Shown here in pieces: positions 1-64,000 of a stretch of DNA of 64,000 nucleotides (the first letter of the stretch is position 1; every line of letters starts with the position of its first letter). A model generated the notes under the pieces. The model searched no databases, was not told the DNA's origin, and saw nothing but the letters and a program-made list of their open reading frames with translations. This DNA comes from Pyropia yezoensis (lineage: Eukaryota > Rhodophyta > Bangiophyceae > Bangiales > Bangiaceae). The stretch is from assembly GCA_009829735.1 (NCBI GenBank), contig CM020618.1, forward strand, positions 2,168,882-2,232,881, read 5' to 3'. The position numbers and the translations under genes are program-made.

Positions 1-35
1 CCCTGCTTCTGGGTACCCCTTATGTTGTAACTCAA

Positions 36-3000
36 GTGCCTTTGATTTGTGGCCCTCAGTACTGGGTCAAGTTGATGAATGGGGAAACCATCCCCATCCT
101 TGGTAAGGGAAATTCTGTGGCTCCTGTGACAGTCTCACAGTCGAAGCCTGTTTGCTCTGTGAGAGAAGGGTTTACTGCTACCCTGCGTTTAGCCCGTAAA
201 GTCACGTTGCCCCCCAACTCGGTGGCGCACGTTGACGTTGTAACTGATTATACGGGGAACGGGTTGGTGCACCCTCACCCCCGTCTTGCTCGCAAGCACC
301 AAGTGCATGTTGCCCTTGGCACGATGGACTCCAAAGCCGGAGTCCCGTGGGGGATCCAGGTTATGAACCTGAGCTCGTCGCCCAAGTACTTCAAGTCGGG
401 AGCCAAGTTCGGCTATATCGACCAACACGAGGGACCGGTAGTAGCGGTCACCCTCAACGCGGGCGCAAGAAGCGACCCGAAGTCCGGAAAGGAGAAGCAT
501 CAAGCCAAGTCGGCCGCCTCACCTCGGCCCCATGTGAACATGGAGGGTGTTACACCCAGGTTGCGGGATCAAGTTGAACGCCTCTTGGACCAATATCACA
601 AGTTGTGGGATGGTCAATTTGGACTGATGAGAGCCACCCAACACCGGATCGAGTTGAAGCCCGGTGCACCCCCTACACGCCAATAACCGTATAGGGGAGG
701 ACCCTGTTCAAGGGCCCTCGTTAAGGAGCAAGTTGCTCGCATGGAGGCCCTCGATGTGATCCAGGCCAGCAACGCCGAGTGGGCGAGTCCGGTGGTTATC
801 GTCCCCAAAGTTGATGGGACCCCCCGGTTCTGTATCGACTACCGTAAGCTCAACGATAGCACGGTGAAGGACAGTTATCCCCTACCTAGGATGGACGACT
901 GTCTGGACTCCCTGGGGGAGGCGGACGTGTTCTCTACCCTGGACTGTAACGCGGGGTACTGGCAAATTCCCATTGCCCCGGAAGACAGGCATAAAAACTA
1001 CCTGTCACTGTGGTACCTACCAGTGCAAGCGTCTACCGCTTGGCCTGTGTAACGCGCCGGCAACTTTTCAGCGCGCTATGGACATGATTCTGGCCGGAGT
1101 ACGGTGGCAGGTCTGTCTCGTGTACCTAGACGATATCATTGTGTTCTCCCGAAGTCCGGAGGAACACATTGGCCATCTTGGCCAGGTGTTCAAGCTACTT
1201 GCTGACGCCGGTGTGTCACTGAATGCGAGTAAGTGCCACCTCTTTACTCAAGAGGTGGAATACTTGGGACATGTTGTCCGTCCGGGGCGTCTCAGTGTCA
1301 ACGAGAAAAACTTGAGGGCCATCCGTAAGGCTCAGTACCCCCGGACCCAGACCCAGACGAGGAGCTTCCTCGGGATGTGTAACGTGCACTGACGCTTCAC
1401 CGAAGGCTTCGCCAAGGTGGCAAAACCGTTGAATGAGTCAGTGAGCTCAACGCTACCAAAGAACCTGCCTCCCCCAAGTCGGGTGGAGCAGGAATCCTTT
1501 GAGACTCTTCGGGACCTTCTGCTGAAGCCCCCTATCCTGGCTATTCCCAGGTTGGGAGGCCACTACATCTTGGATGTGGACGCTAGCTACGACCAACTGG
1601 GTTGTGTGTTGCTTCAGCAGCAGCCGGACAAGGAGTACTTGCCGGTGGGATACTTCAGCAAGGGCCTAACTCGGCCAAGAAGAACTACGGAGTCACCGAG
1701 TTGGAAGGACTCGCAGTGGTGCGGGCGGTGACGTCACTTCTTCACTACCTAGAGGGTGAGAAGTTCCTCATCCGCTGTGACCACCGCGCGTTGCAGTTCA
1801 TCTTCAAGACGGACTGTACGAACACTCGTCTCAACCGGTGGAGGGTGCGACTGGCACCCTTCAGCTTTGATATTGAGTACTGACCTGGCAGGCAACATGC
1901 CCTGGCCGACGGCCTCTTTCGGGTACCTACCGAAGGGCTGGACGCTAACCCAGTCGATGAGGACATCCCCATCGTGGGGGTAGTCACGCGCTCGGGTCAG
2001 GCGTTAAACCCCGAGGCGCCAGGGAACATGAAGTACTTGCCCCTGTCCCTGGACGAGGTTGTGAAGGCCCAGGCTGAGGATCCCTTCTGCAAGTCGCAAA
2101 GAGATACACTGGATACAGTGGCGGAGACGCCGTTCCTTAGGCCCACGCCGAGGATCCCTTCTGCAAGTCGCAGAGGGATACACTGGATACAGTGGCGGAG
2201 ACGCGGTTCTTTCTGGGAGACGATGGCCTCCTCATGAGAAGGGGGGTATTCCAGGGGACCGAACAACTTTTCGTCCCCGCATCCCTTAAGGACGGTATCC
2301 TTGAGAGGGAGCATAACGCTCCCACAGGTGGACACCCGGGGTCTAGTAAGCTGTACCAGACCCTGAGGACCAGGTACTACTGGCCGTCCATGGTTGTGGA
2401 CATCTACAGTTGGGTGGCTGCCTGCACAAGTTGTGCACAGAACCGTCTGATGGAACGGCGGCCTACTACGGCTATGCTATTGTTCCCGGCCAAGGAGCCC
2501 TTTGCCGCGTTGGCGATGGACATCCTTGGGCCGCTGCCAGTGACCGAGGAGGGCAACCAGTACCTCCTGGTCATCTGTGACCGCTTCACGAAACTTACGC
2601 GAGCGATCCCACTGGCAGAGATCACGGCCATGTCGGTCGTGTCAGCCTTCCAAGATCACCGGGTTGCCGCGTATGGCATTCCGGATAGTACACTATCGGA
2701 CAATGGACCGCAATTTGCGTCTGCACTGTTTCAAGGAGTGCTGGATATGTTGGGGGTGCGGGCAAACTATGCCACCTCCTACCACCCACAAACTAATGGG
2801 CAGGTGGAGCGCTTCAACAAAACTATTGTTAGGCAGCTGCGCCACTGCGTGAGTGAGCACGTGAAAACGTGGGACCAATACATTTCTATTCTTACAACTG
2901 CCTTCAATTCGCAGGTTCACTCATCTACCGGGGAAGTACCCCTCGCTTTTGTGACCCCCCGTCGCGTGCGGTCTATTGCTGTGCGGCGGTCGCTCCCAAC

Positions 3001-3610
3001 TAGGGAGGATGGTGGCAGTACGCCTACTCCTACTGAGAGTAAGGCGGAGTTCGCTGCTAGGCTTGAAAAACTCATCCCTAAAGTCAGGGCTGAGATGGAC
3101 AAAGCACAAAAGCGCTACAAGCGTACCTTTGACAAAAAGGTGCGCAACGCCAAGCATGTCCCCGAACAGGGTGACTGGGTATTGGTCCACTCACACACCC
3201 CAACTGGGGGTAAGTTGGTGTTCCAGACGAAGGGGCCGTACCAGGTCCTTCGTACTGATGGGCGGCGCTTCACCATCGAAAGTGACGATGGGGTCCGCAC
3301 AATGAACGGACAGGACGTGGTCAAAGTTGCACCACCGCCTGCAGGCGACCCAGCTTGGGCGCGAGCGTTGGAAGCGTGGCGCCTCCCCTCACTGCCTGCG
3401 GCCAAACAGGGCTCGCAGGAGTACGTGTTCGATAAGTTCATCGACCACGGCTGGGATGAGGACACTGACCGCCTCATGTTGAGGGTGCGTTGGTTTGGCT
3501 ACAAAGCCAAGGATGATACGTGGGAGTATGTGGAGGACGTTCCCGCTGAGAAGGTTCGGGCGTACTGTGCCCGGAATGAGATAGACCCACACAGCCCTCC
3601 CTCAACGTGA
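36..3610 (+). pseudogene. pol: Decayed pol polyprotein of element C (RT, RNase H, integrase, chromodomain)
   Basis: Reverse transcriptase, RNase H and integrase of a Ty3/gypsy element, now broken. Visible: RT core FCIDYRKLN (about 829-855) and YLDDIIVFS (about 1123-1150), RNase H start ILDVDASYDQLG (about 1567), integrase zinc finger H-H-C-C (about 2325-2430), catalytic core MDILGPLP, LSDNGPQF and NGQVERFNK (D, D, E all present), and a C-terminal chromodomain around RVRWFGYKAKDDTWEYVED (about 3484-3540). Breaks: TAA at 684-686, a frameshift near 1000, TGA at 1390-1392 where CNVYRRF-type elements have Arg, a frameshift near 1665, TGA at 1881-1883 where EYRPGRQ is expected, and a frame change caused by a 74-bp tandem duplication at 2076-2205. 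The integrase-chromodomain part (2192-3610) is open. Confidence 0.9.
2076..2205 (+). repeat. 74-bp-period tandem duplication inside pol
   Basis: A stretch of about 55 bp beginning GAGGATCCCTTCTGCAAGTC occurs at 2076 and again at 2150, with only a few mismatches. The 74-bp period is not a multiple of three. It accounts exactly for the shift from the frame used before 2150 to the frame used by the integrase after 2192. Confidence 0.8.
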
Positions 3611-3721
3611 GGGAAGGCTGAGTAACAGTGCCAAGAGAGTGCTTCAAGTCGAAGTGGTACGCAGAGTGGCTTTTAACTACAGCCCTAACCCTCACACTCT
3701 CACAACAAAGGCAGCTGCCAA

Positions 3722-5665
3722 CTAGGCATGCATGCTAGACTCTCCAACCCCACGGCCCTCGCCCACACGTAGAGGCGAGCGGCGAGACCCACGGCGATAA
3801 CGCTCCCCACCAGTCGGCGGGGCCGGCGGCTCCAAGTCGGACCCGTCGCGCCCCTCACGGTCGCGCAAGTGGCGACGACCGCGGCTGCTCTTCTGCTTAG
3901 TCTTGCGCGCAAGTTGGCGACGCAGACGCCGGACCGACTCCGACTCTGACGGAGTCGAGGACTCCGAGACGGAGTAAGACAACTCGTCTTCCGACACGGA
4001 GGGAGAGCGCCGCGAGAGTCGGCGACGACGGCGAGGAGGCGAGTATGCCAGGCTCGCACGACGTTTGCCACGCCCAAGTGGGGCTGGCTGGGGCATAATA
4101 GCCCCAATGCGAGCCAACTCGGCCGTCATAAACTCCGCCACCGACTCGCAACTCGCGGTCGCCACTGCAGTACGAACGCGCTCCTCAAGTTGAGGAGTCT
4201 CGGAAGTTTGAAGGGTTGCGGTCGACGCGGCCAACCAGGAAATGGTGCGCACTAACGTGGTGATCATCATCTCTGAGGTTAGAGGCGTGGGCGGTAACAC
4301 CAACTTGGGGTATACAGTCAGGAGGGTGGCCCCCAAGTTGGGGGACACCGGGGTGGACGACTCAGCGGCCACGCTAATCGGGATGTCCCCGTGCGGCTGG
4401 TAGGAGACAGGAGGAAGCGGAGGGGCACGCCGAGGTGGCGGGACCCGGGTGTAACTGCGACCCCGACTTGGGGCCCCCGCAGTGGGTTGAGTCATATGGT
4501 CATCATGGGAGGGCACGGCCATAACTATGGCCTTGTCCGGGGGTGGCGCAGTGTGGCGATCCACCCCCGGGGCATACGGGTAGTCCCCGATGCGCAACCC
4601 CTCTCGTGGGACCACACGGCCGTCGTGAAGTTCACGAGCGACCCATACGAACTGGCGAAGTGCGCCATCGTCCTTGGGCCCACGAGTGGGGCGGCGCAAC
4701 TTGTGCTCTATGCTCTCCCACGCGATAAACTTGTGGAGGCGGAGCATCTCCTCAAGTAGAGTGAGTTGTCCTGATGAGCACCCCTCAGCAACTAGCTGAG
4801 GGGTGAGCTGTTCCAAACCTTGGATAAGCCGGAGGGGGGGATGCCAGAGCATCCCCCGCCGCTGAACACAAGACACCCAGGTCGACATGACCTCGAGGAG
4901 CCACTGGGTGGCCAACATGGCCCACACCAGGTGATCAGGGCCAGCCGTCAACATGACGGAACCGAAGTGGTCAAGAAACCATGGCAGCAACGCCGGGAAC
5001 CCATAGGGGACCTCAACTTGAGGCTACCACTCGGGCTTCCTCGGATAGTACTGCTCCTTACTGGCAGCAGACTGCTGAGGAAACTCAAGTTGAGCCGAGG
5101 TCACCAAGAAGGGACCTCGCCGGAAGTCCTTCTCCATCCGCACATCAAAGTGATGAGTGTGCGGATCGGCCTCGTGAAGGTACGGGGGGCGAGTTGCCAC
5201 CGCGTCCCAAGTAAAGGTCAGCAAGTCGCCGGGACCCGGGATACGATCCCCGCGGTCCACCATGGCCTTGGTCCGCTGTACGTCTTCGACCTCCTCGTCT
5301 TCCAGGAAGGCAAACTGGTCCGTCCTGAAGCCGGCAGGGAACCCGACCCTACGGGGATACTTCTCCCGTAGGCGGTCCCATACCCGACCCATCGCTGCGC
5401 GAAGTCGGCCACAGCGAAGAACAGTCAACCCCTCCTCATAGAGAGGCCAAGCGGGGTAAAACCACTGCCCCAAGGCCTCACGCGGGACAACTAGTCCCGC
5501 CTCCGGGGGAGATCCCGCCGTCAACCCAAAGCCGGGTGACGCGGGAGTCCCATCCCCCGGAGCGATCGCGGAGCCCCCGCCGGAGGTCCCGGCGGGCGCT
5601 GCACCGTAGGAGGCGCCCTCCATACGTTCATCGAGAGAGTCCGTCTCCACCCCCGGGGTCGCCAT
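3722..5665 (-). pseudogene. Antisense extra ORF (aORF) of element C, one in-frame stop
   Basis: A long frame on the strand opposite pol, convergent with it and 111 bp from its end. A plausible start is the ATG at 5665 (MATPGVETDS); the frame is open further upstream to 5851. A TAG at 5024-5026 divides it into two parts in the same phase, and the text continues after the stop (YYPRKPEW, stop, PQVEVPYGFP). Homology to the element B aORF spans the stop: FLVTSAQLEF against FLVSCNHQEF, and VEVPYGFP against VEIPVGFA. A central hydrophobic/Trp-rich domain (about 5010-4690) is followed by a Pro-rich and then a Ser/Arg-rich basic tail. No known enzyme motif is recognised. Function unknown. Confidence 0.65.
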
Positions 5666-5983
5666 GGCTCTCCCCAAGTTGGGGAGAGACGCCCTGGCTA
5701 CAGCGGCAAGAGACCCGCCTCGAGTTGAGGGGGACTCGGATCGTGGGTAGACGGGTGGCCTCCCCCGCGTGGGGCGGCCCAGGGGAAGGTGAAGGGGAGG
5801 TGGTGGGATAGTGAAGTGAGAACCGGGGAGAGCAAGCTGCCGAGTGGGCAAGCTTGAGGTTAGGGGCGGTCAACGTCACCGCCTCCACATCCGCGTTACG
5901 TACTCAAGGGGGGACAGCAAGTCGCGCCCCCAACGCCGAGACGTGCGTTTACGCACCCCCTCACAGGGCCGACCGGGTCGGTC

Positions 5984-6002
5984 GGAACTGAGGAGAGGGG
6001 AG
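5984..6002 (+). promoter_or_regulatory. Polypurine tract of element C
   Basis: A purine-rich run (GAGGAGAGGGGAG with its left extension) lies directly before the 3' LTR, where the plus-strand primer of reverse transcription is expected. Confidence 0.6.
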
Positions 6003-6460
6003 TGTGGCAGTATTGACCCCCAGGTATGGGGGCAACACGTGCCATGTAAGGGGCGGCAGGCCACTAGCCTGATCCGTTCCTCCCCCTGCATTTGGGTCCG
6101 TATTTCCTAAGTTTGGGATAGTTAGCTTAGTAGTAAATCCAACTTGGATTTGAGGGTTTTCTGCATTTATCGTCTTGAATTTTCGTGTGGCCCGGTGGGC
6201 AGGTGCTGGGGTGGGAGATTCTGAGTGGCGAGATTCTGAGGGGACCCTGGGGGGATAAGGGGAGGGACAGCGGGGCTTGGACCTGCGTCCCCGTCCCGAC
6301 CAAGAAACTGTTGGACCACACACCATCCTCTTGTTTGTCAGTGGGGGGTTTGCCCCACAACAGGGACAGAGTGTGTGCGACTTGCACTTCTTCCGGTTCC
6401 CCCGACACGGGATGCAGCCCCTGTACACCGCCCCAACGTGTGTAAGTGGTTTTTGCCACA
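6003..6460 (+). repeat. 3' LTR of element C
   Basis: A 458-bp segment that starts TGTGGCA and ends TGCCACA, a perfect 7-bp terminal inverted repeat of TG...CA type, placed right after the polypurine tract. The 5' partner is outside the window, so the call rests on the ends and the position. The following CCCGC would be the target duplication. Confidence 0.65.
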
Positions 6461-7702
6461 CCCGCTGTTGTCCTACTATACCGCCGCCGACGCGGCGGTG
6501 CCGGACGCGCTCGATGTCGCGGCCGCGGGGCTTGGCGCCGCTCGTGAGTGCCGCGCCGCCCTCGCCGAGGCGATGCGGAAGGGGCAAAAGTCGTAGTGAA
6601 GCATGACACAGAGATCAGTCCACCGCAGCCGCACGTCGCACGACCTTTCCAGAGGTCGATCGGCACGCAGAGCACGCGCTGAGCCGCGGCTCGACTGTCT
6701 CCAACCTCCACGCCAAAATCCCGAGACGTATATCTCGCCAGCTACGCGGACCGCACCCGTCGTCGCACGCCCACTCCTTCTTTCCGGGGTGTGCTGGGCA
6801 GCCCTCGCGAGTCCGCGTCGGCCCTCCCTCCTGTCGCCCTATGCCGGGCGTCGCTGCGGCGGCGTCGTGGCCGCACGTGCGGCCTGGCGCACGATACCCT
6901 GGCGTGCGTGCACCTGAGGTCGCCTCAGCGTCGTGTGCGGGGAGGGGGCCCGGCAGCTTAGCCGGAGGCGGGTCGCTTGCACCCGACTGGCCGCCGTGTC
7001 GACGCGTGGGGGTGCCGACGCCGGGGGCCCGCCGGCCCCACTTGCTGACGCCCTCCCTACCCGCGCTATTTATTTGCCCCTCTGCTCCTTCCTCGTCCCA
7101 GGCCAGGCGCCGGTTACGGCGGAATCGAGCTCCCTGTTCCGCTGCGCCCCCCGCTCCCTCCTGACCGGCGTGCGCGACGTTCGCCCTCCCCCCCCCCCAA
7201 AGTCTGTCGCGAGAGGCCATCGACCGCCATCGCCGCCGCCGCCACCGCCGCCGTTCCCTGCTGGCGCGGCCGCTACCGCTGCGGCGGCCACTCCCGCCTG
7301 TTTTCACCGCCTCCGCCGCCACCACCGCGACCCCCGTCCGCTGTCTGCGCCGTGTCCGCGGCCGCGGCCGCCGCCGTAGCTCTCTCCTGACGCCGCTGCC
7401 GCGGCTCGCTCGTGTGGCTGCTGCCGCCGGCGCCTCCGTCGTTGCTGCTCCTCCCTCTTCCACCCGCCACCCGCCTGTGCGTTTGCCCCCGCCGCCGCCG
7501 CCGCGGCCGCCACCGCCGCCGCCGCCACCGCCGCCGCCGGCCTCGGCTCCGCACTGGTGGCTAGCGCCATCGCGTACGCCGCTGCTGCCGCCGCCACAGC
7601 CACCACCACCGCCGCCGTCACCATCTCGTCGTGCTCCTGCTCGTGGTTTCTCATGTGCGCGCACGGCTTGTGGCTGCGTCACCGATGGCGACGACGGTGT
7701 AG
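6461..7702. other. CG-rich, low-complexity leader region, no supported gene
   Basis: Between the element C LTR and the Fanzor frame. From about 7170 to 7640 it is dominated by CCG/CCA trinucleotide runs that keep several frames open by composition alone. It may hold the promoter and 5' exon of the Fanzor gene, because the Fanzor frame is closed by a TAG at 7700-7702. I see no clear TATA box, splice pair or conserved motif. Confidence 0.5.
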
Positions 7703-9399
7703 CCAGCCGCGGTCGACGCCCGGGACGTGGCTGAGCTCGAGGAAACCGTGCGTGTCAAGCTCTGGTACTCGCGCATGTTGCTGCTTCGCGTGCTGCACGC
7801 GCGTGCGCGGCGCCCGCAGCTGCCCGTGGGCGCCGCGCTGGACGCGACGTTTGCCGGACTGACGGCGGCGGCGGCGGCCGCAGCTGGGGCGCTGCACGAC
7901 GCCGTGCCTTCCACCGGCGGCACAGTGGCGGTCGCGGGCGCCGCCCTGGAGGCGGCCACCACCCTGGCGCTGGCGGACGCGGCTGCGTGGGTGGACGCCT
8001 ACGACCCTGTCGACAACAAACGCCTACTGGCGCAGCGGGCGCGGCGGGCGGCGTCGCTGATTGGGAGCACCTCCCGCGGCATGGCGCGGCGCGTGGCAGT
8101 GGCGGAGGAACGCTGCAGGGCGGCGCCCGACGGCCGCCCCTGCGCCCGCTGCCGCCAGCGGTCGCACAGGACGGGGGCGGCGGTGTGACCGGCCGCCGCG
8201 GTTGGCGGCGACAAGAACGCCCACGCGTACGACCGCGGGGGGGACCCTGCCGCGTCCGACCCTTACGCCTGCCGGGCGACGGTGACGTCGTCGGTAATGG
8301 TGCCCGTGGCGGCGGTGCTGCGTGCGCTGCCCGCGCTCCCGGACGGGACGGCGCACACCGTCCTGCGCGACGAGCTACTTGCGGCCGCGGAGCACCACAC
8401 GCATCTGTCGTTCACGCTGACGCCGGTGTGGCTCAACACTGTTCACTACCTCTTCGGCGACGTCAAGACAGACGGGTGGGCGGCGGCGCGGCCTGCCCCC
8501 GCCCGCTGGGGAGAGTACTGGAACTGGGTGTCGTACGCGGTCTGCTGACGAGGCGCACACGGCGGCAGCCTACCCATCGGCGTGCAGTGCAGATCCTGCG
8601 GGGGGATGCGGGACAACACGCTGTGCGGGCCAGCTGCTGGCCGGCTGCTGGGGTCCTACCCAGCGTTGATGAAGGCCACTGTTCAGGCCATGGACGCCCT
8701 GGCGTCGTTCTTTGACGCCGCGTGCCACAAACACCTGCCGCACCGCAACAGCCGCGCGCGGTGGCGGGGGGTGGTGACTACCACCGTCACCCACACGGCG
8801 CGGACCGTCACGGTCGCGACCCGGCGCTTGGCGTGGCGTGTGGCCACCGCGGTCGTGGACGCTGCCGAGGCCCCCGCATGTGGCGACGAGGGGGGTCGCC
8901 GTCGCGGCGCCGCTGTCTACGCGGCCTCAAAGAGCTGCCTGGAGCGGGGGAGCGACGCCCCGCGCGCGGCGCACGCGGCCAAACTGGAATTCCTGCCCCC
9001 GAAAGTGCGCGCGGCGGCGCTCACGGACATCGCCGACGCGCGGGCGCGGGCGCAGCCAGCGCCCCCGCAGGGCATCGCACGGCTGTTCCCAACAGGCGGA
9101 GCAGACACGGTCGCGCGCCAGTGGGCAGAGTTCATACCGTACTTGCTGCACGTGCAGGCGGAGGGGGTGGTGCGCAAGCCCATCTCGCTCGTGCCAGGCA
9201 AGGCCGCCACACTGCACGAGTATGGCACGGTAACCAAGGCACGCCTGGGCCCACTCATCCGGCGCGCGTGGCCCGCAACCCAACAGGTGTACATGAAGGT
9301 CAGTCGGCGTGGGGCGGCGGCCATTGCGGGGCTACTGGGGATGGAGACGGCGCGGTGCACCGCCGGCGCAGACCTGGGCACCAACGGGGAGGGGGTGGT
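7703..9399 (+). pseudogene. Fanzor-like (eukaryotic TnpB/IS605-OrfB-like) gene, 5' part, interrupted by element A
   Basis: N-terminal portion of a Fanzor-type RNA-guided nuclease homologue. One phase runs from after the TAG at 7700 to the insertion point at 9399; the first ATG in it is at 7775. It contains two TGA codons (8186-8188 and 8546-8548), and reasonable protein text continues after each (for example GGDKNAHAYDRGGD and GGMRDNTLCGP). They may be CGA-to-TGA mutations, sequencing errors or unrecognised introns. The end of this part, GADLGTNGEGVV, matches the region just before RuvC-I in Fanzor proteins and joins in phase to the part beginning at 20127. Assignment rests on the C-terminal half. 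The N-terminal half is Ala/Arg-rich and has no motif I can name. Confidence 0.7.
9395..9399. repeat. Target-site duplication of element A, left copy
   Basis: GTGGT directly left of the LTR. The same five bases follow the right LTR at 20127-20131 (six bases, GGTGGT, if the degraded last LTR base is counted). Confidence 0.85.
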
Positions 9400-9762
9400 T
9401 GTAGCACAATAGGTATCCGCTGCACGTCCACTCTCAGGGAACACTCACCAAGGGGGATCGGCACCAACGTCACCGGGACGCCAAGGTTGCTGTCCTTGGA
9501 GCGCAAGCCACGGGACCAGGATGGGCGCCCAAATGGGAGGGGTTTGTTGTTCTACCTTGGCCGGCGGTGGATTCGCCGCCGGGCCCCTCGTTATAAACCC
9601 TCGGAGACACTACTAACTACCCTCCACCCCAAGATGCAAGTCCCTCTGGTCATACGTAACTTATAGATACCGTGACCAGTACGGACTCCCAAGTTGCAAG
9701 TTAAGGGTTAGAAGTAGCCCCCCTAGTACTAGGGTCACAATACGGACAACCATATTGTTACA
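9400..9762 (-). repeat. 3' LTR of element A
   Basis: 363 bp, starting TGTAGCACAATAGG and ending CATATTGTTACA, matching 19764-20125. On the + strand it contains TATAAA at 9592-9597, pointing toward the antisense ORF; the other LTR has a mutated version (CATACA). Confidence 0.93.
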
Positions 9763-9776
9763 TATCCCCCCCTTAG
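9763..9776 (-). promoter_or_regulatory. Polypurine tract of element A
   Basis: On the minus strand the bases next to the 3' LTR read CTAAGGGGGGGGATA, a purine run in the correct place for plus-strand priming. Confidence 0.65.
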
Positions 9777-10236
9777 ATTCGGCCCGTTCTCGGGTCGAGT
9801 TGCATTCGGGTTACCGAATGTAAGTGGGTCGCGTGACCGTTTACCAGTCGGGTGGGGCTTTGCGCCCTGTCGCGACAGACACCCCTTTTCGAGGTTGTCT
9901 GAGGGGGGTGCCCCCCTTTGTATGGTACACACACGATACGTTTTCCGGACCGATGAATTCCCGATGCGGGTTTCTGTTCACGACCCCCCTTTCCGAGGGG
10001 TGGTACAAGCGGATCCGCAACCAGGCGTCTGGTGGTAGGGGGCCCCGCTCGCGGGACGATTGAGTGGATGGCGGGGGCTGCCCGCGTTGCGTGGCGGCGG
10101 TTGGGGGTGACCCTCCTTGGTTAATCCGTGGGGGGGGGGCGTGGCCCCGATCCAGGTGCCTGGGTGGATCGCCCTCGTAGCTCGGCTGGCGCGGGTCGTC
10201 CCGCGCTGCCGTATCGCTCATGATGAGCTGTGTGGT

Positions 10237-10242
10237 TATAAG
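10237..10242 (+). promoter_or_regulatory. TATA-box candidate for the element A antisense ORF
   Basis: TATAAG about 110 bp upstream of the ATG at 10350, in + orientation. The ATG lies in GCCGCCATGT, close to an ideal Kozak context. Together they suggest that the antisense ORF has its own promoter inside the element. Confidence 0.45.
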
Positions 10243-10349
10243 CGCGGGTGCCCGCGCTTCCCTGGCTCGTCCGCGCGAGCGTTCCTTGTACCGGGTCGAG
10301 CCGGCTGCGGCTTTTTCGCACGGGGCGCCCCTGCTACCCCGGCGCCGCC

Positions 10350-12740
10350 ATGTCGGACCCCCAGGTAGCCGGGGGCAAGGACGACCTCCTGCTTGAGGAG
10401 GAGGAAGAGGTGATGGTGGACGACGTTCCCGTCTCTGCCACCGCCGCCAAGTTCTTCTTGGAGAGCTCGTCGGAGGACGAAGGCGACCAGGTGACCGTTC
10501 GTGTGGCCCCGGAAGGCGCGCCGGGCGGGTTGTCGTCCGTGTGCAGCGGCACGACGGCTCCGTCGGGTGGCGGGCAACCGCGTGTAAGGGCTGCCTCTAC
10601 TCCCACTCCTCCGGCGGCCCGGATGGCTCCTGTCGCCGGTGCCGGCGCGGCTCTACATCAAGACGGCGTCGCCGGTGTGTCGGACGGTCGTGCCAGCACC
10701 CCGGCCGGGACGGCGGGTCAAGACGGCGCGGGTGCCCGCCCGGTTGGTGCGTCCGTGGCGGCGCGTAACGGGTCTAGCCCTGCTACCCCCGTGGTGCCCA
10801 CGTCGGGCCCGGGTGGCGGCGATGCTCTGCCCGCGGTGCCGCGGATGCTTGGTGGTCAAGAAGTGTCTACCCCGATGGCGGTGGACTCCGGGAGCTACTC
10901 CGGGCGGGCGCCCGCCCTTCTTCTTCCTCCTCGGCCGCGTGCGCCTCATGTGCCGGCCCATCTGCCGGTGGGGCTCCCCCCGGCGCCCCCGATTCTTCCT
11001 GGTCCGGCCCAAGTTGCCCCGTTGGGTGGCGGCGTCGCCTTGGCGGCGGGTCAACCCGCCATGTCAATGTATGACTTGGTGGCTCGGGTTCGAGGCTTGA
11101 CTGTGCAGGAGTCCATGGACTCCGCTGGGCGGATGCGGGTGGACTCTCACCAGCCGCGTCACCCTGGAGAGTCCTCCCTGCGCTTCAAGGTGGACCCGAG
11201 TTGGGAGCGGGAGTTGGTGCGGCTGGTCACCCAGCCGCACCAACTCCCGCTCCCAACGCGCTCGGCCCGGGTGGAACATCATTGGATCCTGAGTCAGCCG
11301 GACGACCGGCATGCGCAGCTCTGGCGCACCCGGGTGGGGCGGGCTGAGGTCTACCTCGACTCCGCCTTCGGGATACGCGACTTGATTGCCCCCGCGTTGC
11401 CGCGGGAGGTTGACTACCCGGCTAGTGCTCGGGGGGTTGCGGCGGCGGCGGAGCCGGTAGCGTTTGGGGAGACGGTGGGTGATACCGGCCGGTATCCCGG
11501 GTTCGAGTATTTCCCGGGGGTATCCCCGTATCTGACGTTGACGGCTCCCTACCTGCCTATGGCGGAGTTGAAGTCGGCGTCCAGCTGGCGGCGCAACCAT
11601 GGTGTCAAGGCGGATGCGTTCCGCACCGATATAACGTGTGCGTTGCAGACCGGCAACGGTTGTGCGCCGGTATACACTCCCGTGCGCCCGCCTCTGTGGC
11701 AGGAGGGGTGGGAACCCGCCCCTGCTTTCCGGTTTGACACCGGTTCCTGTCTCCGATACTTCGGGAGTGTGTTGGCCTCCTGGCCGGTCCACCCGTTGCA
11801 GGGTACCTTCACCCTTGAGGTAACCCTCGGGCAGGCTTCCTCCTTCTTGCTGTCCGTCCGCCGGCAGGGGCGCCTGTTTCATCTTCCGACGGGTGTCCGT
11901 CGGCACATCGCGCAGTTGGGCGTGGACCTGATAGCCGCCAAGACCGGGTTGGACCGGGAGTTCGAGGTCCTGCTGGCTGTTCACGATGCCGTGAACTGGG
12001 CTAGGGTGCTAGCCCTTCCCCCGTACCGGGATCCGCAGGCTGGGGCTTCCCCCTTGCCTCGTCACTCGTTGCGTATCGGGCGTACTCAGCCGGGTGAGCC
12101 CAATTGCCATGGGTGGGCGTCCACTGAGGCTGTTGCTGACCTGGGTATTCCCATGGTTATCCATGACCCTCCTCAGGTCCTTGCCCCGTGGTTCGGTAAC
12201 CCGATACCGGCGGCGGTTGGCCGTCGTCCCCGAGAGTGGGGCTCTGCGGGTGGGGAGCGTGAGGTGTCCCGTCGTCGGGCCGAGCCCCGCCGGGTTTACG
12301 GTGGGGCCCCTTCGGTAGGGTCCTACCGGGCCTCGTATCAGGTGCCACCGGCTCCGGTGGTAGCCGTGTCGGCTCCTGTGGCTCCTCTGGCTGCGCCAGT
12401 GTCACCTCCCGCCCCTGTCCTGCATGACGGGTGTCCCCGTCTATGGTACGAGGGCGTTAACGCCCTCATTGCCCGCGAGAGGCGGGGGGGTCCCTCTGTT
12501 AGCTGGGGGGATGTCCCCCCAGGTGCTGCGCGGGTTGGGTCCGCGCGTTGCTTCGGTGGCGTGCTTGACCGCCTCCAGACCGCTCTGGAGGACGTGGAGG
12601 CTGGCCGCAGCACCCTCGTCCAGCTATGCGCCGAGGTAACTCGGGTGATTGACCGTCTTGAGATTGCCGACCGGTGGAGCATGGAGGTATACGCGCTTAC
12701 GCGTGAGTGGCCTCCCTCGGGCAGTGGGTCTACCCACTGA
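10350..12740 (+). CDS. Antisense extra ORF (aORF) of element A, intact, unknown function
   Basis: An uninterrupted 796-codon frame on the strand opposite gag-pol, ending in TGA 450 bp from the pol stop. Start chosen at ATG 10350 for its Kozak context (the frame is open upstream). N-terminus: acidic (LLLEEEEEVMVDD), then Ala/Pro/Gly-rich linker to about residue 240. Residues about 270-560 are more ordered and hold the segment shared with elements B and C: LRYFGSVLA (about 11750), then FLLSVRRQGRLFHLP (about 11850) and a helical region to about 12005. The C-terminus has a Pro/Ala linker and a last ordered stretch (WYEGVNALIARERRG to the end). No zinc finger, transmembrane segment or catalytic motif is recognised. 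Its survival in an element whose pol is broken is notable. Confidence 0.75.
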   Translation: MSDPQVAGGKDDLLLEEEEEVMVDDVPVSATAAKFFLESSSEDEGDQVTVRVAPEGAPGGLSSVCSGTTAPSGGGQPRVRAASTPTPPAARMAPVAGAGAALHQDGVAGVSDGRASTPAGTAGQDGAGARPVGASVAARNGSSPATPVVPTSGPGGGDALPAVPRMLGGQEVSTPMAVDSGSYSGRAPALLLPPRPRAPHVPAHLPVGLPPAPPILPGPAQVAPLGGGVALAAGQPAMSMYDLVARVRGLTVQESMDSAGRMRVDSHQPRHPGESSLRFKVDPSWERELVRLVTQPHQLPLPTRSARVEHHWILSQPDDRHAQLWRTRVGRAEVYLDSAFGIRDLIAPALPREVDYPASARGVAAAAEPVAFGETVGDTGRYPGFEYFPGVSPYLTLTAPYLPMAELKSASSWRRNHGVKADAFRTDITCALQTGNGCAPVYTPVRPPLWQEGWEPAPAFRFDTGSCLRYFGSVLASWPVHPLQGTFTLEVTLGQASSFLLSVRRQGRLFHLPTGVRRHIAQLGVDLIAAKTGLDREFEVLLAVHDAVNWARVLALPPYRDPQAGASPLPRHSLRIGRTQPGEPNCHGWASTEAVADLGIPMVIHDPPQVLAPWFGNPIPAAVGRRPREWGSAGGEREVSRRRAEPRRVYGGAPSVGSYRASYQVPPAPVVAVSAPVAPLAAPVSPPAPVLHDGCPRLWYEGVNALIARERRGGPSVSWGDVPPGAARVGSARCFGGVLDRLQTALEDVEAGRSTLVQLCAEVTRVIDRLEIADRWSMEVYALTREWPPSGSGSTH

Positions 12741-13190
12741 GGGGTGCTATTGTTTGTGAGGGAGAGGGCCACGGTGAACCTTATGGTGGCCGGGTAGTAG
12801 TGAGTATATACTCATCCCCCGCTGGGGCGTTTGCATGATACTAATGCCTGCCATTGGGGTGTACCCCGTCTGACTTAGTCGTGGCTTGCCTTGGTTCTTT
12901 TCCGCCTCCCCCAACCCATCCTGGTTGGTTTAAACTCATGAAGGTCAACCTTCTTGGTCCGTCACTTGCCTCCTGGCTGAAGGTTTACCTTGGTGTAAGC
13001 CTTAGGTTACTTTAAGATTATCGGAGTTAGTCATCTCCTTCAAGTAAACTTGTAAAAGTCAGTCGCTTACTCAGTTTGCCGAAGTCCGCTCCAACTTAGT
13101 GAACCTCAGTCTTGACGAGTCCATGTGACACCCTACTGAGTAGGTATAAGCCTCACCCCCCAACAGCCGAAGTCGGTGTCGGTTGAGTTG
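12741..13190. other. Spacer between convergent aORF and pol of element A
   Basis: 450 bp between two convergent stop codons. No ORF or repeat seen. The likely content is the overlapping 3' ends of the two transcripts; no clear AATAAA on either strand. Confidence 0.5.
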
Positions 13191-16100
13191 TTACAGTAAG
13201 CGTCGTCGCCTCATGTACGGCATGAGGAGTTGGCGGGGTATATTCGCCGCCTGTTCCCAGGTGGGTGAGTCGTATCCGACCCACATCACCTTGATGTACC
13301 AGGGTCCTGGTAGGTCTGGGTCGGTGTGTCCGACCACGCTCTCTACTTGGTATGGAATCCCATCCGGTCCCACCGGGTCATCTGACCGGTGGGTTGTAAG
13401 AGCTTCATGTAGCAACCCAGCCGGTACCGGCTGAGGCTGTTCCGGCTTCGGAGCAGGTGTCACATCATTGAGGTTGATGCGCTGTATCTCCGTATCGCAG
13501 TGCAGGATGACAGAGTGATCATCTATGTGTAAGATCTGGTAGGGTCCTTTGACTGGTTGCATAAGCTTGTTCTCTCGGAACTTCTGGTGTCTGATGTAGA
13601 CCCAGTCACCTGTTACCAGGGTTGCGTTGCGCACCCGTAACCAGGCGTCAAAGTTCTTCTTGTATCGAAGTTGTGTACGGTCAAGGGCACCCTTGAGCTT
13701 GGGTATCATCCACGATAGCTTGGCCAACCAAGCTAAGTGGATTCGTTCGGCCGGTCGGCCCTTCGGTATATCATACCGAGTGCATCTGCCCGGTGGCAGC
13801 GTCAGGTTACCGACGCCCATCGGCATGAGCCATTCCAGGGGGGCAATGGTGGTACTCCGGTGGGGCCTGGCATTGTATGCCAGGGTCAAGACGGACAGAA
13901 GCCTGTCCCACGTCTTCGTGTGTTGCGCCACATAGCATTGGAGCATCTTGACGATGGTGCGGTTGAACCGCTCCACCTGCCCGTTGGACTGCGGGTGGTA
14001 GTCGGATGCCCGACGGGGTTCGATACCGAACATGCCCAGGACCTTAGTGCAGAATGCCGACGTAAGGTTTGCTCCGTTATCGGAGAGGAGTTGCTTCATT
14101 ACTCCGTAAGCACTGATCCAGTGGTCAACCACTGCGTTCATGATCGTGTAGGCCGTATCGTCCGGGATTGCTACTGCCCGTGACAGCTTAGTACAGCGGT
14201 CCGACATGACCAGGATGTACCTGTTCCCTTCTTCCGTTACCGGAAGTGGCCCGAGTATGTCGATAGCGACTTGCTCGTTAGGTCCATCCGGGGGGAACAG
14301 TTTCACAGCGGATGCCCGCCTATGAAGACTCATGCGATTCCGTGCGCACGGGTGGCATCCTCGCACGTGGTCGATTACGCCGACGGCCATTTCTGGCCAG
14401 CAGAAAATCCTTCGCATTGCTGCGCACATGCGCGAACCCCCCGGGTGTCCGGCTGTGGGGTTCTCGTGTTCTCGTTCCATGACGGCCTGCCGTAGGGACA
14501 CGGGAACCACGACCTGATGCCGTCCATCGGCGGGTGCCCGCCGATATATGAGTCCGTCCTCGTTCTCGGAGAAGATGCCGGCCGTGCCGGCCAGGAGGTT
14601 AGCACGATGGCGTTTACAGTCATCGTCATTGGCCTGTGCCTCGGGGAAGTCCGCGAGGGTCACCGGGCACGCAAGGTGTGCCATGGTATGGTCAACCATA
14701 CCTTGGGTAGCATCACCCACCATGCACACCGGTACCACTGGGATGTTTTCGTCCACCTGTCGGGTATCCCCGCTTGGGGTATCGAGTCGCGACAGCGCGT
14801 CCCCCAGATGATGGGTGGAGCCGGCCTTGTATATGGTCCGGTAGTCGTGCTCGGCCATCTTCAGCCTCCACCGCGCTAGCCGACCGTGGCTCTCGGAATC
14901 CTTGTCACCAAGGTTGAGAAGCCATCGTAAAGGTTCGTGGTCGGACCTTACGATGAGCCTGGAACCTTCCAGGTATGGCCGGAGCAGTTGCACTGCCCAT
15001 ATGACTCCGAGGCACTCGCGCTCGGTGGCACTGTAGTTACGCTCAGCCGGGTTGAGAGTCCGGCTGAAGTACCCTACCGGATGTAGGTCCGGGATAGCAT
15101 TATCGGTACCGATGATTGTCTCTCCCTGTAGCAGGGTGCATCCCACTTGGGTGTCGCAGGCGTCGACGTCGATGACGAAGGTCCCGCGTCTATGCGGCAA
15201 CGCAAGCACGGGTGGGGCTAGCAGAGCTTGCTTGAGCAGCTCGAAGGCCTCTCCCTCGCTAGGCGAGGGAGGTTGGAGTACCTTTGGCAAGGCACTGCTC
15301 GTCAGAACCGTTAACGGTTTGGCTATACGAGCGAAGTCCTTGACGAACCGTCGGTATACGTTGCACATCCCCAGGAAGCTTTTCAGCTGTGTCCGGGTGG
15401 TTGGGTATTGCGCATCCCGGAGTGCCCGGGTATTAGCTTCGAGCACTCCCAGTTTACCTGGTGTGATCTGGTGACCCAGATACTAGACTGTCTGCTGGAA
15501 GAAGGCGCACTCCTTGAGGCGCAGGGTTACCCCGGCGTTCCGCAAGAGGGTGAGTACCTCATCGACATGTTGCACATGGTGATCCATGTTACGCGAGAAG
15601 ACGATGACGTCGTCCAAGTACACCAGGCAGTTCCGCCACTTGACTCCCGACAGTGTGATGTCGATGGCCCGTTGGAATGTGGCGTGGGCGTTGGACAGTC
15701 CGAAGGGCATCCTTAGGAACTCGTACACGCCACTGTGACAGACGAACGCCGTTTTGGGGATATCCTCTTCCGCCACTGGGATCTGCCAGTACCCGGCATT
15801 GCAGTCGATAGTGGTAAACACTGTGGCTTCCCCCAGCGATTCGATACACTCGTCCATCCTTGGTAAAGGGTATGAGTCTTTCTTGGTAACCAAGTTGAGG
15901 CGTCGATAATCGATGCAAAACCGAGGGGTCTGATCCTTCTTCGGTACGATAACGACTCGGGCACCCCACTCCGACATCGAAGGTCGGATCACCTTAGCTT
16001 CACTCATCCTCTTCACTTCCCCATCAACGATCTCTCGTTGCATAGGTCCCGCACGATGCGGTTGCGACCGCGCTGGTCGAGCACCTAGTACCAGGTCTAT

Positions 16101-17281
16101 ACGGTGTTGGGTTGCCCCAATGGTACCCAGCGCCCCGCCGGTCCACATGACGTCGTGCTTTCTTAGCATCCGTCGTACCCCTTCAGCTACCGAAGGGGGA
16201 AGGTGGTCGAGGTCAGCCTCGGCCAGTGCCCTCAAGGCTTCTTGGTCCTTTGGCGGAATGTCCGCCGGAGCTGTCGATGGGTTAGGCTTCCCGTCATCGG
16301 GTTGCTGACGCTCGGTGGTCTCGGCGACCGCCAGTACCTCAAGTGGTTCCACTTGACCTTCCTTGTCAGGGGTAAGGATATCTCCTTCGTAGAGCTCGGC
16401 AATCCCGAGGATAGTTCCTTTCTGAAGGGTGACTGCCTTACGGCGATAGTTCGCCATCACGAGCAGTGCTGACCCCCCCGCTGGGAGGTCTACGATACCG
16501 TTGGCCATGGTCAACCCATGGTGCTTGTAGGTTCGTAGGTTGGACTGGACTCTGCCGATGCCTGCGAGGTCACAGTTAACCGGGAGGACGGTCTCCGACA
16601 ACGGCTCAAAGCGAGTCCGCTTGGCCAGCCGGAGTGTCTTCGGTTCTACACTGGCGTATACCTCAGCCACGTTAACGTGGCTCCCGTGTAGCGTCAGGTC
16701 CCTGACGATAGCTGTCTGTCCTCTCTTTGTCGTGTCGGCCTCTTGCAGCTCGACGGTCCTCCGGCCTGGCCGGATTGCATCCACGTGAACGTTGATGAAG
16801 GTGCACCCCAGTATGCAGGGCACCGATAGCGTCTCACAGACCAGAAATTCAACTTCCGTAGTGAGCTCCCCGATGGTGACCCGCAGCGACATCGCTGCGG
16901 TCGTACGAATGAGACGACCATTCGCATCCTTGATCGTGGGTCCCCGAGCAACTCTGACTCGCGGAAGCCACTTGTCTGGGAGGGTATCCTTCCGGATCAG
17001 GTTGGGTCCAGCCCATGTATCCAGACAGGATTATACGATCGGGTCGACTGGGGGTCAACCCCCAGTGTGGCTGATACCTTGAAGTTCTCCAAGGTGAACA
17101 GTACGTGGCCTACACCCATATCCGGTGTAGCTCGGGCATCCTGAACAGGGCCCTTGTCTGGTTCCCTGGGACGGGGTTTCCCGTCCTCTCCTCCCAACCT
17201 TGGAGGTTGGTCATCAATCCCCTGACGCCGTGTCGTCGGGGCCGGAAGGTGTACCCGGGGGTTGATGCGGCGTCGGCTCAA
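13191..17281 (-). pseudogene. pol: pol polyprotein of element A (protease remnant, RT, RNase H, integrase, chromodomain)
   Basis: Right-to-left pol. The protease region (about 17080-16900) contains VDPQSTRSY where Asp-Ser/Thr-Gly is expected, and a frameshift near 16995. RT has FCIDYRRLN and YLDDVIVFS. A TAG at 15483-15485 falls where VEYLGH is usual (QTV, stop, YLGH), in the same phase on both sides. RNase H starts FVIDVDACDTQVG. Integrase has the HHCC finger and a D-D-E core (AIDILGPLP, LLSDNGANLTS, NGQVERFNR), and ends in a chromodomain (WYIKVMWVGYDSPTWEQAANI). From 15446 to the end the frame is open, 751 residues. One stop and one or two frame changes make this copy non-functional as sequenced. 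Confidence 0.9.
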
Positions 17282-17333
17282 CCGCGCTCTCCGTGGGGCT
17301 TTCCCCGCGGCAGTCCGGGGTGGCTTGGTAGGG

Positions 17334-19538
17334 TTACCCCAGCGACCCCGTGTCGTCCTTCCTCTTACTCGTTTCCCGTGCTCGGCCGGGTACTATCTTC
17401 CGGGATATCCGGGAGAGGAGGTGCCTCCTCGCCAGCACTCCTCCTGGAGCGTGCTGCCTGTCCGGTGCCGGGCCTCTGGCGGGATTCCCCCCAATGGATG
17501 CCTTGCGTTGCGCCGCTGCCCGTCGAGACTCCTCCGGGATGAGCGGGCATGAGGACACCCAGTGTTGGGGGTCTTCGCACAACATACATCCGGACATGCC
17601 GGCCGTCTCGGGCGTCCGCGTCGGGTTGGCTCCATAGGTCCGGTTGCCTGCCTCGGGCGCCCGAGTGCCCGCCCCTTGGCAGGCCTTGGGTCCCGGTGCC
17701 AACCGGATCATGGACTCCCCCAGCCGGTTGGTTCTACCAGCGATGTGCGGAGGTGTCTCCGGACGTACTGCCCATGGTGGCAGGGGCTGGTGGGGGTTAC
17801 CCGTAACCGGGGCATACCCCGTAGTCCGCACATACGGGACGCGCCGTCCCGCTCCCTCGTTAACCTGGAACTGGGTCCCAGCCGGGGCGATGTACGCTAC
17901 CGTACCATGCTCGTCGATCACCGGCGTCGCCGGTAGCAACAGGTGGCCCTGTTGGTCGACTAGAGGATCGTCCTCACCCGTTGGGGTATGATCGGTCGCC
18001 ACCAGTACTGGTGTTGCCTTACGCTCTACCTTCTCTTGCCTCCGTACCGGGGTAAGACTGGGCTTGCCTCCTTGACGCTTGGGCTTCGGGGCCAAGGCGC
18101 ACTCCGGGTGTAGCACCCGGTAGGCGTCCCCTAGGGACTTGCACATATGCATCAGTCGACTGAAGTTGGTCCGCGCCGTATTGGCTCCCCGCGCGGATAT
18201 CCGCACATAGTTGGGTACTCCTGCGAATAGGATGGCCCGTAGCTCCCCTTCGCCGAGAAGCTTCCCCAGCTCGTAGTCGAGCTCTTGGATCCGGCGTCCA
18301 AACATCTCCTCATACTCCCAAGACTGGGCGGTGGCGGTGCGAAGGGCCCGATAGTGGTCTTCGCACTTGTCCTCACCGAGGTAGCTGCTAAGCAGCTCCT
18401 TCAGTTCACCACGGTAATCCATGGGAGTGGCCGCGACCCTCATTCCCGGCATCGGGGATGCCTGGCGGAGGATACCTCGGACCTGTTCATCCACAAAGAA
18501 CGGGAGGATCTCCAGTGCCAGCCCCTCATTGACGAGTGCCATGTTCGCGGCTGCCTTGAAGCTAATCAAGAAGACAATGACTGCCAACGAGCGTCCGTTA
18601 GGGCCCCCGAACATCGGGACTCCCTTCGTAAGGGTCTGCATAGAGCGGATCGCTCGGTGCGAGGTCGTACGCATCGATTCCGATACGGTAGTGGATCGGT
18701 CCTCCAAACGATAACGTTCGGGAGTCAGTACCGACCTGAAGACTTCGTTGACAATCTCCGTGTCCGCGTCCTGGATATCCAGTCGCTTGGCCAGTTGATG
18801 AGTAAACTCATCGGACTCCATCCGCTTCAGTAAGCTCGCAGTAACCTGCGCTGTCATCGCTTGCACCAGTGACGCTGGAACTTCCTGCGTCGGCGCCTCG
18901 GGTACCCGAGTTGCTTGGGTCCCTTCGTCGATGGGGTACTGCGAGACGGTACCGTCTCCCCCCATCGCCAACTCTGTTCCGGCGTAAGTATCCGCCGGAT
19001 CATGTCCGCGAAGCTTGCTCTGGGTGCTCCGAGCGTAGCGCTTCATGTGGCTACGTTCCAACTCAGCCAACGAGTCGGATCCATAACCCGCCGTGTCCGG
19101 GGGTTGTCCAGGAGTAGCAACACCGGGGTTGACCCTGGTGGACTCCGAAAGTAGTCCGGCCGGTTCGAACCGTACCGGTGTGGGGGGGACCCGACGGGGT
19201 ACCGTCGTATGGAGTGCTGACATCAGCACAGCCACTAGGTCCTCCGTACGCTCTTGACAGGCGTCGAGCCCGGTGAACCGGGCCTCAATGCGAGCCAATG
19301 ATGCCATCAGGGAGTCCCCTGGTGAAGGCGGCGGCGGCGTGAGGTCGGCCGACGGCAGTTGCCGCTGTCCGCCGCCCCCGGCCGTCCGTGCCGTACCAAA
19401 CATCGATCCGGCACCTGACAGCATCGGCGTCTCAATGTTGTCGATCGGGTTACCGATCCCGGTTCCCGGGTTCAGCTCCGGGGTCGGCGTCGACGCCGAT
19501 CCGTCATCTTGAACGTTCCTCGTCTCTTGGGTAGACAT
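17334..19538 (-). CDS. gag: Gag of element A
   Basis: Capsid/nucleocapsid precursor, 734 aa from ATG 19538 (the frame is open to a GTG at 19544). The N-terminus is low complexity. The middle has a retrotransposon-gag-like helical region (around IVFLISFKAAANMALVNEG to LMHMCKSLGDAYRVL). A single CCHC zinc knuckle near the C-terminus, CMLCEDPQHWVSSC (C-x2-C-x4-H-x4-C), would bind RNA. Its stop lies 53 bp before the first supported pol frame, which is in another phase, so pol expression probably needs frameshifting or reinitiation. Confidence 0.85.
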   Translation of the reverse strand: MSTQETRNVQDDGSASTPTPELNPGTGIGNPIDNIETPMLSGAGSMFGTARTAGGGGQRQLPSADLTPPPPSPGDSLMASLARIEARFTGLDACQERTEDLVAVLMSALHTTVPRRVPPTPVRFEPAGLLSESTRVNPGVATPGQPPDTAGYGSDSLAELERSHMKRYARSTQSKLRGHDPADTYAGTELAMGGDGTVSQYPIDEGTQATRVPEAPTQEVPASLVQAMTAQVTASLLKRMESDEFTHQLAKRLDIQDADTEIVNEVFRSVLTPERYRLEDRSTTVSESMRTTSHRAIRSMQTLTKGVPMFGGPNGRSLAVIVFLISFKAAANMALVNEGLALEILPFFVDEQVRGILRQASPMPGMRVAATPMDYRGELKELLSSYLGEDKCEDHYRALRTATAQSWEYEEMFGRRIQELDYELGKLLGEGELRAILFAGVPNYVRISARGANTARTNFSRLMHMCKSLGDAYRVLHPECALAPKPKRQGGKPSLTPVRRQEKVERKATPVLVATDHTPTGEDDPLVDQQGHLLLPATPVIDEHGTVAYIAPAGTQFQVNEGAGRRVPYVRTTGYAPVTGNPHQPLPPWAVRPETPPHIAGRTNRLGESMIRLAPGPKACQGAGTRAPEAGNRTYGANPTRTPETAGMSGCMLCEDPQHWVSSCPLIPEESRRAAAQRKASIGGNPARGPAPDRQHAPGGVLARRHLLSRISRKIVPGRARETSKRKDDTGSLG

Positions 19539-19744
19539 AGTCACAATCAGTCAACCGACATAACAGTCACCACGAATAAGAGAGCGAGGGGGTAGAAGGG
19601 GGAGAGTAACCGTAGATCGCGGTCAAACGCAACCACTCAAAACAATCAAACAGATCGCAGCATCACGAGTACCAGAAAAGGACTGGATCCCAATTCGTGC
19701 GCCAGGGCCGAAGACGGCGTCACCACAAGGGTGACGGAAACCCG

Positions 19745-19762
19745 TCCCCTGCTGCTCCACCA
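19745..19762 (-). promoter_or_regulatory. Primer-binding site of element A
   Basis: Minus strand reads TGGTGGAGCAGCAGGGGA, starting one base after the 5' LTR. It starts with TGG, complementary to tRNA 3'-CCA, and is identical to the element B site. I cannot assign the tRNA from sequence alone. Confidence 0.8.
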
Positions 19763-19763
19763 A

Positions 19764-20125
19764 TGTAGCACAATAGGAATCCGCTGCACGTCCACTCTCA
19801 GCGAACACTCACCAAGAGGGATCGGCACCAACGTCACCGGGAGGCCAAGGTTGCTGTCCTTGGAGCGCAAGCCACGGGACCAAGATGGGAGCCCAAGTGG
19901 GAGGGATTTGTTGTTCTACCTTGGCCGGCGGTGGATTCGCCGCCGGCCCCCTCGTCATACACCCTCGGAGACACTACTAACTACCCTCCACCCCAAGATG
20001 CAAGTCCCTCTGGTCATACGTAACTTATAGATACCGTGACCAGTACGGACTCCCAAGTTGAAAGTTAAGGTTTAGAAGTAGCCCCCCAAATATTAGGGTC
20101 ACAATGCGGTCAACCATATTGCTAC
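19764..20125 (-). repeat. 5' LTR of element A
   Basis: Matches 9400-9762 from TGTAGCACAATAGG to CATATTGCTAC. The terminal A is lost or changed to G at 20126. Confidence 0.93.
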
Positions 20126-20126
20126 G

Positions 20127-20131
20127 GTGGT
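20127..20131. repeat. Target-site duplication of element A, right copy
   Basis: GTGGT, identical to 9395-9399. It is also the codon phase GTG-GT of the Fanzor frame, so the gene continues V-V-F-T-L across the empty site. Confidence 0.85.
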
Positions 20132-22112
20132 CTTTACGCTGACGGGACCGGCGACGGCCGCCGAGGCCGCGGCCGCCTACGTGGCGGAGTCGACGCGCAA
20201 GGCCGACGGCAGCCGCGTGCAGCAGCGGGTGGCGGGGAGCCCCACCACGCAGCTCGAGAAGCAGGGCTTTCCCGTCGCCGCGGTCAAGACCCTCACCGTG
20301 GTGTCGGCAGACCCCGGCAACGCCGCCATCCTGACGGCTGTCTTGTCGGGGCCGACGGCGGCGGCATGGGGCGACCGCCCGTGGGTGCGCTGCCGCCGGC
20401 TGGCGCGGTCGCAGCTGGTGGCGGCGAACGCGCTCACCCGCGCGGCACTGGCGCTGGACGCCGTCGTGTGGCGGACGGCCTCGCTGGCGCCCGCGGAAGC
20501 GGCTGCTGCGGGCGCGGCGGCGGCGGCAGCGGCCGGGGCGCGTCCAGGCGCCCTTCCCCCGACGCCGGGGCGGAAGAAGCGCAAGGCGGGCCCTGGCGGT
20601 GCCGAGCAACGGCAGATGCCGTGCGGCAAGGCGGCAATGTCGGGACCGCCAAGCCGGGACGCCGCCGGCGAGACCGCTGCGAACGCGTCACCGGCGCGCC
20701 CGCCGTCTGCGAGAACCGTGCGGGGGCCGGCAGCCTCTCTCCGCCGTGGCGCTATGCGGCGGCTGCAGGCCGCGGCGCAGTGCCTGGTGGCGGCCACCGG
20801 CAACGGCCGGTGGCAAATGCCGCGTCACGCGGCCGTGAACGTGGCACTCGGCTGCCTGCGCCGGGCAGCCGCCGGCTGGGTCCGGCCGCTCGTGGGAGAC
20901 GGGCGCCCCGACGGCGCCGCGTACGCGGCGTCCAAGACGGCGGCGGTGGCGCAGGACGTGGCCACCGCCGGCGCGTTTGCTTCAGCCCTGGACGGCCTGA
21001 CGGTGCGCGTGCCACACGCGGTGAGAGCGACGCGGGCTTGGCACGCGCCCCCCCCCGCGGGCGCCGTGTACACCCCGACGAAAGGCCGCTACACCGAAGC
21101 TGCAGGCAACGGCATGACGTCGCGGGCGGCGACGGCGCACCGGCGGGAGGCGGCGCAGGGGCTGAGCGCGCTGCGACCGCCGCCGGCCACCACCCCCGAG
21201 TCGGTGGCCGCCCACGAAACGGTGCGGACGGGCGACGCTGCGGCGGTGCTGGCGTCCAGCCGCCAGTGGATGGAGTCCCGGCGCCAGTCGCGGTACAGAG
21301 TCGCGTGGGGGGACGCGGCGACGGCGGGCCAGCGCAAGGCGCGGGTGCACCAAGTCATCCAGCGGCGGCGGCTGGACGAGGCCGTTGCGCGGGAGCTGAC
21401 GGGCGGCCGCCTCCGCCGCGTCGTCAACCGCTCGGCGGTGGTGCCAGTGGTCGGGCAGGCGGCCACACAGGGGGGCGCTACGTGGCTCCGGCGCCACCTG
21501 CGCCGGCTGTGCTGGATAGTGAACGCGGACGAGCACAACTCCAGCCAGGCGTGCGCCGGCTGTCGGCACCAGCTGGCGATTGTATACGCATCGGCGGCGT
21601 CGCCGCCGTGCGTGCCCCGCGGCACCATGATCAGTGGACGGCGGGGAGGCAGCCGTGGACGGCAGGGGCCGCCGCGAGCGCCGCCGACGGCTGGTTGGGA
21701 GCGCACGCAGCCGGTGTGCTCCGCGACAGGGCGGGCGGCCTGCCGCACAGAGGGCGCCAAGCTAGCGGCGGAGCGGGCGGCCAAGCACGCACCCCCGACA
21801 GGGGTGGTTTTTCGTGCTCCCGCCGCCGCGGGCGTGTGGGGCGTCAAGCGCTGCGTGGAGCGGACGTGCCCCCAGATGCTGGTCATCCGAGACGTCAACG
21901 CAGCGGCCAACATGGGGTGGAAAGCGCTGCAGCAGATACGGCAGCTGCCGTGCCACCCTTTTGTACGTCCGCAACAAGTGCGACGGCCACGCCCGGGAGG
22001 AGGTAATGGGCGGGAGGCGGACACAGCCCCGACGGACACCCTGGGTACGGCAGAGTCGGGAGACGGGCGGCCAGCGGCGGCGGGCGGCGGCGCGGTGGCA
22101 TCCACGGCATGA
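20127..22112 (+). pseudogene. Fanzor-like gene, 3' part with RuvC and zinc-finger motifs
   Basis: 660 codons to TGA at 22110 in one uninterrupted frame. Motifs: RuvC-I SADPGNAAILTAV (Asp codon 20310-20312); a basic nuclear-localisation-like GRKKRKAG (about 20570) inside an Ala/Arg-rich insertion; RuvC-II region IVNADEHNSSQACAGC with Asp-Glu at 21528-21533 and CxxC at 21552-21563, resembling the D-E-x-x-T/S-S-K-x-C-x-x-C signature of Fanzor; and RuvC-III RDVNAAANM (Asp codon 21891-21893) preceded by a second Cys pair. Fanzors are known RNA-guided DNA nucleases related to TnpB. Here the gene is long (about 1,200 codons in total) because of low-complexity insertions. The catalytic residues look intact, but the gene is cut by element A. 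Confidence 0.85.
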
Positions 22113-23735
22113 GTCGATTCAACCCCGCGGTACTCGTGCCTAGTGGCACCGGCCGCCGTCGGCTGTCCGGTCGGCCCAACCTCCCCGACGAGCCGCTCTG
22201 CGAGTATTTGTCGGGTGTTCATTGTTCGTGTGGAGGGGGGCAACTCTGCCGGTGCTGAGTTCTCCCCTGTGGGCCGGTCCCCCCACATGCATAATCAGAT
22301 GTTGCTCTTTTGGCAAGGGATCTCAAGTGTTTGGTGACAGTGCCTGCTATACCGAACTGTACAAAGGCACAGCGTTTCGTGTCGCGAGGTTCGGGTATCT
22401 GATTTAGCTACCATGCACTTACGAGTTTTTTCGTTTGAGTAGGGGTGCTTTTGATTGTTGATTCGCCATGCGCGTGCCACAAAACTTTGAAAAGACTTCC
22501 GATTGTTCCTGCTCGGACAGGTCGGAGGCTGTGGGGAGAGCGACATCGTCTCGCATGACTGTGGTCGTTACACCTTCTCAAGGTGCTCTTTTGATGGGGA
22601 CGTACAGAGGAGGAGAGGAACCTCTGAGCGGGGCGACGAGGTGGCACCACCTTCAATGGAATTCAATTGGGTTTCAGGATCGTGGCAACGTGAGACGTCA
22701 TCGCGCGGCTCTCTCAATGACTGGGGGAGTACGGAGCAAGAACAGGAAGTGCGTGGGGAGGTGGGAAGATACGTTTCATGTAAAAGTAGGTGAAGCTTTG
22801 TGGGTATCGTGAGTTTGGAGAGCTGCAGCGCAGATCGCCACACCCTACGGGGGAAAAATGACTGCCTTTGAGGGCTCCAGAAGAGCACAACCTGCGACAG
22901 CGAATCCCAACGCAGTATGCATGAGCTTCAGAAAAAAGCATCCGAAACGGTCCAAATATGCGTCAAATGTGGTGTGTATGGTCCATGCGGTGGTTCGCGG
23001 CCTCAGACAGCAACACTGGATTTCCAAGCAGGTTCCTGCCGGATAAGGCCGAGTTTTCTCAATCAATGTAACTCCATCCACATTCGAAGTCAAGAATGGG
23101 GCTTGGTCTTGGGCATCCCCCATTCTTTTTGAGAATGGGGGGTGACCAAGACCATTCCCCATCTGCGAACCCGATTTGGGCCATTCTGGGAGCACATGTC
23201 TCCCATGGCACGGCAATTTCTCCAATACCATTCCAGGTGTACTCGATCACATCTGCGACGATGGACGATCGCAGCTCGAACGACGACTCAGCATACCCCC
23301 CCACCTCGGACTGTGGCACTTCAGGACAGATGTTAAACCGTCCTTCCCGGCTCGCCTAGCACCCCTTGCTACGGGTCCAGTGCACTGTCTGCCGTGTCCG
23401 GTCGCCGGTCGAGATTGTCACGCGATCATTTCGACAGTCCCAATGGGCACGCGGTCTCGGAGGGGGTCAGCATGCTGTCGTGCTGTCGCAGCCGGGCACC
23501 CCCCTGGCGGCGCCACAGGCGGGCCCCTCACGGCCCGCACTGCTGGCGCTGTGTGAATGGGGGAGCGAACGCCAGGTGGGGAGATTCTTTGGCTCCCACT
23601 GGCTGGGCAGTGACAGGTGGGCCTAGTGGGCCGGGGGAGAGCTGCACACAGGCTCCCCGCCGTCGTCGCGACCGTCTTCGTCGCCACCACACCCGCGGCA
23701 CTGCGGGCCACCACCGGCGCCCGTCGCCCGACCCA
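22113..23735. other. Intergenic, relatively AT-rich, no supported gene
   Basis: Several short frames are open on both strands but none has recognisable protein text. A Fanzor guide RNA would be expected at or just past the 3' end of the gene (about 22.0-22.4 kb), but I cannot identify one by eye. The only clear structure is the hairpin at 23102-23150. Confidence 0.5.
23102..23150. repeat. Imperfect hairpin
   Basis: CTTGGTC ... CCCCCATTCT, a short TTTTG loop, then AGAATGGGGG ... GACCAAG. Arms are about 19-25 bp with a small bulge. It could be a folded transcript end or a tiny inverted-repeat element; no target duplication was identified. Confidence 0.6.
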
Positions 23736-24387
23736 ATGGACCCCCACGACCTCACGCTGGACCAAGATGTTGGTGCACTGCTGCAGGACCAGGAAGACCT
23801 GGAAGCTGCCTCTGCTGTTGCCGCACACCTGGCGGTCATGCGCCGCTTTCGGCGGCGGGCGCGCGCGTCCCGTCGCGCCCGCCGCCGTCGTCTCCGGGGG
23901 TCGCCCCGAGGTCGCGGGGCCAACCAGCAGCGTGACTTTGCCCTGGGTGTTCACCTCATTTTGATGAACTATTTTCGTCTGAACGGGGCCCCGCCGGTGT
24001 ACTCGGAGAGCTACTTTGAGCGTCGTTTTCGTGTTCCCCGGCAGGTGATTGTCCAGATCTACCGCGCGCTGTGCGAGCGGCCGTGGTGGAAGCAGTCCAT
24101 CCACCGGTCGCCTGCAGTCCCATCCGCTCCAGAAGCTGGTCGGCGCTTTTCGTGTGCTGGCCTATGGGGAAGCAACTGAGTACTGCCGAGTATCCGCCTC
24201 GATCATTGAACTGGCTGTGAAGCGCCTGTGACTCTTTCTGGTGGATGAGTATGGACCTATTTACCTGCACCCCCCCAACGATGCCAAGCTATCGATCATA
24301 TTGCGACGTAACGCGGCCAGGGGGATGCCAGGGTGTATCGGGTCGCTGGACTGTTCTCAGCGGGAGTGGAAGAACTGCCTAAGATAA
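23736..24387 (+). pseudogene. PIF/Harbinger transposase, N-terminal half
   Basis: From ATG 23736 (MDPHDLTLDQDVG): an acidic start, an Arg-rich stretch, then YSESYFERRFRVPRQVIVQIYRA, typical of the region before the catalytic core. A frameshift lies near 24110; text resumes as HPLQKLVGAFRVLAYGEATE. TGA at 24229-24231, then LVDEYGPIYLHPP and GMPGCIGSLDCSQREWKN, the Harbinger motif holding the first catalytic Asp. The frame ends at a TAA soon after. The residues after the Asp are SQR rather than the usual MHW. Broken and not functional. Confidence 0.8.
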
Positions 24388-25004
24388 CCCCCCCTGCGTT
24401 GCTCTGTTACCATGTCGTGCAAGATGGGCACTGCCTTCGCCGCTGCGCAGACAGTAGTCACCCGTGCGTAGCGCGCTGGGTGCCTGGCGATGTGGAAGCG
24501 GGCTGTCAAAACGGCGTAAAGGCGCTCAACGTCCTCCCGCAACGCCTCCTGCAGCCGGTTGAACGTCTTCCGCTTCTCGGTGTTTGCGTTTCCGTACGAG
24601 GAAATAAAAAAGGCGTCGCTGGGGTAAATGCCGTCCACCAGGTAGTAAAGCAGCGTGCGCGTTTTGCCGTTGACCGTAAATGGCTTATTGCGGGGAGGCC
24701 AGTCCCCAGTAGTGACGGCGTGGTAGAGCGGCGACTGCTGCATTACGTTCAGGTCGTTCATGCTTCCCGGGCACCCCACAAAGAGGTGTCAGATGTACAG
24801 GTCCTCATCACAAACCGTCTCCAGCACCACCGCGCGCCGCCCCTTCCTTCTCTGGTATAGGCCCCCGGCTGCTGCAGGAGACGTGGGGGGAGTTGATGGG
24901 GAGCTTGGACCTGTGTACGCTGCCGCCTGTACTGGCGCACCTGGCGGCGGGGGGGGCGGTGGGCCAGCTGGGGGCATCGTCGGCGGGGACCACGAGCCGC
25001 CCAT
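24357..25004 (-). pseudogene. PIF/Harbinger transposase, C-terminal half, inverted
   Basis: Reads right to left: GLYQRRKGRRAVVLETVCDEDLYI, then TGA at 24789-24791 where Trp is normal (YIWHLF), then HLFVGCPGSMNDLNVMQQSP, LVDGIYPSDAF (second catalytic Asp) and REDVERLYAVL (catalytic Glu). It carries exactly the portion missing after WKNC on the + strand, which is what an internal inversion would produce. It ends at about 24.36-24.39 kb, where the + strand half also ends. Confidence 0.8.
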
Positions 25005-25319
25005 TGTGCAGCCGACCGGCCAAGTTGCCCCAAACGCTTTTATACGGGCGATGCACGCGTGGAGAGAGGTGCGCAGTACGCGCGAGCACGAGGCACGTAC
25101 ATGGCATCAAAAAGTTTTTTTTTTTCCCCGTTCAGCAGGGGTTTTTTTTTTCCTTGGATTTTTTTGTCTTGACGGCCATATATATGAGCGGCCAGCGCGC
25201 AAGAGACCAGGTAGTGGAGTGGACAGAGCCAGTTTTTAACAGTGGACACCATCAGCGCAGCATACCGGGCAGCGTGTGAGCAGGTGGGATCTCAGGGGTA
25301 TGAGCACAGTGGGAGAGAG

Positions 25320-25850
25320 CTAAAGCCGTGGACAGGGGCGCCACCGTAGCATTGCCTGCTCGGTGACACGGAGTGTGGCGTTCCCCAACAAAGCAGAAAC
25401 GCCGCCAACACCCGCAACCCCACGCTGTCGGGGATGGTGGGGGGGCGCTCTCTCTCGGTAGTCGTCACGTCCGTCAGTGGTGTAGACGGGGGTACGGGGG
25501 CGTGGCTGCTCGTCGGGGTGGTCGCGAGGAGGGCATGGGAAGCCGGTGCGTCGGTCCCACTCGTCGTTGCCGTTGTGGCGGTTAGTGGGGGTGCCGGCGT
25601 CCCAGCCGCGGCCTCGGCCGCCATAAAAAGACGGAGAAGGCGCAAAGGTCCAGCCGGGAGCGGGCGCGGCCGCCCACGGGCAAGGGCACGTCCAGTGGCA
25701 GAGCGGAGACGGCGGGGTCGACGGCGACGGCGCCCAGTCGGCGTACGGCTGCTGCAGCTGCTGCTGCTCCCAGGAGTTGCGGCAAGGACGCGGCGGCCCC
25801 GCCGGGCCGCCACGGCGACCATCGCCGCGGCCGTTGCAGTAGCCATGCAT
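25320..25850 (-). CDS. Hypothetical low-complexity protein
   Basis: A 176-codon frame from ATG 25850 (MHGYCNGRGDGRRGG), Gln/Pro/Arg-rich, with a less repetitive end (VSALLGNATLRVTEQAM). A second minus frame overlaps it for most of its length, so openness may reflect composition alone. It sits beside the inverted transposase half and could be host or transposon sequence. No family recognised. Confidence 0.2.
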   Translation of the reverse strand: MHGYCNGRGDGRRGGPAGPPRPCRNSWEQQQLQQPYADWAPSPSTPPSPLCHWTCPCPWAAAPAPGWTFAPSPSFYGGRGRGWDAGTPTNRHNGNDEWDRRTGFPCPPRDHPDEQPRPRTPVYTTDGRDDYRERAPPHHPRQRGVAGVGGVSALLGNATLRVTEQAMLRWRPCPRL

Positions 25851-26215
25851 GGCAGGCAGGAGCGGGTGGCGGGCAGGGAGGGCGGGGCGAGCCGCGCGTG
25901 GCGGGGTGGCGGTTGAGGGCGGGAGGGTCGGGTGGAGCTGGGCACGGCCGCCGTGCACGGTGGTGGCGGTGGAAAAGCGCGGGCGCGGCGGCGCCGCTTC
26001 CAAGGGCGAGAGAGTAGGCTCCGTCCAACGGGAAGAAGGCGCCACGGGGCCCCGTGCGCGCACCCACCCCCCCCCCCCCGGTCCACCCCTCTCAGTGCGC
26101 CCCCCTATCCCGACTCCCCCACACGCCCGCGCACACCCACCAGCCCCCGCCCACGAACGCCCGCCGGCCGCCGCCCACGCACACCCCGCGCACGCGCTCG
26201 AGGAGGTGCCCCGCC

Positions 26216-26790
26216 CAGATTGCGGTTGGGGCGCCCACGCGGCACCCCGCCTTCCTCGTGTGCCTGGAGGGCGGTGTGGGGGGCGGGCGGGAGCCCCGCA
26301 GCATTTGCGGTGGGGGGTTGGGGCGCCGACGGGGCGACCCGCCCACGGCGTGTGCCTGGAGGGCGGTGTGGGGGGGTGGCGGGAGCCCCGCAGCATTTGC
26401 GGTTAAGGGCTGGGGCGCCGACGGGGCGCCCCGCCCGCCAGGTATGCCTGGAGGGCGGTGTGGGGGGCGGGCGGGAGCCCCGCAGCATTTGCGGTGCGGG
26501 CGAGACGGCCCACAGCTTTTGTCTTTGCGGGTTGGCGCGCCAACAGGGCGCCTTGCCCGAATGTCGCGCCTGGAAGGCGGGATGAGAGGCGGGGGGAAGG
26601 CGGTTGTTATGGAGGGGTGTGAGGCAGCCCCGCAGCGTTGGCGATTTTGTGAAGGGGCGCCGACAAGGCGACCCGCCCCCCGGTTGCCGATGGAATACGG
26701 CGTGTGGCGGGGATGGGGGAGCCCCGAAGCTACTCCTGTTGGAGTCGGGCGGGACCGGGAGCCCCGCGCGGGTGGGGGCGTCTGGAAGGC
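26216..26790 (+). repeat. Degenerate GC-rich minisatellite, unit about 90-95 bp
   Basis: About five diverging units. Each has the core TGCCTGGAGGGCGGTGTGGG followed by GGGAGCCCCGCAGCATTTGC, and a GGGGCGCC-GACGGGGCG block. The first three are very similar and the last two are worn. Confidence 0.75.
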
Positions 26791-27114
26791 GCTGGTGGGG
26801 GCGCGGTGTGGGGCGCCGGACTGAAATCACAACTGTGATCAGCCTGTCTGACCGGCCGCAGCGCGCGCGCTGTGTCGCGTTCACAGCCGTGTGGGGGGGG
26901 GCGGGAGGCGCCTGGTGCGCATTGTGGGCACCTCGACCGGGCGACTCGTTCGCGCTGGTGTGGCTGGACGGTGGAGTGGGGGTAGGGGGGCAAGCCCAGC
27001 AGGGATTGCAATCCGTGTGGCGGTTTCTGATTCTGCGACGATCGCACTCCATCTCCGGACCGCGTGAGTTTTGTCATTGTGATCCCCTGAATGATCTGTT
27101 TCTTCGTTGGACTT

Positions 27115-27119
27115 GGTCC
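27115..27119. repeat. Target-site duplication of element B, left copy
   Basis: GGTCC directly left of the first LTR, matching 45061-45065. Only one pair encloses both tandem copies. Confidence 0.85.
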
Positions 27120-27689
27120 TGTGGTATAAAACTCGATCCTTTCAGACACGTGTCAATATCCCTCGGGGAAAGGGACAGGTAACACAGAAAGGGGAACTAC
27201 GAGAATGGTATGCCTGTTGCCTCACGTGCCTGCTCGCAGAGCAAACAGATACGCACGGTAGTGCACACGGGGAAGAGGAAAGCAAACGCGCAGTTGTCTT
27301 TTTCCTGAGGGCGCGGGCCAAGGGCGCCTCGCTGTCCCTCTTAACGTGCATCTGGGGGAGCCTCGGCACGTTGGCCAGGTAGCCCCCCCATAACCCCGAG
27401 TGGCCCCGACCCGAGTCTAACCTCGTCAGGTCGGGGGCCACTATCACTACTAATTCTATTCCCACTCACTAATCTCACACTCAAATTCTCTCAAATCAAG
27501 TCCCTCACAAGTATGCAAAAACCCATCAGCAATCCCTCTCTCACGTGTGGATAGCGTAGTCCACCGCATCCCAGTGCCGGGCACGGGCCACGGCCGCCAA
27601 CCATCACCACACGGCGGGCGTGTTCTGGCACCTGGTGCCCTCTGGTTGTAGTCCCGGGTCGGCGCCAAGTCGGGGCCAGGGATGCTACA
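27120..27689 (-). repeat. LTR 1 of element B
   Basis: 570 bp, TGTGGTATAAAACTCG to GATGCTACA. It matches 44490-45060 with about six visible differences. TATAAA at the left end points along the + strand, toward the antisense ORF. Confidence 0.93.
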
Positions 27690-27704
27690 TAGCTCCCTCC
27701 CTAG
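27690..27704 (-). promoter_or_regulatory. Polypurine tract of element B copy 1
   Basis: Minus strand reads CTAGGGAGGGAGCTA immediately inside the 3' LTR. Confidence 0.6.
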
Positions 27705-27873
27705 TCCGGCACGTCCTCGGGCCGAGCCAGGTGCCACCGTGCACAGTCTCGAGCACGTCCACACCGGTGCCGAGGTCGAGCGTCTTCACCCTGGTCACGA
27801 TCACCTGCTCCGGTTCTCTGCCCCCCTTCTCTCCTTCACCTTGGCCCTCGCGTTTCCCCGGAGTCTGGACGTC

Positions 27874-29992
27874 ATGTCTAGTTCCGAGATCCAAGCTGGG
27901 CCCGTGGTTCCGGCGGCGAGTGTTGCGGAGGAGAACTCGGGTAGTCGCGCCCCTCTCCTGCCTCCGGTTCCTAGGGTGTCGATGTCGGCGCCGGTCGCCA
28001 CGGCGGGGACGGATCGGGTTCCCCCGGCTTCTGTGATGCACCCGGTCGAGACCCCCCCGGTGGGTCTCCCGGAGATGCTTCTTGGGCAGGACCCTCTGGC
28101 GGCCCGGCGTTACTCCACGGTGGTCGGCAACGCCGGCGCGGCCCAGTGCCAGCAGGATTGCTTGGACCTCTGGCGCAAGGAACTCCAGCGCGGGGTCCTG
28201 ACCGAGATGGATAAGGCTCGTCTTCACACGGCGGACCAGATGCGCCTGGCACAAGACCGCTCCCAGAGCTTCTCGGGTTCCTCTTGGGTTGCTCGTCTGG
28301 AGGATCTCCCCATCGCGCTGGTGCTGGATCTACCCTTGACCGAGCGTCGCGTGTCCGCGTCCGTTCTCCGGTGGCCGGAGGAGGAAGGGTACGTCCACCG
28401 GGCGCTCAAGGTCTGGGACGAGGCGCTCAAGGGGTCGGGGAGCCTGAACTGCGACCCCCGTCCGAGCATGGTCGCTCTGAAGCCGCCGCGTCCTGACCCG
28501 GAAGTACTCCAAGTTGTCACCGGCACGGGAGCAAGGCGAGCGACGCGGCCGTCAGCGTGACTTCCTCGTGAGCTGCAACCATCAGGAGTTCTGGAAGCTG
28601 GATAAGGCTAACCGGGCGGCGTACTACCCCAAGGTCATCCCGCAGCAGCAGGAAGTCGAGATCCCGGTCGGGTTTGCTCCTTCCAGCATCCCGTTCACCT
28701 GGTACTTCTTGGACGCCTTGACTCAGGCGTCGATCAAGGGCTTCTTCCACTCGATCCCGTACATGATGTACACGTCCGAGATGACAGTCTTGGCGGCCAA
28801 CCACTGGCTTCACGAGGTCTTGGTGTCCAACCGGCTTTGGTTTCTCCCTGACCTCCTGATGGTCTGGATTGTCGACAAGTTGACCGTCGACTTCCTGTGC
28901 AGCCAGGACGAAGAGTACAAGGGGCTTTTCCAGGCGATGATTGACTTCCGGCGTCTGGTGCCGGTGCATGACCGGAACTTCTTGAACGCGATTGCCGACC
29001 ACAACCGCCCGCGTCGGGATGGCTTCGGTTGGGTGCAGGTGGTCTACCAGTCTTCTCCGGCCAAGGTGCAGCTGGCGACGCCGCTTCCGGCGTGGCCGCA
29101 GCTAGGTAGCTTTCCTGCCCCGGCCGCCCTTGATCTTCTGCCAGTTGGGCCGCCGGTGCAGGAGTCGGGATGGGCCGCGGCGGTCGGTCGGGCGTCTGCG
29201 GCGGCTCCGCTTCCTCCTGTTGCACCTGTCGCCCCGGTGGCCTCGCCTGAACCGTTGCCGGCGCGTTCACGCCCTGTTCCGGCTGTGCCGGTACTTCAAG
29301 CTCCTCCGGCACCGCGCCTGTCTGCGGCGAGTCTGGGGGTGACCGTGCGGTCGCCTACCACTCCGGCCGCTCCGCCTCGGACGCCTTCTTCCAACGCCGG
29401 CGGCGCTGTGCCTCCGCTGGAGTTGGGTACTCCGGCTTCGGGGGCCGTTGTGGACCGTCCGGTGGTGTCATCCTCGGGGCGGTTCGAGATTCCGGCGCCT
29501 ACTCTGCGCCTTACCCGCTTCCGGGTGCCTGACTGGTACCTGAACCAAGGTGGCCCGACATGCGACCAGTACGACGTCGGTATGATTGAAGACCAGCTGG
29601 GTCGTCTTCCGGTGCAGGTTGAGGGCGTCGGGTCTTCCCTGGTGCTGGGCACTTACGCCAGCGTCTTGAACAACGTGGTTGACCGGGTGTTTGCTTGCGC
29701 GGACAGCGGCCAGATGTCGAACAGCCCGGTGGTTGGCGAACTTCTGGCGACCTTGACGCGGCATGGCTTGGCCCAGCAGTGGTCAGAAACCTTCACTGGC
29801 TTCCAGGGGCGCCGACGGGCATATCTGGATGAGCGGGAGCCCCCGGCAACTACCGGTACTACTCCGATGGCGTCATACCGGGATGCACCGCGTCCACCGC
29901 ACTACGTCATCCCGTCTTCCTCCGGTTCCCGTCGTGCCGCGGAGGCAGCGCTGGAGGACACTCCCGCGGCTCAGCGTCCGCGCCGGGAGTAG
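27874..29992 (+). pseudogene. Antisense extra ORF (aORF) of element B, copy 1, one frameshift
   Basis: From ATG 27874 (MSSSEIQAGPVV) to the stop at 29990-29992, on the strand opposite gag-pol and 145 bp from the pol stop. The phase changes once, near 28527, beside a GGG run. After the shift: FLVSCNHQEFW, AAYYPKVIPQQQEVEIPVGF, WYFLDALTQ and WLHEVLVSNRLWFLP, matching the element C aORF position by position, and more weakly element A. A Pro/Ala/Val-rich linker follows (about 29060-29510), then an ordered C-terminal part (RFRVPDWYLNQGG to about 29800). No catalytic motif recognised. The frameshift may be a sequencing error. Confidence 0.7.
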
Positions 29993-30137
29993 TAGTTGGA
30001 GGCAAGGAGGGTGAGGGTCTTGGGAGGAGCGAGGAGGGAAGAGGCGGAGAGAAGGGTTGCCCGAGCGGGTGCTTGTTTTCCTTGATTGTTCCATGCTTGT
30101 ATTGCGTGTTCTCCCTGATATACCCGTTCCCTTCTTC

Positions 30138-33100
30138 TCAATCCTCTTGTTCCGCATCCGTTGCGGATGAACTCGGCTCGTCCCGAGGGTCCTGGCTGGC
30201 CCCATCCTCTTGGTCCTCCTCCAAGTCCGACTCCAGAATCTTGCCGGCTCTGGCCACTGGAGTGCCCTCTATCCCGTTCCGTCGCGTGTAGGCACAGACA
30301 TCCGCGATGGGTAGCCGGTTTGAGGGTTCCCAGGTATCATCTGCCGGGTTAAAACCGAACCAGCGTACTCGCAGGTACAGGCGTCCGTCTCTCCAGGCAT
30401 GGTCCACAATCTTGACGTAGACATATTCCCGGCCTTCTTCTTGGGATAGCCAGGGTACTGCGGCCCGCTTGCGCCGGGTCAAGTCCCGTTGGCTTGGCGG
30501 TGGAGCTCGGGTGACATGGTCGCTGCTCACGCGGTACGGGGAGCCATCCACGTCTAGAAGAAAGGTCCAACCGTCCGTATTCAGGATCTCATAAGGTCCA
30601 TCCGTCTTCGAGTCCAGCTTCCCCCGGGTCTTGCTATGGTTGTCCACAAAAACCCAGTCGCCACCACCCAGTTCCTTGTTCTTTTCCCGAACGCCCTTGT
30701 CATAGCCCCGCTTGTATCGCTCCTGGGTCTTCGAGATTGACTCCTTGACTCTTGGGAGCAGGAGCTTCAGTTGTTCCAGGAACTCATCCTTTGCCTTGGG
30801 ACCTGACTTCAGTGCAGGCTGGAGACCGTCTGGTATTCTTTCCAGGGAGAAGTTGGTCAGCCGCCTTGGGGTGACAAAGTCGAGTGGAGCGACCCCCGTT
30901 GTCCGGTGAACTCGGGAGTTGTAGGCTAGAGTGAGGACAGCCAGGAGCTCGTCCCAGTCTTCTTGGTGCTCCTCCACGTAGTGCCGTAGCATGTCTACTA
31001 GAGTCCGGTTGAATCGTTCCACCTGGCCGTTCGTTTGAGGGTGGTACGTCGTAGTGTACAAGTTCTTGATGCCCATCAGGTCACAGACTCCTTGGAAGAA
31101 CAGGGATGCAAACTGGGGACCGTTGTCGGTTAAGACGGAGTCTGGAGGGCCGTAGGCAGCTATCCAGTACTCGCAGAAGGCTGACGTGACATCCAGAGCC
31201 GTGATGGTCCTCAGCGGGATTGCTCGAGTGAACTTGGAGAACCGGTCACATATAATGAGCAGGTATATGTTGCCACTGGATGTTTCAGGTAGGGGCCCCA
31301 GGATGTTCATGCTTAAGCTTGCAAAGGGCTCCGCCGCAGGGAATAGGCGTAGCTTAGAAGTCTTCTTCCTCTGGGACAACCGGTTCCTTGCACACGAAAC
31401 ACAAGCCTCCAGGTACTTATGGACGTCACTGGCCATGGTTTCCCAGTAATAGTGTCGTCTCATGGAAGCATACATCCGATTGATACCAGGATGTCCGGCC
31501 TGGGGAGACGAGTGCTCCAGGCGTAGGATGTCAGCTCGTAGGCCCCGGGGTACGTAGACTTGAGTGGCCCCATCGAAGGGTGACACCCGTACTAGGAGTC
31601 CGCCCGTAGACTCGGAGAAACGACTGTTCCGGTTCAGGTCCACTTGGTGGCGAAGCTCCAAGCATTGAGGATCCGTCAGTTGTGCCTCCAGCATCCGGTG
31701 AATGGTCACCGGTTGATGAGCTTCAGGTGTCTCATACAGGGGAGCATGCCAGCCACGTCCGACATTCGGGAGGATGAAGCAAGGTATTTCCTCCGGGATA
31801 GGACCGGTATCGGCTGCAGGAGTCTCCAGCCGGGACATGGTGTCGGCGCAGTGGTGCTCCCTCCCTGCTCTGGTGCACACCTTGTACTTGAACTCCGAAA
31901 GGCGTAGGCGCCACCGGGCGACCCTTCCTTGACTGCTGTCCATACATAGCAGCCACCTTAGGCTGGCGTGGTCCGTCCGGATGAGGAACTCTTGTCCTTC
32001 AAGATATGGCCGTAACAGGAAGCAAGCCCAGACGACTGCCAAGCACTCGCGCTCGGTCGTGGAATAGTTCTTCTCAGCTGGAGTTAAGACGCGACTGTAG
32101 TAGCCTATCGGGAGGAAGTGCCCATCAGATTGCTGCTGGAGTAGTGAGCACCCCACCTGGACGCCACAGGCATCCGTCTCCAGAACAAACTGGCCCTCCC
32201 GCTTGGGTAACGCCAGTACTGGAGTGGTGGTCAGGCGCTTCTTGAGCTCTTCGAAGGCCGCGGTCTGCTTCTCGTCGAACACCGGGAGTTGTGCGGGAAG
32301 CTTCTTGCTGGTCAGCTTGGTCAGTGGCCGGGCAATCAGAGCATAGTCCCGTACGAACCGGCGATAGACGTTGCACATACCCAGGAAGCTCTTGAGTTCC
32401 GTCTGGGTTTTGGGTTGCCGTGCATGCCGGAGGGCCTTGATGTTCTTCTCATTGACTCGGAGCTCCCCCGGACTCAGCACATGCCCCAGATACTCCACCT
32501 CAGTCTCAAACAGGTGGCACTTCTCGGCCTTGAGGGTAACTCCAGCCTTGGACAGGAGGGCCAGGACCTCCCGAAGGTGCTCCAGGTGTTCCGCTGGGGT
32601 CTTGGAGAAAACGATAATGTCATCCAGGTAGACCAAACATGTTCTCCACCTTAGCCCGGACAGGATGATGTCGATGGCTCTTTGGAAGGTCGCCGGAGCA
32701 TTGGTGAGACCAAAAGGAAGACGCTTGCACCGGAATAGTCCCAGGTGGCACGTGAAGGTGGTCTTGTCCTTGTCCTCGTCAGCCAGAGGGATCAGCCAGT
32801 AACCAGCATTACAATCCAGCGTCGAGAAGAGGGTGGCATCACCAAGAAAGTCGAGGCAATCATCCATCCGGGGTATCGGGTATACGTCCTTGACTGTCAT
32901 CTCGTTCAGGCGCCGGTAGTCAACGCAGAAACGGAAGTGACCGCCGGTTTTCGGGACGACTACCACCGGGAAAGCCCACTCGCCATCAGACGGCTCGATA
33001 ACATGCATCTTGAGCATCTTGTTAACCTGCTTCTCAATCTCATCCCGGCGATGAGGTCCGGCCCGATATGGTTGCATGTGCACTGGCTTAGCTTCCGGCT

Positions 33101-34097
33101 TGAGTTGAATCCGGTGTAGAGTGGCGTCCATCTTACCCAGCTCTCCCGACCACAGGTGCCGATATTCCTGGAGAAGCTTCTCCAATGCCTCCTTCAAGTC
33201 GGGAGGGACATTTTCTTGCTTGACCTTCGGCATCCCGGGTGGTGCTTGTTCGGGTTTCGGAGTAGCGCTGCCAGCCTGCTCTTGCTTCGGAGGTACGTCT
33301 AAGACCGTCAAGTTGGATGCCAGTTCTTGTTGCAGGTTCAGGAGGTCTTCCTTGCTCATAGCACGGGCGGGTCCCCGGTAAGGCTCTGCTGTACCAACTC
33401 GGGTGCCCTTGGCGAGGGTTATTGGCTTCCGGCTCACGTTGACGATTAGCACCGAGAACGGGGTGTGCCTTTCTACCTTCTTGTGATGTCCGTGGGCCAA
33501 GTATAACCGGTGTTTCGCCAGAAACTCCTTACGTCCGTAGATCAGGCATTGACCTGCAATCCGGGTCGTTACTTGAACCTTGGTCTCCGAGCGAGGAGGT
33601 AGGAGCACCGGTTTGAAGAGAGTCAAGGTAGAGGGTGGGATGCGTTCCCTCTTGCTCTTGGCTACACGAACCTTGGCGTCCAGATGTTCCAATACCGGTG
33701 ACACAAACCCATGGTTGAACTGGACCTTCCCTTCTCCGGGTAGGATGCTCTTGACATGCTGCTTCTGGAAGTCCCAGCCTAGGATGAGGGGGACTGATTG
33801 GGTCTTGACTACTAGAAAGGGAAAAGACATTGGTTCATTGTTGACATAGATGGCAACAGGAAGACGGCCAAGCGGTCGTAGGGTTTGACCCAAAGCGTCG
33901 ACGATATGGGTCCGGGTAGGCGCTCTCCAGGCATGTCGACGCCAGCCCGGAGGTAACAGGTTCTCAGTGATGACGCTTGGTCCGGCTCCCGTGTCAACCA
34001 CCGGCGTAACAGCTTGGGGGAGGCTATCCCCCACACGCATACGAGCATTAATCTTGAGGTTTTCTTTACGCAGGACGAGCAATGTCCCCTTGAACAC
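30138..34097 (-). CDS. pol: pol polyprotein of element B, copy 1, open throughout
   Basis: 1,319 open codons. Protease active site VVDTGAGPSVI near the start, RT with FCVDYRRLN and YLDDIIVFS, RNase H start FVLETDACGVQVG, integrase finger HPGINRMYASMRRHYYW ... CVSCARNR (HHCC), then the integrase core with VLTDNGPQF (Asp) and NGQVERFNR (Glu), and a chromodomain LRVRWFGFNPADDTWEPSNR. The first catalytic position reads SLSMNILGPLP: Asn (codon at 31305-31307) where elements A and C have Asp. The first start-like codon is GTG at 34097 and the frame is open upstream, so pol is probably entered by frameshift from gag, whose stop is about 130 bp away. Confidence 0.93.
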   Translation of the reverse strand: MFKGTLLVLRKENLKINARMRVGDSLPQAVTPVVDTGAGPSVITENLLPPGWRRHAWRAPTRTHIVDALGQTLRPLGRLPVAIYVNNEPMSFPFLVVKTQSVPLILGWDFQKQHVKSILPGEGKVQFNHGFVSPVLEHLDAKVRVAKSKRERIPPSTLTLFKPVLLPPRSETKVQVTTRIAGQCLIYGRKEFLAKHRLYLAHGHHKKVERHTPFSVLIVNVSRKPITLAKGTRVGTAEPYRGPARAMSKEDLLNLQQELASNLTVLDVPPKQEQAGSATPKPEQAPPGMPKVKQENVPPDLKEALEKLLQEYRHLWSGELGKMDATLHRIQLKPEAKPVHMQPYRAGPHRRDEIEKQVNKMLKMHVIEPSDGEWAFPVVVVPKTGGHFRFCVDYRRLNEMTVKDVYPIPRMDDCLDFLGDATLFSTLDCNAGYWLIPLADEDKDKTTFTCHLGLFRCKRLPFGLTNAPATFQRAIDIILSGLRWRTCLVYLDDIIVFSKTPAEHLEHLREVLALLSKAGVTLKAEKCHLFETEVEYLGHVLSPGELRVNEKNIKALRHARQPKTQTELKSFLGMCNVYRRFVRDYALIARPLTKLTSKKLPAQLPVFDEKQTAAFEELKKRLTTTPVLALPKREGQFVLETDACGVQVGCSLLQQQSDGHFLPIGYYSRVLTPAEKNYSTTERECLAVVWACFLLRPYLEGQEFLIRTDHASLRWLLCMDSSQGRVARWRLRLSEFKYKVCTRAGREHHCADTMSRLETPAADTGPIPEEIPCFILPNVGRGWHAPLYETPEAHQPVTIHRMLEAQLTDPQCLELRHQVDLNRNSRFSESTGGLLVRVSPFDGATQVYVPRGLRADILRLEHSSPQAGHPGINRMYASMRRHYYWETMASDVHKYLEACVSCARNRLSQRKKTSKLRLFPAAEPFASLSMNILGPLPETSSGNIYLLIICDRFSKFTRAIPLRTITALDVTSAFCEYWIAAYGPPDSVLTDNGPQFASLFFQGVCDLMGIKNLYTTTYHPQTNGQVERFNRTLVDMLRHYVEEHQEDWDELLAVLTLAYNSRVHRTTGVAPLDFVTPRRLTNFSLERIPDGLQPALKSGPKAKDEFLEQLKLLLPRVKESISKTQERYKRGYDKGVREKNKELGGGDWVFVDNHSKTRGKLDSKTDGPYEILNTDGWTFLLDVDGSPYRVSSDHVTRAPPPSQRDLTRRKRAAVPWLSQEEGREYVYVKIVDHAWRDGRLYLRVRWFGFNPADDTWEPSNRLPIADVCAYTRRNGIEGTPVARAGKILESDLEEDQEDGASQDPRDEPSSSATDAEQED

Positions 34098-34225
34098 ACA
34101 GGGTGTCCAGGCGGCTACCGGTTGAGCAGGTAACCGCCGTCTTTTCTCCCGGCACGCAAGGGGAGAACAGGTAGAAGTACCCTGCCGTCGGAGATTCGGG
34201 AAGACACTTGGGGAGAGCGCCTGCC

Positions 34226-35986
34226 CTACTCGTTTCCCGGGTCCGAGGAGTCCTTAGAGGTTTCGGTCTCCAGGTCAAAGTCCGTAGGAGCTTCCCTTGC
34301 CAGAGCCTCCGTGATGCTCTGTAAGGTTGCCACTCGGATTGCGTGTAACTGTGCCTGGTCCATCTTGGAGGGTGCTCGCCGGTCAGCCCAGTTGACCGCC
34401 TTTGCAAACACCAGTCCTTGACGCTTGAGTTTCTCCTGGAGGTCCTTGGGAATGGTCGGGCACTGGTAGGACATGTGATCCTCCTTCTGGCACAGCCAAC
34501 AAGACCGGAACCGCTGGTTCTTGACTTGCTTGGGGGCGACCAGGGATGGTTGCTCCTTAGAAACGAAGCCGCCCCACTTGTCCCCTGACCCCATGGGTGA
34601 GGCCTCGCCAACTGCGAGTACTGGTACAGGGCTATCACCTCCCTTATACTTGTCGGGTCCGGGTCGAACTCGCGACAACGGCTTGGGAGTTGATACCATG
34701 GGAGCTGGAGGGCCCTGGCTTGCCCGGTACTTGCCCTGGGTGTAGGCCATCAACTGCTGGAAGGTATGTTCTTGATGTTCCTGGTTTGTAGTTCTCCGCA
34801 TCCACTTGAAGATATTCAGGAAGCCTTTCCGAGAAGATCATCTTGAGCCTGTCCTCAGGGTAAACGTTGCCACAAGCATCGCTCATCTCCCGGACACGAC
34901 GGGCGAACGCCTCTGGAGTCTCTTGTCTTTCCATGGTTGCCCGGTTCAGCCTGCCGACTGCTTCACGCAGAGAGTCCGCGTCAGCGTAGTTGGACAGGAG
35001 CCAGTTGACCGCCTCCGGATAACTCGCGACGGTACGTCCGACAATGTGTCCGGCAGAGTCTGGTAGAACCTGTGCAAACCGCTGTTCCGCTTCTCCGGTC
35101 ATGAAGTTAACCAGGAGGTAGAGAGCCTTGCCCTCGGACACATCGTTGTCATTGCATGCCTTGACAAACCGGCGCAGGAAGGCAAAGATAAGCGCCGGTC
35201 TCTTCCCGGAAAACTTAGGATGTCCCCGAAGCTCGGCTGCATTCGCCGGTTCAGGGACGCCATCTTCTTGGCCATCTTCCGGGTGTAACCTTGGTCTTGG
35301 TTCTCCAGCCGGTAGTTACCCCAATACGTGACCTTGTTCAGGGTGGCATCTCCCACTTGGTGGGCAGGGAAGTCAAACTCGACTAAGCCTGCGCCGGGTG
35401 GGACCGGGAGATGCATCCCAATCATATCCCCCTCAGAGCTGGAGGAACTGGTCTCGCTGGTGCTAGAGCGACGGCGATGACGCCGACGCCTTCGGCTGCT
35501 CCGGTTACCGGTCTTGGAGCTCCCCGCCCCATAGGATGCAAGGGGGAAGAAAAGCTTGGCCGGTCCCAGGAGTCGAGGTCTCAGGGAGACCCGTAGAACC
35601 AGTCACAACGGTGCCTCTGGCATCGCTAGTGCCCACAGGAAGAGGTGTATACACCCAGCTGCCATGTGTGGGTCCAGGAGTAAACACACCAGGTGCTATC
35701 CCTGGAGGTTGAGGAGTAGAACCGACAGGAGGGAGACGTCTGCTGCGAGCGGACTCAAACGCCGTTGACCCCGGGTGGCTCCCACAGGAGGAACAGCCGG
35801 AGGAACGGGAGCAGGTGGTGCTTGGCCGCCTGTGGACTCCAGTCCGCTACCGGATGTCACACCCAGGTCTGCTTCACCCGTAGGGAGAACGCCGGGTTGG
35901 GCACCGTCTCCCGCGGTGACCAGGGATGCGTCAAGGGACGCGGGGTCTACCCCTTCGGGCACCGTCGTGCCAGGAAGGGTAGCCAT
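34226..35986 (-). pseudogene. gag: Gag of element B, copy 1, several 1-nt indels
   Basis: Same protein as the intact copy at 42517-44277, from ATG 35986 (MATLPGTTVPEG) to the CCHC knuckle and stop. Compared with copy 2 the frame is broken by single-base gains and losses (for example near 34711, 34787, 35236, 35383, 35542 and 35772), nearly all in homopolymer or dinucleotide runs. That pattern points to uncorrected sequence near the assembly gap rather than evolved decay. Confidence 0.85.
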
Positions 35987-36174
35987 GTTGGTCTCTTGAC
36001 AGCCACAGTCCAGTTGCCTGCGTGTCCAAAGATCGCCAGACCACAAGAGAGGGGTTGGAGAGCCAGGAATGGGATTCCCGTGAACGGGTGCAATAATTCC
36101 CAAACCACAGAAAAAGACAGAACAGGAACAACCCAACCGCTGCTCCCAAATGTCTCTTCTCAACACTCCAATCA

Positions 36175-36192
36175 TCCCCTGCTGCTCCACCA
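36175..36192 (-). promoter_or_regulatory. Primer-binding site of element B copy 1
   Basis: Minus strand TGGTGGAGCAGCAGGGGA, four bases from the middle LTR, identical to the sites at 44468-44485 and 19745-19762. Confidence 0.75.
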
Positions 36193-36196
36193 AATA

Positions 36197-36323
36197 TGTG
36201 GTATAAAAACTCGATCCTCTCAGACACGTGTCAATATCCTCGGGGAAAGGGACAGGTAACACAGAAAGGGGAACTACGAGAATGGTATGCCTGTTGCCTC
36301 ACGTGCCTGCTCGCAGAGCAAAC
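36197..36323 (-). repeat. LTR 2 of element B, truncated by the gap
   Basis: First 127 bp of the LTR (TGTGGTATAAAAACTCG ...), then Ns. It would serve as the 5' LTR of copy 1 and the 3' LTR of copy 2. Confidence 0.85.
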
Positions 36324-36823
36324 NNNNNNNNNNNNNNNNNNNNNNNNNNNNNNNNNNNNNNNNNNNNNNNNNNNNNNNNNNNNNNNNNNNNNNNNNNNNN
36401 NNNNNNNNNNNNNNNNNNNNNNNNNNNNNNNNNNNNNNNNNNNNNNNNNNNNNNNNNNNNNNNNNNNNNNNNNNNNNNNNNNNNNNNNNNNNNNNNNNNN
36501 NNNNNNNNNNNNNNNNNNNNNNNNNNNNNNNNNNNNNNNNNNNNNNNNNNNNNNNNNNNNNNNNNNNNNNNNNNNNNNNNNNNNNNNNNNNNNNNNNNNN
36601 NNNNNNNNNNNNNNNNNNNNNNNNNNNNNNNNNNNNNNNNNNNNNNNNNNNNNNNNNNNNNNNNNNNNNNNNNNNNNNNNNNNNNNNNNNNNNNNNNNNN
36701 NNNNNNNNNNNNNNNNNNNNNNNNNNNNNNNNNNNNNNNNNNNNNNNNNNNNNNNNNNNNNNNNNNNNNNNNNNNNNNNNNNNNNNNNNNNNNNNNNNNN
36801 NNNNNNNNNNNNNNNNNNNNNNN
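36324..36823. other. Assembly gap, exactly 500 Ns
   Basis: Placeholder gap of unknown true length. By comparison with copy 1 it hides the remaining LTR, the polypurine tract and the first part of the copy 2 antisense ORF, about 1.28 kb. Frames crossing it are meaningless. Confidence 0.99.
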
Positions 36824-38285
36824 AGCAAGGCGAGCGACGCGGCCGTCAGCGTGAACTTCCTCGTGAGCTGCAACCATCAGGAGTTCTGGAAGCTGGATAA
36901 GGCTAACCGGCGGCGTACTACCCCAAGGTCATCCCGCAGCAGCAGGAAGTCGAAGATCCCGGTCGGGTTTGCTCCTTCCAGCATCCCGTTCACCTGGTAC
37001 TTCTTGGACGCCTTGACTCAGGCGTCGATCAAGGGCTTCTTCCACTCGATCCGTACATGATGTACACGTCCGAGATGACAGTCTTGGCGGCCAACCACTG
37101 GCTTCACGAGGTCTTGGTGTCCAACCGGCTTTGGTTTCTCCCTGACCTCCTGATGGTCTGGATTGTCGACAAGTTGACCGTCGACTTCCTGTGCAGCCAG
37201 GACGAAGAGTACAAGGGGCTTTTCCAGGCGATGATTGACTTCCGGCGTCTGGTGCCGGTGCATGACCGGAACTTCTTGAACGCGATTGCCGACCACAACC
37301 GCCCGCGTCGGGATGGCTTCGGTTGGGTGCAGGTGGTCTACCAGTCTTCTCCGGCCAAGGTGCAGCTGGCGACGCCGCTTCCGGCGTGGCCGCAGCTAGG
37401 TAGCTTTCCTGCCCCGGCCGCCCTTGATCTTCTGCCAGTTGGGCCGCCGGTGCAGGAGTCGGGATGGGCCGCGGCGGTCGGTCGGGCGTCTGCGGCGGCT
37501 CCGCTTCCTCCTGTTGCACCTGTCGCCCCGGTGGCCTCGCCTGAACCGTTGCCGGCGCGTTCACGCCCTGTTCCGGCTGTGCCGGTACTTCAAGCTCCTC
37601 CGGCACCGCGCCTGTCTGCGGCGAGTCTGGGGGTGACCGTGCGGTCGCCTACCACTCCGGCCGCTCCGCCTCGGACGCCTTCTTCCAACGCCGGCGGCGC
37701 TGTGCCTCCGCTGGAGTTGGGTACTCCGGCTTCGGGGCCGTTGTGGACCGTCCGGTGGTGTCATCCTCGGGGCGGTTCGAGATTCCGGCGCCTACTCTGC
37801 GCCTTACCCGCTTCCGGGTGCCTGACTGGTACCTGAACTAAGGTGGCCCGACATGCGACCAGTACGACGTCGGTATGATTGAAGACCAGCTGGGTCGTCT
37901 TCCGGTGCAGGTTGAGGGCGTCGGGTCTTCCCTGGTGCTGGGCACTTACGCCAGCGTCTTGAACAACGTGGTTGACCGGGTGTTTGCTTGCGCGGACAGC
38001 GGCCAGATGTCGAACAGCCCGGTGGTTGGCGAACTTCTGGCGACCTTGACGCGGCATGGCTTGGCCCAGCAGTGGTCAGAAACCTTCACTGGCTTCCAGG
38101 GGCGCCGACGGGCATATCTGGATGAGCGGGAGCCCCCGGCAACTACCGGTACTACTCCGATGGCGTCATACCGGGATGCACCGCGTCCACCGCACTACGT
38201 CATCCCGTCTTCCTCCGGTTCCCGTCGTGCCGCGGAGGCAGCGCTGGAGGACACTCCCGCGGCTCAGCGTCCGCGCCGGGAGTAG
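36824..38285 (+). pseudogene. Antisense extra ORF of element B, copy 2, truncated by the gap
   Basis: Same protein as 27874-29992 from FLVSCNHQEFW to the stop. It has several 1-nt indels in the first kilobase after the gap (near 36855, 36910, 36953, 37053 and 37735) and a TAA at 37839-37841 where copy 1 reads CAA. From 37875 to the end the frame is open and identical to copy 1. Confidence 0.85.
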
Positions 38286-38430
38286 TAGTTGGAGGCAAGG
38301 AGGGTGAGGGTCTTGGGAGGAGCGAGGAGGGAAGAGGCGGAGAGAAGGGTTGCCCGAGCGGGTGCTTGTTTTCCTTGATTGTTCCATGCTTGTATTGCGT
38401 GTTCTCCCTGATATACCCGTTCCCTTCTTC

Positions 38431-41400
38431 TCAATCCTCTTGTTCCGCATCCGTTGCGGATGAACTCGGCTCGTCCCGAGGGTCCTGGCTGGCCCCATCC
38501 TCTTGGTCCTCCTCCAAGTCCGACTCCAGAATCTTGCCGGCTCTGGCCACTGGAGTGCCCTCTATCCCGTTCCGTCGCGTGTAGGCACAGACATCCGCGA
38601 TGGGTAGCCGGTTTGAGGGTTCCCAGGTATCATCTGCCGGGTTAAAACCGAACCAGCGTACTCGCAGGTACAGGCGTCCGTCTCTCCAGGCATGGTCCAC
38701 AATCTTGACGTAGACATATTCCCGGCCTTCTTCTTGGGATAGCCAGGGTACTGCGGCCCGCTTGCGCCGGGTCAAGTCCCGTTGGCTTGGCGGTGGAGCT
38801 CGGGTGACATGGTCGCTGCTCACGCGGTACGGGGAGCCATCCACGTCTAGAAGAAAGGTCCAACCGTCCGTATTCAGGATCTCATAAGGTCCATCCGTCT
38901 TCGAGTCCAGCTTCCCCCGGGTCTTGCTATGGTTGTCCACAAAAACCCAGTCGCCACCACCCAGTTCCTTGTTCTTTTCCCGAACGCCCTTGTCATAGCC
39001 CCGCTTGTATCGCTCCTGGGTCTTCGAGATTGACTCCTTGACTCTTGGGAGCAGGAGCTTCAGTTGTTCCAGGAACTCATCCTTTGCCTTGGGACCTGAC
39101 TTCAGTGCAGGCTGGAGACCGTCTGGTATTCTTTCCAGGGAGAAGTTGGTCAGCCGCCTTGGGGTGACAAAGTCGAGTGGAGCGACCCCCGTTGTCCGGT
39201 GAACTCGGGAGTTGTAGGCTAGAGTGAGGACAGCCAGGAGCTCGTCCCAGTCTTCTTGGTGCTCCTCCACGTAGTGCCGTAGCATGTCTACTAGAGTCCG
39301 GTTGAATCGTTCCACCTGGCCGTTCGTTTGAGGGTGGTACGTCGTAGTGTACAAGTTCTTGATGCCCATCAGGTCACAGACTCCTTGGAAGAACAGGATG
39401 CAAACTGGGACCGTTGTCGGTTAAGACGGAGTCTGGAGGGCCGTAGGCAGCTATCCAGTACTCGCAGAAGGCTGACGTGACATCCAGAGCCGTGATGGTC
39501 CTCAGCGGGATTGCTCGAGTGAACTTGGAGAACCGGTCACATATAATGAGCAGGTATATGTTGCCACTGGATGTTTCAGGTAGGGGCCCCAGGATGTTCA
39601 TGCTTAAGCTTGCAAAGGGCTCCGCCGCAGGGAATAGGCGTAGCTTAGAAGTCTTCTTCCTCTGGGACAACCGGTTCCTTGCACACGAAACACAAGCCTC
39701 CAGGTACTTATGGACGTCACTGGCCATGGTTTCCCAGTAATAGTGTCGTCTCATGGAAGCATACATCCGATTGATACCAGGATGTCCGGCCTGGGGAGAC
39801 GAGTGCTCCAGGCGTAGGATGTCAGCTCGTAGGCCCCGGGGTACGTAGACTTGAGTGGCCCCATCGAAGGGTGACACCCGTACTAGGAGTCCGCCCGTAG
39901 ACTCGGAGAAACGACTGTTCCGGTTCAGGTCCACTTGGTGGCGAAGCTCCAAGCATTGAGGATCCGTCAGTTGTGCCTCCAGCATCCGGTGAATGGTCAC
40001 CGGTTGATGAGCTTCAGGTGTCTCATACAGGGGAGCATGCCAGCCACGTCCGACATTCGGGAGGATGAAGCAAGGTATTTCCTCCGGGATAGGACCGGTA
40101 TCGGCTGCAGGAGTCTCCAGCCGGGACATGGTGTCGGCGCAGTGGTGCTCCCTCCCTGCTCTGGTGCACACCTTGTACTTGAACTCCGAAAGGCGTAGGC
40201 GCCACCGGGCGACCCTTCCTTGACTGCTGTCCATACATAGCAGCCACCTTAGGCTGGCGTGGTCCGTCCGGATGAGGAACTCTTGTCCTTCAAGATATGG
40301 CCGTAACAGGAAGCAAGCCCAGACGACTGCCAAGCACTCGCGCTCGGTCGTGGAATAGTTCTTCTCAGCTGGAGTTAAGACGCGACTGTAGTAGCCTATC
40401 GGGAGGAAGTGCCCATCAGATTGCTGCTGGAGTAGTGAGCACCCCACCTGGACGCCACAGGCATCCGTCTCCAGAACAAACTGGCCCTCCCGCTTGGGTA
40501 ACGCCAGTACTGGAGTGGTGGTCAGGCGCTTCTTGAGCTCTTCGAAGGCCGCGGTCTGCTTCTCGTCGAACACCGGGAGTTGTGCGGGAAGCTTCTTGCT
40601 GGTCAGCTTGGTCAGTGGCCGGGCAATCAGAGCATAGTCCCGTACGAACCGGCGATAGACGTTGCACATACCCAGGAAGCTCTTGAGTTCCGTCTGGGTT
40701 TTGGGTTGCCGTGCATGCCGGAGGGCCTTGATGTTCTTCTCATTGACTCGGAGCTCCCCCGGACTCAGCACATGCCCCAGATACTCCACCTCAGTCTCAA
40801 ACAGGTGGCACTTCTCGGCCTTGAGGGTAACTCCAGCCTTGGACAGGAGGGCCAGGACCTCCCGAAGGTGCTCCAGGTGTTCCGCTGGGGTCTTGGAGAA
40901 AACGATAATGTCATCCAGGTAGACCAAACATGTTCTCCACCTTAGCCCGGACAGGATGATGTCGATGGCTCTTTGGAAGGTCGCCGGAGCATTGGTGAGA
41001 CCAAAAGGAAGACGCTTGCACCGGAATAGTCCCAGGTGGCACGTGAAGGTGGTCTTGTCCTTGTCCTCGTCAGCCAGAGGGATCAGCCAGTAACCAGCAT
41101 TACAATCCAGCGTCGAGAAGAGGGTGGCATCACCAAGAAAGTCGAGGCAATCATCCATCCGGGGTATCGGGTATACGTCCTTGACTGTCATCTCGTTCAG
41201 GCGCCGGTAGTCAACGCAGAAACGGAAGTGACCGCCGGTTTTCGGGACGACTACCACCGGGAAAGCCCACTCGCCATCAGACGGCTCGATAACATGCATC
41301 TTGAGCATCTTGTTAACCTGCTTCTCAATCTCATCCCGGCGATGAGGTCCGGCCCGATATGGTTGCATGTGCACTGGCTTAGCTTCCGGCTTGAGTTGAA

Positions 41401-42388
41401 TCCGGTGTAGAGTGGCGTCCATCTTACCCAGCTCTCCCGACCACAGGTGCCGATATTCCTGGAGAAGCTTCTCCAATGCCTCCTTCAAGTCGGGAGGGAC
41501 ATTTTCTTGCTTGACCTTCGGCATCCCGGGTGGTGCTTGTTCGGGTTTCGGAGTAGCGCTGCCAGCCTGCTCTTGCTTCGGAGGTACGTCTAAGACCGTC
41601 AAGTTGGATGCCAGTTCTTGTTGCAGGTTCAGGAGGTCTTCCTTGCTCATAGCACGGGCGGGTCCCCGGTAAGGCTCTGCTGTACCAACTCGGGTGCCCT
41701 TGGCGAGGGTTATTGGCTTCCGGCTCACGTTGACGATTAGCACCGAGAACGGGGTGTGCCTTTCTACCTTCTTGTGATGTCCGTGGGCCAAGTATAACCG
41801 GTGTTTCGCCAGAAACTCCTTACGTCCGTAGATCAGGCATTGACCTGCAATCCGGGTCGTTACTTGAACCTTGGTCTCCGAGCGAGGAGGTAGGAGCACC
41901 GGTTTGAAGAGAGTCAAGGTAGAGGGTGGGATGCGTTCCCTCTTGCTCTTGGCTACACGAACCTTGGCGTCCAGATGTTCCAATACCGGTGACACAAACC
42001 CATGGTTGAACTGGACCTTCCCTTCTCCGGGTAGGATGCTCTTGACATGCTGCTTCTGGAAGTCCCAGCCTAGGATGAGGGGGACTGATTGGGTCTTGAC
42101 TACTAGAAAGGGAAAAGACATTGGTTCATTGTTGACATAGATGGCAACAGGAAGACGGCCAAGCGGTCGTAGGGTTTGACCCAAAGCGTCGACGATATGG
42201 GTCCGGGTAGGCGCTCTCCAGGCATGTCGACGCCAGCCCGGAGGTAACAGGTTCTCAGTGATGACGCTTGGTCCGGCTCCCGTGTCAACCACCGGCGTAA
42301 CAGCTTGGGGGAGGCTATCCCCCACACGCATACGAGCATTAATCTTGAGGTTTTCTTTACGCAGGACGAGCAATGTCCCCTTGAACAC
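38431..42388 (-). pseudogene. pol: pol of element B, copy 2, one local frameshift
   Basis: Nearly identical to 30138-34097, including protease DTGA, YLDD RT, integrase with Asn at the first catalytic position, and the chromodomain. Two single-G losses about 15 bp apart, near 39397 and 39410, break the integrase frame just after DNGP. Copy 1 has one more G in both runs, so the break may be a sequencing artefact. Confidence 0.9.
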
Positions 42389-42516
42389 ACAGGGTGTCCA
42401 GGCGGCTACCGGTTGAGCAGGTAACCGCCGTCTTTTCTCCCGGCACGCAAGGGGAGAACAGGTAGAAGTACCCTGCCGTCGGAGATTCGGGAAGACACTT
42501 GGGGAGAGCGCCTGCC

Positions 42517-44277
42517 CTACTCGTTTCCCGGGTCCGAGGAGTCCTTAGAGGTTTCGGTCTCCAGGTCAAAGTCCGTAGGAGCTTCCCTTGCCAGAGCCTC
42601 CGTGATGCTCTGTAAGGTTGCCACTCGGATTGCGTGTAACTGTGCCTGGTCCATCTTGGAGGGTGCTCGCCGGTCAGCCCAGTTGACCGCCTTTGCAAAC
42701 ACCAGTCCTTGACGCTTGAGTTTCTCCTGGAGGTCCTTGGGAATGGTCGGGCACTGGTAGGACATGTGATCCTCCTTCTGGCACAGCCAACAAGACCGGA
42801 ACCGCTGGTTCTTGACTTGCTTGGGGGCGACCAGGGATGGTTGCTCCTTAGAAACGAAGCCGCCCCACTTGTCCCCTGACCCCATGGGTGAGGCCTCGCC
42901 AACTGCGAGTACTGGTACAGGGCTATCACCTCCCTTATACTTGTCGGGTCCGGGTCGAACTCGCGACAACGGCTTGGGAGTTGATACCATGGGAGCTTGG
43001 AGGGCCCTGGCTTGCCGGTACTTGCCCTGGGTGTAGGCCATCAACTGCTGGAAGGTATGTTCTTGATGTTCCTGGTTGTAGTTCTCCGCATCCACTTGAA
43101 GATATTCAGGAAGCCTTTCCGAGAAGATCATCTTGAGCCTGTCCTCAGGGTAAACGTTGCCACAAGCATCGCTCATCTCCCGGACACGACGGGCGAACGC
43201 CTCTGGAGTCTCTTGTCTTTCCATGGTTGTCCGGTTCAGCCTGCCGACTGCTTCACGCAGAGAGTCCGCGTCAGCGTAGTTGGACAGGAGCCAGTTGACC
43301 GCCTCCGGATAACTCGCGACGGTACGTCCGACAATGTGTCCGGCAGAGTCTGGTAGAACCTGTGCAAACCGCTGTTCCGCTTCTCCGGTCATGAAGTTAA
43401 CCAGGAGGTAGAGAGCCTTGCCCTCGGACACATCGTTGTCATTGCATGCCTTGACAAACCGGCGCAGGAAGGCAAAGATAAGCGCCGGTCTCTTCCCGGA
43501 AAACTTAGGATGTCCCCCGAAGCTCGGCTGCATTCGCCGGTTCAGGGACGCCATCTTCTTGGCCATCTTCCGGGTGTAACCTTGGTCTTGGTTCTCCAGC
43601 CGGTAGTTACCCCAATACGTGACCTTGTTCAGGGTGGCATCTCCCACTTGGTGGGCAGGGAAGTCAAACTCGACTAGCCCGCGCCGGGTGGGACCGGGAG
43701 ATGCATCCCAATCATATCCCCCCTCAGAGCTGGAGGAACTGGTCTCGCTGGTGCTAGAGCGACGGCGATGACGCCGACGCCTTCGGCTGCTCCGGTTACC
43801 GGTCTTGGAGCTCCCCGCCCCATAGGATGCAAGGGGAAGAAAAGCTTGGCCGGTCCCAGGAGTCGAGGTCTCAGGGAGACCCGTAGAACCAGTCACAACG
43901 GTGCCTCTGGCATCGCTAGTGCCCACAGGAAGAGGTGTATACACCCAGCTGCCATGTGTGGGTCCAGGAGTAAACACACCAGGTGCTATCCCTGGAGGTT
44001 GAGGAGTAGAACCGACAGGAGGGAGACGTCTGCTGCGAGCGGACTCAAACGCCGTTGACCCCGGGGTGGCTCCCACAGGAGGAACAGCCGGAGGAACGGG
44101 AGCAGGTGGTGCTTGGCCGCCTGTGGACTCCAGTCCGCTACCGGATGTCACACCCAGGTCTGCTTCACCCGTAGGGAGAACGCCGGGTTGGGCACCGTCT
44201 CCCGCGGTGACCAGGGATGCGTCAAGGGACGCGGGGTCTACCCCTTCGGGCACCGTCGTGCCAGGAAGGGTAGCCAT
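42517..44277 (-). CDS. gag: Gag of element B, copy 2, intact
   Basis: 586 aa from ATG 44277 (MATLPGTTVPEGVD). Pro/Thr/Gly-rich N-terminus, a Ser/Arg stretch, then the capsid-like helical domain (around KFSGKRPALIFAFLRRF to RMIFSERLPEYL), and one zinc knuckle CWLCQKEDHMSYQC (C-x2-C-x4-H-x4-C) near residue 500. The stop is about 130 bp before the pol frame, which is in another phase. Structural protein of the virus-like particle, binding element RNA. Confidence 0.88.
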   Translation of the reverse strand: MATLPGTTVPEGVDPASLDASLVTAGDGAQPGVLPTGEADLGVTSGSGLESTGGQAPPAPVPPAVPPVGATPGSTAFESARSRRLPPVGSTPQPPGIAPGVFTPGPTHGSWVYTPLPVGTSDARGTVVTGSTGLPETSTPGTGQAFLPLASYGAGSSKTGNRSSRRRRRHRRRSSTSETSSSSSEGGYDWDASPGPTRRGLVEFDFPAHQVGDATLNKVTYWGNYRLENQDQGYTRKMAKKMASLNRRMQPSFGGHPKFSGKRPALIFAFLRRFVKACNDNDVSEGKALYLLVNFMTGEAEQRFAQVLPDSAGHIVGRTVASYPEAVNWLLSNYADADSLREAVGRLNRTTMERQETPEAFARRVREMSDACGNVYPEDRLKMIFSERLPEYLQVDAENYNQEHQEHTFQQLMAYTQGKYRQARALQAPMVSTPKPLSRVRPGPDKYKGGDSPVPVLAVGEASPMGSGDKWGGFVSKEQPSLVAPKQVKNQRFRSCWLCQKEDHMSYQCPTIPKDLQEKLKRQGLVFAKAVNWADRRAPSKMDQAQLHAIRVATLQSITEALAREAPTDFDLETETSKDSSDPGNE

Positions 44278-44467
44278 GTTGGTCTCTTGACAGCCACAGT
44301 CCAGTTGCCTGCGTGTCCAAAGATCGCCAGACCACAAGAGAGGGGTTGGAGAGCCAGGAATGGGATTCCCGTGAACGGGTGCCAATAATTCCCAAACCAC
44401 AGAAAAAGACAGAACAGGAACAACCCAACCGCTGCTCCCAAATGTCTCTTCTCAAACACTCCAATCA

Positions 44468-44485
44468 TCCCCTGCTGCTCCACCA
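44468..44485 (-). promoter_or_regulatory. Primer-binding site of element B copy 2
   Basis: Minus strand TGGTGGAGCAGCAGGGGA, four bases from LTR 3. Confidence 0.8.
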
Positions 44486-44489
44486 AATA

Positions 44490-45060
44490 TGTGGTATAAA
44501 ACTCGATCCTCTCAGACACGTGTCAATATCCCTCGGGGGAAAGGGACAGGTAACACAGAAAGGGGAACTACGAGAATGGTATGCCTGTTGCCTCACGTGC
44601 CTGCTCGCAGAGCAAACAGATACGCACGGTAGTGCACACGGGGAAGAGGAAAGCAAACGCGCAGTTGTCTTTTTCCTGAGGGCGCGGGCCAAGGGCGCCT
44701 CGCTGTCCCTCTTAACGTGCATCTGGGGGAGCCTCGGCACGTTGGCCAGGTAGCCCCCCCATACCCCCGAGTGGCCCCGACCCGAGTCTAACCTCGTCAG
44801 GTCGGGGGCCACTATCACTACTAATTCTATTCGCACTCACTAATCTCACACTCAAATTCTCTCAAATCAAGTCCCTCACAAGTATGCAAAAACCCATCAG
44901 CAATCCCTCTCTTACGTGTGGATAGCGTAGTCCACCGCATCCCAGTGCCGGGCACGGGCCACGGCCGCCAACCATCACCACACGGCGGGCGTGTTCTGGC
45001 ACCTGGTGCCCTCTGGTTGTAGTCCCGGGTCGGCGCCAAGTCGGGGCCAGGAATGCTACA
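44490..45060 (-). repeat. LTR 3 of element B (5' LTR)
   Basis: 571 bp, TGTGGTATAAAACTCG to GAATGCTACA, followed by the target duplication GGTCC. Confidence 0.93.
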
Positions 45061-45065
45061 GGTCC
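45061..45065. repeat. Target-site duplication of element B, right copy
   Basis: GGTCC, identical to 27115-27119. Confidence 0.85.
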
Positions 45066-48000
45066 GACGTCGTCCAGCGACTACTCGAAGGCTTCATAAA
45101 CGGATTCAGCCTCTGGAGATGCCGTTCTAGACAAGTCCGTCTGAACCGGTTGGGGACACCGGATTCCGGTTGGTCCTCCAGTCAGAAGCCGCCACGTGCG
45201 CTCATTTCAGCATGAAATGAAACTTGCTTGGGGATGGTCCCGCTGTCGCTGGTTGTGCTCTAAGCAGTCAATAGGACTGGATAGTTGGGTGGCCTGAGCT
45301 GACGATGGAGTCGTTTTAACTGAATATCAAGGTATTTTGGCCTCTGAGAATGCCACAACCCAGCGATTCTATTGGCTGTCACACGAGCAGCGTGGCATAG
45401 ATTTCTGCGCATGCTCTCTTCAATATTGATGGGTTCTGGGTACTTTGGTATGTACGATACATCGACAACGAGACTTTTATTTACTCAAACCCACTCACCG
45501 ACACCTACTTCACCCTCTCCTTCCTCCCCACCTCACCTTCTCACTACCATGCCTGCACCAGGGCCGCCTTACATCCCCCTCCCCACCCGCACCCTACCCC
45601 CTTTCTCACGCCTTGAGCTGCGCCGCCGTCGCCGCCTAGCGAAGACCACCCCGCTTGCCCCCCCTCCCCCCTCACACCGCTGCCCACCTCCCCCCCAGCC
45701 TCAGCCCTCCCTCACCTTCTCACTCCCAAGCCTGCACCAGTGCCGCCCTCCTCCCCCCCCATCCTCCTCATCTTGCCTTCCCTCGCATGCCTTCATCCAC
45801 GCCGTCATCGCCCCCCAGCTATCGCCAGACACTTACCCTCCCTCCACCCTCACTCCCATGCTTCTGCCCCGGCCACCACCACCGCACCACCAACTCGCAA
45901 CCCCTCAACACCCCCATACACCAGTCGCCCTGCTTCCCCTGCACCTCAGCGCCACGCCCCCCCTCCCCACGCCCGTCCTCAAGCTCGGCCTCACCGACAT
46001 CGTCCACGGGCGAGACGCCCGCCTCGCAGCGAGCCACGACGCCAACCTCAGCCGCTACGCCGACGCGACATGGCCGCCGGCATCGAGCACAAGCGCAGGG
46101 ACGTCTTGGACCGGGGGGAGAAGCGAGGGAGTAGAAGGACGCAAGGGCAAACCAAGGCAGGAACAAGAAAAGGGAGCGGGTGGGGCAGGCGGTGGCGGGG
46201 GCGAGGAGAGTTGCTATTGGGGGGGGGGAGGGGGGGGAGGGAGACCGGGGGGGGGGGTAGTAGCGACAGAGGGAAGGATGTAGCAGGGTATGACCGGGGA
46301 GGGTAGTGAACGTCAAGGGAGGGGGGCAACGGGCGACAAAGGCATGCGCGCGGAAGGCGGGTGCCATATATACGGCAAGAGCGGCCACTGGGTGACTGTT
46401 CATGCCAGACACCAGCCTCAGTTCCACCCCTGCCCGGGGGGGGGAGACGGCCGGGGGAGGGGTCGTGCCCCCGCAGGGAGGGGGAGGACGTACGGTCTGG
46501 GAGGGGACGACGCTCCTTGCACTTGGCAGACGCGCAAACCTCACCCCTTCCACGAAAAGCCTCTCCGCACCCTGCACCACGCACGGCGGCCCGCCGAATT
46601 ATGGTCGCTGGCGGCTTTGTCGAGTATCCTGGCCAATAAAATAGAGGTGACTCATCCGACAGTCAATATAACTAATCATCCAGCGTTTTTCCCGTAGGAG
46701 CTGTCAGTGACAGCCTGTCACGGGATTAGATGCAGCTGGGGCCGGGGCTGGCGCGCGGGCGTCCGCCCCTGGCCGGCGATGGGGCCTGGACGCGGCTGAC
46801 GGGGCGACATCGATGCTGGTGGGCGCGCTAAGGCATCTGGGGGGGGATGGCGACGGCGGTGGATGGGGTGATCGGCCCCCCCTCCACAGCGGTGACAGCG
46901 GCGGGAAGCCTAAAGGCTACCGCCGATGCCTTTGCCCCTGCTGCGGCGGAACGCACCGCCGCGGGTGCGGACGGCGGGAACGAGACGGGGACGGGCGTGG
47001 ACGCGGGAGCCGCGGAAGCGTTGGTGGCCGCCGCCGCGGTGCGGATAGGCGACGGTGGCGGCGAAGGCGGCGCCGGTGTCGTCGGCGGCTGTGGCGACGA
47101 CGGCGGCCGGCAGCGGTGGCCATGCTAGCATGCTTGGGGGAGGAGGGGGAGGTCTCTCCGCCGGCGTGATGCAGGGGGCGATTGGCGGTGGCGGTGAGAG
47201 GGGAGGGCGAGCTTGGACACGAACGGGTCGAGAGATGGTGGCAGCCCAGCTTTCAGCCTTCTGGCCAGGGGACGGAAGGGTGACGGGAGGAACCATCAAA
47301 AACCTGCCCGAGGCCCATTTGTTTTCTCAGAATCGACGCGACGTGGATCTCTCTTCTTACTTTCACTGTCCTTGTAAGAAAATGTAACAGCAGTATCCCT
47401 GGGAATGTATTGGCTGAAGGTAAGAAACTCTTGATGTGGCTGAGAATCGTCGAGAGTGGTCGCTCAAGTCCATTCATCACCTATCCATAGAGATGTAGAT
47501 ATTCACAGGTATGTAAGAGACATCATGACATGTGGCGGCTTATCGTGCGTCCCGCAAAAAGTGGACGTGCATGGGTCGCGCAGTCTGAGTTTGATTGGTC
47601 GAGTGGCCGATGTTTGACATGATCACGACACGAGCACGTTTACTTTTCACGGGACGCACTATACTATAAATCGAACTCTCATTCTACTTGAGGTCGGACG
47701 AACGAGATGTCCCCATCCAGTCGGAGAATCGGAGGGCGGTCCGACTCGGGGCGACCCGGTCGGATCCGACAAGTCCAACCGACCCCCCCCCGTTTTGACG
47801 CTTGAGAAAGGGGTGTGGGGGGGGGCGACTTTAAGTCCATGATTTTGCTCGCCCGCAGACGCGGGATTTTAGAAGTTCAGCGGCCCATGTGGCTGCCCCA
47901 TGGGCTGGTGCGCAAAATCGAGGAGGGCAAACCCCACGTCGGGCGAGCATAGCGCGCGTCCACGCCCGTCGGACTGCCCGTCGGAGTGGCGCGCGCGGGA

Positions 48001-49075
48001 GCGCTGCTGCCGGTCGTCGCCGCCGCGAACCCTCCCCGCCAACGTCCCCGCCGCCCCGCAAACGCAACGCTCGCCGGTCGCGCCGACCGAGCGCGGGGAC
48101 GCGCGCGCGGGCTTTGGGCCCGTAGCGCGGGAGCCCCCTGACCCCACCATTCTGCAGGCCTCTCCGTGCCGGCGCCGCCCCCCCGATGTGCCCGCCTTGG
48201 CACCCGGCCAACCCCCCTACCCCGCCTCGTCTACGGGCGCGCGTGGCGGCCAAGGGGGCCATGAGGCTGTCGCACGGCCGGCAGGACCGGGGGTGGCCGT
48301 GCGGCTCACTTTACTGTGGCCCACACCACACCGCCTGGGCCTTGGTCTTGACATCCCTTTCACGCAGAGGCTCGCGGCACCGCCACTGGCTGGCACGTGC
48401 CGGCCGTGCTTGGGTGGGCCAGCTGCGCGCCTTGGCCCGTGGGCGGGGCCGCCCGAGAGACTGGGGCAAGAGGCCGTGGCAGGGAGTGCTCCTGCGTCGA
48501 GGAGGGGTCGCAACCGGGGGGGCTCGCCGACAGGGACCGTCGGGAGGGTCCCTAACGGCGCTGCGAGCGTCGGTGCTGTCGGCGTAAGTGGAGGGGGGCG
48601 CGCGCTTCTGGGGGTGCGCGGCTGTCCGGGTTCTTCGAGGCGTGTGCGGTTGGAGGACGGCAGAGACCGGTTGAGTCATATCGGTCGCCGCGTGTGGCGG
48701 CCCTGACAACCACATCCCCCTTCTGGTGGCCCGCTCGAGCCGCTGTCGCTGCAGCCTTACTCGATCGGCCTGCCACGGTGACCATCGCCGGCTCTCCCGA
48801 ACATGTCGCTTCGCGGCGTCCCTTCGGGAAGCACTGTCGAGCCTGACACCGATTTGGGCATTGTCGTCGCAGGGCGGGTCGCCCTTCACGTCTCTCCATC
48901 GGATTGTGCCGGGAACGGGAATGGTCGAGCAGGTGGCGCGGAGCGCCCCCGCGGCGCCCGCTCCCGCCGCCGCCTTCGGGTGGCAACCGTAGGCGCATCA
49001 ACCGCTGCTGCTGGGCCTGCGCGCGGAGGCGGGAGTGGGCAGCCCCCATACGTCAGCCAGCACGCCGTCGCAGCC
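45066..49075. other. Low-complexity intergenic DNA, no firmly supported gene
   Basis: 45480-45960 is a pyrimidine-rich, Pro/Ser-coding tract containing a diverged direct repeat (CACCTTCTCACTACCATGCC at about 45531 and a close copy at about 45711). 46200-46260 is G-run DNA. 46800-47130 is GGC/GCG-rich and open on both strands. 47520-47830 is less biased, with an isolated TATAAAT near 47664. 47850-48700 is again GC-rich and open in many frames. Nothing in it resembles a known protein. Confidence 0.5.
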
Positions 49076-50080
49076 ATGGACGATTCTTCGGCTCCGATTG
49101 AGACGGACGTGGCGCCTCTCCCGTTGCCCACCCCCGGGACTGAGCTCGCTGACCCCGGCTTAACGCCCAGCTCGGCGGGGGCCTCTGCGCGACCGCCACC
49201 TGCTGAGCCCCCGAGAGGTGACCTGTTGGTCGCTCCGGTCGTGCGCCTCCATGGCGGCCATACGGGTGAGCCGGTTGGCGAGCGGTCGGCCGGGTTTCTC
49301 CAGTTTGTGGACGGCGTTGAGGCGTACACGCACCGCAACCTCGTTGCGCGCTTATTTGTCAACAAGCCCGAAATTGGTGGCCGGCTCATCCGGATGGGCT
49401 CTCTCTACTCGTCTGTCCAGCGCGGGGGAGACACGCCGGGAGCGACAGCGGCCAACGTGCGACCCCCGCCTGGGGACGCGCGGACACCTCCAGAGCGGGA
49501 ACGAGACAGCGCCGCGTACGTGCACATGGTGGCGCTGGCTAACTACTCTCGTGGGCTCGGCCTGTCCTTGATCAACACGCAGGCTGTGGTGGTCCAGGCG
49601 CTGCACCTCGCAGAAAAGGGTAACCACGCTCTTGTCGGGACTGTAACCAGTGTGGTGCGGAACCACTGGCTTCAACACACCTTGAGCGCCACCAACAAGG
49701 GCAGCAAGACAACGATCAACAACTACAGCGGTGCCGTAGCCGCCTTTTGCCGCTGGGCCGCGGAAAAGCATGGCGATGACATAAGAGTCAGGAGCCGGCG
49801 TGACCGGTCACTGTTCCAGGGAGGTAAACGCACCGTACGTGCGCCGCGGCAGCAGGAACTGCGGCTGCGGCAGCGATTGTGGAAGTGGCGAGCTACAGAA
49901 GGCGGGACAGACAGACACCACTGCTGCATCGCAAGCCAGTGGCACCCCAGCAGGGTGGGCCCACAAGGTATTGAACGGGTCGCTGGTGCGACAATCAGGG
50001 AAGCTGACTCTGCTGGCCGCCTCAGACCCCGGCCGGCTCGAAGTTCTCAGAAATATGACCTTCTAGCGGCAGCGCGTTGA
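49076..50080 (+). CDS. Hypothetical protein, possible recombinase-like N-terminal fold
   Basis: 334 codons from ATG 49076 (MDDSSAPIETDV); the frame is open upstream to 48803. A Pro-rich N-terminus, then non-repetitive text: GFLQFVDGVEAYTHRNLVAR, YVHMVALANYSRGLGLSLI, VRNHWLQHTLSATNKG and SKTTINNYSGAVAAFCRWAAE. The last segment resembles the SAM-like core-binding domain of tyrosine recombinases, as in Crypton-type elements, but no catalytic domain with R-H-R-Y follows, so this is only a hint. The last 80 codons are less convincing and may be past a frameshift. Confidence 0.4.
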   Translation: MDDSSAPIETDVAPLPLPTPGTELADPGLTPSSAGASARPPPAEPPRGDLLVAPVVRLHGGHTGEPVGERSAGFLQFVDGVEAYTHRNLVARLFVNKPEIGGRLIRMGSLYSSVQRGGDTPGATAANVRPPPGDARTPPERERDSAAYVHMVALANYSRGLGLSLINTQAVVVQALHLAEKGNHALVGTVTSVVRNHWLQHTLSATNKGSKTTINNYSGAVAAFCRWAAEKHGDDIRVRSRRDRSLFQGGKRTVRAPRQQELRLRQRLWKWRATEGGTDRHHCCIASQWHPSRVGPQGIERVAGATIREADSAGRLRPRPARSSQKYDLLAAAR

Positions 50081-50287
50081 CGCGGCAACTGGACTGCGCT
50101 GGTCGTCAGAGAGAGAGACCAGTCCTGATCAGCATGACTCGCAGCTGGCCCCATTCTGCATCAGCACTTGGTTGTAGGGACGTGTGCTGTGCTCCCTACT
50201 CGAGCGGTGTCGTTCGAAGGGGAGGAGGAACGGGAATTTACGGTTCTCTTGGATGGGCGAAACCGCGAGACAGCGTCACGTGTTCAG

Positions 50288-50470
50288 TGAGAGAAGAATG
50301 CAGGGGGAGCTTTTGATCTGATTGGGTGTGAGATGACAGCCCGCTACGGGATTCTCGAGATACGGTTGCGAGCACGTGGTGCGCCTTCAGTTCATTTGGC
50401 GCCTGTGATGAGAGAAGAATGCACGTGCTGTGCCTTGAGCTCATTGGGCAGGCCGGGTGAGAGAAGAATG
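50288..50470 (+). repeat. 50-bp repeats, left cluster (worn)
   Basis: TGAGAGAAGAATG occurs at 50288, 50409 and 50458, with degenerate units between. Units include CACGTG-like and ATTGGG (inverted CCAAT) cores. The same family forms a regular array at 53628. Confidence 0.75.
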
Positions 50471-50505
50471 CCTGTACGCACACGTGCACGTGTGCGTACA
50501 GGCAT
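50468..50505. repeat. Perfect 38-bp palindrome
   Basis: ATGCCTGTACGCACACGTG followed directly by its reverse complement, with no loop. It begins inside the last 50-bp repeat unit of the left cluster. Confidence 0.9.
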
Positions 50506-51318
50506 GCATCCTTCAACCCCCCCCCCCCCCCCGATTGGCACGCAGCTTGCTCTGCCCCTTTGCCCGCCTCACTGCCTCCGGCCACCCTCGCGCCCCCCAC
50601 CACTCTCGCTTTCCCCCCCGCCATCCTGCTCGCTCTCCTCGCCCTGTCCTGATCACTGGCCCTCCCGCCCTTCTCAATCTGCTCCACGGCACCTCCCGCG
50701 GACAGCTCCGTTCCCTTCGAACTTCCTGCTCACTGGCCCTCCCCCCCATCCTGGTCGCCACGATCGCTCCGGGGGACACCCTCTCCCCTTTCGGTCTTCG
50801 ACTTCGCCTCACTTACAGCCCCCCCCCGCCTTCTTCCTCCACCTTGTTCGGCCCGGTCCTCGCCAACGTCCCTCTGAGGCTCGCGCCCAGGCTGTTTTTG
50901 CGTTTCTTCGCGTCCCCCTCTCTTAGAAAACCCACAACAAGGCTCCAGGTTGCCCTTGAATCACCGCCGGAATGGAGCTGTACGTGGAGGGCATAAGTCA
51001 TTAAAACGTGCGCGCGCATGCGAAGAAGCCCATCGCAATGCATGGAGGATCGTCCAACATGCCCACCGTGACTGCCGGCATCATCGTCGCCGCCACGCGG
51101 ATGCTTAAAAAACCGGCCAGGTCATCGCTATGGTCGCCACAGACCTTGGCCATCCTGCCCACCGACTTCTTTTCTCACATTACAGCCTTGGTGGCGACTC
51201 CGAACAACAGGGAAAATGCTTAGTTGAGGAGCCTCCCGGGCACCGGAACATCTGCGGCCCATAGCGAGCACTCGCCTTTCTCTTTGATTGCACAACAAGC
51301 GAAGAAGAAGAGCGCAAT

Positions 51319-52338
51319 TTACTTTTCTCTATAACAGAGAATACCAGTGTCCAGAAGCGCATCCAGGTCAAGGGTCTTCGTCCCTCTCTTCACAAAAGTT
51401 GAGGCGACAAGGTAGGCATGCATACGCCAGTGGTTCAGACGGGAGCCATTGGCAGCTCCGGCATGGATAGCATCACCCCGAAACACGACAATGTACCCAG
51501 GAGGAATAGGGAGATCAACCGCTTCATCCAATCTGGCAGTCCCTCAAGGCAGGCGGGGTCCAGGCCACATTGGAAACGTAGTGGCGGGTAAAAATGACAA
51601 AAGAGCCCCCAACACCCTCGGCGCGTCCCTCACGCGCTTCCAATCTCAGACGTCAGTGTGCGCATTCTGCTGAGGAGCTCCAGCCGGGGAGCAGAGCAAG
51701 ACGTGAAGCACACTTGCGCAGCTCATGCCGAGCACGCCACCCAGCAATCGGCTCAACTCAATAATAGAGGTAATGGCCGCTCGAACTCCAGGGAGCACAG
51801 CAGCGGCTTTCCCAGCGTCCCGCGTCGCCACGTCCTCCACATACGCGATACCACTCTCAGAGAGCGCCAGCTGCCGCCGGGAGGTGTCCCCACGGCCTCG
51901 CACACGCACCGCCTCTGCCGCAGAGGAGGTGTTCTCTACGACTGTCATGCGGGAGGGGCTCATGGCCGAAACCTCTTGTGCCAAGGCTCTCATGTGCGCT
52001 GCCGGCATCCCGCCCGCGAAGACCAAAACGCCCGCCCCTTCCCGTACGAGCGCACGGCGCACACTGCTTGCCGCCCCCCCCCGCGCCCATGCGTCGGCTG
52101 CCGGGCCAAGTTCAAGCGTCATCATCCTCTTGGAGCACTTCAAGGAATGCAGCACAATGCGAGTGTGCTCAGCGAATCCGACTGGTGGCAGGCGAGCCAG
52201 AGCGGCTCGCAGGGGGTCGGCGCTAGCGCCTAAACTGGCGGTAAACGATGCAGCCAACGTAACCGGCTGGCCACTGATACCACGGCCTTTTTCGATACCA
52301 GTGCGCTCTTCCGTCACGGCCCGGGTGGCACAAGCCAC
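51319..52338 (-). pseudogene. 2-oxoglutarate/Fe(II)-dioxygenase-like gene 1, two in-frame TGA
   Basis: Right-to-left frame whose C-terminal half looks like a 2OG-Fe(II) oxygenase: the HxD iron-binding pair in QQNAHTD (about 51655), then IPPGYIVVFRGDAIHAG with the distal His, and Arg/His further on (RLNHWRMHAY). TGA at 51646-51648 (Arg in gene 2) and at 51544-51546 interrupt the same phase. The N-terminal part (52338-51700) aligns with gene 2 (AWARGGAASSVRRAL against AWALGGAASSVSREL). Such enzymes hydroxylate or demethylate substrates using 2-oxoglutarate; the substrate here is unknown. The start is uncertain. Nearest kin in the window is 54980-57710. Confidence 0.65.
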
Positions 52339-52371
52339 TCTGGGGGCAGTGGCGTCGACTTGTCGTGGGAG

Positions 52372-52650
52372 ATGGCGCTAGATGAGCACGCGCTCGGTAG
52401 CAGCACGCGCATCTCTCTCCGTGAAGCGGACCAACACTTTGGGTCCCTGTGGCGGCTGCTGGAGCCGGACAGCAAGGAGAAGAAGAGATTGACGGGACTG
52501 TAGAGCAGACGCCTGCTGCTCTACCGGGCCTTCGAGAAGGAGTACGCAAAGCACGGCCGTTGAGGTTGCGGGTGTGCTTTCGTTGCTCAAGCGGAAGTTA
52601 CCAGACAGCCGCCGCGCCAAGGACGTCATCAAGGCGATGGCAATTGCGTA
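52372..52650 (+). pseudogene. Fragment of an unidentified protein gene
   Basis: From ATG 52372: ISLREADQHFGSLWRLLEP, then TAG at 52501-52503, then LLLYRAFEKEYAKHGR, a stop, and in another phase VLSLLKRKLPDSRRAKDVI. The charged, non-repetitive text looks like decayed coding sequence, head-to-head with the dioxygenase-like gene. No family recognised. Confidence 0.35.
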
Positions 52651-54979
52651 CCCGGCGCAGACGACCCGATCTACCCAGGATCAGCATGGCTGAGCTGTCA
52701 TCGGCGTACGGCACTGCTTTTATGGAGTGGCCTCGTAGTATGGGCAAGTAGAAGAGGGAAAGCTTTTTGATGTGGTGTGTGCCTCAGGAGGGTGTGGCTA
52801 GAAGGTACAGCGGCGGCGGCGATGTCACAGGCAGAGGCGATATCAGCAATTTCGGCAGGGAGGAGAGCGAAGAAGGCGGTGGCAACAGCCATAGCCGTGG
52901 GCCATTCACTCCCACGGCCGGCGGCGCCACCGCTCACGACATCGCCATTTAAAACGTAGAAGAGACGAGGATAAGCGCCAATGTTCTTTCGTGCGGCGTC
53001 GCTGACGCGAGGGGCTTCTGGATAATCCCGTGGGATGACCGCTGAGGCACGGCGAGCGGCGGTGGGAGGCTGCTCGCGTTATCGACTGCAGTGGCTGCCC
53101 CCACTGCCGCTGTCCTCGCTGTAGTGGCTCCCACATCTCCTGCTCACTGCCAATCTGCGAGGTCGCATGCGCGCATGCGCGGCGTTGCGGTCGCGGCCGG
53201 CCCACGAGGGCGCCGCCAGTTTCAGGGGCGGCCAGTGGCTCGTGTCCAGCCCTGGGGGGAGCGGAGCGGAATAAGAGTGTAAAAGAACATAGTATGAGTG
53301 GGTGTGACGCCGCAGCCGCCGCAGGCGGCGTCTGCCCTAACGGTGAGGAACGTGGCGTGGAGTAGCGCGTCGTAAATGGCTTCCTGTGCTGGATACACAG
53401 TCGGCGTGTGTGGCGCCCGCTCGCCTGCTCGCCAACGCGCAGGGTGCGTCCGCGCTGCTGCGCAAGCGCTGTCTCAGGACTTTTTGCTCACGGGCTCGTT
53501 CCCGTGTGGGCTGAGGCAGAAGACAGGGGCTGAGTAATCAGGAAGGACGGCTCGAGCAGACCGCGAGCCAGCGTGGTGCGCTGGATGGCGAGAGAGGAAC
53601 GCCAGTGGCTCTGTGATCCGCGTCGGATGAGAGAAGAATGCCCGTGGCGTTCCCAGAGCTGATTGGGCCGCCTAGGGTGAGAGAAGAATGCACGTGCCGG
53701 GCCCAGAGCTGATTGGGTCGCCTGGGGTGAGAGAAGAATGCACGTGCCGGGCACAGAGCTGAATGGGCCGCTTGGGGTGAGAGAAGAATGTCTGTACCCA
53801 CGTGATTTTCATCACCCGGCCAAGCGCAACCCCCGCTACCGCCTCCGCCACTGCCTTGCCGGCCCCAGCCTGCCCCAGCCCGCCGCCGCCGACCCGACCG
53901 TTGCAGTTGGCCACCGGCACGCATGTCGCCGTCGCAGGCGTCCCGTCGCCGCCGAGCGTCGTCGCGGGGCCGGGGGCGTCCCGGGGACCCCAAGCCACCG
54001 GCAACGGCACGCCCCACTCCCGCTCTCTGCCGGGTACGCGGCGCAACCCCCCCTCGTCCCCGCGCTAGCAGGGCTCTGCGCTCTGCGTCGCGGCGGCGAG
54101 CGTGGCCGTCCCGGTCGATGCCGATGGGGTGGTCGGATGCAGCGGTGCCACGCGGTGGCGGCAGCGGCGGCGGCAGCGGGAGCGGCTGCGTTAACAGCGG
54201 CGGCACAAGCGGCGACTGCGGCGGCGGCGCGAAAGGCACGCCGCTGCCGCGGGGTCCCCGCGCATCAGCCGTGGCGTCAGCGGCGACTTTGGGAGCAACG
54301 GGGCGCGCTCCTGCCGGCGGGAGTGGCCATCGTGGTGGCTTTCCGCATCGCGACGGCCGCCGCCGCAGCGACGCTATAGGGGCGGCTTATGTCGGACGTG
54401 CATGAGGGGGGGAGGGAATCAGCGGCGGTGGCCGTCACCCCCGCCGCCGTCGAGACCGCTAGCGGCGGTGGTGGCGGCTGCGGCGCCGCCGCCAGCCTCG
54501 GCCGCTGCCCACCGCCACTGGAAGGCGGCACAGCCCTGGCCAACGCAGCCGCGGCGCTGGACACTTCCCGGTGGCGTGCAGGGGGGCGATTCCGTAATGA
54601 CCGTCTGCGTGGCTAATAGGTCTGCCCGGCGGCGCCCGCAGGATGTGGGGGCGGCGGGGGGGCGGGGTTGAGGTCGAGCGCCTGCCGGTGGGCGGGACTT
54701 TTGTCCACCGTCCATGGCGACGGCGGTGGCGGCGGGGGTTTCTCCTGCGGCAGCGGCGGTGGCGCAGATGACGGCACGGGCGGCGGTTGGTAGGGGCATC
54801 GCCGGCGCGGCAACGGCCCTGATAGTGGCTGCTATAACGCCATGGGGGGCCGTCAACGGCGTAGGGGTAGGGCTGGAGGTGTGGCTGTGAACAGGAAAGA
54901 AAGGTCAGGGGGCCCCTGGGACGAAGGAGAGCGGGGAGGCCGAACCACGTAGCCAGACAGGCTCGGAGCGGAAGGCACT
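52651..54979. other. Intergenic, mostly low complexity
   Basis: 52760-53300 has no convincing ORF. 53628-53790 is the 50-bp repeat array. 53800-54870 is GCG/GGC-rich, with overlapping Ala/Gly/Arg-rich frames on both strands that I treat as compositional. Confidence 0.5.
53628..53790 (+). repeat. 50-bp tandem array with CCAAT-box cores, right cluster
   Basis: Units start TGAGAGAAGAATG at 53628, 53678, 53728 and 53778, a period of exactly 50. Each contains a GAGCTGATTGGG-type core (CTGATTGG is the classic inverted CCAAT or Y-box) and often CACGTGC. A more worn unit precedes the array near 53589. Confidence 0.88.
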
Positions 54980-55949
54980 TTACTTGGTCTCCCAACCAAC
55001 TAATCCCGTGTCGAGCAGCGCGTCCAGGTCAAGGGACTTGCTCCCGCGCTTCACAAAAGTAGAAGCGACGAGGTAAGCATGCATGCGCCAATGGAGGAAA
55101 CGGGACTCGTTGGCAGCCCCAGTATGGATGCCATCACCCCGAAAAATAATAACAAACCCCGGAGGAATAGAAAGAATCAAAGGCTCTCCCAAAGCGCCAA
55201 CCTTCCTCGCCAAACGAGGGCCCGGCCATATGGGCAGGGTGGTGCCCGGCATGAAAGAAACCAGAGCACCCAAGACTCTCGGGGAGTCCCCCACTCGCCT
55301 CCACGCTCTCAGATCGGTGTGCGCGAGCTGCTGGGCTGCTCCAGCTAGAGAGCACAACAAGACATTAAAAACACTCTCGTACCTCATGCTGAGAACGTTA
55401 CCCAGGACGCAACATAACTCGAGAATGGAAGCCGCGGCTGCACGGACGCCAGGCAGCAGCGCCGCCGCCCGCCCGGCGGCCCTTATAGCTGCATTTTCCA
55501 CACGCAAAAAGCCCCGCTCGCAGAGCGGTAGCTGCCGCCGGCAGCTGTCCCCCGCGCCGCGCAAACGCGCCACCTCCGCAGCGGGGGTTGTGTTGCCAAT
55601 CACCTCCATATCGGCAGCGCTCAGAGTGGCCACGTCTGCCACCAAGGCCCTCACCGTGCGCACTGATAGCCCTCCAAACATGTAAAAACCCGACCCGTCG
55701 GCGCTCAGCTCACGGCTCACACTGGATGCAGCGCCCCCGAGCGCCCAGGCGTCGGTCGTGGGCCGGCCCAGAAGTGCCACCACCTTACGGGCGCTCTCCG
55801 AAGAAGATAGCACCGCAAGGGAGTAATGTTTGAAGCTGTCGTCGGGGGGGACGTCGGGGGGCAATGTGCGGCGGGGAGGTGGCAAACGCGCCAGAGCAAT
55901 GCGCAACGCGCAGGCATTGGCGCCAAACCCGTCGAAGATGGACGCCGCC

Positions 55950-56870
55950 ACGTCCGGCAGGGGAGGGGCGGCGGCTGCCGCATCCGGGGTGAACTGGGGG
56001 GGTCTTTGCTGCCAACGCGTCGAGGTAGGTCGGGGGGGGAGGCTCAATGCCGGTGGCGGCGGCGACAGAAAAAATCGCCACCGGCAGGGGAGGGGCGGCC
56101 GCGGCCACGTCCGGGGTGGGCGGGGGAGCCGTCGCCGCCAGCGCGTCGAAAAGGGTCGGGGGGGGAGGCTCAACGCCGTTGGGGGCGGTAACAACCGGCA
56201 TCGCCACCGGCAGGGGCGGGGCGGCCGCGGCGGCGTGCGGGGTCGGCGGGGAAACCGTCGCAGCTAGGGCATCGAGGGCGGTCGGAGGGAGGGGATCAAC
56301 GACGGTGGCGGCGGCGACAGCCGCCATTGCCACAGGAAGGGGCGGGGCGGCGGCGGCCACGTCCGGGGTGGGCGGGGGAGCCGTCGCCGCCAGCACGGCG
56401 AGGGTGGTCCGGGGGGGGGGCTCAACGTCGTTGGCGGCGGCGACAGCCGCCATCGCCGCCGGCAGGTAAGGGAACTCAACGCCGTTGGCGGCGGCGACAG
56501 CCGTAATCGCCATCGGCAGGGACGGGGCGGCGGCGGCCACATCCGGGGTAGGCGGGGAAGTCGTCGGCGCCAGCGTATCGGGGATCGTCGGGGGGGGGGG
56601 CTCAAGGCCGGTGGCCGCGGCGACAGGCACCATCGCCACCGGCACGGGCGGGGCGGCGGCGGCCACGTCCCGGGCGGGCGGGGGAGTCGTCGCCGCGAGC
56701 GCGTCGAGGGTGGTCCGGGGGGAGGGCTCAATGTCGTTGGCGGCGGAGACAGCCGCCATCGCCGCCGGCAGGTACGGGGGCTCAACGCCGTCGGCGGCGG
56801 CGACAGCCGACATCGCCGCCGGCAGGGAAGGGGCGGCAGCTGCAGCGCGTGAGGAAATGGGCGGGGCGGC
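55950..56870 (-). repeat. Coding minisatellite, about 126-bp unit
   Basis: Six or more units encoding Ala/Pro-rich 42-residue repeats, with two longer units carrying an inserted FPYLPAAM/PPYLPAAM block. Units keep the reading frame. Confidence 0.8.
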
Positions 56871-57581
56871 GGCCGCCTCGGCCAAGGAAGAGGGGGGGCG
56901 GGGTTCATTGCGGCGGGGAGGGTGCGATGTTGGACTGGCGATGACCCGTTGTTTCTTATTCAACCATCTCCTCTGCGACTCCTTCTTGTTCCGCTTCCTT
57001 TCCTCGTTAGAGAGGAGGCGCTTCCGCCCAGGTGACCGGTTTGTGAGCAGGGATGGCAGGGGAGGCGCGCCCCCCGAAAAGGGAGCCACCGTCACCAAGA
57101 TAGGGGCGCCCCTGCCAGCTGTCTCGCCCACCAAGCGGCGTCCGGACGCAACCCGCGAGGCGGAGGAAGCGGGGGGGGGCAGAGGCGGGAGGGGGCGTGA
57201 GGGACTCGGCGGTGCAGCCCCCCAAAGGTAGCCCATGGCTGCCGGCGGCAGAGTGCAACAGTTGAGCGGTGCAGACGCCCACAGGGTCCAACCAGCAGCC
57301 CCCGATGAGTAGGGGAATGGTGAACCCCGAGTTGGGAGGGAGGGGGGGGGGGGCGGCGGGGCCCCTTCCCATGGGAAGCCCGTGGTAGCGCGCGGCGGGG
57401 GGAGAGCACACCGTGGCGTGGCCAGACATGAGGGCCCAGTCGCACCCCACGACGGGAAGGGAGGGGTGTGCGCCATGGTAGTCAGGAGGGGGGCGCCGGC
57501 GCCACCCGGCTCGGCTGCCCCTGTGGGTCTGGGCGGGGGCCCGGGCACGGAAGGGGGGGAGGGAAGGGCCCAGGCGCGGCA

Positions 57582-57604
57582 GGGGGGGGGGGGGGGGGGG
57601 GGGG
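57582..57604 (+). repeat. Poly(G) run of 23
   Basis: An uninterrupted G homopolymer, flanked by further G-rich DNA; its length in the assembly is unreliable. Confidence 0.9.
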
Positions 57605-57997
57605 AGGGAGCAAATGGCCTGGAAGTGGCGGAGCGAGTGTGGTAAGGGGGAGTGGCGTCCCTCGGGGAGGAGCCGCATCCCACTGGGCCATCAACGGGGG
57701 GAAAGCGCAATCACGCACAAGCGAGAGGGTGGTGGGTATTGGCGGCGGTGGAGCGTGACTCTTGTTGTGGGGGGCGGCGGAGGGGCTGGGAGGTGGACTG
57801 GCCGCTCCGTTGCCATGCACACATGAGAGGGTTGAAGAACAGTGCGCCTTGGCGCTGGCAGCAGCCCGTGTGGCATCCAGTGCACCGCGGCGGGCGCCGG
57901 GCTCAACAGCCACCATCGGCGGTCCCGCACACACCCGATTGGCGCTCTGTCCTACCGAAAATGGCGCCCAAAATGACGTGGCGGGATGGAAAGGAGA

Positions 57998-58084
57998 GCA
58001 AGGAGTGTGGAGGCAGCTGGTCCAGCGCAAGGAGTGTGGAGGCAGCTGGCACAGCGCAAGGAGTGTGGAGGCAGCTGGCCCACC
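57998..58084 (+). repeat. 29-bp tandem repeat, three units
   Basis: GCAAGGAGTGTGGAGGCAGC starts units at 57998, 58027 and 58056, nearly identical. Confidence 0.92.
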
Positions 58085-59479
58085 GTTGGCTGACTTGGGT
58101 GGCGCCAGTCGACCGGAGGACTCCCACCGGGAGCCGCTCCCGTGCTTGTGCGGTTGGTGCACGCGCGCGCGTTGCGCCTCAGCCACGCATGGTCTGACAG
58201 GGGGGCTAGTACGGCCGTGCACGGCCACCATGGACGGCCGTGGCAGCTATTCGCCGCCTCTGGCGACGCAGTAGCCGAGACCGCGTCGGAGCCCGCGGCG
58301 AGCCTGCTCTCACACACCCCGACTCGCACGCCTGCAGCGATGGGTCGTGGGGGGGCCGCCGCCGCCGACGCCGCCGCCGTCGCCGCCCCAGCGGGTTTTT
58401 ATGCCGCAGGCAGTGGTTCGGGCGGCCGAGCCGGAAGCTGAGGGTCGGGAGGCGGCGGCGGGGGCGAGCGGCGACGTTCATGGCCGCGAGATGGCGACGG
58501 GATCGGCGCCTGACGGCGGGGCAGCAACGCTAGACTCAGCACCGGACGGCGGGGCGGCCGCTGCGCGAGGGCGACGCGGCAGCTTTGCAGGTGCGGGCGG
58601 TGCGGTGGAGTTGGGGGAGGGGGGGATGACGATTTCGCTGTCGCGGCGCTGGACGAAGCGGATGTCGCGGCGGCGTGCGCGCTGAACCCTGTCGGAGGGG
58701 GTCGAGCGCACGCATCCTTACCGGCAGGCGATGGGAGCGGCGGCGGCGTGCCCCCGCCTGGCGCGCCTTCGACGCGCGTGCCGTGAGCGGTGGCGGCGCT
58801 CTCCGCGGCGCACTCCTTCCTCGGCCCCCTTTTCGCCACCCATCTGGCCGCCACCCCCCCGACGAGGGCGGCGGGCGGATGTGGCGGCGGCGAGCCCGTC
58901 GCCCACCGGGGAGCCCACCCTGGGCCGCGCTGGGCCTCCTCGGCCCGGCGGCTCCCCCGACGTCCACTACCAGAGTACATTTGCGCGGTCGCACGCGGCC
59001 GCGGCGCTGCCGCCGACGCCCCCGTCGGCCCACCTACCGGGCGGCCGCGGTGACGCGCGGGTGAGGGGAAGGGGCGGGAGGGGGGGCACCGCCGCCACGG
59101 GGCTCCTTCGCCCGCCGCCGCCGCCGCCAAATTTGTCGCCCAAGCCAGAGCCGCGGCCACTCGCGGCGGTGGCGGCCGCGGTGCTCTCTCTGCGTGGCGG
59201 GGGGGGTGGCGGGGGTGGGGGTGGTGGTCGTGGCATCGGCCGAGGCGGCCGCCACCGCGGCGGATGCCGAAGCGGAGCGCGCGGCAGCGGCGATGCCGGC
59301 CGCTGACGCGGCGCTGGCGGCCGCGAGACAAGCGGCGGACCACGAGCGGCGGCGGCGGGAGGCGGCGGCGGCGGCGACTGAGGAGGAGGACCCCCGTGGC
59401 CGCGAGGCGGCCGAATCGGCAGCGGCCGCCGCTGTCGTTGCCGCGGACGCCGACCTGCAGCGGTGACGGCGCGTTGAGG

Positions 59480-60870
59480 CGGTTGCCGCGGAAGGGGGGC
59501 CGTAGCGGAGATGGTATTGGTGCTGGCGGCGTGCGGGAGTGGCGCGGCGGCGGGGGGGAGTGGCGCAGCGGCGGGGTAGTGGTGGCGCGGCGGCGGAGTA
59601 GTGGTGGCGCGGCAGCGGAGGGTGGTGGCGCGGCGGCGAAGGAGGGTGATGCGGCGGAGGGGGGGGGTGGCGCCGCGGCGCGGAAGGGGTGGCGCGGCGG
59701 CGGTGGTGGTTGTGCTGGCGGCGGGGGGGAGTGGTGTGGAGGTGGGGGTTGGTGGCGCGGCGTCGAGGGGTTTGTCGTGGCGTCCGGGGGTGTGGTGCGG
59801 CGGAGCGGGGGGGTGGCGCGGCGGCGGCGGGGGGCGTTCGGCGGCGGTGGAGGGGTGGCGCGGCGGCGGCGGTGGTGGTGCTGGCGGCGGGGGGGGGTGG
59901 TGCGGCGGTGAAGGTAGGTGGTACGATGTCGGGGGGGCTGTCGCGGCGTCCGCGGGTGTGGCGCGGCGGCGGGGGGGGGTAGCACGGCGGCGGGGGGGGG
60001 TGGAGCGGCGGCGGGGGAGGGGTGGAGTGGCGGCGGCGGTGGTGGCGCTGGCGGCGGGGGGGAGCGGTGCGGCGGTGGTGGAGGGTGGTCCCAAGTCGGG
60101 GGCGTTGGCGTGGCGTCCGCGGGTGTGGGGCGGCGGCGGGGGGGGGCGGTGCGGCGGCGGTGTTGGTGGTGCTAGCGGCGGGGGGGGGCGGCGCGGAAGC
60201 GGAAGAGTGGCGCGGTAGCGGGTGGGGGTCGCGCGGCGGCGGTGATGGTTCTGGTGGCGGTGGTGCTGCTGCTGGCGGAGGGATGGAGCGGCGTGGTGGC
60301 GGGGGGGGGACGCGCGCCGTCGGGGGGGAGTGATGCGGCGGCGGGGGGGTGGTGGCAAGGCGGCGCCGTAGGGGTGGCGCGGCGGCGGGGAGGGCGTGAC
60401 GCGGCGGCGGTGGTGCTCGTGCTGGCGGCGGGGAGGAGTGATGCGGCGGCGGGGGGGGGTGGCGCGGCGGCGGGGGAGGGTGACGCTGCGGCGGCGGTGG
60501 TGGTGGTTCTCGGGGCGGTGGTGGTGGTGCTGGCGGCGGTGGTGGTGGTGCTGGCGGCGGGGGGGAGCGGTGGGGTAGCGGGGGGAGTCGCGCGGCGGCG
60601 GGGGGGAGTCGTGCGGCGGCGGGGGGGTGGTGGCACGGCGGCGGAGTAGGGGAGGCGCGGCGGTGGGGAAGGGGTGGTGGGGCGGCGGGGGAGGGGTGGT
60701 GAGGCGGGGGGCGGCGGCGCGGCGGTGGTGGTGGTGGTGCAGGCGGCGGGGGGGAGTAACGCGGGGGAGTAACGCGGCGGCGAGGGGGAGTGGCGCGGTG
60801 GAGGGGGAGGGTGGCGCGGCGTCGGGGGGGGTGGCGCGTCGGCGGGGGAGGGGTGGCGCGGCGTCAGGGC
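59480..60870 (+). repeat. G-run satellite with strong G-quadruplex potential
   Basis: About 1.4 kb of imperfect repeats of GGCGGCGGGGGG, GTGGCGCGGCGGCGG and GGTGGTGCTGGCGGCG blocks, with G runs of 4-10 on the + strand almost throughout and few on the other. Dozens of four-run G-quadruplex windows can be read. It ends abruptly near 60870, where normal sequence resumes. Confidence 0.88.
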
Positions 60871-61148
60871 GCGGGAGAGCTACGGGCAGAAAAAGTACAA
60901 CAAACGACTGCTTTTTGAAGTGATTGCGCAATCGCAACAAGTCGCGAGAAAACGTGTCCGCAAAAATATGATTGCGCGGTGTGCCCCCAGCACCACCTGC
61001 CACCGGCACGGGCACAACCCCTGCGCCACGCGCTGCTGCCACCCACCGGGTTCGCGGCGCGTCCCCCCCCCCCGCTGCGTTGCCGCCCGACCCGAGCTCT
61101 GCACGCCGTGTCTTGGGAGCGAGTGCGGCCGTCCCGGCCGACGCCGAC

Positions 61149-61195
<47 letters not shown>

Positions 61196-62862
61196 CCGTC
61201 TCGACGGCCACAGCGACGGGCCTGCCACCCCCGTGGCGCAAGTCGTCAACGCGGCGGCCGCAGTCGTGACGGCCATGCGGCAAGTGATGGCCGCTGCCGA
61301 GCTGCAACACACGGGGGGAGCCCACGGCGGCGGAGCTCTCGCAGTCGCAGGCGGGTGGGGGATGCTAGGGGTGGGGGGGGGGGTACCGGGTGGGGGTGGG
61401 GTGGGGGTAGGGGGGGGACGCGGTGGGGGGGTGGGTGGGCTGCGCTGCTGTCGTGACTGACCGCCGCGGCCGCCGACGCAGCCCTTGTGCGGCGCCGTAA
61501 ATGGCTGACGCGGTACTGGGGGGGCGGCGGCCGCCGCCGCCGAGCTCCACTGCATGCGGGGGGGGTCTGCGGAGGCGGAGCTCTGGCAGTTGCAGAACGA
61601 GAGGGGGATGGTTGGGGTGGGGGGGGGGGGGAGTGGGTGGGGGACGGGGCGGAGGGGTGGGGGGGGGGGGGGAGTGGTGGGCTGGAGGGGGGGGGGGGGG
61701 GGGGGGAGGGGTAGGTGCGGTGGTGGGGAAGCCGGTGGGCAGCGGCGCGGTTTGGGGCGGGGGAAGGGTGTGGTGGGAGGGGTGGGGGAGATGGACACCT
61801 GCGTACTCTGGTTTGGGGGGGTGGGGGGGGTGGGGGGAGGACGTGACAAGGGACTCCACGCGGGCCCGTTCCAGGTCTTGTGGCGGGCAGTTGTGGACAG
61901 TGGACCCCTCTCGACGATGACATTGACAGGTCGGGCTTGACATGGACAGGCATGGCTCGTTGACGCTCGGGCCACGATCGGGTACGATTTTTTTTGTCTC
62001 TACAAAGCAACGACGATCGTCATGTACGGCCACGCCAACCCGCCCCCCACCCACCCACACGCCCGCACTCGGGCTCGAACCCTGGTTTGGTTGCGTCGGA
62101 CAAAAGGGGGCTACCTGTCGGAGCGATCGACGAATCCACCAGTCACAGCCGCTCCGACGCCACTCTGACCGCGATGCAGGGAAACCCTTGATATTAACCA
62201 GATACAGGCGTCTGAAGATTGCGTCTTCAATAGCACTCCTCGGGCAAAGTAGCCCCCCACAGCAGTTGTCCGCGCGCGCTCGTTGGACTATTTGCCTTCT
62301 GGAACGCCTCCCCATTGGCTCGGAGGCGCGAAACAGGTGCGAATCGAGCCAGGTCCGAGAAGGTAGCCCGCCTAGGTCCTAAAGTATTTGACATTTTCCG
62401 ACCGTCCGTTGGAAGATATGTGACATTCTCAGAGAGAGAAAGAGGCGTACAACACAGAGGCAAGTGGAGAAGGGAGAAAACGAAGACCACGAGAAGAGAG
62501 AGCTCGACGAGCGGCATCGACTACTGCCCTCAAACGACAAACTTCAATTGCCTCAAATAATTAGAAGTCTAAAAAAAAACGCCACACATTGTCTTATTGA
62601 ACGAACCGCGGACAGGTCAGAGCCTGTGGCGACAGCACATTGGCCTCTCAAAACCGCTGGAGGCCATTGCGCGAGCGCGAGGCGTGCCCTCCAGGCGCGT
62701 CATCGACGCGGCCACAGCCGGAGCTGTGCAAGCCGCACGTGCTGCACAGCCTCCTGCGCCTCTGTAGCAGACTTCCGCCGACACCGCCACCTGAAGACCG
62801 CGCCTGTACGCCGCCCTCCCTGCCGCACCCTCCCCCCCGGCCTTTCTCGCCCAACGCCCTGC

Positions 62863-63261
62863 ATGATGTCCCACCCGGAAGCGATGGTCGTGCCCAGCGC
62901 CCCCGCCGCACCTACGACGGCCGCTGCGGCCGCCCCTACGAATGAGGACGACGAGACGAACGCGCTGCGCGCGCAGGTGGCGGAGCTCGCCGCCGCCCTT
63001 GCCGCTGCCAAGGCCCAACTGGCAAAACCGGCGGCGCCCGCTGCCGGTACTGACGCGGAAAGCACGACGGCGTCCGTGCCGCCGCCGCCAACGCGTGACG
63101 CATGCACGGGGAAGTCAGTGGCGTCCGCGCCGCCGCCGCCAACGCGTGACGCAGGCACGGGGAAGTCAGTGGCGTCCGCGCTGCCGCCGCCAACGCGTAA
63201 ACCAGACGCGGAGGAGTCTGCGTTTAGCTGCGTGCTGTCTTGCTTCAATTGCAGCTGTTAA
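62863..63261 (+). CDS. Hypothetical small protein with coiled coil, 17-aa repeats and Cys-rich end
   Basis: 132 codons from ATG 62863 (MMSHPEAMVVPS); the frame is open upstream but less protein-like. Ala/Thr-rich start, then an acidic-to-heptad segment NALRAQVAELAAALAAAKAQL likely to form a short coiled coil, then two and a half copies of a 17-aa repeat (ASAPPPPTRDAGTGKSV), and a Cys-rich C-terminus CVLSCFNCSC that could be lipid-modified. No family recognised. Stop is TAA. Confidence 0.45.
   Translation: MMSHPEAMVVPSAPAAPTTAAAAAPTNEDDETNALRAQVAELAAALAAAKAQLAKPAAPAAGTDAESTTASVPPPPTRDACTGKSVASAPPPPTRDAGTGKSVASALPPPTRKPDAEESAFSCVLSCFNCSC
63070..63201 (+). repeat. 51-bp in-frame tandem repeat
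   Basis: Units start at 63070, 63121 and 63172 (last one partial). They share the GCCGCCGCCAACGCGT core and keep the frame of the hypothetical protein. Confidence 0.9.
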
Positions 63262-64000
63262 GAGAATTTAAAGGGGGGATGTTGGGGTGGTGGTGGGTGA
63301 AGGGGCGGACGGACTGTCAGTGAGAAGCCGTGATGGGCTTGGAGTCTGTGCGCGTCAAGTGTTCTGTGTTGGGGTATCCTGGCGGGCAGTGCTCAAGCCA
63401 TGAACCAATGCTTCAATGAAAGTGAGTTAACGGTGCGACAAGGTTGCAGCGAGAGCCGGTCCCTGGGGCACTTTCCAACCGACCGTGGGGTGGGGTTGTC
63501 ATTCTTTGGTGTGAAGGGTTCACGTGGTCAACGGTTGCTTCGCATGGAGCTGCACCAGAGATTGCTCTAGGACCAGAACCGGGGGCCAGCTAATGAGTCT
63601 GCCCCCATTCTTCCTCTCCACACTAACTCTCTCTGACAGTACTGCTGTGGGCCCAGCTTCCGCGGCCCATCGCTCATCTCCCCCTATAGAGGGACGCTTG
63701 TTGAACTGGTGATCGTCAGCTCCCCAGGCCAGTCTCACCGGTCATGTGGCGTAGTTGGTTTTGAGCCTCTCAACAACGCCACAACGCCAGTGCGCTGCTC
63801 GCTGCTCACCTCTCCCCACTCCAGGCCAATCACCCACCCGGTCACATTTTCAGTGCGGCTCACGATCGCATGCGCGCGGGTGGCAAGCGCGGGTGGCAAG
63901 CGCGGGAGCATGCATTGTTCATCATCCGTGGCCAATTCCTCGCACGGAGCAACATGTGAAGGTGTCGACTGGCCTGTCTGTGGCGGGTTGCCACCGAAGG
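63262..64000. other. Intergenic, nothing recognised
   Basis: Balanced composition, only short frames on both strands, and one local direct repeat (GGTGGCAAGCGCG twice near 63880-63900). Confidence 0.5.

Follow-up and report, generated by a model that had tools for sequence, protein, structure and literature searches.

Antisense open reading frames under purifying selection in three Ty3/gypsy retrotransposon families of the red alga Pyropia yezoensis

The window analyzed here, a stretch of 64,000 nucleotides from contig CM020618.1 of Pyropia yezoensis (positions 2,168,882 to 2,232,881; assembly GCA_009829735.1), holds three LTR retrotransposons, A, B, and C, each of which was predicted to have, past the end of pol and before its 3' LTR, an extra ORF that runs antisense to pol and converges with it. 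The locus raises the question of whether these antisense ORFs (aORFs) are genes, whether they are related to one another, and what their products might do.

Layout of the aORFs and their linkage to pol

The predicted arrangement was borne out in all three elements (Table 1), including the strands, the ORFs, and pol-aORF spacers of 450 (A), 145 (B), and 111 bp (C). The elements have the organization of Ty3/gypsy (Metaviridae) retrotransposons, in which pol encodes reverse transcriptase, RNase H, and then integrase and is flanked by LTRs. Each aORF lies inside the copied part of its element, with pol on one side and a purine-rich tract and the 3' LTR on the other, and occupies the strand opposite to gag-pol, as does an ORF of the aORF-3R type. 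An env-like ORF would be found on the sense strand and would encode a transmembrane segment, whereas the aORFs are antisense and their products have a peak 19-residue hydropathy of 1.23-1.54. The copies of B and C in the window are damaged: the B aORF is frameshifted, with its start within 27682-28560, earlier than the frame first given, and the C aORF contains a single in-frame stop near 5024. In genome searches, which list the best copies and are filled by the query's own family, a 779-aa single frame was found at 49 of the 87 B places listed, 41 of them without a stop inside the match, and 724 aa is a common frame length among the C matches listed. RNA folding of the convergent spacer of B is unremarkable (z 0.31).

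Table 1. Coordinates of the features of elements A, B, and C in the window
Element	Feature	Position	Strand	Remark
A	aORF	10248..12740	+	830 aa; first ATG of conserved frame about 10350
A	Conserved core common to C	11634..12047	+	From alignments
A	Leader, 3' LTR to aORF ATG	9763..10349	+	Divergence over 30 loci
A	Convergent aORF-pol spacer	12741..13190	.	11.8% divergence
A	pol	13191..16892	-	Two frames, 13191-15446 and 15483-16892; pol end 13191
A	gag	17334..19544	-	Weak zinc-knuckle match; matches B gag by profile at E 4e-11
A	3' LTR	9400..9762	-	Minus is the element's sense strand
A	Primer-binding site, common to A, B, C	19746..19763	-	
A	5' LTR	19764..20126	-	94.8% identity to A 3' LTR
B	aORF, part 1	27682..28560	+	Frameshifted in window copy; conserved-frame ATG about 27874
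B	aORF, part 2, contains conserved core	28514..29992	+	
B	Conserved core common to C	28586..28963	+	From alignments
B	pol	30138..34097	-	Single 1319-aa frame; pol end 30138
B	3' LTR	27120..27689	-	
B	5' LTR	44490..45060	-	98.9% identity to B 3' LTR
B	Primer-binding site, common to A, B, C	44469..44486	-	
B	Second copy, part of aORF	36824..37836	+	Behind 500-N gap at 36324-36823
C	aORF, part 1	5024..5851	-	Conserved-frame ATG about 5665; ends at in-frame stop
C	aORF, part 2, same frame as part 1	3722..4990	-	
C	Conserved core common to A and B	4688..5086	-	Spans stop of window copy
C	pol, several frames	36..3610	+	Integrase and weak chromodomain in 2192-3610; pol end 3610
C	3' LTR	6002..6461	+	94.1% identity to 5' LTR at L061:1510-1980, outside window

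The aORF travels with pol within each family. The end of A pol was present at 29 of 30 A aORF loci and an LTR at all 30, and at loci chosen by pol a colinear aORF was found in 7 of 8 B, 6 of 8 C, and 3 of 4 A copies, one B copy lying partly under N. In these small samples, the aORF is therefore carried by most copies of each family and conserved like gag-pol, as is characteristic of an aORF-3R. A first look at the genome gave 1177 candidates for B, 2715 for C, and 2124 for the A domain. The pols of the three elements form one clade with one common primer-binding site; the integrase tree covers A, B, and C, while the reverse transcriptase tree covers B and C, because the piece from A contained a stop. 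The aORF was absent from two canonical-chromodomain families sampled in the same genome. The label "chromovirus" given to A, B, and C at the outset proved generous: with a cut-off of 25.1 bits, the Pfam Chromo model reached 24.7 in B and 19.9 in C, and it had no match in A at E≤1, while three aORF-less loci scored 60-67 bits.

At locus L056, LTR-aORF units of 3489 bp that lack pol are repeated in tandem. They were considered as a non-autonomous element made of the aORF, and that reading was rejected because the junction is consistent with insertion of an LTR into another A copy and subsequent recombination. Locus L027 is a truncated copy.

Relationship among the aORF proteins and search for relatives

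According to the original prediction, the three aORF proteins can be aligned with one another. This holds for C with A and C with B, whose alignment scores exceeded those of 1000 of 1000 shuffles, but not for the direct comparison of A with B, whose score was reached by 171 of 1000 shuffles and is not significant. In blastp, A matched an intact C copy at an E-value of 2e-8; B and C matched at 5e-8 with the window copies and at 7e-9 with intact copies and BLOSUM45; and the suggested profile comparison found the similarity present, with a profile of A and B matching C at 9.6e-8. Other comparisons gave weaker signals: among the open frames of the window, query B found C only at E 0.22, C was absent from the matches of query A at E≤10, and full-length phmmer comparisons between the aORF proteins were weak. 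The alignments nonetheless show homology of the aORF proteins of the three families, connected through C, on which the kinship of A and B depends as an intermediate.

The proteins have proline-rich flanks and possess neither a transmembrane segment nor a zinc knuckle. AlphaFold2 models are mostly helical, with a mean pLDDT of 34.5 for a 331-aa crop and 49.1 for the 126-aa core, values too poor to support any fold. In the collections searched, which hold hardly any eukaryotes, the proteins matched nothing that could be accepted as a relative: Pfam gave no relative and no recognizable enzyme, DNA-binding, chromatin, or SMC domain; NCBIfam gave no match; the best PHROGs match had an E-value of 0.25; PDB sequences matched single queries only at E 0.1 or worse and a profile not at all; and none of 67 pattern matches in viral contigs was confirmed. 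A distant kinship with PF04195, which had been put forward as speculation, is not supported. Pfam searches with the aORF proteins did not match it, and its model, run against the whole genome, gave no match at E≤10, a weak negative, with zero candidates from the loose first look. The conserved positions given for the plant TRP28 domain in PMC11963269 (G21, P25, L34, P46, N47, and F55) allow no gap-free fit to the spacing of the red-algal core, as judged by eye.

The antisense frame evolves as protein-coding sequence under purifying selection

The dN/dS ratio, suggested as a check of the aORF, is well under 1 in each family, at 0.449 (A, n=4), 0.319 (B, n=8), and 0.336 (C, n=7), with bootstrap upper limits of 0.540, 0.439, and 0.442, respectively, in small samples of copies picked via pol and blind to the aORF. 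These sets exclude the rearranged copies L043, L053, and L062 and, for C, also L050 with its N gap; retaining the rearranged copies raised the ratio to 0.80 (B) and 0.71 (C) with L043 and L053 and to 0.77 (A) with L062. A value of 0.27 for B is biased because the copies were ranked by aORF score, compared with 0.32 for the pol-chosen copies. For variants common to several copies, the corresponding ratios are 0.118 (B), 0.173 (C), and 0.215 (A), with zero stops in the aORF frame. The remaining frames gave ratios near or above 1, save the frame with the same wobble positions, which is itself full of stops. Selection on the aORF is about as strong as on the pol ends, where dN/dS is 0.41 (B), 0.24 (C), and 0.29 (A). 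The antisense frame of the aORF thus has the substitution pattern of a protein-coding sequence under purifying selection. Neither a lack of profile similarity nor a dN/dS near 1, the signs named at the outset as counting against the prediction, was seen.

Possible role and origin of the antisense gene

Antisense genes are already known in LTR elements of plants and a fungus, and the comparison with Grande and Retand made in the original prediction holds for location and strand. As described in PMC11963269, Retand-lineage elements of flowering plants carry, in nearly all clusters, an antisense ORF that encodes the TRP28 domain (PF04195) and for which a regulatory role is proposed; it too lies between pol and the 3' LTR and converges with pol. 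Retand is, however, a non-chromovirus lineage, whereas A, B, and C reside in a red alga, with weak chromodomain matches in the B and C pols, and PF04195 was detected neither in their aORFs nor in the genome. According to PMC7264820, gene23 of maize Grande is antisense, is transcribed from its own promoter, and encodes a nuclear protein; it and the antisense ORF of rice RIRE2 resemble the aORFs in arrangement, as both lie beyond pol, and the transcript and nuclear location of gene23 are reported, whereas the aORFs are known from sequence alone. The same source places antisense ORFs at the same position and strand in bean PvRetro13, whose ORF2 is reported to have an SMC domain, with none recognized in the aORFs, and in Boty of the fungus Botrytis, where the arrangement occurs outside plants. 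HBZ of HTLV, described in PMC11963269 as a nuclear regulator that an LTR element produces by antisense transcription, is an analogy of working only, from another host and virus family. The function of antisense genes of LTR retrotransposons is called unknown in the review (PMC7264820).

The reading we prefer, with a probability of roughly 0.55, is that the aORF is an accessory gene of one Ty3/gypsy clade, separately transcribed, whose product would serve the cycle of the element in trans from within the nucleus. Some retroviral accessory proteins are known to work in this way. The promoter would lie in the 3' LTR or the adjoining conserved leader and drive transcription of the aORF toward pol. 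The product might then act in the nucleus on transcription, RNA export, or nuclear entry, as is proposed for the Grande and Retand antisense products, while being a different protein. This nuclear step is the more tentative one, as it is drawn by analogy and an arginine-rich tail occurs, among the three, only in the C protein.

The same gene could serve other ends. Its product might bind element DNA or host silencing proteins and keep the family expressed as a counter-defense factor, not a Tat- or Rev-like one. Elements of this kind are known to come under pressure from host silencing, and both the large numbers of first-look candidates and the failure to recognize an enzyme domain would agree with such a role; nothing in the protein is specific to silencing, however, and with no DNA-binding or chromatin domain recognized we regard it as rather unlikely. 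That the aORF has been kept beside gag-pol in A, B, and C, under selection about as strong as at the pol ends, would also suit a further protein for particle structure or integration that happens to be encoded on the opposite strand, such as a particle component, a capsid variant, or an integrase partner. The best profile match to the elements' own gag (E 0.016) falls in an arginine/serine-rich stretch and is not convincing, though, and the protein has neither zinc knuckle nor membrane segment, which leaves this role more doubtful still.

Two further explanations dispense with the protein. The convergent layout would give overlapping RNAs, and roles of antisense RNA are discussed for other elements in PMC7264820, so that the RNA alone might matter, through self-limitation by double-stranded RNA or interference, with the long frame incidental; selection on the amino-acid frame in all three families and homology at the protein level make this improbable. 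Chance open frames do become long in DNA of 58-69% GC, as in the regions of the three aORFs, where the longest frames of simulated sequences average 205-239 aa. With 500 sequences per region, however, the maxima were 521, 458, and 573 aa, the last being the longest of 1500, against 789, 705, and 647 aa, respectively, from the ATG in intact copies; each sense-strand frame has 5-23 stops; and the dN/dS ratios are specific to the frame, so that a chance origin can practically be dismissed.

We suggest, at somewhat short of an even chance, that this red-algal Ty3/gypsy lineage gained its own antisense accessory gene before A, B, and C split, that this gene has no kinship with TRP28 or Grande genes of plants, and that it has been kept by selection ever since. 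LTR elements would in that case have acquired such genes more than once, which would suggest that having a second transcription unit, convergent with the first and encoding a trans-acting regulator, is of general benefit. The red-algal case offers three families in one genome, in which purifying selection on the antisense frame has been measured and a conserved core defined. Because the genome is small, assembled to chromosome level, and rich in copies, transcription, localization, and small RNAs can feasibly be tested. Set beside the plant cases, it could show which features are general, such as an antisense unit after pol, and which are particular, such as the protein.

In element A, divergence was compared over 30 loci. 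The LTR-proximal 290 bp of the leader is the least divergent non-coding stretch measured (3.0-3.6%), while the convergent spacer shows the highest divergence of all stretches measured (11.8%), and both features favor the accessory-gene reading. The conserved leader may hold a promoter, or it could instead be kept for the purine tract or the RNA ends.

Antisense frames and the homology of their predicted products

The window copies of A, B and C, three Ty3/gypsy LTR element families, each carry, as the original prediction had it, an extra open reading frame (aORF) between pol and the 3' LTR that is antisense to and convergent with pol, and the window ORF map bears out the coordinates, strands and spacers claimed for it. 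The window copies of the B and C aORFs are broken by a frameshift and one in-frame stop, respectively, and intact copies are present elsewhere in the genome (107.5 Mb, 11 contigs; the window is G000:C1:2168882-2232881), of which, according to PMC7423979, repeats make up 48.0%, with LTR elements predominant among them. Counted from the first ATG, the intact proteins of A, B and C have 789, 705 and 647 aa, and when each region was simulated 500 times under a first-order Markov model, the longest open frame reached 573 aa. By hand count of the matches listed, which are ranked by protein score and therefore not random samples, the B aORF has its 779-aa frame in 49 of 87, a stop-free match in 76 and both in 41, and the A aORF lacks a stop in 30 of 54, 21 of those 30 having the 825-aa frame.

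Features of the window
Feature	Position	Strand	Observation
Conserved core (aORF stretch common to A, B and C), C	4688..5086		in-frame stop near 5024
Flank of A, TnpB/Fanzor-like by eye	8582-9412	+	zero Pfam matches
Conserved core, A	11634..12047
A domain used in genome search	11679-12107
Flank of A, TnpB/Fanzor-like by eye	20127-22112	+	Pfam: Cas12f1-like_TNB only, E 0.19, below cut-off
B aORF pieces	27682-28560, 28514-29992		frameshift between them
Two B internal regions	28530-44617		8.3 kb apart, 99.7% identical
Conserved core, B	28586..28963
500-N gap	36324-36823
Recombinase-like ORF	48803-50080	+	weak Phage_int_SAM_1 match, E 0.075, below cut-off
First ORF of look-alike pair	51646-52338	-	no Pfam match at E<=0.5
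Second ORF of look-alike pair	54980-56194	-	no Pfam match at E<=0.5

BLASTP related B to C at 5e-8 (window copies) and 7e-9 (intact copies, BLOSUM45), and A to C at 4e-5 (window copies), 9e-7 and 2e-8 (window A against intact C). The C-B and C-A scores were reached in 0 of 1000 shuffles of either of two kinds, and the direct A-B score was matched by 171 and 198 of 1000. Against the 419 open frames of the window, the aORFs themselves included, C found A at 1.8e-5 and B at 6.4e-5, the next match being at 2.8; window C is split in two by its stop, and B recovered the C piece only at 0.22 while A did not recover C at E<=10. Full-length phmmer was weak (C-A best stretch 4.6e-6; C-B about 0.006). 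The similarity among profiles that the original prediction anticipated was found: whole-protein family profiles gave 2.5e-5 for B-C and 1.3e-3 for A-C, with the A-B match confined to a low-complexity stretch, and domain profiles gave 9.6e-8 for A+B against C, 2.1e-5 for C+A against B, 3.8e-4 for C+B against A and 0.27 for A against B alone. For each of two pairings, one hundred column-shuffled decoys were scored; they reached at most 26.7 for C+B with A (real score 34.7) and 22.2 for C+A with B (real score 43.0). From these sequence comparisons we conclude that all three proteins are homologous and that C is what links A to B. The C-terminal parts of A and B share a weak likeness (E 0.033), which we note and do not claim.

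Purifying selection on the antisense frame

Samples for dN/dS were drawn through the pol end by taking every fifth row of the 40 best DNA matches per family (8 rows for B, 8 for C and 4 of 8 for A), omitting loci that were rearranged, truncated or N-filled (L043, 1 of 8 B; L050 and L053, 2 of 8 C; L062, 1 of 4 A) and adding the window copy to each set. The dN/dS proposed for examination in the original prediction was 0.319 in B (n=8; 95% bootstrap 0.214-0.439), 0.336 in C (n=7; 0.260-0.442) and 0.449 in A (n=4; 0.361-0.540), and 0.381 in a set of 30 A loci that had been ranked on the aORF score; the pol ends gave 0.41 (B), 0.24 (C) and 0.29 (A) by the same measure. The test set in the original prediction was passed for the parts covered, profile similarity and dN/dS. 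Four of the five other frames showed 0.94-1.52 in B and C and 1.06-1.25 in A. The fifth, on the sense strand, was also low (0.34-0.58) because it shares its third codon position with the aORF frame, and it cannot be coding because every sense-strand frame holds 5-23 stops. For variants common to several copies the ratio was 0.215 in A, 0.118 in B and 0.173 in C, and they included no stops in any family; single-copy variants were nearer neutral (0.65, 0.49 and 0.42). Along the A and C aORFs, the lowest sliding-window ratios lie inside or adjoin the conserved core.

Linkage to one pol clade

The aORF is bounded by pol on one side and, on the other, by a purine-rich tract (sense strand) adjoining the 3' LTR, and is therefore copied at each transposition. 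The A pol end accompanies the A aORF in 29 of 30 loci and an LTR in 30 of 30; conversely, pol-chosen loci have a colinear aORF in seven of eight for B (one copy is partly N, and L043 is internally deleted), six of eight for C (L050 retains part of the aORF, L053 none) and three of four for A. The three families share a primer-binding site, and the identity between 5' and 3' LTR is 94.8% in A, 98.9% in B and 94.1% in C. Integrase identity is 57% for B-C and 47% for B-A, compared with 33-35% to the canonical-chromodomain loci L058-L060, which represent two families because L059 and L060 are near-identical. In the integrase tree, support is 100% for the split between these loci and the three aORF families but only 57% for the branching order among the latter. 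No aORF homologue was found in the 1.9 to 2.2 kb beyond pol at L058-L060 (best tblastn E 0.24), and several chromodomain match pairs are 6.2-6.7 kb apart, compared with the 8.3-kb B unit, which would leave less space for an aORF-like gene. The analysis shows the aORF to be an antisense gene that is conserved, evolves under purifying selection and is linked to one pol clade.

Across 30 A loci, divergence is 3.0-3.6% in the 290 bp of leader adjoining the LTR, 6.5-6.8% in the remaining leader, 5.1% in the LTR and 11.8% in the aORF-pol spacer. This pattern is consistent with signals that lie in the leader and are absent from the convergent spacer; the leader's conservation could instead be due to the purine tract. 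The A domain scores 303.8 bits in most of the 150 places listed, with varying frame lengths (many 825-990 aa), and these equal scores with differing lengths suggest recent bursts of A subfamilies with identical domains. Locus L056:1-8001 is a tandem array of 3489-bp units with LTR and aORF and without pol, likely a nested insertion plus recombination. The 500-N gap in the B duplication is at the expected place of an LTR and the second B aORF start; the duplication is either a tandem element with a common LTR or an assembly collapse.

Possible function, and other features of the window

Pfam gave no match to the aORF proteins at E<=10, and the kinship with the plant family PF04195 raised in the original prediction found no support, the PF04195 model likewise detecting nothing in the whole genome at E<=10, a weak negative in that the loose first pass gave zero candidates. 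No relatives were found in NCBIfam, PDB (profile search) or viral contigs; the best PHROGs match had E 0.25, and the elements' own gag matched no better than E 0.016, within a stretch rich in arginine and serine, which is no convincing similarity. Scans revealed no zinc knuckle (CCHC pattern) or membrane segment (hydropathy); an arginine-rich tail occurs in the C protein only.

Antisense accessory ORFs of Ty3/gypsy elements are a kind known from plants and a fungus. The antisense gene of Grande has its own promoter and a nuclear protein product (PMC7264820), and the Retand product is predicted to bind DNA (PMC11963269). The aORF is predicted to be transcribed antisense from the 3' LTR or leader, and by analogy its product may be a nuclear trans-acting accessory protein; the main rival is that the product acts in counter-silencing. 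No such gene in red-algal LTR elements or chromoviruses was found in the open-access papers searched, including PMC12477816 and PMC8752119, which is no proof of its being unpublished. New here are the protein, its host lineage and the selection that was measured.

Elsewhere in the window, the flanks of element A look by eye like two halves of one TnpB/Fanzor-like gene that the element interrupts. The look-alike pair of ORFs has several stretches in common by eye, a proline-rich ORF that contains 126-bp tandem repeats precedes the second of them, and the recombinase-like ORF possibly encodes a tyrosine recombinase.
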